Shown: piece after piece, positions 1 through 64,000 of the stretch
How positions within the stretch are numbered: the first letter of the stretch is position 1
Layout of the letters: the number at the start of each line of letters is the position of its first letter
Assembly: GCA_030272585.1 (NCBI GenBank)
Contig: BSYQ01000007.1
Span: 1,058,001 to 1,122,000, forward strand
From: Bryopsis sp. KO-2023
Lineage: Eukaryota > Chlorophyta > Ulvophyceae > Bryopsidales > Bryopsidaceae
DNA: 64,000 nt
Direction: 5' to 3'
The notes under the pieces: generated by a model
Database searches by the model: none
Seen by the model: the letters and a program-made list of their open reading frames with translations, nothing else
What the model was told of the DNA's origin: nothing
Program-made: the position numbers and the translations under genes

Positions 1-305
1 ACCTAGAGCCCCTCCCAGAAAGACACAAAAACACAAAACAAAATATAGAAAAAAAAAACCAAAACCTGTTTCTTCTCACACATTTTTTTAATCTGGCAAA
101 ACCAACACATCAAAGAGAAACCTCCCTCCCTGACAATCCGCTCATGAAAACGTAAGACTGTCGACTTGCCTTCCTTTACTCCTCTCTCTCTCTCTCTTTT
201 CGTTTTTTTTAAACGATTGTTAATCATGATACTTTTCATATTTCCTTTCCCGTTATATAATTTATTCGCTCTTCTTTCTCTCTCTGTATGTGTGTGAATT
301 TCCTT
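1..305. other. 3' flank of the first minus-strand gene
   Basis: No coding sequence is visible. The stretch lies downstream of the stop codon of the minus-strand membrane-protein gene and is probably its 3' untranslated or flanking region. It contains short runs of A, T and a CT microsatellite near 182-200. Confidence 0.4.
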
Positions 306-2129
306 TTACACAACTGCTGCTTCGGCCTGCTGTTCCTCATCGCTGCTGGAGCTGCTGCTGCTGTCATGGAGAGGCTCCTCCTTATCGTCAGCCTTTCTGA
401 AAAATCGGAAGACGCTCACCACGATGGAGAAAGCGCTGATCAAAACCAGAAGAATCAAGCACACCAAAAGTGCCTGCTCCATCATCGCTGCAGGAGAAAA
501 CACACAAAAACCAAAAAATTCAATTCAATTCTGCACGAAAGCAAAAGTCATCCATCAACATAGTTGAGCAGCTTCTGTGGTGATCAACCCTCCAGTACAA
601 ACATCCAGCAACTGCAGTTCTGACTTCAAACCCCAATGAAATCACTTTTTATAACAGCATCTTCATAAGAAATCATCAAGGCCACCGAATCCAAGGCCAA
701 ATGATGGACAAATGATCCACCCCCCCCCCCAAAAAAAAAACAAAAAAAACCCAAAAAACATCTCCACATTTCCACGCTTACCATCTCCATTCTTGTTTTT
801 CTCCGCCTTGATGTATAATCCAGTGAAGGTCCAGATCAGAGTCAAACCATAGAAGATGCTCACATGGAAGCCCTCGATCAAAAGTCCAACAAAAGTCACC
901 AGCGCAGCCAGGATTACAGCAAAGACCTGCATCCAAGTGGAGTGTTCCCCGTCACTCTGGTCCACATCCTTGTTGTAGTGACTGATGATCGCCAACAGCC
1001 CGATGCACGACGCCATGGTCAACCAGGCCAAGTTCATCACGGTGGGGATGTAGAAGAAAATATAGGAAGGCGCCGACACCGATTTCTTCTTGGACTGCTG
1101 CGAGGTCATCTTCATGAGCAGGCCGTAAGCGATAGCAAAGGAAATGAGCCCAGCAACTTGGAGGCCGAGGGAAATGATGAAAGTAGCTCCGACGTTTTGC
1201 ACCCAGAGGATCAACCAGAGAATCTGGCAAGCAAATCCAATCACCCACCATGGTCCTGTGGACAATCAACCAAACCCCATGAAATTTCTAGCTCCTCTGT
1301 GAGTTCCTGTGGCTGGTCAAATTCCAGACTGTGACTGACCATCCGGAAAAGTGCTGTGTAGGAAAAAACGGAAAAGTGCTGTGTAGGAAAAAACGGGGTG
1401 GCTGAAATTGGCATTCCCCAAATTTCATGTTTTGGCAGTACATGTGATGTGGTAGGTTCCTGAACCTATTTTGATCTAGCAGCTGAGGGGTTTTGAGGGG
1501 TTCCTGGAGGGCTTTTAATAAGAGCGTGTAAGAACATAACAGCAGCCGACGGTCGGACTGGACGGCAAGAGGTGCGAACAAAAAAAGTACAGTACGAAAG
1601 GGCCCTTACCAATGGCGTTGACAGTTTTAGTCTTCCATCGGTCCTTCTTTGGGCCTTCGTAACCGGCTGGGAAAAGAGCGTACAAGCAACCGATACCTTC
1701 CAACACACCGATGATCGCAAACGAGTAGAAAGTGTACCTGCAAACATCACAAGCGCGCTCAAACGCAGAATTTCGCAGGGCGCGACAAGCATCGATTGAC
1801 GCTTACACACGCGGAACAGATCTTGACAGTCAATCCACCGCGAAAGATGGTATGTTTGCCCTCAACCACCACAGTGTTTACTGCGTTCCGTTGACGTGAC
1901 AACGACGTCGAGGGGGGTTTTCAGCAGCATCCGTTGTCGAGGTCGATGTCGGAGAGATTGGCGGTGCAGCAGCAGCTTACCCTTGAGGAGTGAGGGGCGA
2001 GTCGTTTTTCTTGGCGACTTTTTCGATGGAACTGCCCATAGACCCAGTGTATGCCAATACGCATATCACCAAAAGGACGAGCCACACGGCAAACATCACG
2101 CCTCGAAGCACGATGTTAGACTTCGCCAT
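306..2129 (-). CDS. TspO/MBR-related multi-pass membrane protein
   Basis: Four exons join in phase: 2129-1981, 1737-1610, 1255-782 and 487-306, giving 310 residues. The start is the ATG of MAKSNIVLRGV, and every junction is GT-AG. The protein is almost all membrane helices: one near residues 10-28, one in the YTFYSFAIIGVLEG segment, two after GPWWVIGFACQILW, one around IPTVMNLAWLTMASCIGL, two more after TWMQVFAVIL, and a last helix before a short Ser/acidic tail. The order of Trp-rich helices (FSIWG-like, LNILWL-like, and PF..YLGWI..AT-like blocks) resembles bacterial and algal TspO/MBR-related proteins, a family that binds tetrapyrroles or sterols in membranes. The family assignment is from memory of motif order, not a search; the C-terminal extra helix with a poly-Ser/Glu tail is not typical. 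It could instead be an unrelated seven- or eight-helix protein. Confidence 0.7.
1344..1393. repeat. 25 bp tandem duplication in an intron
   Basis: Two exact head-to-tail copies of a 25 bp unit beginning CGGAAAAGTGCTGTG lie side by side, inside the intron between exons 2 and 3 of the TspO-like gene. This looks like a recent slippage duplication. Confidence 0.9.
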
Positions 2130-3459
2130 CTTGTCGTTCTGCACACGGAAACACGGACGCCAACACCACGGTATCGAGCAGGGTGGAACAGGGCGACACA
2201 AAAACTGATAACAAGGGTGAGAGAAGGGATCTTTGTTGGCGTGGATCTGTAAACGAGTTTAAATTAGCGTAATCGCATTGCGGTTGACCAGCAACCGACC
2301 GTTGGCGGTTGCTGTGATTCGAAGTGCCCCCCCCCTCCCTCCCCTATCGAATCGTTTGTCGGCTTCGGAGCCATAACGTCGATAAACTTGTGTTGCTCTT
2401 GATATGGTCGACACACTGTCTCCAAGATGATCGTAAGCAGTCACAGGCTCCCCTTGATATTTTTCGATTGCTCATACACACGATCTCGCGCCGCCTGCGC
2501 GATGACGGTAGCCAACGCGCGTTCTCAGACTCCTAATCCAAAAACTACGATGATCGGAGCGACAGTCGACGGAAAAACTCTGCAGGGAGAGAGGGAAAGA
2601 AGCCATTCTCAAGCAAGATTGTTGCAGAAAGAACCCTGCTAACAGAAACACAATATACATGCATGAAGAAGCATTCACAGATTCACACGATAACTAAGAG
2701 ACATAGCGTCGACCCATCCTTCCAGTAAAACAGCCACAAAGTTTCTGCCGAAGGTTTTTGTATCCGCAAAGTTTCTTGTTTCATTTTTGTTTTCTGGTAG
2801 TTTGCATCATAATGTGTTTGGTGGAAAGAAAGAGAACCTGGGAGTTAATGTTAAATCATCCCAATGCAACGTTCAACTGTGTGGAAAGAAGTGTTTTTTT
2901 TTTGACAAAAACCTTCTGAAGATTGAGACACACTTTTTGAGCTGCCACCTCCCCCCAGGCATCGTTGTTGAATCAAGTGGGAAATACTTCACAATATACA
3001 TGATTTGAGTATGGGGGACCTGGTTGAAGCACCAGGAGCGATTTTTCACTCTGAGTGGCAGCCTTCCTTCTTCCTTCGTTCAACTGTGGAGTGTTTTCCA
3101 AATTGATAATAATAATCCTAATATTTATATTGTGTTTTGTTCTCTTTCCAAATAAATTTCTCGATAAACTCGGCTTTTTCCCTTGTTCACCTCAAATTCT
3201 TTCAAAGACAAATGTGCTCGTGCCATCATATGTTCGCAATTCATTTTGCACTTAAACTTTTTCTTCAACATAAAATCTGAATAAAAAAACCCAGTCCAGA
3301 CGAAACATCTTTCGAAATTTTGAATGAAACTGGATCCATTCAATAACCCATCAAAAGAATACCAGAAAGAATACATCGGGCAAAAACCCAGCCCTAAATC
3401 CCAATGAAGTAGTCTTCCAAAAAAATACATGCAAGAAAATCAACTCGCCCCCTCCCCCC
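2130..3459. other. Intergenic, no gene seen
   Basis: This separates the start of the TspO-like gene from the stop of the aldo-keto reductase, both on the minus strand. It should hold the promoter of the former and the 3' flank of the latter. No conserved reading frame, RNA gene or repeat was recognised. Confidence 0.4.
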
Positions 3460-5745
3460 TCAGTCCATGTTCTGAGGATTGGTGAATTTCAAGTGCACCT
3501 CGTCGATTTTGTCCAAGGTTTCTTGCGACAGCTCTGTGGTGAACCCTGAGATGTTCTCCTTCAGTTGCTCCATTTTGGTCGCCCCGATGAGTGTGGATGG
3601 AATGTGCCACCTGGACTTGCAAAACAGGTAAGCCAACTGTGTTGGCGTCACCCCAGCCTCTTCGGCTATTTTGACATACTCTGATATGGCAGCTTCCACT
3701 CGATCACCAAAGAATCGAGGGTACCTATCTCCAAGCAGCGACAGCCTGGCACAACCAAGAAAGTTAAAAACGATAAACCAAAGCAGTCCAATACTTGATT
3801 CTTCGAAAAAAAAAAAATCCTACGATAGATATCACACTTTCAAGACTTTCACAAAATATCAACAATAGTTGTGGTGATGTGTCCATGTCTGTCAGTCGAC
3901 TTTTCAGAGGCTTGCAGGGTGTTCAAAGAAACGATGCAAATTGGAACCACACCAGTGGCATCACAGGATTGCCGATCAGTAAAAACATTACTGGGCTTAA
4001 CAACAAATAGCAGCATTTGAATAATTCCTAGAGTCAAATTCATGCACAGCCAAATTTTGAGAAGGGAAAGGTATGCAGTTTTGATTACCTCAGTTTTGTC
4101 TTAGCCAATCAAAATCGAAAAAAAGCTCTTTATCATGTCTGAACACGTGCCAATAATTCAAACCCCCCCCCCCCCCTTCCCCCTGTACTCCTGTCTGGAG
4201 ATACAATCTTGATAAACTCACCGGCTGCCCTCAGGACGCACACCCCCAACGTACTTGCCCGAGAGGCATCCCCCACCAGAAGCACTCCAAGGCAACAACA
4301 CCATGTCAAAGTGTTTGCTGGAGCAAACCTCGGCCAACTCAGAATCGAAGTTCCTGTCCAAAAGACTGTAACTGTTCTGAATAGAAATTGGGCGAGGAAC
4401 TCCCAGCTTGTCGGCGGCCAAACACATCATGATGGTTCCGTAAGCAGATTCATTGGACAGGCCCCAGTATCGGATTTTGCCTGCCTCGATCAAATCGCCC
4501 ATCGCCTGGAAAAAACAGAACCCCAAGCCATCCCCTCAAAAAACTGAATAAATCGTAACCATCCAGTGTCAAAGCTGTCTTGCCAACCAACCACCTCTGA
4601 ACCACACATGTAACAAAAATATGAGAAAAAAAAATTCTTGATCTTTGACAGCGATTGATGGTTTCGATGGTTTGTGGAAAAACTGTATATAAATATAAAT
4701 AGAGCACCTGCACTTGTTCGTCGAAGGGTGTCGACTCATATTCATTTTCTGGCCTGTAGCGCACTTTTCCAAACGTTGGGCGGTACCTGAGAAATGACAC
4801 ATTAGTTCACTTTTAGAGCAACAATATCCAACAGCAGGATAATGAGTTGCAAAAAATATATATCTAACGCTGTGCATGCCCCTCCACTCACTCAATATAC
4901 ATATGCATATATCGGTTTATCCGCATTGCAAGCACTGGGTGTGTTGAGGAATTCACAAAATCACTTGCCAACCACTCAGTTCATTTTTGGCCACCCCACC
5001 CCACCTGTCAGGCCAGTGAATTTGGAACAAGTCGAGGTAGTCAGTTTGCAGCCGCCTGAGTTCACCCTCACAAGCATTGGTGATGGCCTCCCTGTTGACG
5101 ACGGCAGTCTTCTCTTCGCCAGGGGGGTCAGTCCTGGTTGAAGGAATCCAAGTGACCACCTACATCAAACCCAACCATCCTTCGATGCATGCGACATCCC
5201 CAACAGAAAAAAAAAGCAAAAAATGCTATAAACAATTGATATTCTAAGCAGGAAAACACCCAGGAAAAATTGCTACTATATCTAAAAATAGATATATTGC
5301 GTTATGTACAGAGATGTGTAGTAGAGCAACCCACCTCCGACCGGCCCGCGACTTTCGTTGCGACGATGACCTCGTCCCTCTTCCGGGTTTGCATCCAGTT
5401 TCCGACGTAACTCGAGCAACGACCTTGCGTTTCCCTTTGTGGCATCACGGGATAGCACTCCGAGGTATCCAGGAAATTCACCCCGCAGTCCCATGCGTAG
5501 CTCAACTGCTCGAACGCATCCTCCTCCGTGTTCTGCGAACCGAAGGTCATAGTCCCCATAGACACCTCAGAAACCAACAAGTCTGAGTTTCCGAACTTGT
5601 TGTATGTCATGGCGACGTCCTTGGGGGTTTCGGTGGCAACCGAGCAAACCGTCCTGCGCCGCGAGACATACTTGGGCAGCCCTGACGACAGCGCCCTTTT
5701 CGATATCGTGGGCGGTTGAACGAGCCCGATCGTTTTTACCGTCAT
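3460..5745 (-). CDS. Tas-like NADP-dependent aldo-keto reductase, probably plastid-targeted
   Basis: Five exons join in phase: 5745-5335, 5159-5005, 4786-4708, 4505-4222 and 3745-3460, giving 404 residues. The body follows E. coli Tas closely. Blocks seen in order are [23 protein letters not shown] with the ETQG segment, the YVGNW block, [62 protein letters not shown] and a C-terminal [12 protein letters not shown] block. Catalytic residues of the family are expected: Asp in LDTSE, Tyr in ECYPV, Lys in ATKVAG and His in QIHWP, and all are visible. The first 45 or so residues precede the enzyme fold, are rich in Ser, Arg and Lys and almost free of acids, and include RRRTVCSVA; this looks like a plastid transit peptide with a cleavage-site-like end. 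An in-frame ATG at 5826 would add 27 residues. The substrate is unknown; Tas-family enzymes reduce carbonyls with NADPH. Confidence 0.92.
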
Positions 5746-6675
5746 TGCGAGGGTTGCAGACGTCGAACAATGCTCAGAAAGAATCGGTTTGGGTGGGAGG
5801 GTCGTGGTGTGGGAGGAACAGAACACATTCTATCTATTTGAGAATGACAGTGATGCGTCACGAGGTGGTGAGATTTTGGAGGAGGTCTTCCACGTCTTTT
5901 GCACGTGTTCGCGGAGGTGACGAACGGCGGAAAGAGGGATGTTCGGAACCGTGGGCGTGAAAGGAGGACTGGAAGGGGAGAAGCATGTGAACGGCGATAT
6001 TCCGGTTGTTTTACTACTGTCCTTCTAACAAATATCAAAGTTTGCGGGGTGGATACAGTGCGGGCTGCGCTGGGTTGAATAGCGGTCACACAATTGTGTG
6101 TTTTGTTGCAAGAAAATGCATGTTGTCGACATTGTGTGTTTCTTGCTGCAGGGGATTAGTAGGCTTCCCCACCCGAGGTACTCTCCTGAAATGTAAATGG
6201 GGAGATGCAGCGGCAATGCACTGTGCGCGCGCGCAAAGACAACGACTGCACGTGTTGACGGCGTCGAATTCTTCAGCAAGAAAACCAGAAGACACATCCA
6301 TGAACATCCGCAAACAGGCTTTTTTCCGAAGAAACTGCCGCGATCATAACGTTCACTGTTTGTGAGCTGAGGAGTCTACTCCACGGGTGCAAACCACAGA
6401 TCTCTGTCGTGGAGTGGAGACAGATTTCCAGATTTTGTGTTTTTCGCTTCCTCGCCGTTCTCAAAGAAAAAGTCGAGAGGAAAGGATGCTGTTGAGCCCC
6501 ACTGCCGCTGCAGATTCGCGCGCCCAATCGTTTTCGGCTGCGTGAAAGTGGTCGAATCTTGTCTCGGCCGTTTTGTTAGCGTTGGAGCAATCAACGGCAG
6601 GACGTTTTTCTGACGCTGCCCTGTGCTTAATTGGTTAGGCTGATGTATTGCCGTTAGCCCAGCGACGACTTGCGA
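5746..6675. other. Intergenic upstream of the aldo-keto reductase
   Basis: This probably contains the promoter of the minus-strand reductase gene (an alternative in-frame start lies at 5826). I see no other gene, RNA or repeat in it. Confidence 0.4.
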
Positions 6676-6768
6676 CAGAAATTGAAGGGGGGCTTGTATG
6701 GTGACGGCCTGGAGTTTGGGTTTCGACAGCGAGTTTGTGTTCGCAGAGAAGCCCCCCTTCAATTTCTG
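6676..6768. repeat. Perfect 20 bp inverted repeat (hairpin)
   Basis: CAGAAATTGAAGGGGGGCTT at 6676-6695 is followed at 6749-6768 by its exact reverse complement, with a 53 bp loop. It ends 17 bp before the DNA transposon at 6786 and is not part of the transposon's terminal repeats. It may be the remains of an older element or a structured RNA; no family is recognised. Confidence 0.85.
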
Positions 6769-6785
6769 GCCTAACTGTAAGGATA

Positions 6786-7933
6786 CAGTCGGGTCACGCA
6801 ATACCGCCGGTGTGTGTCAGCTCAAGAAAACCGGCGGTATATCGAGTACGGCGGTATTCACATTATAGGTCGAAAATGACACAAAAGTCTAATCGAATGA
6901 AATCGCTGGCAAGCAAATTCGCAGCCGCAGTCACATCGAAATCATTTGGCGCTGGCAAGCAAATTCGCAGCCGTAGCCATGCCTCCAAAGCGAAAACGTT
7001 TGAACTTACAGCAAGCGATTCTGAAGAAGAGTTTCCAGAAGAAAACGCAAATGACGTTGGAAGATGTAGGGTTCTTTGTTGTGTTCTTTTCAAGAAAGTG
7101 AGCTTACATTTCTGTGGTGTAATGACCAGTTGTAGTGTAGTTCTCGGGATATCTCACAGTACAACTCTCGTGACCAAAAAGTTGCCAATAAGAGAGTATT
7201 TTTTTATCCCAAATTTTTAGGCAACCACTTTCTAAAACGCCTCGAAATTTTAACTGTAGTATGTTAAAAACATTGCACAGCCACCATCAAAGTTTCGTTT
7301 CGATTGCCTGCGTAAATTGTGAGTAATCGACGAATCGTGACTTAATTCAGGCGAAAAATCGTCTGAATCGTCGATTTTTCGCCTGTAATTCGTGTCTGTT
7401 GCCGCCGTGCTGGGTATTTTTGAAGTGCGCTAATTTATTTGAGAGAACCACGACCCCGTGGGCATGTTTTTGAGTGCAATGTAATTGAGGAAGTGGATGA
7501 AAGATGAGGCTAGATTTGTCCAACCAACAGCAAAAGATTGGACAAATCCAGGCCCCTAACAAACACACCCCAAATAACCCAAAAATCACAAAAATTTGAA
7601 GAAGTGTTGGAAAACACTTGAAAAAATTGCTACCAAATTTTCAAATCGAAAGACATCGATTCAAGTCCTCTTTTGATGCAATGACTGGAACAATGATTTT
7701 GCGTGTCCGAAATCAGACGATTTTGGTCACGACAGTTGTACAACTGGTCTAATGGAAGATTTTTGGTGTTTTTAAAGTTGTTTTCCTATGGTTTCACACT
7801 TCTGTCCTAGTTCTACAGTCTCTCAGCCACATCTAGGATCACATTGAAGGTGTGCCAAGATTTTCTCAGTTTCAAACCGGCGTTATATCGAGTACGGCGC
7901 TATTCAAAGCGGCGGTATTGGGTGACCCGACTG
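6786..7933. mobile_element. Non-autonomous TA-target DNA transposon (pogo/Tc1-mariner-like), 1148 bp
   Basis: The left end begins CAGTCGGGTCACGCAATACC and the right end is its inverse with one mismatch over about 23 bp (read inward: CAGTCGGGTCACCCAATACC). Both ends are flanked by TA (6784-6785 and 7934-7935), as expected of a TA target-site duplication. Just inside each end is a second repeat of about 32 bp, in direct orientation, starting AAACCGGCG and containing ATATCGAGTACGGCG (near 6828-6860 and 7875-7907). No full transposase is encoded. A short frame starts at 6979 (MPPKRKRLNLQQ), which has the basic opening seen in some pogo-type transposases, but this is weak. Positions 6905-6927 and 6952-6974 are a direct repeat of about 23 bp. 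CAGT termini plus TA duplication suggest the pogo/Tigger branch of Tc1-mariner; the internal sequence looks decayed, though the TIRs are well preserved. Confidence 0.85.
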
Positions 7934-7935
7934 TA

Positions 7936-8679
7936 TTCTGTTGACCAAGCAAAATTAGGTAGAACGATTTCCCCAACCTCCCATGGCCAATGTACTTCGC
8001 ACAGGCAGTCCACCGTGTTGGCCACATAAGTCCTGACTACCATCTTTGGCTTCGCGACCTACTTGTTCCGAATATCAGTGTGACAAACGCCTTTCCGCTT
8101 CAGATACCACACCATTGGGTTTTTGTCGGGCTCCGCAGCACTGCACGAAGACACTGAGCTTCGAAGCGTTCAGATTTTGGTGCAGGGGAGCTGCGCGGTG
8201 GGCTCACATCGCGACTAAAGACGTCTTTTGACCTCTGACCAACTCAGCGAAGGACAGGTGGGCACCCTGGGCGAGGCGGGTGTGGCTCGCGAAGGACGAG
8301 ATCAAACAGTTTGCTCGGTTGTTCTCGAATAAGTAAAGCACAGTTTGACCACAGCGTTCAATACGAGATTGGATCTCTGTTGGAGACAACATGCGGACCC
8401 CCCCAGTTTCGGCTGCCGTCATAGCAAACCGTATAGCCTTGTTCGTCTTTTCGAACGGAGCTTCACAGTTCGATCCAGCACCCTGTTCCCTCCACAAACG
8501 GTTATCGATATCAGCTTTGTCCTCTTCCGTAAGCCAAGCGCGCGCGACAAGGGGCCCATTAGCAACACGTTTTCTTCTTGAAAAGTATTCAGGCGGCTGG
8601 TGGGTGGTAGCGCTCAGTCCATGCTTGTTTTCCTTGGCTTAATAAGTCGTTTTCTGCCTGGGTGGTTTGGCAGGTCCAA
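7936..8679. other. Intergenic upstream of the long coiled-coil gene
   Basis: This holds the expected promoter of the plus-strand gene beginning at 8680. A 97-codon frame at 8497-8204 on the minus strand has no recognisable domain, lacks context and is not called as a gene. Confidence 0.35.
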
Positions 8680-11600
8680 ATGGGGGACCAACCCGACAAT
8701 GCCGGTCTCAAGGCTTTCAACCTCAAGCTCGTCAGGGAGGTAGCGACGTTGCGCCAACAATTGGAGGCCAAGGGCGCGGTCGCAGAGCCAATCCTGAAGT
8801 ATGGGCCCACAGTCAGCGAAGACGAGCTGTTGGTCCTGAAAAAGCAGGTACGTCGCGTCCAATTCGCCCCCATGCATTTGATGATTTCCTTAGTGCTGTT
8901 CTTGGGGACCCTTGCATTATCCTGACCAGGTGGCTAGGGGCAAATACAGTGATGCTAAAGTGACTATCTGATCTGCTCCTGAATGGATCCATGTCATGTT
9001 GGGAGCCAGCTGAATCCAGTGCTGCACACCTCAACAACCAACCCAATTCCAGGACTCGGGGTGGTCTGAAAAGTCACCATGATGTATCTAAACAAGAAAA
9101 ACAGAGATTTAATATGTAACAGCTACGTCAAAATTGATCCAGCAGCTTCTTCCCATGCATCCAAGGCTTTCGTATCGCTTTCTGATTGCTCCCTGTGTGG
9201 TATTCAGCTTCAAAAAGCCAAAAGACGGCACGGTGACGACGAAAAGAAAATCGCTGATTTGTCAGCAAAGGTTGGGGAGTCGGAGAAGCAAGCCGCCGAC
9301 TTAGCTGCCCAACTCACCGCGGTGCAGAATGACAAAGACGAACTCGGGGTTGACCTGAGCACTTCCCATAAAGAGCTCACCGCCATTAAAAGCGAATTCC
9401 AAGGGGTAGAAAAAGAACTGGCCGCAGCCAGGAAAGAGAGTGAAGCTGTGGACTCCATCAAGGCCGATTCCGAAAGCTGGAAGGCCAAATGGGAAGCACA
9501 GCAGACCCGATTGGAAAAGCTCGAGGCGGAGGCTGAAAAATTCACCTCGGACATGGAAGGGTACATTGCCCGAGAAGAAACGCTTAACAAGGAAATTTTG
9601 CAGTTCAGGGCGGCTGAGAAATCGGCCAACCTGCAATATGAAGAGTTGCAGCAGGAGCTGCTTTTGGTAAGGAAAGAGAACACTCAATTGGAGGATGACC
9701 TCAGGGCATCCAAGAATGAGACTGATGGACTGTTGGTCGTTTCGGGCGACCTCCAAACCTCAGAAAGCATTGTCAGTGAAGAAGTGGATGATCTGAGGAG
9801 CAGTGTAAAACAGGTGAGCTGTTGTTTTTTTTTCCTCTCTCTAAGAAACACTTTGACAAGAAATCCAGTATTCAATCTCGGCAGAAGCAGCGATTACAGT
9901 CTTATTTTTGTTTCGACTTTTGTTCCATAGTTTGATGAGGGGACGATTTTTCACACAGCATTTCTGTGCATGTCTTGCAGTTGAAAGAGGAGGTGGCCCG
10001 TATCGAATCTGAGAAAGATGCTGCTGTAGCAGGTACTTGCTCATTTCCATTCTTTCTTTTTTTTCAAACAATTTACATCGAGGTCAATGGCCCCATGTAG
10101 CTTGCCCACAATGCAAATCATATGTAAAATACTATAATTGAAATTACTTTACACACGGCCAGAAGACTGAGTACAGCCCTTTCGCGGAAATGTGTTACAG
10201 GCTATATCGCTGCCAGAATATGTTCATTGAACAACCATGAACCTTGTACATTTGTCATGTAACTCCAGTGTGTTGAGAATGCAAGCAGGACGTTTGAACT
10301 TATGGCACTCTCTTTCGCTTTCCTACCTTTTTTTTTCATATTTTCCCTGGGACCTCTCCACCCCAATCGGTCAGAAGTTGAGCCTTCGTGTGTTTTCCTT
10401 GAACTCAGATCTAGCAGAATTGAAGAAAGAAATGGATGTGGCTGAAAAGGCCGCCAGCACCACCACAGAAAAGCTGACGAAAGCGAACGAATCCTCGTCT
10501 CGCTCCAAGAAGCAACTTGAGAAAGCTATGCTCAGCATGCGATTCGTTGCAGCGGAACGGGATGCTGCACTTGGAGATGTGGTGGCCCTGAAAAACGAGA
10601 TCGCAACTCAGAAGGAAACCATCGAAGGGCTGAGGGCCGACTCCAAAGAGTGGCTGAAGAAATCGGTGGCCAACCTCAAATCGGTTGTTTCGGAACGAGA
10701 CAATGCAGTCAAAGAAGCGGCCACCCTCAAAACCGAGCTCGAGGGAAAACAGGAGGCTCTCGACAAGGCCGTAGCCAATGCTGATGATGAGCAGCAACTG
10801 AAATCAATTGAAGCCGAGCGAGATGCTGCACTGGAGGAAGTGTCCGGCCTGAAAACAGAGCTTGCAAAACAGGAGGAGGTGATCGAGAAGCTGAATTTGG
10901 AGGTTGAGGCAAAATCGTCTGAATCTGGCTCGAATGAGAAGCTCCAGAGTACTCTGGATGAAATGGTGGCTTTGAAAAGTGAAGTAGCCGCACAGAAGGT
11001 GGAAATCGAGAAACTGATGGCAGAGAGTGATTCCAAAGGAGCCGATGCTGCAAAAGCTGGCAAAGAGTGTGAGGTTGCGCATGGGGTCGTCTCAGCGCTC
11101 AAGGCAGAGCTTTCTGAGCTGAAAGCTAATGCTAATGATGGAGCTGATGTGGTTAAATCGATGCGTGCTGAGAGAGATGCTGCCCTGGAAGAAGCGGCCA
11201 CCCTCAAATCAGAACTTGCGAAACAGAAAGAAGCCATTGCGAAGCTGAACTCAGAGGTCGAAACAAAATCATCTGAGACGGCGAAGGCTGATGAGAAGCT
11301 TGAGAGGGCTCTTCAGGACGTGGCTTCGTTGAGGTCAGAAATTGCTTCACAGAAAGCTACGATTGATGAGCTGAAGGCCGATTGCGATGCCAAAGCAGGT
11401 CAATCAGCCAAGGCCGACAAGGCATCGAAAGTTGCTCGTGGGTTGGTGAGTGCGCTCAAATCCGAAAACGCCGAACACCTCAGCTCGATTCAACAGTTGA
11501 AGTCTGAGCGGGATGCCAAATCCGTAGAGGTTTCGGAGCTGGAAAAAGAGCGTGACTCGGCTGTTCACGAAACAACCAAATTGAAGGCTGAAGTTTCTGC

Positions 11601-13680
11601 GCATCAAGAAATCATCGATGAGCTGAAAGCGGATGCGGAGGTCATGGCAGACTTGAAGTCGAACGTTGCTAAGCGGGATGTTGATCTTGATGAGATTTTG
11701 AAAGAGAAGAGTGAGAAAGATTCTCTGAAGTCCGAAGTCTTGGAGAAAAAGAATGAGATTGACTCTCTGAAGTCCGAAGTTTTGGATAAAAAGAGTGAGG
11801 TAGACTCTCTGAGGTCTGAAGTTTTGGTTAAAAAGAGTGAGGTGGACTCTCTGAAGTCTGAAGTTTTGGGTAAAAAGGGTGAGGTGGACTCTCTGAAGTC
11901 TGAAGTTTTGGATAAAAAGAGTGAGGTGGACTCTCTGAAGTCTGAAGTTTTGGAGAGAAAGAGTGAGGTGGACTCTCTGATGTCCGAAGTATCAAAGCAC
12001 AAGGTCAGTGCCGAGGAATTGGCTCTCCAGTGTCAGACTGTGTCCAAGGATCTGGATGCCAAATCAAAAGATTTGGAGAAGGTTACGAAAGAGAGGGGGG
12101 TGGCCCGTGCTATCATTGCCACCCTGAAGGCTGAGGCTGAAATCAAATCAGGGGAGGCTGAGAAAGCCACAAAAGACCTGGAAGAGGCTGCGCAGCGAAT
12201 CACAAACCTGGAAGAGAAGGTTTCTGCCCAGAAAACCACCATCGAAGAGCTTGAGTTGGCTTGCGAAGATGCCGCTGCCCTCAAATCGGTTGTCGAGGAA
12301 AGAGATGTTGCAACGAATGAGGTCGAGTCTCTGAAGGCTGATATCGAGGCTCAAAAAGGGAAGATCCAGAACCTGGAATCGGAGTGCAAAAAAGAGGCAG
12401 CCAAGGCCAGAAAGGCAGAGAAACAGTGCAAGGTTGCTCGCGGTGTCATGGAGACTTTGAAGGAGCAAATATCTGCTCACACGACACAGATCGAGGAACT
12501 GAAAGCTGAGTGCGAAAGCAAGGGTAAGGAAATGGACAAAGCCTCGAAACATCGAGATGCTTTGGAGAGTGAGTTGGCAGCCGGAGCTGCGAAAGCCGAG
12601 GAACAGAGACGCAGCATGGATGATTCGAGGAGCAAGGCCGAGGATGCCGCTCGAGCGGAAAAGAACTCGGCCTTGGAGGAGATCGAAGCACTGACTTTGA
12701 AGTATGAAAACAAGTCCATCGAGGTGGATGGGGCTGTAGAAGAGAGAAAGGCAGCACTTGAACGTGTAGGTGTGCTTGAGACAGAATTGGCCACTCGAAA
12801 CACAGGAATCGAGGAGCTCAAAAAGGAATTCGAGGTCAAAAGCACGCAACTAGAGAAAACTGAGAAAGATCGGGAGATTGCACTGGGAATGGTGTCTGAG
12901 TTGAAAGCTGAAATGTCCAACCATGCGAGTGCCATCGAAGAGTTGAAAGCCGAATGCGATGCCAAGGTCGAAGCAGTAGCTAAAGCTACAGCAGAACGAG
13001 GAGCTGTGATGGAAGAGCTGGAATCCCTCAAGACTGGTGTTGCGCAACAGACGGCCAGGATTGAAGAGCTGAAGGCAGAGTGTGGCCAGAAATCGAGCGA
13101 GCTTGCGCAAGCTGTCGATGAATTGAATGGGATCCGGGCTGAGCTGGAGGCATCCTCCAGCAGAGTTTCGTCCATCGCTGAGGAGCGGGATGCTGCCCTT
13201 CAAAGAGTTTCCGACCTTGAGAAGAATGCGGAGGCCGAGGAAAGCGAAATGGACGAGGTCGGAACTGTGCGAAAAAGGGAATTCAGCTTGGCAGATGTGA
13301 TGGCTATGCGGGGTCAAGCAGCAAGTTCTTCTTCCTCCCCGATTGACCCAGCTAAGGGCTCGGGAGGGAATAGCGACGATGAGGTTTTGGAGGTCGGGAC
13401 CGTCCGGAAGAGAGAACTGTTTGCCGGCGCTTCACCTGGGGACGAAATTGAAGCGATGCAAAATGCCTTGGCAGAAACGGCCTTGCGTGCAGAAAGAGCC
13501 GAAGAGGAGGCTGAGCGGTGTAAAGAAGAATTGGATGCTGTGAGTAGACATTTGAACGGCGAAAATCCCAGGTCTGACGGACGTGATTCGAAAGATCGCC
13601 CTCGAGGAATCGGCGGAGCGATAATTGGCGGAGGAGGGATTTTGGCTGGGGTCGGAATTTGGCTGATCGGCAAGAAGTAG
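8680..13680 (+). CDS. Large coiled-coil protein with C-terminal membrane anchor
   Basis: Four exons join in phase: 8680-8847, 9208-9813, 9981-10032 and 10409-13680, giving 1365 residues. Start is MGDQPDNAGLKAFNLKLVRE. Nearly the whole chain is heptad-rich coiled coil dominated by Glu, Lys, Ala, Ser and Leu, with many repeats of the type ERDAALEE.A.LK.E. A stretch at 11719-11991 encodes six to seven copies of a 14-residue repeat (DSLKSEVLDKKSEV). Near the C-terminus the coil breaks in two similar blocks (DEVGTVRKREFSLADV and LEVGTVRKRELFAGA). The last 25 residues are Gly/Ile-rich and hydrophobic (GGAIIGGGGILAGVGIWLIG) ending in two lysines, so a tail-anchored protein with a long cytosolic rod is likely. 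Golgins and other tethers have this architecture, but no diagnostic domain is present and no function is assigned. Confidence 0.88.
11719..11991 (+). repeat. 42 bp in-frame tandem repeat coding for 14-residue coiled-coil units
   Basis: Six to seven units of 42 bp, encoding variants of DSLKSEVLDKKSEV, sit in the last exon of the coiled-coil gene. The 14-residue unit is exactly two heptads, so unit gain or loss lengthens the rod without disturbing the coil register. Neighbouring units differ by few bases, indicating recent expansion. Confidence 0.92.
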
Positions 13681-14895
13681 ATCCATTTCCCCCTTCCGGG
13701 TTTTTTTTTCTTTATTTCTTCATTCCTAGAAAGAGAGAGAGAGACAAAAAGTGCCGAACTTGTAATATCGGTGTTTTTTTTCTTCCCTTCTCGGCAGCAT
13801 GTAATTCGAATGCTCAATTTTTTTTTTTTGGGTAATTTACATTTTTTTTTCAACGTTTTGTTTATTTTTGGCTTGCTAGTTTGGAATGTGGAATTTTTTT
13901 TTTCTTAAACGAGTTTTGAATTTCTCATATATATACATATATATACCAACGCACAAAACCACAACACCTGGGTGAAATTTTCCTTTTTCCATTATTTGTT
14001 TTTTATTTGCTCACATGGGACGCGTGTTTTTTCTTTTTCAACCAAAGTGGCCTTTACAAGAGTTTTTCCGGATGTTTTTTTTTTCTTTCATTCGGGGAAG
14101 CGGCCTCCGCAAGAAATTTTCCGGATGTTTTTTTCTTTTGTTCGGGTAAATTATGGATGGTCAGAAGAGAAAGCGGGAATTTGAAAAAACAGTTCAAAAA
14201 AAACGAAAGAGCAAACAAGGATTTTTTTTCAAAAAGGGAAAGAACAGGGGATCTGCAAGTTGAGGAAATCGATTCCTTCGCTGATTCTGTCTTCATGGGC
14301 TGTTCGTCTGTTTTCGAGGGAATATTATGTAATCAGTGTCGGAGGCTCGCCCTCTGTTGTGGTTTTGTTCTTTGTGTGTGTGTGTGTGGTTTTTTTGATT
14401 CCTTTGCTCCGATTAAAATCTATTGGCAGCAGACCTCACATATGTTACATGATGCCAGTCACACCATTCCAAGAACAGAAGAAACAATTTGGGAAAAAAA
14501 AGACTGAACCCCTATCTTGGGTGGAATGCAAGCTGACAGAAAACCGATTGCCCTGGAGAAACGCTCAATTGCAAGCCCTTCTGCCTTCCATCTAACGGAA
14601 ATGAACTCTTGCCCTTCCAAAAACCTGCACCAGAATATCAACCTTTCATGCCAACATACCAACATTGAAAAAAGGGGGGAATAAAACAGCTTGAGTAAAT
14701 CAACTTATGACAGAAACGAGCCCCTTGTTCTGTGATCCAGAGCCTCGCCTCTAAATTCTTCCCCCATCCATACGAGTGCGACGTCAGCACAGGCCTCGCG
14801 AATTCCTCGTGTGGAAGCGGCCTGCCAACGGAACATTTCCTTGGAGTTAAAAAGCGTCAAGTCAAATAAAACCAGGCCCAGCCGCCACCCTTCCA
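13681..14895. other. 3' flank of the coiled-coil gene
   Basis: The region is T-rich with many homopolymer runs and a TA-rich stretch near 13928-13946. It lies between convergent genes (plus-strand coiled-coil protein and minus-strand CIMIP1-like gene), so both 3' ends fall here. AATAAA motifs occur near 14680 and 14866. No gene is seen. Confidence 0.45.
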
Positions 14896-15213
14896 CTACC
14901 TCGTTTTCGAGTGGCTCTTGATGTAGTTATCCATGAACAAATCCATGGAGTCCTTTTTTGCGGTTTCCCTTCTCGTCTCGAGGACCTGATCCTTCAAGTT
15001 CGCCGCCACTGTCGATCTGATCGTTCCTTGCGGCGTCCCGATGCTGGCCGCCGCGCTGTGCGACAGCGAGGCCGAGTCTTGATCTCGATTCTTAACAAGA
15101 AACCCCCACTCTCCTCCCCAGTTCTTGGCGCTGTCATGCTCTGAACGGATTCTCGTTCTCCAATTCGCGACAGCGGCCACCGGGTTTCGATCTACAGGAG
15201 ATGCTTCAAGCAT
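14896..15213 (-). CDS. C20orf85/CIMIP1-like ciliary protein
   Basis: A single open frame of 105 residues starts with MLEASPVDRNP and ends KSHSKTR. Residues about 17-40 read NWRTRIRSEHDSAKNWGGEW followed by GFL. This matches the N-terminal signature of the C20orf85 (LLC1, CIMIP1) family, in which a W..R...E..A...WP..WGFL block is conserved; in animals the protein lies inside the ciliary doublet microtubules. The rest is low in diagnostic residues, with a C-terminal DLFMDNYIKSHSK segment. At 105 residues it is shorter than the human protein (about 137). The match rests on one motif recalled from memory, so the family is probable and the ciliary role inferred. If right, the organism makes motile cilia. 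Confidence 0.7.
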   Translation of the reverse strand: MLEASPVDRNPVAAVANWRTRIRSEHDSAKNWGGEWGFLVKNRDQDSASLSHSAAASIGTPQGTIRSTVAANLKDQVLETRRETAKKDSMDLFMDNYIKSHSKTR

Positions 15214-16229
15214 ATTGCTAGACCGATGTCGATTTTGTTAAATCGTGTGGTTCTGTGTGGCGGGGGGGTAAAAAGTCATAGGGTGTGCCCAGGGAAGGAA
15301 AGAGATTGTGTTTTTGTTCGTGGAAGGGCCAGTTCGTATGATTTGACCGGTCAATTTGCCAGCAAAAGGATTGTATGGCACTAGCTTCCGAAACAGGGAA
15401 TCGATCGTTTCACACTACAAAGGCACAGGGATGATGTGGCTTCAGAAAACATCACAAGCAAAATTTATCCAAACAAAGAAAAACACAAGAAAAGAGAAAA
15501 TTCACTTGGAAAGTTAAAAAGAGGATCACATTTCCTTTTCTTTAGCTTTTCCACTTATTTCCATCCAGCAAACAAAAGAGTGGTGCATCCCCACCACTTG
15601 ACATCAACACAGAAATTGTCGAAAACATTTGTCTGGGAAAAACCCCTCACAGCCCAAGGACACCCAACCAAAAGAGAAAGATTTTGTTCTTCCCAGTAAC
15701 CCCCATCGACCCTATCGAAAATACTGGTTTTTGAAATTCTGTTAACCATAACACATTACGTCATGCTGACACGGAGGGGAATGCCGTGCCTTCTTTAGGA
15801 CCCTGCGCAACCGAGTTTTCTTTCTTGCCTTTACTCCTGGTCGTTGTGCTCTCGTCTTTGCGCCGCTTGCTGCCACCCTTTCACTGCAGTCGGACGTCAT
15901 GGGGAAGCAACAGCGAGTTGTCCCGATGTGAGTGTCACTTTGATTCCTTCTGTCCTAATCTTTCTCCAACCGCTGACGACTTCGTGAAACCAGCTTCTTT
16001 GAACGAAAAGTTTTGAAAGATAGCTTTTGGCGAACGGCTCGCTTTCCTTCGAAAAAGTGACTCTTGCGACTCAGTTCCCGAATGATGCGCGATCCCTGCG
16101 ACGGACGTCGTTGTGCTGTCGTTGTGCTTTTTCGGATAACAAACCAGAGCAAAACACAGACTATAAAAAACTGAAACAAACCAAAGACTATCAAAAAACG
16201 AATCGAAACACAGAGCTTTAGGAAACGAA
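15214..16229. other. Intergenic, no gene seen
   Basis: This lies upstream of the CIMIP1-like gene. The last 200 bp become AAC/AAAC-rich (imperfect repeats of ACAAAACACAGAGC near 16205-16260), leading into the left arm of the inverted duplication. No supported gene. Confidence 0.35.
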
Positions 16230-16287
16230 ACAAAACACAGAGCATAACAAAACAAGCTTGTGGCAGAGCATCTGAACTGAGCTATCG

Positions 16288-17049
16288 ATGGATGTGACTT
16301 GCAGAGCTCTTGTGACATTCCTGCTGGGCATTGTGGTCGGGGCTTACCTTGGGAGGAGCTCGATCGGTTGTGGGAGCGCCAGCGAGGTGGTCTCACCCGT
16401 GGTGCCTACTGTAGAATATTACTACGGTAGGTACTACGGTGAGATTGCCGTGGAGATGTGGAACCGTTCGCTGGAGCGGAAATCCAAGCTGGTGAGCATT
16501 GATTTGAGTGTGTATTGTGTCGCCTTTTTGAGGTGCCACTGATATTTCTTATGTTTGCTGTGAACAAAGTTTCCAGCTGGAAATGAATCTGCAACATCAA
16601 TAGTGAAGCACATCGATAATAAAATACAGGCTCCCTCCTTTTCTACAAGGCTGATCATGATGGATCCATGAGATCATGATTTTTGTGGGTCAATGCATCA
16701 TGATTTGACTGTTTGTTGTGCTTTTTTTTTTCACTTGAAATTGTAGACCTGCCCCATACCGCCCAGTGAAGTGGACCCCAGAATCGTGTTTTGGACGAAG
16801 GTGATCATCATCTACATCCTCAAGAAGCTGATCCCTGTCTTTTTGATGATTTTGGCCAATCTGGGATCCAAGCTGGTGCTCCTCAGGAAGAAAGGAATCA
16901 AAAAGCTTAGTGCGAGACGTCGAAGAAGAAACCCCCCAAACCAAAACAATAACCCGCTTCTGTACCGAAAAAAACAACCAAAAGTACGAACTACGAGACG
17001 GGTGATAAGAAGGGATGGAGCTGCTCCATCCTCCTCTTCTTGCCAGTAA
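16288..17049 (+). CDS. Small basic membrane protein of unknown family (left copy)
   Basis: Two exons join in phase: 16288-16491 and 16747-17049, giving 168 residues. Start is MDVTCRALVTFLLGIVVGAY. The N-terminus holds a hydrophobic helix (about residues 6-21). A Tyr-rich EYYYGRYYGEIAVEMWNRSL segment follows, then a second helix region in exon 2 (VIIIYILKKLIPVFLMILAN) and a strongly basic tail with an NPPNQNNNPLLYRKKQ block, ending in SSSSCQ. Topology is probably two membrane spans with a positively charged tail. No known domain is recognised. The gene is repeated on the other strand at 49190-49961; the exon structure is the same, which supports it being real. Confidence 0.72.
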
Positions 17050-17189
17050 AAAAATTATACCCGCCCCCGGCAAGAAAAAAAAAGCCGAAATTCAGGCTAT
17101 TTTTTTATATTTGAAACAACATCATCATCATTGATTCTGATTTGATCACATTCCCCTATTCTCCTTTGATGGGTCAGTTTCTTGCCGGG

Positions 17190-17560
17190 GGTAAAAAAAA
17201 AAAAAAAAAAAAGAGGGGAAGGGAATTTTTTATTTGGGGTAACAATGATGGGTAACTTTCCGGCCTTAATTTCCACTACGGGTTCAAAAAAAAATCAAAA
17301 ACAAGAAAAGAGGGGAAGGGATTTTTTACTTGATGTAACAATAACGGGTGAACTTTCAGACCTTATTTTCCACAGCGGGTAAAAAAAAAAAAATCAAAAA
17401 CAAAAAAAGAGGGGAAGGGAAGGGAATCTTTGGGATGATGACTTTTGATGAAATTCTGGACCTTATTTTCCACAGCGGGTAAAAAAAAAAATCAAAAACA
17501 AAAAAGGAGGGGAAGGGAAGGGGATCGAAATTTTGGACCTTAATTTTCATTATAAAAGGG
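17190..17560. repeat. Minisatellite, about 95 bp unit, left arm
   Basis: About four degenerate units each contain an A-run, AAATCAAAAACA, a GAGGGGAAGGGAA block and a segment that on the other strand reads CCCACAGTGGAAATTAAGG. The same unit occurs about seven times in the right arm (48391-49060), so array length differs between the arms. This strand is purine-rich. Confidence 0.85.
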
Positions 17561-18105
17561 AAAAGGGAACAAATTTAAATCTGGTATGAACTACGTATTG
17601 TATAATTGAGAGAAAATGGGATCGTATGGCTTGGGGGTTGTGTTGGATTTCTCTCCCTGAAGTCCATGTGATGGGTCAATTTTCTGTATGAAAAAAACAA
17701 AGGAGGGAAAAAAGGAAGAGTCGAAATTATGTGTGAAAAAAACAAAAGAAGAGAAAAAAAGGAAGGCCAATTTTCTGTGTGAGAAAATACAAAAGTGGAG
17801 GGAAAGAGAAAGATTATATTTTCTGTACGAAAACAAGAAAAAGGAGAGAGAAAGAAGGAAGACTCGACTTTATGTGTGAAGAAAAAAAAACAAGAGGAGA
17901 GGGGAAAAAAGGAAGAAGTAAATTCCTTTGTGAGAAAAATGAAAAGGAGAGAGGAAAAAACAAAAAAAACAAAAAAAACAAGGAAGGGTGTTGCTTTTAA
18001 AGGAAATGAGTTTTCTATTAAAATAAAAAAAGAACAATGGTTTCAGTCAAGAAAAGGGCTGAGTATTTGGTAATGGAATGAAGGTAAATCTTTATTTTTT
18101 TCAAA
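17561..18105. other. Purine-rich low-complexity stretch (left arm)
   Basis: AGAGG/GAAAA-rich sequence with open frames made almost only of Lys, Glu and Arg codons; these are composition artefacts. The matching stretch in the right arm is present twice in tandem (about 47210-48270). Confidence 0.6.
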
Positions 18106-19119
18106 ATGTTGGGTAAAAAGGGGCAGACCTTTTTTGATTTTGGTATCCAGAAATCTGGGGGTATCAATGAAGGAAACCCATATTTTTTCAAAAAGTTCTG
18201 GAGCTGTGGAATTTTTGAAATTGTGGATTCTTGGGATATTCCAGTAACTGGATCAACGATGTTGGATGATGCTGCAAAAAGAGATTGTTTTGGGCCAAGA
18301 GACAGAAGTTGTCTAGTAATAGAAAAACTCCCACCGTCTAGATTTCCTCCAATCCCTCCCCCTCCTGGAAGCGGGGTGGGCAGTGAGGTGGTCAGAAGCC
18401 GGGAGGAGAGTTTGTACGACTAAACAACACAATCGGCCCAGCAATCGGAAATGCAGGACGGAGAATATACTCAAGGATGACTCTTCTTGAGATACGAAGA
18501 GATAAATTTCTGCTGAGGTGCATGGGTGGAGATGCCCGAATTTGGGCCAAAAAGCGATCGAGGGAGGAGATCAGCCAGGGGTTCTGGAGGATTGTGATTT
18601 ATGGAGAAAAATATGGGAGGCAGGAAGAAATGACCTGGAGCTGCTGTGCCTGATGGTTGGAAAAAATCACGGCAGAGTGAATGAGTCCATGAGGGTCATG
18701 AACATGGAAAGAAAATTGAGAACCCAATTGGGGGTAGGCACATGGGGAGAAGAATTGTGAGATTGAAAAATGTGCGAAAGACACGTGAATCTGTGTCTGT
18801 ATCCTTCGACAGGCGAATTTGGATTTCTGAGTTTGATCCAAGGAAAGAGCACTGTGGTGGAGGAAGAAAAATGGCAGACTTGTGGTGGAAGACTGACAAG
18901 CGGTCCATTTTGTTGAAGAGAATCAATGGCATCGAATCGTGCTCTAGCTGGAAGATTGATGAGGCCCTGTTGAATGAATGCTGCCTCGAGACCTACTGGA
19001 CTCACCACCCTCACAAGCAGCATGGGGGAAAGGATGTGAAGAATGGAGTGGGTCATGGAATGTGTGTCTGCCATGGGTCCGTTACAAATGATAGTTTTGA
19101 AAGCTACAGTGAGGAATGA
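18106..19119 (+). other. Unassigned region with reading frames shared by both arms
   Basis: A 105-codon frame (18106-18423, starting MLGKKGQTFFDFGIQKSGG and ending in a Pro-rich SRFPPIPPPPGSGVG block) is also open in the right arm at 47336-47010. Another stretch downstream (about 18400-18640), in a different frame, reads IGPAIGNAGRRIYSRMTLLE and then ARIWAKKRSREEISQGFWR, which looks protein-like. A 125-codon frame (18742-19119) follows. In the right arm a small deletion disturbs the second stretch. These may be exons of an unrecognised gene or remains of an old coding element. I cannot choose, and no domain is recognised. Confidence 0.35.
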
Positions 19120-19791
19120 GGGTTGTGATGAACAAATTATGTGAAGAATTGATCCATGGCACAATCAATTTTTGTCTGCTGTTGTTTTCCTTGTCAGTGA
19201 TCTCCATCCAGATTTGACAGGAACCAAAGTATTTATTTCCATTTCTGGGAGGGGGGGGATTGGATGCTGGATCAGCAATAGGAAGAAAAATCCTTGCATA
19301 CCCCCTTATGCAACCAGAAAAAAACAACAACAAAAAAACACAGGCTTGATCACTCCTCGTGGTTCAGTATTTTACACTGCTTCTGCACCCTCTCCGAAAT
19401 GATGTTAGAATAATCGTAAAAAGGGTTTGTTTCGACAGCCGGGGTCTCAACCAGGTTCCAAGAGTGGTCCAGGTATCTCTTGAAAAAGTTACAAGTCCCA
19501 ATGAACAACCCGATAGCATCATGATTAGCTCATCCACCCAACAAAACAACTGTTTGTGAAAGTTGGTTAGACAATAATCAACCTGACACATCAACAGAAG
19601 CCTCCCCCATGTGCTTCTTATCTTTTCCCTGGTAATGCTGCCAAGTGAAAATCGCCCCAGCGCTTCCGAATCTCTTTCCATTTTTGTCAAATATTGAGGG
19701 CCGTTCCCCGAAACAGCCAAGAGGAAGCTGAAGGGGCAACTCTCGACAAGAAAAATGATGGTGGATTCCTTAAGACTCCAGACACATCCAT
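19120..19791. other. Unassigned arm sequence
   Basis: No supported gene. It is conserved with insertions and deletions in the right arm (about 45454-46320) and lies just past the stop of the coiled-coil gene, so part is probably its 3' flank. Confidence 0.35.
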
Positions 19792-22700
19792 TCAAAGTTC
19801 AAATGAAATGAGCACACTGCCGTTTCGACCAATTGGCAACCCTCTTAAGCTACTTTTTTTTATCCTTGCATTGGATCGAATGTTTGCAAAGGTTTGTTTG
19901 AATGCCAGCCAACCATCCACATATCGAAGGTGATTCTGGCAAAACAACACCGACTTTGCCTGGTTTACATCCACCCCAGCCAGCGGCTGCAAGAAATGCT
20001 CCAGTCCACATGGCGATTTTTGAAGAAAATCAGTCAGCCCCTTTTCAGAAGCATTGAATGCTGGAAACTGCAAGCTGCTCTGTGGGACTTCTTTGGATGG
20101 CGCCACAGTGGTGACGACTGGTATAAAAAACAAGTTGGAAGAAGCTCCCACTCTTAATTTTCCAATCCAAAAAGCTTGATTGCAGCGAATGGCTTTCTCC
20201 ATCGAAAAATGTTTTGTGCACTGGACACACTTCTGAGGAAAAAACAATTCCAGCTTTGCTTGGTAATGGAGCAAGGTACCTGAAAAGCCGACCAAAAAAA
20301 AACACACAATGCTCTTGGCAAATTTCCAGCGAACGGCCACAAAAGCAACAGACGTTTCAAACAAAATCAAGAAAACAAAACGCATCAGAAATCTCACCAC
20401 CAAAAGCCCCCTCGCATGAATTGAAATGCAAAATGAATCCAGCACAGATCTTTTTTCTTTTTTCTTTCAATGGTGGGTTAAAAACCCACCATTATTGCCA
20501 GAACTTGAATGTAGCGCCCTTCCATGTGCGATGCGGTGGGGTCAAGACCCCCCACCCTAGCAAAACCCATCAAATCGTCTCTGAATATCTGATCCACACA
20601 CTTGCAAAAAAAAACCTGGTTTTATTCAAGATAGAATTAACCACGAAATGAAAGATTCAAAGGGGGATGAGCAAACCAATGTTCCACCAAGAAAACGAAC
20701 GAAACCCCTCCAAACAGAAACGAAAGCAATACCTACCACCTATTTCCTTCCACCTCCTGCAGTTCTTCATTTGTTTTGAACTTGTGAGTGAGACAATGGA
20801 CGCGAGCACTGCGAAAGCACTCGGAACCTTTTTCCATGCTTCTTTTTGCCCACCAATCTCTGTGGAAAAAAATGCAGGTGAAAAATACAGTCAGCGTTGA
20901 AAACGTAGCCTCAGAAAATCACTCGGACAAAGGTGAGTTTCACAATTGCCAAAAAAGGGTTTTAACCGAAAAACGATTTCAGGAGCGTATTACAGGGAAG
21001 CTTTTCGGAAACAAAAACTAGTGGATCTTGTATCACTTGCAATTCCTGCACTGTTTTGCTTGTTTGCTTGTTCGTTTCAATACCTTTGGATTTTCAGGTT
21101 GAGGTCCAGTACAACCTGTCTCCTCCTCAACACCCTCCTTCTTCGCAATAGCCCCATCCACTTTCCCACCATCAGGATTCTTTTCTCTTTCATGGTCAGA
21201 TTTCGCAACGGACTCACCACCAGTATTGACCTCAATCTGAGTCTTGACCTCAATCTGAGATTCCACCTCCTTAACCCTCAATTCCGGGAATTCCTCATTC
21301 TTCAAAAAAAATCTCCTCTGACCGCTCCCCTCCTCTGTTTTTTTGTCTGCTTCACCTGAAGTCAACACAGAAATCGACACACTTGAAAAATTAAATAAGC
21401 AGAAACACAATGATGCAACTCTTTCCTTTCCCCATTATGCCCTTTAGCCTCAGCAATTCAAAAAACCATACGATATTTTCCTACTGCAATGTGCCATAAT
21501 CATCAACTCTAAAACGAAGGTGTCCACACACAAGAAAAAACCTGACTGACCTCCATCTCGTTGCTTCCCACCGTTTTCGGCTTCTTCAATCGGTGTTTCG
21601 CTTTCGATGGGTTTTGTTTCGTTGATCCTCTCTTCGACCAGGCCACCCTCCTCCTCCCCTTTAAAAACTTGACGCAATTCTTCCTTGATTTTTTCCACTG
21701 GAGTTTCAACATGAATATCAGCCTTCACTTCCTCTTGCTGAAAGTTTTCAATCCTTCCACCTTCTTCAAAAATTTCATTTTCCTCATCATCAACCTCCAC
21801 ATCAGCCAGCTGCTTCTCCTCAACATCCTCTGAGAAAACACACATGTTTTCGTAACATAATAACAAATTGTAAAAACAAAATAAAAAAAGAAAAAGAAAA
21901 TCCTCCAGCAGAGTTCGCAAGCTAAATCATGTCCATCGTTTTTTTTAAATCAATATCACCTACACAACCAACCCAAACTGTCCTGTGCACTCAAAGCTAT
22001 TTGATGGAGGTATGGATCTGTTTTTGTACAGAAATCCAAGGTTGTTCGAAAAACCGGCCGCCAGAAAAGTGAAAACAAAAAGGAAAGATGACAGCAAAAG
22101 AAGCGCACTCCTTTCTGTGCATTTTGTTCGCATACCTTTTGGAGCCAGTCTTGTCGTGATCTCCTCCATTGCCTCGTTGGCCAAATGAGCTGCAATTCGC
22201 AGGTCCTCAACCGTCATCATCACAGGATTTGTCCGCTTTTCCTGGAGTTCAAAATTTTCCGCACGGAGCTCCCTCTCCTTGATGATGGCCTCCTCAAGGT
22301 GTTCCTCCAAATCCCACTTCTCCTCCATGACTTGATGAAAAGAGCGCTCAACTCTGCGTTTCTCCTCCTGCAGCTTGCCCACCTGAAAAGATCCCAAGTA
22401 TCTGATTTCAATGGAGTGCATCCACAGCACCACAGCAAAACTGCCCTCCACACATGAAATCAAATCATATATAGGGCAGAACAGCAAACTGTATGAAACC
22501 ACTCCGACGAAATTTTCAGAAAACAGGCAAACCATGGGCATTGAACATCCGTGTGGATCAACCTGAGGATAATTTGGAACACAACTTGGTTTTTCATTTC
22601 CCGTTTGTGTCCTATTAAAGTCGAAGCCATATAGAGCAGCATGCGTCTCATTCTCACCTCCTCTTTGTGTCTACGTTTTGCTCGTTCCATTTCGGATCGC

Positions 22701-23419
22701 AAATCCGCAATTGTTCCCATGAGGAGCTTTTTTCCTTCTTTCATTTCCTCTTCTTTAGCTCCACATCGCTTGGTCAAGTCACAAATGACGAAAGATTGCC
22801 TGTTCCGTTCATCTCGGAGTGCCTTGACTTCCACCTCCGCCTTCTCCCTCCGTCCAATCTTGGTGTTTCAAAAAGAAAAAAAATGTTGTCAAAAAATTTC
22901 CCATCCTTTTGAGCCAGTTTCAGCCCTTTTTTTTGTGAAAATCAGGGTGCTACTCTTATTGATACTGGATATGGAGCAGCCAATCCATTTCCATGTGGAC
23001 CTTCCAGAGAAGCCAAGGACAATCACAAAGATTCAAGAGGATTACAACATTTCGTCATTTGGTGGAATTACAACATCAAGTTGTTGCAACTGAAAATGAA
23101 AATGAAAATTGTGTAGGCCAGCAAGGGCAATTTTTGTTCCAAGACTCACTTCAATGTTTCTCTGTTCATTTACGTCGGCCACCTTGGCAGCCAGTCTTCC
23201 GAGTGCCTCCTTCATTGTTTTGATGTCCACCTTCAGTTGCACCACCTCCGCCACCGCCTCCCTGACGGGAGCTACTGCTTCAATTTGATCCTCTTCCACT
23301 TCCAAAACGACTTCACCACCCTTCTTTCTGTTTTCCTCCTCCTGGTAGAAATCCTCGACCAGTCTGGATAGCTTCAAGACTCTTTCTAAACGGAAGAACT
23401 TCAGAACCGACGAATACAT
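19792..23419 (-). CDS. Coiled-coil protein, unknown family (left copy, intact)
   Basis: Seven exons join in phase: 23419-23150, 22858-22658, 22382-22136, 21829-21551, 21355-21084, 20857-20737 and 20279-19792, giving 625 residues. The start is MYSSVLKFFRLERVLKLSRL. Residues 1-240 are mostly coiled coil (RREKAEVEVKALRDERNRQ, the KLQEEKRRVERSFHQVMEEK block). A very acidic middle follows (EDVEEKQLADVEVDDEENE), then PDGGKVDGAIAKKEG, a short hydrophobic stretch in exon 6 (SAFAVLASIVSLT) and a Cys- and Phe-rich last exon (FPQKCVQCTKHFSMEKAIRC). No known domain is recognised. The gene is head-to-head with RPL7A, 235 bp apart. Exons 1-5 are well supported by phase and by the second copy; exons 6 and 7 are less certain. 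Replacement differences between the two copies are common, so the protein evolves fast. Confidence 0.72.
20469..20556. repeat. Two adjacent short palindromes in an intron
   Basis: At 20469-20493 the sequence AATGGTGGGTT is followed by a 3 bp loop and its perfect inverse. At 20535-20556 GGTGGGGTC, AA, GACCCCCCACC forms a second near-perfect hairpin. Both fall in the last intron of the coiled-coil gene and recur in the right arm (about 44765-44842), the first with a single change that leaves one G-T type mismatch. Confidence 0.8.
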
Positions 23420-23654
23420 GTTTGCTCTTTCTGCTGTGAAAAACTCGCGCGACAAAAAAAGCAGGAACACTGCCGATTGGCCTAAACTTAAGCATGTGGG
23501 AAAGAAAGCGTCGTACATGACAGTCAGACGCCTGGTGTTGGAACGGAGGCCAAAATTCGGCGGTGTGGTTACGATCGCGTCAATTCTGCGAGGAGGGAGT
23601 CGATACCGGGTTCGAGAGGCTAAGAAGTTTTGTGGAGGAGAGTAGGAAGCGGAA
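23420..23654. promoter_or_regulatory. Divergent promoter between coiled-coil gene and RPL7A (left)
   Basis: Only 235 bp separate the two start codons (23419 minus, 23655 plus). The segment has no TATA box that I can see, and an inverted CCAAT motif (GATTGG) lies at 23475-23480. Between the arms I count about four differences over this stretch, far fewer than in the neighbouring coiled-coil exon, consistent with functional constraint. Confidence 0.7.
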
Positions 23655-25171
23655 ATGGTGAGGGTCTGGGCCGACGGCGCCGGTTTTCGGTTGAGTTTCT
23701 AAGAGTGCATCTTTTCTCGAGTGTGTCTAGAATCCTGTTTTTCCCTGATTGCGCGTTCGTGGCGACGGGATCAGTGGTTTGTTTGTTTTTTCCCTGTTTC
23801 AGGCCCCCAAGAAGAAGGCTGCTGCTTTGCCCTCGGGCGTGAGGAAGGTACTACTGCGGAGAGCCTGAAACTGTGATCGATTGAGCATTTGTTTGGTTGA
23901 GAAACGGTGTTGTGGGCTGAGGGGGGGCCTTCGGCATTGCCCCCCCTTCGAGACTACACTCCAACGAGTTACACCCCTTTCCATTCCTTTTCGACTCGCA
24001 GGCCGGCACCCGAGGCAAGAAGAAGAAGGAGGACCCCTTCGAGAACCTCTATGAGCCTCAAACCAAGTCATTTGGTGAGTTACTGGTTTGTGTGCATTTG
24101 AAATCTCAAGCAAAACCATCCCCAAAACCATTTCCTAACGATGGCCATCCACCCTTGTGCTTGATTGGGAAGTATAGGATTTGACTGTGCGGTTTTTTTC
24201 AGGTGCGGGTGGGATTCCCTACCCCAAGCATGACATGCATCGGTGGGTGAGGTGGCCCAAGTATGTGCGAATTCAGAGGCAGAGGAGGGCCCTGGGCATG
24301 AGGCTCAGTGTGCCTCCGGCCATCAATCAGTTCTCGCACACTTTCGACAGAAACCAAGCCGTGCATTTGTTCAAGCTTCTCATGAAATACAGGTATAAGA
24401 AAACCCCTCAAAAAAACCTCTCCTGCGTAACTCATTCCCACCACTGTGTGGATCTTGAGAGGGGTTCTTTTTCCAAAACAGGCCAGAGGACCGGAAGACC
24501 AAGCAGCTCAGGCTTCAGAAAGAGGCGGAATCCAGAGCGTCTGGAATGGAGGTACTGCACACAATTCCCTTGGTTCAACTGGCAAGGCTGTATCGTTGGA
24601 CTGGATGAAAGCAACAATGCTGTGTTTTTTTTGTGGTTGGGGATGGCAGATTGAGAAGAAGAAGCCTATGTACGTGAAGTATGGTCTCCGAAATGTCACC
24701 AACTTGATTGAGTCTGGAGAGGCGCAGTTGGTGGTCATCGCTCACAACGTGGACCCCATTGAGCTCGTGGTCTGGCTGCCAGCTCTGTGCAAGAAAATGG
24801 ATGTCCCATACTGCATCGTCAAGGTAATGTTTTATTTAATTGCAACAAAAGACTGTCCAAAATATACTTCCCTGGACACGTCTAACACCTCCAGCGGTCA
24901 GTGGTGGTGATTGGGTTTGATTTCTGCGCAGGACAAGTCGCGTCTGGGAACGGTGGTCCACAAGAAGACTGCAGCGGTGCTTTGCCTGACGGCTGTCAAG
25001 AACGAGGATCAGCGTGAGTTCACCAAGGTGGCCGAGAGTGCCAAGTCCATGTTCAACGATGGAAGCAGAATCGGATGGGGTGGTGGTGTCTTGGGTCCCA
25101 AGTCCGCGCACGCTCTCAAGAAAAAGGAGAGGGCTCTGCAGAAGGAATTGGCCAAGAGAATGCAGGCATAG
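23655..25171 (+). CDS. RPL7A: 60S ribosomal protein L7a / eL8 (left copy)
   Basis: Seven exons join in phase: 23655-23657 (the ATG alone), 23803-23847, 24002-24074, 24203-24392, 24482-24551, 24650-24823 and 24932-25171, giving 264 residues, the usual length. The N-terminus is basic ([15 protein letters not shown]). The body has [20 protein letters not shown], the PPAINQF block, the L7Ae/L30e RNA-binding core ([20 protein letters not shown], then [12 protein letters not shown]) and [17 protein letters not shown], ending in KELAKRMQA. It is a structural protein of the large ribosomal subunit. The exact ATG-intron arrangement, with the start codon alone in exon 1, is a common ribosomal-protein design. 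No key residue is missing, so the copy looks functional. Confidence 0.98.
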
Positions 25172-25262
25172 GCGGTTTTCGGTGGTGGTTTTGTTGGGCT
25201 TGGGTGCCCTGCATGTTATATGATTTGGCGGATGTAATGGATTGGTGGTCATATCTCAGCTG

Positions 25263-25682
25263 CAGCTATTAAACAAGGATTGTGCAGGGTAGCCACGGTA
25301 GCAACTGCAGTTCTGGTGAGCTTGCATCTTGAATGCATGCAATGCCTGTTTGAGAAAACACTCCAGGGACTTGGCATTTGATGCCTGCTGCCACTGAGCA
25401 TTCCATGTGGATTTGGAATGTGTGGGAATGGCAATATCCAAACCAGGCACATGAATATTTTCTTAACGAGAATAAGCTGAACATGAACACGTTACCAGCT
25501 AATTTTGTGGCCTCTTTCGGCCACCATCGCAAACACTCCTGAGAAGACTAGCTGAGTTATCACTCTTATTCTTACACTTTCTGCCTGAAAGAAAAAACTA
25601 CATGCATGGGTTTATTGGACCTAATAAACCACCAAGAGAATTTTTTTACGACTCTTTGACTGCAAATCAAATTCCGGACACT
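25263..25682. other. Intergenic just inside the left arm
   Basis: This is unique sequence beginning at the inner breakpoint of the inverted duplication. It contains the 3' flanks of RPL7A and of the convergent minus-strand gene. No gene is seen. Confidence 0.4.
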
Positions 25683-27008
25683 CTACTGCAATGGCATCTT
25701 GCCCCGACAAAACAACTTGGACAGAATTTTCCTTGACTTGGTGTGTTTGGCTTGGGGCAATTGAATATTCCTCCGTTCCATTGCAGTCCCACTCTCGTGG
25801 GCAGTGATCTCTGGTTGTGGCCTCCCTGTTTGAATATGCCGCAAGGGAGGTCTGACCTCGTGGAATCTGGCATCCTTGATTTCCACGACTTCATCTTGTG
25901 TTTGAGGTAGCTCCACCACCTCTGGGTCATGATTCAAGGTGCAATCAGAAGAGGGAATCTCGTTGGTGGTCACTGCCCCGTCTTCAACTGATTGAAGAGC
26001 AGAATGTGCGCTGGCCAAATCGACTTTCACTGTGCCCTCATCACCAGGGTATGTGAGCACCAACTTGACCAACCCGCAAAGTTCAGAGGCCGCCAGGTTC
26101 TCTTCAGTATTGGAGGGGCTCGCTGACTTATCAACAACGATTTTTATTTCTTCCACCTCGATTTCGTCCGTGGAAAAGCCGCCTGGTGCCTCTTTCTCGG
26201 CGCTCGGACGGGGGAGCTTCAAGTGGACGGGGTCTGTTCCATCACCAGTGCACGAGAAATCGATAACGACCTGCGCGGATCCTTGTTTCGCTACACTGGG
26301 CGTCTCAGAATCTGTCAAACTCCTCAGCACTTCTGCGGCGGTGATCTCATTGGTGACAGGAATGCTGCAAGTCACAGAGACGGACCCTTCTTCCCAAGCA
26401 AGTTCCACCGTGCTCCGGACTGACTCGAGGACAATCTGAGACGCTGTTCTTCTCAGCGAGTCTGGCGCCATTTTCTCCTCGAGGATAGAGGATTCGTTGC
26501 AAGAAGTAGAACGCAGAATCGATCCCATAGTATGCCCGAAACTTTCCTCAGTTTCATTCCCAATCGCAACAGCTTTACCAACGCGCTCCGCCATCCTTGC
26601 CCGAAGAGCGGGCGTCTCGTAGGATTTCCCATGCACATTCCTTGCCCAAGCGTTGCTCTTGTTCCTTTGCGGCGCAAGGGAGAACGCTGAGTTCAAAGCT
26701 GCAGTCGCTTTTTCATCAACCTGGCCATTCCCCGTGTCTCTCGTCTTTCTCTTCAGCAATGTCGAGCACGTGTGTTTCATGTACCTCGCCGTGACCCCGG
26801 TCAAGTCGTGGTTCAGGCTCTTCCCAATATCGACCACTGTGCAGTTCTTGACGATAGCATTCGGCGAAAGTGGTACTACGCTAACCCATTCTTGGCTCCC
26901 CACTCGACCACCCTGTGCCCTGTACAGACCAGGGCGGCCGAGTTTTGAAAGAGGTTGGGGCTCTCTGTTGACAAGAGCAAGAATCTGTTCCGAAGGAGAG
27001 ACGGCCAT
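25683..27008 (-). CDS. Hypothetical intronless protein, 441 residues
   Basis: One uninterrupted frame starts at ATG 27008 (MAVSPSEQILALVNREPQPL) and ends KLFCRGKMPLQ. The frame stays open further upstream without an ATG, so a spliced 5' exon is possible. The N-terminal third is the most protein-like (LGRPGLYRAQGGRVGSQEW, then VVDIGKSLNHDLTGVTARYM and a KHTCSTLLKRKTR stretch); the rest is acidic, Ser/Thr/Glu-rich and probably disordered. A repeated theme of predicted beta strands appears in VELAWEEGSVSVTCSIPV, AQVVIDFSCTGDG and GLVKLVLTYPGDEGTVKVDL, spaced about 90 residues apart, suggesting three related small beta units. No family is recognised. Lack of introns is unusual next to its intron-rich neighbours. 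Confidence 0.7.
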   Translation of the reverse strand: MAVSPSEQILALVNREPQPLSKLGRPGLYRAQGGRVGSQEWVSVVPLSPNAIVKNCTVVDIGKSLNHDLTGVTARYMKHTCSTLLKRKTRDTGNGQVDEKATAALNSAFSLAPQRNKSNAWARNVHGKSYETPALRARMAERVGKAVAIGNETEESFGHTMGSILRSTSCNESSILEEKMAPDSLRRTASQIVLESVRSTVELAWEEGSVSVTCSIPVTNEITAAEVLRSLTDSETPSVAKQGSAQVVIDFSCTGDGTDPVHLKLPRPSAEKEAPGGFSTDEIEVEEIKIVVDKSASPSNTEENLAASELCGLVKLVLTYPGDEGTVKVDLASAHSALQSVEDGAVTTNEIPSSDCTLNHDPEVVELPQTQDEVVEIKDARFHEVRPPLRHIQTGRPQPEITAHESGTAMERRNIQLPQAKHTKSRKILSKLFCRGKMPLQ

Positions 27009-27782
27009 TTGGTCAGTAACCAAATGCAGAAAACAGGTCCATCGACAGAACAACTCATTCTGAATAAGCAGGAGGTGAAAATCCTCGCACGCTTCCACAC
27101 TTTCGTCTTGTTCAGGTGCGTTCAAACTACCTTCGACAGTCGCTCAGAGATTGGTTCCATCAACTGCACACCGCCGAGCGACCAAACGAGCTTCTCGGGT
27201 TTCTTCTTCTCTTAGCAGTAAGAACTCTTCGTACGTGCGGGTTTTCAAGGGAGTTCGCTGGCTTGCTTTGTCGCCTGAGGAAATTTGTGGCTGGTATTGG
27301 GGTTCGCAGCTATGAAAGGCTCCTCCGATACGGCTGATTCTTGAACCCACTCTTGGTGCGATACCCCACTAAGCCCACCATTCTGATCCTTGTGTTCTTG
27401 GACTCGAAGAATAAAATACATCAACCATTCTTGTGCGCGGTGGCGGATGCATCATAGGATGCCATGATGCATTATTCAGAAGCAACGGCCATTGTTGGCC
27501 TTACAATAGTTCACCTTGAATCGGGAAACCCCCTCTTTTTCCCCACCAGAACCTGGTTATTGTACCCACACAAAACACAAGCAACGCAAAATTACTGCGG
27601 ATCTCACCCCGATCCAAACCACAACTGAAGATGATTCGAAGGTTTGCGGGGTCTCCTCCCTCGCAGGACAGATGCAGTCATAAATTTGTCGCGATGCGGG
27701 CGAGGCACACAAGCAAGCGGTGAGCAAGCGTGTGGCAGGGTTGTGACGTCCACGTGTCGATGCCTGTGACCTTGTGTTGCAG
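27009..27782. other. Intergenic upstream of the hypothetical gene
   Basis: This probably holds the promoter of the minus-strand gene starting at 27008. No other supported feature. Confidence 0.35.
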
Positions 27783-27812
27783 GGCTATCATGATTTGAAC
27801 TCGAACACAACA

Positions 27813-28396
27813 ATGCAGCAGCCCTTGTTGGATATCAACTGCAGCAGTGGCAAGATTCTGAACACCCCCTCTTCAAATACAGGTTGGAGGGTGCAGCAGC
27901 ACCAAAGTTTCGTTCTTTGGGGGGCAGTTCGAGAAGTGAACCTTCTTGGGGTCGCCAGCGAACTCCCCGTCTCCACCCAACACATCCCCTCCATCCAACT
28001 TTCAACTTTCTTGTCTCTATGGAATTGTGGTGTTTGCTCAAAGTCCCCCATCCATTCTTTCTGACGACAGGGCGCACCAAGCACAAATGGGGTGCCATAT
28101 GGAGAAAGCACATGTCCAATAAGCCCCTGCTGCTCATTACAATATAGCTTGGATAAAAATCTGTCAATAAAACATCGAACCAAACCACCCGTTGAATGTA
28201 CACTCAATATGAGGGGACCAAACGCCAATTTTTTTTCAATACATCTGCAGGAATTCTCGCTTCTTTTTTTCATCTTCATCTTTCTGTTTTCTTTGTTCTC
28301 ATTTTTCTTTTCATTGCAGAGCACCAAGGACTTAGATACGGTGTTCGAGAAAAACCCATATTGCGTCTGACCGTCCCCAACACCCCAACCCTCCCC
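27813..28396 (+). CDS. Possible small spliced gene, doubtful
   Basis: Three segments have acceptor- and donor-like borders that agree in phase: 27783-27882 (open, with an in-frame ATG at 27813, MQQPLLDINCSSGKILNTPS), 28071-28091 and 28320-28396. The last reads HQGLRYGVREKPILRLTVPN and ends at a TAG. The middle exon could be skipped without changing frame. An upstream first exon was not found, no domain is recognised, and the whole is unsupported by a second copy. It may be a non-coding transcript or chance. Confidence 0.25.
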
Positions 28397-28553
28397 AAAT
28401 AGAATTCACTGGAAAAAAAAAACCAGCAGTCGCCACCACCACCTACAGTAGAGTCCATAAACAAATCGAGCAATACAAGAGCCCCCCCCCCCTTTTTCTG
28501 TTTGTGTTCTTGCCAGACCACCCCCACACAGCTCTCTATATCTAATGACACAC

Positions 28554-34868
<6,315 letters not shown>

Positions 34869-37800
34869 TTATCCCACGACGGAGCCTGACGGTTCATGTT
34901 TTCCAAATGCTGCTTTCAGCGAAAAACCGTAAGCCAGCAGCAGAACCCCAGCCAACAAAAAGGTCAAGAATATCGGCCCTTTCTGATCATCGTAACGAAC
35001 AGTTTCTCGCCTTAGAATTTGGATGCTCCGCTTTCGGTACATTACTAGTGCATACACTATGAATAGCAGAGCAACAGGAGTGATCAGTGCTCCAGACAGC
35101 TGCAAAAAAAAGAAAACAGACAAGATAAAACACAAGCAAAAAAGTCAAGCCAACTGATTTCTTAATTTGGAAAGATATGATCCTCCAGAAATTTTTGATT
35201 TTTATACTGGTCTTCCCTTTTCGTTCAACTTTATTAATATTCAGTAAAATAAGATTTTCTATTTATTTTAATGTTTCAGAGGAAAGTCGTCAGTGAATGA
35301 CTTTATTATTACATATGCCATACGAATACCAGTTATTAAATAAATTCTCGAAGTTTAAATTTTTATTTGTCAGGTCTTCTCTTACATCTTTAACTTGTCA
35401 GGCAACAGTCCATGTCAGACATCGCCTGCTTGTATCTGAACATGACTAAACACCAAAACCGTCCCAAAAAACCAACACAGTGCCGTCTCGATATCTGACT
35501 GAAAAGGAAGATAAGGAGGTAGTACATTTCGAATCCTTCTTACATGTGATGCTGTTTCCACGTTTGAATCTGTCGTGGTCGAGGTGGTGTTAGTGCCAGG
35601 ACCTCCTTGCGCTGTCGCAGTCGAGCGCTCCCCCATGATCGCCCCCCCATCCAAGAGAGACAGTCCCATGAACATCACCAGGACGGCAATGGAGAGCCAT
35701 GACAGGAAAGTCCTTTCGTTTGCAAAAAATGTCTTCGGTTCGATTCGAGTTCGCACAAGGGCAGGCGCTTTCGGGAGTTCAGGGCCGGAGCCAGATGCTG
35801 AAGGGGTATCCACATCTTGGGACTTGGGTTTCTTGCAGGAAGTTGCCCATCTCAATAGTTTGTTTGCTTTGCCTGATCAACAGGACGGAAAAAAAATCAA
35901 CAGGAAGAAAAAAAAAGCAGCACAAGTTATGCACAAGTTAGGGGGGGGAGAAAGAGTCCTGATCCGAGATTATCATTTTCTTCACCTTCTGATTTTCTAT
36001 CAGAATTTGTGGAGCTTTCTTTGGCGCTGTCCTTATCCGCCCCGGCTCCGTCGATCTTTAGCCTGAGGTGGCTGACAGTCTCTCGTCTGCTGACTGCATC
36101 AGCGCTTCTGGTGGGCATCACCACAACTTCGCTCAGAACGGTGGAGTTTCCTGGTACGTTGCAGAAGGTGGACACCTGCATGTCATTGCCGTGGTTATGA
36201 TCTACATGCGACCCCGTCTGCTGCCCTGGAGCCCGATTCAGAGAAGGCCGCGAAGGATACAAGTAGCTGGACCCGTTCTGCAGCGAATAAATATACCCAA
36301 TTGTGTTACGTCCCGTATAAATTTCAACCAAGCAAACACGTTGCTCTGTCAATACTTCTTTTCGGTATTTTCTTGCAGTTTCTGCATGGTATGTATTTGT
36401 ACAGGGTCCCTAACGAGGACAACTTTTTCCTAGCATATATTTATATTTTTGATGGACTCTCCCTTAACCCCCCTCCCTCCCAAAAACTTGAATTGTCGAC
36501 TTTCTTTCAAGGTTTCTGTAAGTCGCAGCAAAGGCTGCTTCCAACAAAGAAGACAAGAAGATGCTGTGGGGCCGTCTTGGATGTCAGCACAAGATGGGCT
36601 CACCACTTTCTGCTCCTGCATTTCTGAGATTTGCTCCAAGGTAGCAGCGACCACCTTCCCATCCGAATTCTTCACGAACCAAGGGGGAAATTTTTTGAGG
36701 TTGTCCGGATAAAGCACCGCAGTGCCATGCAGGAACTTTGAGAATTTTTGGATCATGACCAGCATACCAGAATGCAATAGCTCCTGCAGCACAAACCACA
36801 AGCTTCTTCTGTGATAAATATTTGCATGCAAAAACTAGATATTCTGTCAGCACACTGTCCATAATGAAGCATCAAGTGGACCTGGGAAAGACAATTTAAA
36901 AGAAATGGCTGTTATTCCATGCAAACACATTGTATCAGAGAGCAGTACAGCACTGGATGTGTTACCTTCAACCAATCAGGCATGGTTTCGCATGCGAGCC
37001 TCATCTCGAAAATTGCGTATGGGAAATGGCAGACATCCCCATCCTCCATTTTCACACGCACATCCCTGAAAAAATCCCCTTTGGCCTTTGGGGAGCCTCT
37101 CTCACGAATGATACGAATGTGGGTGTCCAATGCCATCTTTATGTCATTCCCATCCCCCTCTTCAAAGCCCGTACGTCGGTACTCTGTCCTGAGGAGGGGT
37201 GACTAAGAAAAAGAAATACAGAAGGTTAACAAGTAAAAAACCCACCAGGAAGCAGGAACAGAAAAATGAACAGAATGCAACACAAAAGGCACTCTTGGGG
37301 CAATGATTCATTGGGTAACAACCACCTTCAAAAAAAAAAGTGCAGCGAGTCCATATGCTGCAGCAGTTCTTCATCAAGCCATTGAGCCATTGGGGAATAT
37401 ATTCAGTTAAAAAAATTTTGCAACCTTTTTAAAGGAGTGGAAGAGAATCCTACCTCTTGCCTAGACAGCAGTCTTTTCTGCAAATCGCCCAGCCACTTGG
37501 CTTGAGGGCTGTCACCTTGAACTGCAGGGACAGCACTTCCAGACAAAAAGCTGCCGATGTCGCCACGTTGGATCCCAGCAGTTTCCTAACAAATCATCAA
37601 AAAAACAACATCTCAGATGCCTTTTTGGTAACAGCTGAAACAGATATATATTTCTTGCTGTTCAAATAAAGGGTACAATGGAAAAATAATAATCGACATC
37701 ATGAGTCCAAGGTCACCTTGATGCTTGTTTGTCCTTTCCAAGGATCCCTCTGGCACTTCTTTTCCATAAAAATGGTTTCTTCGTTGCCCAGGACTCTGGA

Positions 37801-39379
37801 TCCGTTCCATGATGCCCTTACCACAGCAGCCCCTTGACCTCGGTCCAACCTTTCATAGTAGGTCCCAAAGTCCTCATCATCAAAATACACCGAATTCATC
37901 AGCTCCCACTCTTCCAGAGCTGCATCCTTCAGAAAAGACAGCCTCTTCCAGTTGCCATTGCCCCTATCCTTGTTGACTTGAATGGGCAAGTTCTTGATCA
38001 CTTCGCATTTCAGCCTCAGGACATCGCCAGGATGGACCCAAAATTTCAGAGTCCTGTTTTCTGCTCGCTCCGAGTTTGGGGCTGACCATCCTTCACCACC
38101 TCCAGCACTCCGGAGCTGGCGAATTTGACTGCACAGTACAAAAACAGCAAAAACATGTTTCTCAGAATCCAACTGGAGACTGTCCAAATTTTTGTCTTGC
38201 TTACATGCATCCACAACCACTGCCACAGAATTCGACATTGGCCAACCTGTAGATGTCACTGAGATTGACAAGAATCGTTCCATGCTTTACAGCAGTCATC
38301 AAGTACTGCTCCATTGCTTGGATGTAAGTTGAGCTGAGGTTGAGAGGCTCTGAGGGTTCCCCGCCACCGGAGCGAGAGGCCCAAGCCATCATATCATGCC
38401 TTTGGGTCAAATGGGCACAAGCAACCACGTTCTGACGAAGAAACTCATCCAACAGCACGATATCATCCCCTACACATTCAAATCACAATAAAAATAAGCA
38501 ACATGTGCATGGATTTTATTTCGATCGCAGATCATTGTAGCTCTTTCTTCTTTTGCCTACACAGCATCCCTCGACATTTGTTGAGTAATGAACTGGGCGA
38601 GGCAAAAACTTATGGTGAGATCCACATAGGTATTCAATACTTTCTGAGTAAAGGTCAAAAGCCAAGGAAGCCTACCAATCTCATCGCATTGCCTAACGAG
38701 ATCATCGAGTTGCTCCGAAGAGAGTCGCTCCCCAACAGCTTTGGGGGTGGCCACCTTCGCCACCAAGTCCACAATGCCTCCCAGACGTACCCACATCTCC
38801 TCTGAGAAAATCTCGACATAACGACGCACGCGGTTGAGCTCTTGCTCCAGTGCCTTGGCAAAATAAGAGGCCGGAGGAAGCTGCCTCATGTGGGCGGAGC
38901 CAGATTCCCCACCTCCAGCCCTTCCCGTCCGAGAGAAAATCTGGGCAAACGCTCGAATGTACTTCACGGTCGCTCCCTCTCCCAGCGATTGCGTCTCGTC
39001 GACGCTCTCGCGAGAGATTTGCTCCAGGTCGAAGTACCGAACATAATGATTTTTGAATTTGGGGATCGCCTGCACAAGAAAAAGAAACGAAGCAATCGCG
39101 ATCAGGACGCCGTTGCGCAAAATTCGGAGCTCTGACCCTCCTCTTGTTTTCGCGCTGCGTGAACATATCAATTTCGGGATCTACGATGACCAGGCGGCGC
39201 CGCCACTTTCGATTGCCAACCCAGCCCAGTGATCGCTCCGTCCCTCGTCCCCTGCCTATTTTCTTTGTTAAAACCGCTTGCGTTCTATCGCTTGCAGACG
39301 ATCGAGCCTCGTCCCAACGGAGAAGATACAGCCCCACTACAGTATTTACCTGTTGCCGCAGCTGTTCCTGAATGGACAT
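34869..39379 (-). CDS. VTC4: SPX-VTC-DUF202 polyphosphate polymerase (VTC4-like)
   Basis: Ten exons join in phase: 39379-39350, 39069-38676, 38469-38205, 38128-37717, 37585-37454, 37202-36966, 36783-36604, 36276-35986, 35831-35544 and 35099-34869, giving 819 residues. An N-terminal SPX domain opens with AIPKFKNHYVRYFDLEQI. The VTC catalytic tunnel follows: KFWVHPGDVLRLK, VYFDDEDFGTYYERL, ETIFMEKKCQRDPWKG, MALDTHIRIIRERG and FPYAIFEMRLA, ending with the FSKFLHGTAVLYPD block. A linker leads to a three-helix DUF202 membrane domain (RTFLSWLSIAVLVMFMGLSL, then ALITPVALLFIVYALVMY and a last helix). In yeast the Vtc4 core makes polyphosphate from ATP and threads it into the vacuole, with SPX sensing inositol pyrophosphates. 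Lys, Arg and Glu residues of the tunnel strands are visible, so an active enzyme rather than a Vtc2/3-type accessory is likely but not proven. The short first exon is the weakest part; the SPX N-terminus is shorter than usual. Confidence 0.94.
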
Positions 39380-40260
39380 GGCTGTCCACCAGAAATCTGC
39401 GTAGACCTTCAAGAACGCGCCTGGAGGTCTCTACCCACCAGCGCGGAAATTCTTTCGCTCTTCGAGGAGCGTTTCCTTTTCTTTTCTTCCGATTTTGGGG
39501 GGTCCGGCTTCAATTCGATTCTTTTGGTGCTGGCCGTATCGTTCTCGGCCCAGGGGCATTCGGAGCCTTTTTCCCTCCCTTTGTGAAACTCTGGCCCACA
39601 CCCCTCGACCGAGGATTGTTGCGCAAAGTCTGGCACACTTGCATCTCGACGTGACCTTTCGAAATCGCAGAGCTGTCCGTCCGATTGCCGCCATAGTTTG
39701 CGATGAGACGGGTGACTGTGTTGTGGGAAGCGGGCCTTGAGGAAGTTTGGGTGTCGATTCGCCTTTGTGGAATAAATCAATCTGAAATCATCTGCCCCAG
39801 AGGAGAACGCTCCCTTGCCCAGATGAAAAACCCTGCATAAGAGGAGAGGAGATCTCTGTTGGGTGTCGATGCATCTCGCACTTGGGATATAGACATCTAT
39901 TATTTGACTATTTTGGATGCTGATCGTACAATCGTCTGCGAAAGGTGTGAGGCGTCAGGATAGCTTGACAGATCTAATGTAGTGCGTTGTGTCTTCCTTG
40001 CTTCATCCCATCAAGAACAACGATTTTCCAAAGTTGGATACTTCAGTCCCCAAGTAGCCACTCCCTAGCCAAGGGTAAACCCAATACTTTGTAGGGGTGT
40101 GCAAGTTACTTGGGAAGCTTGATTTGGGGATACAGTTTTTTTTGGGGGGTATTGAAACAATGCTTCCCTCCCCCACCATTGTGCAGGGTAGGGCAGGGGA
40201 CCTGCATTGTTGCAGTTTGAATTTCCGGGAGGACAGGTACAAGAGCGCTCCTTTTGGGCA
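39380..40260. other. Intergenic between VTC4 start and the right arm
   Basis: This probably contains the VTC4 promoter and, toward 40.2 kb, unique sequence next to the inner breakpoint of the inverted duplication. No gene recognised. Confidence 0.4.
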
Positions 40261-40351
40261 CAGCTGAGATATGACCACCAATCCATTACATCCGCCAAAT
40301 CATATAACACGCAGGGCACCCAAGCCCAACAAAACCACCATCGAAAACCGC

Positions 40352-41865
40352 CTATGCCTGCATTCTCTTGGCCAATTCCTTCTGCAGAGCCCTCTCCTTT
40401 TTCTTGAGAGCGTGTGCGGACTTGGGACCCAAGACACCACCACCCCATCCGATTCTGCTTCCATCGTTGAACATGGACTTGGCACTCTCGGCCACCTTGG
40501 TGAACTCACGCTGATCCTCGTTCTTGACAGCCGTCAGGCAAAGCACCGCTGCGGTCTTCTTGTGGACCACCGTCCCCAGACGCGACTTGTCCTGCGCAGA
40601 AATCAAACCCAATCACCACCACTGACCGCTGGAGGTGTTAGACGTGTCCAGGGAAGTATATTTTTGACAGTCTTTTGTTGCAATCAAATGAAACATTACC
40701 TTGACGATGCAGTATGGGACGTCCATTTTCTTGCACAGAGCTGGCAGCCAGACCACGAGCTCAATGGGGTCCACGTTGTGAGCGATGACCACCAACTGCG
40801 CCTCTCCAGACTCAATCAAGTTGGTGACATTTCGGAGACCATACTTCACGTACATAGGCTTCTTCTTCTCAATCTGCCATCCCCAACCACAAAAAAAACA
40901 CAGCATTGTTGCTTTCATCCAGTCCAACGATACAGCCTTGCCAGTTGAACCAAGGGAATTGTGTGCAGTACCTCCATTCCAGACGCTCTGGATTCCGCCT
41001 CTTTCTGAAGCCTGAGCTGCTTGGTCTTCCGGTCCTCTGGCCTGTTTTGGAAAAAGAGCCCCTCTCAAGATCCACACAGTGGTGGGAATGAGTTACGCAG
41101 GAGTGGTTTTGAAGGGGGGGTTTTCTTATACCTGTATTTCATGAGAAGCTTGAACAAATGCACGGCTTGGTTTCTGTCGAAAGTGTGTGAGAACTGATTG
41201 ATGGCCGGAGGCACACTGAGCCTCATGCCCAGGGCCCTCCTCTGCCTCTGAATTCGCACATACTTGGGCCACCTCACCCATCGATGCATGTCATGCTTGG
41301 GGTAGGGAATCCCACCCGCACCTGAAAAAAACACAACGATCAAATCCTATACTTCCCCAGCAAACACAGGGTGGATGGCCATAGTTGGGAAATTTTGGGG
41401 ATGGTTTTACTTGAGATGTCAAATGCACACACTGTGGCAAGAACTCACCAAATGACTTGGTTTGAGGCTCATAGAGGTGCTCGAAGGGGTCCTCCTTCTT
41501 CTTCTTGCCTCGGGTACCGGCCTGCGAGTCGAAAAGGAATGGAAAGGGGTGTAACTCGTTGCAGTGTAGTCTCGAAGGAGGGGCAATGCCGAAGGCCCCC
41601 CCTCAGCCCACAACACCGTTTCTCAACCAAACAAATTGCTCAATCGATCACAGTTTCAGGCTCTCCGCAGTAGTACCTTCCTCACGCCCGAGGGCAAAGC
41701 AGCAGCCTTCTTCTTGGGGGCCTGAAACAGGGAAAAAACAAACAAACCACTGATCCCGTCGCCACGCGCAATCAGGAAAAAACAGGACTTTAGACACACC
41801 CCAGAAAAGACGCACTCTTAGAATCTCAACCGAAACCCGGCGCCGTCGGCCCAGACCCCTACCAT
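40352..41865 (-). CDS. RPL7A: 60S ribosomal protein L7a / eL8 (right copy)
   Basis: Seven exons of exactly the same lengths as the left copy: 41865-41863, 41721-41677, 41521-41449, 41321-41132, 41041-40972, 40873-40700 and 40591-40352, giving 264 residues. By hand comparison the protein differs from the left copy only at Asn to His in the DPFENLYEP segment of exon 3; I noted only a handful of silent changes. Intron 5 appears identical between copies, whereas intron 3 has several substitutions and small indels. Both copies keep all splice sites and look functional. Confidence 0.98.
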
Positions 41866-42101
41866 TTCCGCTTCCTACTCTCCTCCACAAAACTTCTCAG
41901 CCTCTCGACCCCGGTATCGACTCCCTCCTCGCAGAATTGACGCGATCGTAACCACACCGCCGAATTTTAGCCTCCGTTCCAACACCAGGCGTCTGACTGT
42001 CATGTACGACGCTTTCTTTCCCACATGCTTAAGTTTAGGCCAATCGGCAGTGTTCCTGCTTTTTTTGTCGCGCGAGTTTTTCACAAGCAGAAAGAGCAAA
42101 C
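41866..42101. promoter_or_regulatory. Divergent promoter between RPL7A and coiled-coil gene (right)
   Basis: A 236 bp spacer between start codons 41865 (minus) and 42102 (plus). It is nearly identical to 23420-23654, including the CCAAT-type motif. Confidence 0.7.
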
Positions 42102-45100
42102 ATGTATTCGTCGGTTCTGAAGTTCTTGGGTTTAGAAAGAGTCTTGAAGCTAGCCAGACTGGTCGAGGATTTCTACCAGGAGGAGGAACCCAGAAAGAAG
42201 GGTGGTGGAGTCGTCGTGGAAGAGGAAGAGGATCAAAGTGAAGCAGTAGCCCCCGTCAGGGAGGCGGTGGCGGAGGTCGTACACCTGAAGGCGGACATCA
42301 AAACAATGAAGGAGGCACTCGGAAGACTGGCTACCAAGGTGGCCCATGTGAATCAACAGAGAAACATTGAAGTGAGTCTTGGAACATATTGCCTTTTCCA
42401 GGCAATTTTCATTTTCACTGGGTGCACAATGAACTGGCATGCACTGCACTGATTGAAACAACTTGATGTTGTAATTCCACCAAATGACTGAATGTTGTAA
42501 CTCTCTTGAATCTTTGTGATTGTCATTGGCTTCTCTGAAAGGCCCACATGGAAATGGATTGCCTGCCCCATATTCATTTTCAATAAGAATAGCACCCTGA
42601 TTTTCACAAAAAAAATGCTGAGACTGGCTCAAAAGGATGGGAAGTTTTTTGACATTGTTTTCTTTTTCTTTTTGGAACACCAAGATTGGACGGAGGGAGA
42701 AGGCGGAGGTGGAAATCAAGGCACTCCGAGAAGAACGGAACAGGCAATCGTCTGTCATTTGTGACTTGACCAAGCGATGTGGAGCTAAAGAAGAGGAAAT
42801 GAAAGAAGGAAAAAAGCTCCTCATGGGAACAATTGCGGATTTGCGATCCGAAATGGAACGATCAAAACGGAGACACAAAGAGGAGGTGAGAATGAGACGC
42901 ATGCTGCACTATATGGCTTCGACTTTAATAGGACACTCCCCCTGGCATCTCACTTTTTTTTTGCTTTGATCTTTTCAGGTGGGCAAGCTGCAGGAGGAGA
43001 AACGTAGAGTGGAGCGCTCTTTTCATCAAGTAATGGAGGAGAAGTGGGATTTGGAGGAGCACCTTGAGGAGGCCATTATCAAGGAGAGGGAGCTCCGTGC
43101 GGAAAATTCTGAACTCCAGGAAAAGCGGGCAAATCCTGTGATGATGACGGTGGAGGACCTCCGAATTGCTGCTGGGTTGGCCAACGAGGCAATGGAGGAG
43201 ATCACCACAAGACTGGCTCCAAAAGGTATGCGAACAAAATGCACAGAAAGGATTGCGCTTTTTTGCTGTCGTCTTTCCTTTTTGAATTGACTAAGAGGCT
43301 TTTTCGAACAACCTTGGATTTCTGTACAAAAACAGATCCATGCCTCCATCAAATAGCTTTGAGTGCACAGGACAGTTTGGGTTGGTTGTGTAGGTGATGT
43401 TGATTTAAAAAAAACGATGGACATGATTTAGCTTGCGAACTCTACTGGAAGTTTTTCTTTTCTTTTTTTCATTTTGTTTTTACAATTTGTTATTATGTTA
43501 CGAAAACATGTGTGTTTTCTCAGAGGATGTTGAGGAGAAGCAGCTGGCTGATGTGGAGGTTGATGATGAGGAAAATGAAACTTTTGAAGAGGGTGGAAGT
43601 ATTGAAAACTTTCAGCAAGAGGAAGTGGAGGCTGATATTCATGTCGAAACTCCAGTGGAAAAAATCAAGGAAGAATTGCGTCAAGTTTTTAAAGGGGAGG
43701 AGAAAGAGGATGACTTTGTCGAAGAGAGGATCGAAGAAACAAAACCCATGGAAAGCGAAACACCGATTGAAGAAGCCGAAGACGGTGGGAAGCAACGAGA
43801 TGGAGGTCAGTCAGGTTTTCTAGTGTGTGGACACCTTCGTTTTAGAGTTGATGATTATGGCACATTGCAGTAGGAAAATATCGTATGGTTTTTTGAATTG
43901 CTGAGGCTAAAGGGCATAATGGGGAAAGGAAAGAGTTGCATCATTGTGTTTCTGCTTATTTAATTTTTCAAGTGTGTCGATTTCTGTGTTGACTTCAGGT
44001 GAAGCAGACAAAAAAACAGAGGAGGGGAGCTTTCAGAGGAGATTCATTCTGAAGAATGAGGAGTTCCCGGAATTGAGGGTTAAGGAGGTGGAGGTGGAAT
44101 CTCAGATTGAGGTCAATACTGTTGGTGAGTCCATTGCGAAATCTGACCATGGAAAAGAAAAGAATCCTGATGGTGGGAAAGTGGATGGGGCTATTGCGGA
44201 GAAGGAGGGTGTGGAAGAGGAGACAGGTTGTACTGGACCTCCACCTGAAAATCCAAAGGTATTTAAAAAAAAACAAATAAAAAAAGAGTGCAGGAATTGC
44301 ACTGAAACAAGATCCACAAGTTTCTGCTTCGGAAAAGCTTTCCTGTAATACGCTTCTGAAATTGTTTTTCGGTTACTACCCTTTTTTGGCAATTGTGAAA
44401 CTCACCTTTGGCCGAGTGTTTTTCTGAGACTTCGTTTTCAACGCTGACTGTATTTTTCACCTGCATTTGTTTTCACAGAGATTGGTGGGCAAAAAGAAGC
44501 ATGGAAAAAGGTTTCGAGTGCTTTCGCAGTGCTCGCGGCCATTGTCTCACTCACAAGGTCATAACAAGTGAAGAACTGCAGGACTTGGAAGGAAATAGGT
44601 GGTAAGTATTGCTTTCGTTTCTGTTTGGAGGGGTTTCGTTCGTTTTCTTGGTGGAACATTGGTTGCTCATCCCCCTTTGAATCTTTCATTTCGTGGTTAA
44701 TTCTACCTTGAATAAAACCAGTTGCATGTGTGTGGATCAGATATTCAGAGACAATTTGATGGGTTTTGCCAGGGTGGGGGGTCTTGATCCCACCGCATCG
44801 CACATGGAAGGGCGCTACATTCGAGTTCTGGCAATAATGGTGGGTTTTTAATCCACCATTAAAAGAAAAAAGAAAAGAGATCTGTGTTGGATTCATTTTG
44901 CTTTTCAATGCATGCGAGGGGGCTTTTGGTGGTGATATTTCTGATGCGTTTTGTTTTCTTGATTTTGTTTGAAACGTCTGTTGCTTTTGTGGTCGTTCGC
45001 TGGAAATTTGCCAAGAGCATTGTGTGTTTTTTTTTGGTCGGCTTTTCAGGTACCTTGCTCCATTTCCAAGCAAAGCTGGAATTGTTTTTTCCTCAGAATT

Positions 45101-45453
45101 GTATCCAGTGCACAAAACATTTTTCGATGGAGAAAGCCATTCGATGCAATCAAGCTTTTTGGATTGGAAAATTAAGAGTGGGAGCTTCTTCCAACTTGTT
45201 TTTTATACCAGTCGTCACCACTGTGGCGCCATCCAAAGCAGTCCCACAGAGCAGCTTGCAGTTTCCAGCATTCAATGCTTCTGAAAAGGGACTGACTGAT
45301 TTTCTTCAAAAATCGCCATGTGGACTGGAGCATTTCTTGCAGCCGCTGGCTGGGGTGGATGTAAACCAGGCAACGTCGGTGTTGTTTTGCCAGAATCACC
45401 TTCGATATGTGGATGGTTGGCTGGCATTCGAACAAACCTTTGCAAACATTTGA
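42102..45453 (+). CDS. Coiled-coil protein, unknown family (right copy, shortened)
   Basis: The same exon plan as the left copy is seen: 42102-42371, 42685-42885, 42979-43225, 43524-43805, 43999-44258, 44481-44601 and 45050-45453. The sixth exon has an in-frame TAA at 44562-44564 where the left copy reads a lysine codon, so this copy should end after about 447 residues, just past the short hydrophobic stretch SAFAVLAAIVSLT. The last exon, if used, also ends 28 codons earlier than in the left copy. Exon 1 shows about 20 differences in 270 bases against the left copy, about 14 of them replacing residues, so selection is weak. Either this copy is losing its C-terminus, or the real protein ends near exon 6 and the left copy has been extended. 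Confidence 0.65.
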
Positions 45454-46320
45454 TCCAGTGCAAGGATAAAGAAAAGTAGCTTAAGAGGGTTGCCAATTGG
45501 TCGAAAGGAGTGAGGAAAGGGATAGGAAAAGGATGTATTTGTGGTAATGGAAGACATGCAACCACTGGATCTTGTTGGGAAGATGTACCGAACGTCCAAA
45601 TGAACTGGTGGTGCTTGTGTTGGCGACTGAGACTCCACGCTTTGTGGGTCAAATGAAACAAAGAGTTTTCAAGAGTCAAGAGTTGTCAAGAGTTTTCCCC
45701 TGGCTGCCTCTTCAGCTTCTTCTGTTGGTGGGGTGGCTGTTTGGGGTATGGCCCTCAAAATTTGAACAAAAATGGTTTTTTTAACCAGTCAGGAGTGCAG
45801 GGTCAATCCTCACTTGGGAGGGCAGGGCAGGGGGTATAGCTTAACCAGGGAAAAGATAAGAAGCGCATGGGATCTGTTGATGTGTCAAGTAGATTATTGT
45901 CTAACCAACTTTCACAAACACTTGTTTTGTTGGGTAGATGAGCTAATCATGATGCTATTGGGTTGTCCATTGGGACTTGTAACTTTTCTGAAGACATACC
46001 TGTACCACTCATGGAACCTCGTTGAGACCCCGGCTGTCGAAACAAACCCTATTATTCTGACATCATTTCTGAGAGTGTGAAATACTGAACCACCAGGAGT
46101 GATCAGGCCTTTTTTTTTCTGGTTGCATAAGGGGGTATGCAAGGATTTCCTTCCTATTGCTGATGCAGCATCCAATCCCCCCCTCCCAGAAATGGGAATA
46201 AACACTGTGGTTCCTGTCAAATCTGGATGGAGATCACTGACAAGGAAAAACAACAGCAGACAAAAATTGATTGTGCCATGGATCAATTCTTCACATAATT
46301 TGTTCATCACAACCCTCATT
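45454..46320. other. Unassigned arm sequence (right)
   Basis: This is the counterpart of 19120-19791. Some frames are open but they change between the arms by indels. No supported gene. Confidence 0.35.
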
Positions 46321-47336
46321 CCTCACTGTAGCTTTCAAAACTACCATTTGTAACGGACCCATGGCTGACACAAATTCCATGACCCACTCCATTCTTCACA
46401 TCCTTTCCCCCATGCTGCTTGTGAGGGTGGTGAGTCCAGTAGGTCTTGAGGCAGCATTCATTCAACAGCGCCCCATCAATCTTCCAACTGGAGCACGATT
46501 CGCTGCCATTCGTCAACAAAATGACTGCATGTCAGTCTTCCACCACAATCTGCCATTTCTTCTTCCTCCACAACAGTGCTCTTTCCTTGGATCAAACTCA
46601 GCAAATCCAAATTCGCCTGTTGAAGGGGGGTGTGACTTGACAATACAGACACAGATTCACGTGTCTTTTGCACATTTTCCAACTCACAATTTTTCTCTCC
46701 ATGTTCCTACCCCCAATTGGGATCTCAATTTTCTTTCCATGTTCATAATCCTCATGGACCCATCCACTCTGCCGTGATTTTTTCCAAGCAACAGGCACAG
46801 CAGCTCCAGGTCATTTTTCCTGTCCCCCACATTTTTCTCCATATTTCACAATGCTCCAAAATCCCTGGCTGATCTCCTCCCTCATTTGCTTTATGTCTTA
46901 AATTCTGGCATCTCCACCAGCAAAAATTTATCTCTTCGCATCTCAAGAAGAGTCATCCTTGAGTATATTCTCCGTGCTGCATTTCCGATTGCTGGGCCGA
47001 TTGTGTTGTTTAGTCGTACAAACTCTCCCCCCGGCTTCTGACCACCTCACTGCCCACCCCGCTTCCAGGAGGGGGAGGGATTGGAGGAAATCTAGACGGT
47101 GGGAGTTTTTCTATTACTAGACAACTTCTGTCTCTTGGCCCAAAACAATCTCTTTTTGCAGCATCATCCAACATCGTTGATCCAGTTACTAGAATATCCC
47201 AAGAATCCACAATTTCAAAAATTCCACAGCTCCAGAACTTTTTGAAAAAATATGGGTTTCCTTCATTGATACCCCCAGATTTCTGGATACTATGGATACC
47301 AAAATTAAAAAAGGTCCGCCCCTTTTTACCCAACAT
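46321..47336 (-). other. Unassigned region with reading frames shared by both arms (right)
   Basis: This is the counterpart of 18106-19119. The 108-codon frame at 47336-47010 (starting MLGKKGRTFFNFGI) matches the left-arm frame closely with an added three codons. A deletion of about 10 bp near 46.92 kb breaks the second protein-like stretch seen in the left arm. Confidence 0.35.
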
Positions 47337-48270
47337 TTTGCGAAAAAAATAAAGATTTCATTTCATTGCATTACCAAATACTCAGCCCTTCTCTTGACTG
47401 AAAAAAATACATCTATATATTTTTTTTTGATAGAAAACTCATTTCCTTTAAAGGCAACACCCTTCCATGTTTTCCCTTTCCTCTCTCCTTTTCATTTTTC
47501 TCACGTGAAAAATTATTTCTTCCCGTTTCTCTCTCCTCTTGTTTTTTTTTTCTTCACACATAAAATCGACTCTTCCTTTTTTCTCTCTTTTTTCTTGTTT
47601 TCACACAGAAAATATAACCTTCCTCTTTCCCTCTCCATTTGAATTTTTCTCACACAGAAAATTGGCCGTCCTTTTTTTCTGTTCTTTTATTTCTTTCACA
47701 CATAATTTCGATTCTTCCTTATCCCCTCCTTTGTTTTGTCTGTGGATATAACAGACAAAACATCCACAGACTCAAACATTCCACAATGTCTAATTCTCAA
47801 ATAATCCACAGCTCCTTTTTTCATAATCTGGGTTTCCTTCATCGATACCCCAAAATTTCTGGATACCAAAATCAAAAAAGATCTGCCCTTTCTACCCAAC
47901 ATTTTGAAAAAATAAGGATTTACCTTCATTGCATTATCAAATACTCAGCCCTTTTTCTTGACTGAAACCATTGTTCTTTTTTTTTAAATAGAAAACTCAT
48001 TTCCTTTTAAGGCAACACCCTTCCTTGTTTTTCCTTTCCTCTCTCCTTTTCATTTTTATTTTTCTCACGTAGGAATTTACTTCCTTTTTTCCCCTCTCCT
48101 CTTGTTTTTTTTCTTCAAACATAAAACTGACTCTTCCTTTCTTCTCTCTCCTTTTGTATTTTTCTTCTTCACACATAAAATTGATCTGCCCTTTTTTCTG
48201 ACTCCTCTGTTTTTTTTCACACATACAACTGACCCTTCCTTTTTTCATACAAAAAATTGACCCATCACAT
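47210..48270. repeat. Tandem duplication of about 0.55 kb within the right arm
   Basis: Two diverged copies (about 47210-47740 and 47780-48270) share a CAAATACTCAGCCC block, the GAAAACTCATTTCC block and the TC-rich stretches after them. The left arm has this segment only once (about 17690-18215, inverted). The duplication arose after, or was lost in one arm after, the arm duplication. Confidence 0.75.
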
Positions 48271-48390
48271 GGACTTCAGGGAGAGAAATCCAACACAACC
48301 CCAAAGCCATACGATCCAAATTTCTCTCAATTAGACACCACATATATTTAAATACCATTTAAGTTTGTTCCCTTTTCCCTTTTTTAATGA

Positions 48391-49060
48391 AAATTAAAGT
48401 CTGAAATTGCATTAAAAATTGTTATCCCCAAGATCCCCTTCCCTTCCCCCCTTTTTTTTTTTTTTTTTAGCCCACAGTGGATAATAAGGTCTGAAATTGC
48501 ATTAGAAATCATTATCCCAAAGATTCTCTTCCCTTCCCCTCTTTTTTTGTTTTTGATTTTTTTTAGCCCACAGTGGAAATTAAGGTCCAAAATTTCATAA
48601 AAAATCATTATCCCCAAGATTCCCTTCCCTTCCCCTCTTTTTTTGTTTTTGATTTTTTTTTTAAACCCATAGTGGAAATTAAGGTCCAAAATTTCATCAA
48701 AAATTATTATCTCAAAGATCCCCTTCCCTTCCCCTCTTTTTTTTTTTTTTTTTTTTTTTTTAATAACCCAAAGTGGAAATTAAGGTCTGAATTTTCATCA
48801 AAAAACATTATCCCAAGGATTCCCTTCCCTTCCCCCTTTTTTTTTTGATTTTTTTTTAGCCCACAGTGGAAATTAAGGTCCAGAATTGCATCAAAAAGTA
48901 TGATCCCCAAGATTCCCTTCCCTTCCCCTCTTTTTTTGTTTTTGATTTTTTTTTTACCCACAGTGGAAATTAAGGTCGGAAAGTATTATTATTGTTACCC
49001 AAAAGAAAAAAATCCCTTCCCCTCTTTTTTTTTTTTTTTTTTTTTTGACCCCCGGCAAGA
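48391..49060. repeat. Minisatellite, about 96 bp unit, right arm
   Basis: About seven units each contain CCCACAGTGGAAATTAAGG, a TTATCCCCAAGATTCCC segment and a CTTCCCTTCCCCTC tract with T runs. Plus strand is strongly pyrimidine-rich. The left arm array has about four units. Confidence 0.88.
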
Positions 49061-49189
49061 AACTGACCCATAAAAGGAGAATAAAGGAATGTGATCAAAT
49101 CAGAATCAATGATGATGAAGTTGTTTCAAAATAAAAAAATAGCCTGAATTTCGGCTTTTTTTTTCTTGCCGGGGGGGGTTATAATTTTT

Positions 49190-49961
49190 TTACTGGCAAG
49201 AAGAGGAGGATGGAGCAGCTCCATCCCTTCTTACCACCCGTCTCACAGTTCGTACTTTTGGTTGTTTTTTTCGGTACAGAAGCGGGTTATTGTTTTGGTT
49301 TGGGGGGTTCACCCTTCGACCTCTCGCAAAAAGCTTTTTCAACTTTTTCGCCCCCTTCCCGAGGAGCACCAGCTTGGATCCGAGACTGGCCAGAATCGTG
49401 AACAGGATGGAGATCAGCCTCCGGAGAATGAAGACGATGATCAGCTTCAAGCAGAACATCATCCTCGGGTCCCTTTCGCTTGGTGTTATAGGGCAGGTCT
49501 GCAAGTGTAAAAAAAAGCACAACGAACATTCAAATCATGATGCATTGGCCCACAGAAATCATGATCTCATGGATCAATCATGATCAGCCCTGTAGAACAT
49601 GAGCAAGCCTGTATTTTATTATCGATGTGCTTGACTGTCTATGTTGCAGATCATTTCCAGCAAAACTTTATTCACAGCAAACATAAGAAATATCAGTGGC
49701 TCCACAAAAAGACATCGAAATGCATACTCAGATTAATTGATTGATTGATTTGCTCACCATTTTTGCTTTTCGTTCCAGCGAACGGTTCCACATTTCCACA
49801 GCAATCTCACCGTAGTACCTACCGTAGTAATATTCTACGGCAGGCACCACAGGTGAGACCACCTCGCTGGCGCTCCCACAATTGATGGAGGCCCTCCCAA
49901 GGTAAGCCCCGACCACAATGCCGAGGATGAACGTCAGGAGAGCTCTGCAAGTCACATCCAA
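49190..49961 (-). CDS. Small basic membrane protein (right copy, start codon lost)
   Basis: Two exons correspond to the left copy: 49961-49758 and 49498-49190. The codon matching the left ATG is TTG (LDVTCRALLTFILGIVVG), and no in-frame ATG lies close upstream. Both exons stay open and the splice sites are kept. Many residues of exon 2 differ from the left copy (for example LKLIIVFILRRLISILFTIL), while the C-terminal NPPNQNNNPLLYRKKQ block and SSSSCQ end are unchanged. Translation could start at a non-ATG codon, at an internal Met in AVEMWNRS, or from an unseen 5' exon; otherwise this is a pseudogene. Confidence 0.55.
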
Positions 49962-49990
49962 TATATCGAAAGCTCCGTTCAGCTGCTCTT

Positions 49991-52824
49991 GTTTTGCTTG
50001 TTTTGTTCCGTTTTGTTTCGTTGCTTCGAACAATAGGAAGACGTCTGTGTTCAAGGAATGGTTTGTTGTGTTCTGTTATCTGTAGAACATGTTTCGTTCC
50101 GTTGTTTCGAACTGCAGCAAGACGTCCGTTTCCAGGAATGGCTTGTTTTCGGTCGAATGGTCTAAATCTCAAGTCAAGGGAAATTTATACTCACAACGGG
50201 ACAGCGCGTTGCTTGGACATGGACGCGAAGGCACCAAAAAGGAAAGCAGAAGGAAAAAGGCAAAAGGCAGAAGCGCACTCAAAGACGTAAAGGCAAAGAA
50301 GGCGAAGAAGAAAACTTGGTCGCGCGGAGTCTTAAAGAAGGCACGGCATTCGCATCCGTGTCAGCATGACGTACTTTGCTATGGTTCAGACACCCAGTAT
50401 TTTCGACGAGTTGTGTATGCATTTCACTTGTTTTGCTTGCTTTGTCTGGAGCTGGATGGAAACAAGGAAAAAAGCTATGACAAATCTAAAGAAGGGGGAA
50501 TATGATCCTTTTTTTTCAACTTTCGGATTGGATTTTCCCTTTTGTTGTGTGTTTTGTTTGGTTTTTTCTGGTGGTGGTTTATCTGTTGCTAAAAAAACAA
50601 AGTGATGAACCCATGGAGAGGATGAACGATAAGGGCATTGTGTACAGATTCACTGCTAAATCAAATGCAAAGACACAGCAGCTCCTGTTCAATCGTTGAG
50701 AGACCTTCCTTTTTCTTTTCGGACAACCCCCCAATTGAGTTTGATGTTCAGTGAACATTGTTCATCATCTCAATTGCAGTAAAATTTCATGGTGGTGTGG
50801 ATTGAAGGTTCATTAAAACCATTGCAAGAATAGAGGAGGTATGCTTGGCTTTTTATGGAGTCTCAATCATGGGAAGAAACCCACCAGACATGTGTTGGTA
50901 TCTTTTGGCTTGGAAGCGATCCCACCCAAGGATAGCCCAACTTTTGCTGGAACATTTCTGGGGCAGAATTTCTGGGGGGTATACCCATCCCTGGAAATTT
51001 GACAAAAAGGGGGGGGGTATGCCCAACCCAAGATCACATCACCACAAGAGCATTTCCATTTGTGGCACCTCAGATTGATTCCGAGAACATGAACTGTGTT
51101 TGTAAGTACTGTCTTGGGGGTTGGTTGCATGAGATGCTTGTGGTTCTGTTTCTTCTGAACTTTTGATGTGCTGATAATACAGTCACTTGAGTGGAGCAAT
51201 GCTTCCCAGAGGATGTGGAGCAACCTGAATCATATTCCTTTGTTATTTGTGTCAGTTTATTGGCACTGGGACTATGGGTCATCACCCCCCCCCCCCCTTG
51301 GATTGAAATGTATATGTGTAAAATGAGTGATCCTTCAAGAACACATTAGTCTTACAAAGTCGAAGATGCAAAGCCAGCCACGCATGTCGTCAGCAAAGGG
51401 CATCCCTGCCTCGATTGTCTGAATCAATCGAAGTCTGAAAATAAAAAAAAAAACCTTTTAATCCAAAAAGAACGAAGAGCCCTCCGCTCACCCAGACATG
51501 GCATGCAAAAAAAAAACGAGGTTCACAATGCGAAAGGAAAAAAAAAAAGATCAACCCTTTTTTTTTTTCGCACCACCAGCCAACTCACACCGACGATTTC
51601 CCCCTAAATACAGGGTTCAAGAATATCCACCAACACACTGCACTTTCTTTCACCGACCCCATGAACTTTCATTTCGACCCAAATGTAGACAGCACCAAGA
51701 AAAGATTGAGCTGGAGTTGCCGTGTTATCTAAAGCTACACATGCACACAGACGTATCCATGCAAATAGATTCAATCTGTATATAGAGCTTTTTCCCCTAG
51801 ACACTTGATTTTTCTTTCATCTTTTTTTTCCCCTGCATGTTCACAAAAACTGGTTTCAATTTTTTTCCCCGTCAGCTTTTGAAAATCCCGCTCCAAATGC
51901 TCAGCCCACTGGAAAGAATGCCAAAATCGAATTATCAAAGAGTGGGCAGCGAAAAACATTTGAAGGGCAGAGAGACCCCGTCGGAAAAAAAAAGAGTAAA
52001 AAACTAGAGGGGGGAAAAAGAACAGAAATCACACACAACAATATCACATATATATGTGGGTTTTTTTTTATAATATTCTATGGGTTTTTTTTGGAGTGTG
52101 TTTTGAGTGCATAGATATGCATGTGTGTGCATGTAATATGTATCTATCTCAATTCCAATCAATCTTTTAATCAAATCGATCCCATTGGCAAATTTTCTCT
52201 TTTCTTCTTCTGTTCATTTTTCTATTTATATCTTTTTTGTTTTCGCCCCTTTTTTTTCCATCTCTCCTCCTCCTCTTCCCTGCCTTTTCATCTTGTTTGC
52301 CTTTTCTCAATGTAGAGAAAAAAAAACGACCCTTTTTTCTTCCACTAGGAAAGAAAAGGATTAGTAAGCAAATAAGTGAAAGACTAGCCACTCGGATCAA
52401 ACTAAAAGTATAAGAACAGCTTTTCTTGTTCTTTTTTTTTTTTTTTTTTAACTATGTGTGCCATGAAAAAAAACGGAAAAAAAAACGGAGTTCTCTCCTA
52501 AAACCCTCAATCCCCAATATAAAAAGGCCTCACCAATGTCGACAGAAACCTACAATACAAAACACGGGCCCAACATCTCACCCATCGCACATTAAACACC
52601 CCCCCTCCACTCCCTAAAGAAACCCAGATCACCTGGATCTTTCCCTTTCTTTTTCTGTTTTCTTTCGCAAAACCCTCCCTCCATGCTCAATTATATGAAC
52701 CCAAAAGCCATAGACACAAACCAGTGCAAACCAAATCCATCGAATTAACATGCGAATAGGCAAAAATCATGTGGGTACCACCACACCATCCCAATTTTCC
52801 TCCGAAAACCCCCAGCTCCCTTGT
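49991..52824. other. Intergenic outside the right arm
   Basis: No gene is supported. Near 50.0-50.2 kb there are imperfect repeats (AAGACGTC... and GTTTCGTTCCGTT-like motifs) at the ragged outer edge of the arm. A Lys-rich open stretch near 50.2-50.35 kb is composition-driven. A C run lies at about 51287-51297. From about 51.5 kb the plus strand becomes G-poor, as the 3' flank of the desaturase gene. Confidence 0.4.
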
Positions 52825-54577
52825 TTAGAAGGCAAGCCTCTGCTTGGCCTTCTCGGTTGGGAGTCGGACGTTCTTTGCCAGGCCCAGCATCTTGAGCAAG
52901 CAAATCACACCCCAAGTGATGTCCAATTGCCACCACTCGAATCCATGCCTTGCCGAGTACTCGAAAGCATGGTGGTTGTTATGCCAGCCCTCACCGAATG
53001 CCAACAACGCAACCCACCAATTGTTTCTGCACAAACACACCATTGCCTTCCATTAGCAATCAGAAAACCCATCCCAACCAGCGAGATTTAGACCCTAAAA
53101 ATGAGAAAATGCCCAAGAAAAGCATTACGTCTGGGCATATCATTTCCTTACCACCACCACCCCCGCCACACTGATCTATTCTTAAGATGAAAACCCATTG
53201 CCAGGGCTGCATGTTCAAACTTTAGAAGTTAAAATGGCACAATGAAGAAGCAAAAGGGTTACTCCTCCCCCACCCATTCCCTTACCGAGACAGATCTCCA
53301 GTGTTGTAAGTCTGGTTTCCCCACACGTGGCTGGCAGAATTCACGAACCAAGTGATGTGGTATACCAACACCAACCGCACGCATCCTCCCCAAATAACGG
53401 CAGGCAGACCACCACAGGCAAACAAAACACCAAACATCGCGGCGATATGGTAGGTGTAGGTGTCCTTCAGGAATCGGTAGAACCACTGTGATTCAAGATC
53501 AGCCTGGTTGCCCCTTGCTCCGACACGGTTTTCAGTGGCCTGGGGAAACATACTCAGGTGTTTACGGATTATGGGAAATCAAATCAAACTCTTTCAAGTC
53601 CAAAACTACTTCAGATTTTTCGTCTTCTCTAATATAATGTTAGTTCTTGCAATTCAGGGCAGGGATTTGCCTTACATCGCTGTCGAGAAACCATCCCATG
53701 TGGCTCCACCAAAATCCCTCGTAAGGAGAATGTGGGTCCAATGGGGTGTCTGTGTGGACATGGTGGTACCGGTGAGATGAAGCCCACTCCATGGGGTCGC
53801 CCTGAGCCGCCCAAACACCGCAGTAAGCCAGAGCATACTCCAGCCATTTCGGCGTCTGGAAGGCCTTGTGGGAGAGCTGCCTGATACCACGCACAAATCC
53901 ATGTCTTTTCCCCATAATTTGAATTGGACCTCATGCCAACCGTGGCGGTGAAAATTATTTCGAGTTGTTCTGGGAATCTGGGATCTGGACAGGTTGAAGG
54001 AAATCCATCTGAATATGGTTGGTTTCGACCACCCCCGGAAAACACCGATACTAATTCTTCCTAAAACCATCCCACCCACATTTCCCCCCGCCCCCCCTTC
54101 CAATATTTCTGAGATGTGACTTTTTGAAAAGAAGAAGAGGGATTTTCATGAACAGAATTGTGGTGTTGGAACCCACCTGTGGAAAGAAAGAGTGATTCCC
54201 AGACATCCTGTCAAAAAGTACATGCCCATCGACAGCGCGAACATCGGCCAAGAAAAGGTGGCTGGTGCAAGCAGGCAGCCGATGTGCATGAGACCGACGA
54301 AAGCCCCATAGCTCAAATCGGTCTTGTTCCACTCCCTGTTGAACAAGGTCCTTTTGGGGGTCTTCACCACATCCGACAAAAAGACGTTCTTGCCATCAGG
54401 TTCCAAGGTTTGCGCTTCCTTGGAAGGCTTGGGCACTGGCACTCTTGGATTCAAGGGGTATTTGTAGAGTTCGTCGAATTGCTTGCTGTAGGACATGTCC
54501 CCAAAGACAGGCTCATCGGCGGTGTTCGGTTGGGAGGTGCTAACCGTTGGTCGCTCGATCTCAGCAACCCTATGCAT
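52825..54577 (-). CDS. Delta-9 acyl desaturase, plant ADS / DesC type
   Basis: Four exons join in phase: 54577-54177, 53880-53676, 53539-53286 and 53026-52825, giving 353 residues from the ATG of [12 protein letters not shown]. That ATG spans a possible acceptor (54569), so a further 5' exon carrying a targeting peptide may exist. All three di-iron histidine boxes are present: HRQLSH (formed across the first junction), HRYHH in [20 protein letters not shown], and HNNHH in [14 protein letters not shown]. Membrane helices flank them ([20 protein letters not shown] and [20 protein letters not shown]). The spacing and [10 protein letters not shown] segment match plant ADS enzymes, which desaturate acyl groups on CoA or lipids in the ER or plastid. 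There is no fused cytochrome b5, as is normal for the plant type. Confidence 0.94.
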
Positions 54578-55609
54578 CCATTGATGAATTGAGTTAGAAG
54601 AAAATAGGCTTGTGTGGATGCCGGTTGGTGCATGTCCATGTGTAGAGAAAATGAAAGACAATTTCCCAGGGAATGATAATGAATATTTCCCAGGGAATAT
54701 TCTGTTAGACTTCCAGAAAGGATAAGTCCGAATCTAGAGATCCCATATTAATTTCATGAGTTCTGAGTGCCTTTGAAACGAGTTCTTGACCGCGACCAGC
54801 ACGCGTGCTCGGTCGAACCAGTCCAGCAACGAGAATGACAGCCCACACCGCCTCGTAAAAGAAGCGCGGGAAAGTCTTTTTGTGAATAGGATGACGTTTT
54901 GAGAGAAAGACTGCCACAAAGACGTTTCGCTGGAACCGTCAGGCGATCTTTCTATAACCCTTTCCCCCACACATCAACGTTTCCTCCACTAGAGTCGGAA
55001 AAGATCTACCCCACGCGAAGAGTTCGACGCTTTCCCCAAAAAACCCAAAACTGCGCACACCTCGCGACGTGTCTGTTGGAAGTCCCCAGCCCTCGAGATC
55101 CAGCGATTCTCCCACTCACTGCCGGGCGTGACGTCAACGGAACAGGCACGCCGTGAGCGCATGGCGCCGCGGGCGCGATTGCATATCCGGGGGAGGTGCG
55201 CAACATGGTTTCCGAATCTTCTTCCGAGTCTGCACGGCGGGTTCAAGTCCCCAACGGGAAAAGGGTCGCTCGTACAGAGGCGAGAGAGAAAGAAGGAACG
55301 GATGCGCGCCGAACAATGACGGAGAAGACGGACGCAGGCAGACGGAAGGAAGAGTCTGCTGAACTCAAGCGAGTTTGTGCCGGGCAAGAGACTGGGAATC
55401 AGTTGCTCGAAGACAGGTCATCGTCGACGCGGACAGATCTGCAACATTTCCTCAATCAATCCATTTGTGATCTCTTTCCCAAGAATTCTTTTTTTGCCCA
55501 CATGCTGGACACACACCAGCAAATCCTTACAACAAAAAGACAGAATCTGTGGGGCTGCAATTTTCGTCGTCTCTTTTTTTCTTCTTCTTCCAGGCTCATA
55601 GCATCCAAG
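54578..55609. other. Region between desaturase and gankyrin genes
   Basis: The two genes diverge here, so both promoters and any 5' exons lie in this stretch. On the minus strand a 70-codon frame at 54917-54705 (MAVFLSKRHPIHKK) and a longer one at 55387-54989 could be 5' exons of the desaturase, but no convincing donor was found. On the plus strand the gankyrin frame stays open to 55196, and an acceptor-like site precedes its start at about 55593. Confidence 0.35.
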
Positions 55610-57534
55610 ATGGAAAGGGCTTGGGAAAAGGCCCTGAGCGGCGACTTCGAGTATTTTCAGCAACTGGAGGCTGCGGACCTGTCGAGGATGTGCGAGGCGA
55701 AAGACGAGGATGGCCGGAGTCTCTTTCATTGCGGGGTGGCCAGTGGGAACGGCGATCTCGTGCAGTTTCTGTATTCGAAAGGGAAGCAAGACGTGCTTAA
55801 TAATCAAGACGATGAGGTACTTGTTGGCAGGTCAGTGCTGAACCCTTTCTCTGGAAAACCAGAAACTGGCAGGGGTGTGCTGCATATTTTTGCACTGCAT
55901 TGCCGTTCTTGTCATGGAAAAGGATTATGCGCCCCGAAAACTTTATCGTCGAACGCGCTTTCTGTCGTTCTGTTTTGAAGTTGAATGGGACGGGATGGCC
56001 AGGAAAGAACGTGTGCAGCATTTCTGTTGCTTTTTTTTGGCAAACTCCTGCAGGAAGTTAGTTTAATACGCTAATTTTTATTATATTTTTTTCTGTCAAA
56101 GGGTTGGAGTCCATTGCATTCTTGTGTGAGCTGTGGCCATCTTGTGGTGGTGAAAATGCTCATTTCCCTTGGATGCACAATTGATATCTTGACATCCAGC
56201 AAAAGGACGCCTCTTCATTATGCTGTGAGCATGAAACAGGAACCTCTCAGGGCTTGGGGGGGGGGGGGAAACAAGATTTTTTCTTTCAGTTTTCAGATTG
56301 CTGCTGAAATACAAACCAGGACTGAAACACAACATCTAGTTTCTAAATAATAAAAAGCCTCTCTAAAATTTTTAGCGTTTGTTATGGATGCATTGCAATC
56401 CAATATTTTTTTTTTTCAGTTGGATTTTTGCCAGCAATAATAAATTAATGAATGAATGAATGAATGTTTAATTTACATTAGGCAAACTTGCCGAACAAAG
56501 GCCGTCCACAACGAGTAAAAATCCAGATCAAATAAAGTCAGCTCTAGAAACCCCTCCACAGTTGCATCTAAAAATAAAGTTAACCTAGTAAAAATCCCTT
56601 GTGAAAGTGTCTAGCACCTTGAAAACGAAAAACTGAATAAAATTCCTTGTTCAAAAAACCTTTCGATCGTTGCGAAAGTAGGAAAGAGCCTCGGGGGCGC
56701 ACTTTCCTTTTTTGATCAGAAGGTAGTGGGGACCAAAACAAAGTAAAACTACAGTCTCCTGTTTCAGCAAAATGTTTGATTCTTCTTGTGCTCGCAACAA
56801 TTCGAATTTTTTTGAATTCCCCCAGGCCAGCAAAGGGCACCATGAGATAATTGGTGTCTTACTGGAGGCCGGTGCCTCCGTGAAAGTGAAAGATATCACT
56901 GGGAGCACTCCATTGCATCGAGCAGCCAGCGTTGGAAAACTGGCAGCAGTTCGTGTGTTGGTGGAGAAGGGAAATGCTCCGTTGGAAGCCACGGACAACG
57001 AAGGGCAAACCCCACTGTTCCTCGCAGTTTCCTGCAGGAATCGAGGCGTGGCGATTTTCCTGGCTGGCAAGGGGGCAAACATCAATGTAAGAAGCTTCTT
57101 TCTTGTTTGGGGGGATTTTGGGGGGTCAACTCTTTTTTTCTGGTCCATCCACTCTGTGTTTTCTGGGTGCTTCAATTTGGCCAAAAATAACGAGGGCAAA
57201 TTGTTTCTATCCGATAACCACCCAATGAGTTTTCAATTGTAGGGCTGCTGAATCCAAGGTAATTGCCCAGAGTTGCTTATTTTTAGGATATGAGATTCCG
57301 TGAGTTATTCGTCTTTTTTATGGGCGAGCAGCAGGGAACTGGGTAATCCTTGTTCAGAACAGTGTTTCATTAATGCTGCCAGGGTATCAGACCTAACTCT
57401 GGTGTGATTTCTGTACTGGCATTTTTCAGGCCAGTACAATGGAGGGTGAGAGTCCAATTGATGTTTCGGGGGATTTCAAAGCCTCGTTGATGGCGGCTGT
57501 CAATGGCGAAGTGGACATCGATGAGTTGCAATGA
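55610..57534 (+). CDS. PSMD10: Gankyrin / PSMD10-like ankyrin-repeat protein
   Basis: Four exons join in phase: 55610-55816, 56102-56224, 56826-57086 and 57430-57534, giving 231 residues (human PSMD10 is 226). Start is MERAWEKALSGDFEYFQQLE. Ankyrin repeats are visible in order: DEDGRSLFHCGVASGNGDLV, GWSPLHSCVSCGHLVVVKML, RTPLHYAASKGHHEIIGVLL, GSTPLHRAASVGKLAAVRVL and GQTPLFLAVSCRNRGVAIFL, followed by a shorter C-terminal cap (GESPIDVSG). Exon ends fall close to repeat limits. PSMD10/Nas6 is a chaperone in assembly of the 26S proteasome base, binding the Rpt3 ATPase. Length and repeat number support this, but a generic ankyrin protein of similar size cannot be excluded. Confidence 0.85.
56447..56466. 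repeat. (AATG)5 microsatellite
   Basis: Five AATG units in the second intron of the gankyrin-like gene. Confidence 0.95.
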
Positions 57535-60500
57535 ATAACAACAGTCACTGTGGAGCAACATGACATCTAGCATTGATCTCGTCGTTTTTGAATGATTTTT
57601 GTCATCTTTTTTTGGGTTTTTTTTTTCACATCATTTTTTTTAACCCAAGGACTGGCGCATTGCAATGTTAGAGGGTTGGTTTTTTGTAGCACCTTTCGAG
57701 GCTTTTTCAAAACTCTTTTTAGAGGGTGCTTTTTTAGTGGGGATTGGATGGAAGTGTTACACAGCTGGTGGTGTTTTTTTTTAGAGTGGAGACCAGGCAG
57801 GGGATCTTTAATTTTTTTTTTCTCCTTGATCATAATTTGAGATCACAGTGATAAGTCCGAGGAGCTCTGCTGATTTAGAAAGCATGAAAGCGCATGGTTT
57901 TAGTCATGTTTTACGACACTACTGGCCTTGAGTAATCTTAAAGTGTAGGGAGAAATATTTTCCAGAGATTCATGGATTGCTTCAGAATATTAATTATGGG
58001 TGGATCTTCTTGTCCTGTCGACTCTAAGCGGGTGCGATTATGCTCCAGCCTTGGATAGGCTAGTGAACAAGTATACCACAGGGAAAGGCATGTTAAGAGT
58101 TTGATGGATGTTCTCTGGACTGGAATGAAATCTCCCATCAGCATTTTGGGGGGCCCCTACAATTTTGCGGGATGCACTTGCTTGGAATACCCTCAGTTCA
58201 TTTATCGGACTTCTGGGATCACGAAATACAAGATTGGTGCGCCACACACAGTTCACTTTCAGGCTTAGTTTTGGAATGTGATTTAAGTTCATTTTGACAT
58301 TGATGTATCTTATATTTCCTGGAGCATTGAACTTGAGAAATCAACCCCCGCTTCCCCCTTTTTGTACAAACCAATGGAAAGAGCAGAAATGCGAATTCTG
58401 AAGAAAGGGATCAATCAGATTAGGAAACACATCCACCTCGAATTGGAATGAATCAACAATCGAAGCTGCAGAGATTGTCAAATCCTGTTGACAGTGTCGC
58501 AGCAACTGATCTAAGGCATTCAGGTTCGCTCATTTAGTGGGCAGTTTGGGTTAATGTAGTCGGACATAGGGGATGGCTTGGCGGCCTTAAACGTGCACTT
58601 GTGGTCAGGGTGAACAGACCAGGACGTAGTGCTAAGGGTCGATAGGAAGTGAGAAGAGCATGTGAAGGGTGCTGAGGGTTTGAATCCATGTGTGAGTTAG
58701 GAGTGAAAGGTGCTTGCAAAGGCCCTTGAGGTCGAGTATTTAAAGGGGCAGAACTTCTGTAAAGAACTTGGATTCATTGTTTATGTCTGTGTGGATTCCT
58801 GTGTGGTCGTTTGCCTGTGTGGCTCTGTTTCTGAAAACACTTCGATATTCACACCAGACCGGTAGATAGTGCGTCTGTCGGTCTAAAAGAACTCACTCGT
58901 CAACAGCCAAGGCCAAATCATCAATTTCCCCAGCGAAACTTTCAAAGGAGAGTCAGGTGTGAACCTAGACATTGAATTTACCCGAATTGTGTTTAAATTT
59001 CAATCTATATTCCGTCTCCAACACCGATCTGCCGTATCGCAGCCCTTGCAAAAAGAAAAACGAAAAAAAACAACTGCTTCACCCTTTTACAATTAAAAAT
59101 TGCAGTTCCATTTTCCCCCCACCCCCTCCAGAAACAAATGTTCAATCATAAATTGTAAATCGAAATCGCTTGGAAACCCAGCCCTCCCTTTGCGGTGCAA
59201 ACATATCGAGTGATCAACCCCTTCCCTCCAAAAAAAAAGAAAAACAGAAAGAAAAAAAAAAATTGTGGATAGATGACACATATCCCATCTTTCCTAGGTA
59301 ATTTTCTTATCGACAAAATTCTTTCCATCCCATGAGTCTGTAGGTTGCTTGGATTTATATTCTTCCAAACAAAACATTTCTCAGTGAAAAAAAACTAAAA
59401 GAAAAAAAAAATTAAATTAAAGCAGCTTGTATGAGCACTAGTTTGCACAAAAGAAAAAAGCCTTCCACTTTTGCTTTTTTCGTTTGTTCGTTTTTTTTTC
59501 GATTTTTCCTTCCACGAGCTCTCTCTGCATGTACAAACAAAAAAGGAAACGAAGAAAAAAACTCTAATTGACGCGATTAGTCCACCGCCTGATTTTCCTA
59601 CAACCCTGTTTAAAACTTTTATCCCCCACCCCCCTTTTTTTTGGCACTAATATTGTGCAAAACAATAGACACATGATTTTTTTTTCGTGTTTGTTCTTTC
59701 ACCTCGCACTAAGTACATTGAAATCTTTTTTTTTTTTTTTTTTTCCCTTTCTTTCTTTATCCATGCCAATATGGATACTCCACCATACTCCGCCTGTCGT
59801 GAATTTCCCACATACATAATACATACAAGATCCTATTTTCCCCCCGCCCCCCACCATTGGTGTCTTTACCTTTTATCCCCTTAAGCCCTTTTTTTTTTTT
59901 TTTAACCCTTTTGATGCGCTGATATGATTGCGCTATACATCATGTAGAAAAATACCTACCGTTTTTCTTTTTTTCAAATCATTTTTGTGCCAAAATTCTC
60001 TTTTTCCCATGCAAACCCTCCCACGACCAGCATCGCGACTAGCATTTAATGAACATACAACCAAACCTTTTGGGGGAAAAAAAAAATACGCCTTGACTTT
60101 CTTTTTTTCCCACACTAAAAAGAAAAAAAAAAAATTCCCTTCTCCCCACCCCAACCCCCACCTTCTCCCAACTTCACACAAAAAATAATACTCCAAAATG
60201 AGACGTAGAGCCAGCCGGAACATGAAACCAGAATCCTTTCTTCTGCCCCCTTTTCTCTTTGCTTCCTTTTCCTTCTCGAAGGAAAAAGAGAAGAAGATAA
60301 AAAGCGTATCTGGCATCTCCATGCATTCATTTCACCCGGAGCCATGGACAGGTGCCTTTAATCCAGAACATTCCACTTATTTTAATCTCCATAAACCATG
60401 GGCAGAAACTGCCCCAGTGGTGAAGCAGCCAAAACCTGATGTCCAATTCATCCCTCCCTAAATTCCAGAGAAAACTTCCCGCCGATACAAAGGGGGATAA

Positions 60501-61935
60501 CCTTAACAAATTTCTTTTTTTTCTTTCCCAATCTATTTCCACCTGCCTATTTGTCTTCCTTTCTTATCTCTTTTTTTTTTTTTTTTAACCACCATTTGTT
60601 TCTCTGTTTTTGATTGTTTGTTTTTTTTCGACAAAATATCTCATCGCCTTTTCTTTTCTCCTTTCCCCTTCCCCTTCATTTTCTTTTTTTTTTTTTGGAT
60701 AATTTTCAAGACAAACCAGCAAGGATAAATTTGAAGAGGGATGCATTTTTTACCCCCACAGAAAAAAAAAGAGCGAGCAGACAGAAAAAAATAAACGAAA
60801 AAAAAAAAAAGCTAAAAACCAAAAAAACTAACACTGAGAAAATCGTAACGAAACTGAACAAGTGTGTATAACCAAAAGAAAAAAGTAAAAAGAAAAATTT
60901 TACCACGAAAAAGGGCTTCGTCGACCCCCCATAAAAAAAGAGAAAGAAAAAATCGATTAAGAATCGGATGTTGATGCATTGCTTTTGAGTTTTTTTTTGT
61001 GCTTCTTTGTTCTGTTCTGAATTCCATTGGACTCCGTTTACCACACAGGCCTTTCCGCCATGTTTGTCCTGAGTTTGCAATTGGTTCCTTCGTTGGCCTG
61101 ATACGTTACACAGCGTTTCTGTTTGTAAATTCCTCCATTAATCCATCCTCAAATGAAAAGTATGAAAAAAAAGTAGACACAATTGATCTTTTTTGGAAAT
61201 ATTCACCCATCCATTCAAGATTTTAGAAACTTTTCAGGGGGGGATTTTCTCAGTAGAAAGCCCTGTGAATAAAGCACCCCTCCCTCCCCCCCTTGCAGGA
61301 AAAAAAAAAACTTTGAAAATTGATTTCTCATTATTTTCTTTCGGAGGGGTTTGTTTTGGTTCGGTTGTATTTCAGCTGTTCGTGTTTGAATGGGGTGCTT
61401 CGGCAGACTATCCAGAAATAAAAAAACAAGATTTCCAAAATCGAACGATATTTTACTTAAAGAACAAGGTTTATACAACCCGACATGCCACATGTCAACA
61501 GGTCCTCGAAGCTAAAAAAAAATTGTAAAAGAAATAAAAAAGGGGAAAAAACGAAGAAATATACCATAAAAAGAAATCATGGATATTTCCAAATCCTAAA
61601 GCCTGTTTTTTGGAGAAAAAAAAAAGTAATTCAGACCCCGACCATCCTCTCAGTAAGAAGCTAATTCGATACGAACATACAGATAACATTTACTGTGGTG
61701 TTTTTTTCTTTTTTTTTGCTGTGAATATAAATATCAGCGAAGCATGTTTTGCTAGGGTAACTAGGAATACGCTCCGAACGTGTGTTGTCAAAAAATAATT
61801 CATTTTTTCTTCTATTTTTTTTTTCTTTAAACTCTTTGCCTCATTCTCTTTCACTCTCTGTCCTCTTTTGTTTCAAACGTCAATTCATTGATTTACGGTA
61901 GCAGTCCGGAATTTCATCAGAAACCGAAAAGGATT
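57535..61935. other. Long low-complexity intergenic region
   Basis: This lies between convergent genes, so both 3' ends map here. From 57.5 to 59.0 kb the sequence is of ordinary complexity without a supported gene. From about 59.0 to 61.9 kb the plus strand is G-poor, with many long runs of T, A and C, like the 3' flanks of VTC4 and the desaturase. Confidence 0.45.
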
Positions 61936-64000
61936 TCATGGCCTCACCGGAACACTGTTGCGTTCCGCCAGCGGGTATGATTTTCTCGGCACCCGATTAT
62001 GGCTGCTGAACTTCTTTTTGGCTTCGCTCGTTCGGCCATGGGTGTAGCAGTTCTCCATGTACAAGGAATAATGACTGTTTGTTTCCTTCAACAAGCGATC
62101 CACCAACGTGCCGATATACACATCAGTTACATCCGGCCGACCCGTCCGGTCCTCCAACGGCTTCCTGAAAAATCAACACATATGCACCCCTTCAATCGAA
62201 AACGGCCCCATGTGCCAAGGGAGGAGGCCTGCAAGAATTCCCAGAAACAACTCCCACCTATTTTTTTACCTGTTTGGCGGCTGCTGCTGCTGCTTCTTCT
62301 TCCTCAAGTTTTGCAACCCAGCGACAAACTCCATCATCCTCGGATCCATGTTTTCGGAATTCTCGGAATCGTCGTGAAATTCCATGGGGTTGTGTTGCTC
62401 ATGGCCGCCGCTTGATCCATTCAAGTCGAAGGGGGCATGACTCATTTCGTCATTTTCTCTCTCCACTTCCTGGCCATACGCACCGGCCATGTCGAAAGAC
62501 CCGGTCTTCATCAACTTCCCTTCCAGTTCGGCATCATACCTGGACTCATCGATTGCGATTTCAGCACATGATCTCGTCAAGTCATCCAAAAAGACATCGG
62601 TCTCTTCCTCGCCCATGGCTGGTTCGATTTCAGAAAGGCTGGAGCTGGGTTGAGATTGTAAGGAGGGGGAAGCTGATATGTCAGACCCACAGAAGGACTG
62701 TACTTCTGATGTCGACCACAACCGCTCTGCAAAAAGGGGAAAAAAACAAAACAAAACATTTCAATGACAAGGTTATACTTTAACAGAACCAACACGGCTT
62801 TTAATGTGCAAGCAACAGTTTGGCTAATCGGATGAAAATTGGTATCGACAGAAAAACATTATTGTGTTTGTCAACGAACCTGCATCTCCCCAGAGGCTTG
62901 AAGCGTTCAAAGAAACGACTTTGTCTGAATGGTGGCACGGGGAGTCGAATATCGAAAAGTACTTCGCCGTGTCTGGTTTGCTCAGGAACCGTGCCAGACG
63001 CAAACCATCAGTCTTCAGGATAGGCAGTGACCAAGCTAAGGCTGCATCCACCGCTTCCAATGCCTGAAACAAGCAAGAAACAAGGAAAAAGTTACAGAAA
63101 ATGTTGATGAATAGATTGCCTCTCGACACAGAATTCAAAGCCAACTGATTGTCGGCTCCACCTAATCTTGAGAAGAAACTTCTGGTATCAACCATTGAAA
63201 TAGAAGAGAAAAAAAGACGACCCCAATGCCATTTCAGTGTGTGTGAATGTGTGTGTGTGTGAAAACGACATTGAGCAACACAACTAGCAATTTTGCAGGT
63301 CCCATTTGCTACCCTGCACAACTCAACCCTGGAATTGATCTTAAAAGTCACCTTTAGATGCATTCCGACTTCGGTGAGATGCATGGAGTACTTCGGCAGA
63401 TGCTCGGTGTTCCTTTCGTATCGTGTGACTAAAATGCCAGCGATCAAAATTGCCAAATATTTCTCGTCATCCTCCATGTATCCCGGCCACAGGAGTTTCA
63501 AACCAAAAGCCTCAGGGGCAGCCATTGGGTCAGACCCAGCAGAAGCAAGATCAACTCCGATCTCGTGGAAAATCTGCATGACATCAAACATAACCAAAAA
63601 CAAATCTTAGCCCCACAACATAGCATCAAAGACTCACAAACCCAACTTCATTGATTGGTCCAAATGGAGGTCATTGAAGCGCTCTTTTGTTGTTTTGTTC
63701 CAAAACCTCAATCAATACTGGTGAGGAAAAAGGGAAAAAAAGTTTCACCTGCTGGAGGTCAAGATACACCGAAAGGGATGACAAATCGCCGCCAGCGACT
63801 GGAAGGACTTGCTGAAGGGACAGATCGTACACGGCATCCCCTGAGCCCAGGCTGACGGCCAATTTGACGAAAAACGTGAGGTCAGGATCCGAAAGCATGC
63901 CAATGATGTTGCTGTCCTCCATGACTCGGCCCATTCGAATGAAAGTCAATCGCAGCAGGGTTCCAAAGCTGAGAGAAAATCCAGGAGCACCCAGAAGCAG
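61936..64000 (-). CDS. Hypothetical protein, 3' part of a gene running off the window
   Basis: Five exons are visible, in phase: 64000-63749 (incomplete), 63573-63352, 63063-62880, 62726-62270 and 62164-61936, encoding about 447 C-terminal residues. The upstream exons are helical and compact: LTFIRMGRVMEDSNIIGML, FFVKLAVSLGSGDAVYDLSL, LLWPGYMEDDEKYLAILIAG, ILVTRYERNTEHLPKYSMH and LEAVDAALAWSLPILKTDG. The fourth exon is acidic and Ser-rich with a poly-Gln stretch (LRKKKQQQQPPNR), probably disordered. The last exon is again conserved-looking (DVTDVYIGTLVDRLLKETNS). The alpha-helical part may belong to an ARM/HEAT-like or other helical-repeat fold; no family is recognised. Confidence 0.75.

Follow-up and report, generated by a model that had tools for sequence, protein, structure and literature searches.

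An inverted segmental duplication carrying RPL7A, with two zones of divergence between its arms, in Bryopsis sp. KO-2023

The window, that is, the whole 64,000-nt stretch of DNA analysed here, was compared with itself by blastn, resulting in the identification of two arms that are inverted copies of each other (16265-25262 and 49989-40261, designated hereafter as arms A and B). From the inner border outwards, the inverted matches were 25262-23097/40261-42417 (95.6% over 2,173 bp), 23089-22607/42453-42936 (93.4%), 22393-19815/42968-45512 (94.0% over 2,583 bp), 19633-17694/45844-47737 (88.2%) and 17526-16265/48717-49989 (83.7%), all with an E-value printed as 0.0, and an outlying island of homology was found beyond the outer border (15744-15831/50299-50386, 86.5%, E 2e-20). 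Aligned along A 16265-25262, the two arms were 91.1% identical in 8,685 columns, a figure in which unalignable insert regions are counted, with 382 transitions and 388 transversions. The inverted pair at the inner borders was also found independently (113 nt at 98%, 14,998 nt apart). An earlier note on this DNA had described a multi-gene inverted duplication around unique genes; the self-blastn chain and the lack of homology among flanks and spacer bear this out, and its coordinates were right to within ~35 bp.

16265 to 25262, plus strand: arm A (self-blastn chain and alignment); old homology may extend to 15744
40261 to 49989, minus strand: arm B, inverted copy of arm A (self-blastn chain); old homology may extend to 50386
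25263 to 40260, no strand: single-copy spacer of 14,998 bp, no homology to the flanks (blastn, E 0.001)
15744 to 15831, plus strand: outer homology island on the arm A side
50299 to 50386, minus strand: outer homology island on the arm B side

Both arms carry RPL7A (eL8), intact and open in each copy, as indicated by Pfam (Ribosomal_L7Ae, E 1.8e-25) and by the best PDB match (60S L8E, E 6e-94); the best PDB matches include ribosomes that we take to be from plants. The two copies differ at 8 of 795 CDS bases (7 synonymous, 1 nonsynonymous), giving a synonymous divergence (dS) of 0.041, and a duplicated ribosomal protein gene may be retained for dose. At the outer end of each arm lies a putative two-exon membrane-protein gene with no Pfam match in the two pieces searched, a dS of 0.27 and a dN/dS of 0.46 (Fisher p 0.0028), its start being ATG in arm A and TTG at the same place in arm B. 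Coiled-coil-like frames at 21.0-23.5 kb, found in both arms, had no Pfam match above cut-off and gave mixed coding evidence, with pN/pS from 0.40 to 1.34 depending on the frame. The earlier note had assigned a four-part gene set to each arm; RPL7A, the membrane-protein gene and, tentatively, the coiled-coil-like frames were recovered, but no convincing coding support was found for a fourth gene at 18.0-20.4 kb.

23655 to 25171, plus strand: RPL7A (eL8) copy A, 7 exons (Pfam, PDB match, GT-AG introns)
40352 to 41865, minus strand: RPL7A (eL8) copy B, 7 exons, N31H, all 6 introns GT-AG
16288 to 17049, plus strand: two-exon putative small membrane-protein gene, copy A (exons 16288-16491 and 16747-17049; in-frame model)
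49190 to 49961, minus strand: two-exon putative membrane-protein gene, copy B (exons 49961-49758 and 49498-49190; aligned with copy A)
21036 to 23518, minus strand: tentative coiled-coil-like frames of copy A, in divergent orientation to RPL7A (open frames common to arm B)
17200 to 17519, plus strand: 97-bp minisatellite in arm A, 3.3 copies
48391 to 48982, minus strand: matching 96-bp minisatellite in arm B, 6.1 copies

The spacer contains an ARF small GTPase gene, two exon pieces of which matched Pfam Arf (E 1.3e-14 and 3.8e-11), and a second gene with a VTC domain (E 1e-14) and a DUF202 domain (E 5.5e-8), each matched on one piece. The earlier note had placed ARF and VTC4 in this block; ARF is confirmed, while the name VTC4 for the predicted VTC-domain and DUF202 gene is plausible, not proven, because SPX was matched by none of the three upstream pieces put to Pfam. 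No transposase was found among the spacer pieces searched against Pfam, which made up part of the spacer. Cellular genes make up the recognised content of the arms, a further point to weigh when a transposon with long terminal inverted repeats is considered. The inner arms had a GC content of ~0.455 and 0.457, compared with 0.452 for the spacer (the window stands at 45.0%, equal to the value published for Bigelowiella natans, PMC12730881), giving no sign of GC-biased conversion, and a search with four simple patterns revealed no telomere-like repeats.

28916 to 31227, minus strand: ARF small GTPase gene (Pfam Arf; first exons read by eye)
35418 to 38286, minus strand: VTC-domain and DUF202 gene, VTC4-like (Pfam)
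25683 to 27008, minus strand: open frame of 441 amino acids, no Pfam match at E 0.1

The locus, part of a nuclear genome rich in introns, is an inverted segmental duplication, an arrangement of known kind for which Drosophila, herring and humans offer close precedents: two long, similar, gene-bearing copies stand in opposite orientation, identity is at least 90% over at least 1 kb, and left flank, spacer and right flank are unique and without mutual homology (blastn, E 0.001). Arm identity of ~95% in the inner zone and 91.1% overall lies below the >99% that marks gene-converting palindromes. As the earlier note had also stated, the inner border is sharp and the outer one ragged. Homology ends at A 25262 and B 40261 with unrelated sequence beyond, in arm A 91 bp past the RPL7A stop codon, and on the outer side the alignment fades at the arm A start codon (~16288), with the island further out.

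The sole hint of the breakage at the inner side that the earlier note had suggested is a direct repeat of 14 bp, of which the window holds two copies only.

25279 to 25292, plus strand: ATTGTGCAGGGTAG, copy 1, 17 bp in from the inner border of arm A
40178 to 40191, plus strand: ATTGTGCAGGGTAG, copy 2, 69 bp in from the inner border of arm B

Random paired 100-bp windows shared at least 14 bases in the same orientation in 10 of 20,000 draws, draws less than 200 bp apart having been skipped yet counted in the 20,000. The repeat was seen by eye first and tested later, and is given low weight. A scenario in which a near-closed palindrome broke at its centre and captured a 14.9 kb multi-gene fragment, with ATTGTGCAGGGTAG as a target-like duplication and the arms later homogenised by a single ~8 kb conversion tract, is highly improbable; if true, an unstable palindrome would have become stable by taking up a spacer that contains ARF and VTC-like genes.

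Divergence between the arms falls into two zones. The best single changepoint was at A 16929 / B 49310 with a log-likelihood gain of 47.6, a value that no permutation reached (300 with 20-bp blocks and 300 with 40-bp blocks).

16288 to 16929, plus strand: outer zone of arm A, with strong divergence (differences at 106 of 632 aligned sites, 16.8%)
16930 to 25262, plus strand: inner zone of arm A, read as homogenised, 317 of 6,059 sites differ (5.2%; scored outside the RPL7A CDS, the tandem repeats and four blocks that do not align)

The changepoint is located inside exon 2 of the outer gene, with 45 of 183 sites differing before it and 3 of 120 after it. The intron of this gene differs at 38 of 245 sites, compared with a maximum of 30 across 5,556 sliding windows of equal length in the inner zone, and its synonymous divergence exceeds that of RPL7A (0.27 vs 0.041; Fisher p 1.7e-6). 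Within the inner zone no second changepoint was significant (p 0.18 and 0.27), and evenness at the 400-800 bp scale fits one long tract or one burst.

On balance, the comparison of the arms points to an inverted segmental duplication followed by conversion of the inner zone between them as the most probable history of the locus, a reading held with moderate confidence. A segment of at least 9 kb, including the membrane-protein gene, the coiled-coil-like frames and RPL7A, would have been copied in inverted orientation to the far side of the 15 kb block, and one arm would later have served as template for the inner part of its partner. Any such conversion is old or rare, because the inner zone is only ~95% identical. 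Constraint, slow or uneven mutation or codon-usage selection in the inner zone could mimic conversion, and a comparison of the two arms with each other does not separate these from it. In the human Y palindrome P6, which likewise has inverted arms around a single-copy spacer and whose arms exchange by gene conversion, conversion tracts are reported to average 2,068 bp with a maximum over 9 kb; the P6 arms, however, are >99.9% similar and some 100 kb long (PMC3723533).

The competing view is that of a single duplication without conversion, in which the inner zone evolves more slowly and the outer zone faster, owing to a relaxed or accelerated membrane-protein gene with unstable repeats alongside. 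Several results favour it. A two-state hidden Markov fit placed many of the differences in clumps some 2-60 bp long, and such short clumps occur throughout the arms. For this reason naive tests of uneven divergence, with a chi-square p of ~1e-30 for 100-bp windows and a p of 0.0005 for the longest match run, were set aside in favour of permutation of 20- and 40-bp blocks and the changepoint scan given above. With the outer exons removed, heterogeneity weakened with window size: p was 0.0005 and 0.016 (20- and 40-bp blocks, respectively) in 200-bp windows, 0.019 and 0.12 in 400-bp windows and 0.067 and 0.21 in 800-bp windows; in 18000-25262 it lacked significance at 400 and at 800 bp. When neighbouring changes were merged (gap 5 or 10) all heterogeneity disappeared (p 0.52-0.98), a result that we counted as evidence against conversion, although merging favours an even picture in densely changed stretches. 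The outer gene also adjoins the minisatellite of unequal copy number, and part of the outer signal comes from rapid evolution of the protein, because the first part of exon 2 differs at 24.6% of sites, above the 15.5% of its own intron. However, outer synonymous sites and intron equal the coding sequence in divergence, and the switch between zones comes abruptly within an exon; we regard this view as unlikely.

Uneven divergence of the RPL7A introns (0 of 98 sites in intron 5, 2 of 154 in intron 2 and 17 of 124 in intron 3; Fisher p 2.6e-7) was rejected as proof of patchy conversion, since the p-value for merged events was 0.035 at gap 5 and 0.13 at gap 10. A structured RNA behind the conserved patches was also discarded: the whole window gave no Rfam match at gathering scores, and the three weak matches in 15700-25300 were far under the cut-offs.

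Inverted repeats are common sites of assembly errors, and the locus was judged from assembled sequence; arm B might in that case be a misplaced haplotype, as the earlier note had considered, or a chimeric join. Alleles should have common flanks, whereas spacer and flanks have no mutual homology, which makes a misplaced haplotype unlikely, and the arms differ in indels and in repeat copy number, while dS in the outer gene is sevenfold that in RPL7A. Such an artefact is therefore very unlikely.

With regard to the origin of the duplication, the spacer may be inverted relative to the ancestor, with the arms single-copy in that ancestor and doubled by staggered breaks. The sharp inner border fits a break, and the anatomy is that of Drosophila mojavensis inversion 2h, the breakpoints of which have an inverted duplication of 7.1 kb with three genes (inversion 2q has duplications of 1 and 4.3 kb), so that kilobase inverted duplications of single-copy, gene-bearing DNA lie either side of a block there too; in that species, unlike here, the ancestral order is described as known, from D. 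virilis (PMC3355041). A plain inverted duplication yields identical anatomy, and we consider a duplicative inversion possible, if somewhat unlikely. It concerns origin and is compatible with later conversion. The segments flanked in D. mojavensis are reportedly chromosomal inversions, compared with the 15 kb block here.

Crossovers between the arms might invert 25.3-40.2 kb often enough for both isomers to be present in the population. The longest perfect runs shared by the arms (336, 208 and 161 bp) make recombination plausible, but divergence of ~5% should lower crossover rates and this sequence has no sign of a second isomer. The human inversion HsInv0209, demonstrated to flip, is polymorphic and similarly flanked by two gene-bearing inverted duplications (7 kb, 94% identity); its likely breakpoint region, however, is 782 bp at 99.9%, against a longest perfect run of 336 bp here (PMC3961182). 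In P6, inversions are reported as much rarer than conversions (3 vs 56; PMC3723533). Active flipping, the reading of the earlier note, is quite improbable; if the spacer does flip, it would provide a natural two-state marker. A fragile cruciform formed by pairing of arms 15 kb apart is doubtful.

A scan of viral contigs based on RPL7A revealed no related locus, and among the papers listed in literature searches on algae or Bigelowiella natans none reported this locus type, which does not prove its absence from print. Nothing in the locus overturns current understanding; it adds a well-delimited protist/algal case to the small number of inverted duplications that carry genes and enclose a spacer. 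Given a sequenced relative, the two-zone divergence makes gene conversion directly testable and, if conversion is real, the locus would be a simple one in which to measure ectopic conversion over long tracts and to learn whether this process keeps a duplicated ribosomal protein gene uniform. A two-tier identity pattern is shared with the inverted duplications of Atlantic herring inversions, the arms of which are described as 8-60 kb long with 85-99% identity, rising to 95-99% in cores of 7-21 kb; the inversions in herring, however, span megabases and are known polymorphisms, unlike this 15 kb block (PMC11499932).

Aligning the window (64,000 bases, 45.0% GC) against itself matched 16265-25262 in inverted orientation to 49989-40261, and the arm coordinates of the earlier note proved right to about 35 bp. 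In a joint alignment of 8,685 columns the arms were 91.1% identical, with 382 transitions and 388 transversions, a sequence likeness far beyond chance; they lie 14,998 nt apart and their innermost 113 nt pair at 98%. The arms, their tandem repeats and their borders comprise the following features.

16265-25262 (+): arm A
40261-49989 (-): arm B, the inverted copy
17200-17519 (arm A): minisatellite, 97-bp unit, 3.3 copies
48391-48982 (arm B): minisatellite, 96-bp unit, 6.1 copies
25279-25292 and 40178-40191: 14-bp direct repeat, 17 bp inside the inner border of arm A and 69 bp inside that of arm B
15744-15831 and 50299-50386: outer homology island, 86.5% identity

Irregular 47-bp repeats follow the minisatellite in both arms alike. 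At two sites (22393-22607/42937-42967, probably intronic, and 19633-19815/45512-45844) unrelated sequence of unequal length interrupts the similar stretches.

The ribosomal protein gene RPL7A at the inner end of each arm, its identity backed by Pfam and PDB matches, has seven exons per arm, with GT-AG boundaries at 6/6 introns in both copies. Across 795 coding bases the two copies show 8 differences, seven of them synonymous, and N31H is the sole amino-acid change. The outer gene, encoding a putative small membrane protein, is split into two exons in both copies (dN 0.12, dS 0.27, ratio 0.46, p 0.0028). Its start is ATG at 16288 in arm A and TTG at 49961 in arm B, exactly where arm homology fades; as copy B has no ATG at this position, nor one in frame within the 90 bases upstream of the TTG, it may be decaying or start elsewhere. 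Coiled-coil-like frames between the two genes gave mixed selection signals and no Pfam match above cut-off.

At the inner border both arms stop together, 91 bp past the arm A RPL7A stop codon (stop ending at 25171, homology at 25262), and beyond it the two sides are unrelated except for the 14-bp direct repeat. At the outer border the alignment peters out near the arm A start codon (16288). Since the outer island matches past this point, the original duplication was probably at least 9.5 kb long.

Divergence between the arms fell into two zones. The best single changepoint was A 16929/B 49310, with 106/632 sites differing in the outer zone and 317/6,059 in the inner zone, counts that include the outer gene exons and exclude RPL7A coding sequence, tandem repeats (17190-17999) and four unalignable blocks. 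Its gain was matched by 0/300 permutations of 20-bp blocks and 0/300 of 40-bp blocks (p 0.0033 each, the test floor). The changepoint falls within outer gene exon 2, where 45/183 sites differ before it and 3/120 after. The outer gene intron by itself differs at 38/245 sites, a count reached by none of 5,556 sliding inner-zone windows of the same length (maximum 30). The dS of 0.27 compared with 0.041 for RPL7A (p 1.7e-6) agrees with two zones.

Some results told against this picture. With the outer gene exons removed, permutation of 20-bp and 40-bp blocks reached significance for windows of 200 bp (p 0.0005 and 0.016) but gave weaker signals for those of 400 bp (p 0.019 and 0.12) and 800 bp (p 0.067 and 0.21). 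For 18000-25262 by itself, heterogeneity was significant only in 200-bp windows (p 0.001 and 0.024). Once adjacent changes were merged (gaps 5 and 10), all heterogeneity between the arms disappeared. Moreover, the first part of outer gene exon 2 is more divergent than the gene's own intron, so that protein evolution has a share in the outer-zone divergence.

An assembly artefact is an unlikely source of the arms, because left flank, spacer and right flank showed no match to one another, though alleles of a single locus would be expected to have their flanks in common, and because minisatellite copy numbers are unequal and divergence is zoned. The simplest account of the sequence would be an old inverted duplication whose inner ~8.3 kb was later evened out by conversion between the arms. 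As no second changepoint was significant (p 0.18 and 0.27), the pattern would fit a single long conversion tract, or one burst, rather than continual piecemeal exchange. In human palindrome P6 some conversion tracts reportedly exceed 9 kb, and inversions were far outnumbered by conversions (3 versus 56; PMC3723533); judging from that case, a history of exchange with no flipping is the likelier one here. For the origin of the arms, duplicative inversion through staggered breaks (PMC3355041) is an equally good account.

Inversions are flanked by gene-bearing inverted duplications of up to 7.1 kb in Drosophila (PMC3355041), by inverted duplications of 8-60 kb with 85-99% identity and cores of 95-99% in herring (PMC11499932), and by 7-kb copies of 94% identity in a human inversion (PMC3961182); newborn duplicates in worms are frequently adjacent and inverted (PMC2728529). 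The present locus is within the size range of gene-bearing inverted duplications in Drosophila, herring and humans, a further case of an already known arrangement, of modest interest and with a testable history.

The spacer carries ARF and one gene with VTC and DUF202 domains; a 441-aa spacer frame had no Pfam match. Elsewhere, a coiled-coil-like open frame of 1,147 aa (10231-13680), whose only above-cut-off Pfam match is a coiled-coil model, carries a 42-bp (14-residue) tandem repeat of 6.8 copies (11707-11990). An ankyrin-repeat gene of at least two exons spans 55205-57242, with Ank matches above cut-off at 56772-57239 and weak at 55205-55975. An Aldo/keto reductase exon at 5305-5829 (Pfam E 3e-13) is N-terminally extended, and the extension, judged by eye only, resembles a targeting sequence.
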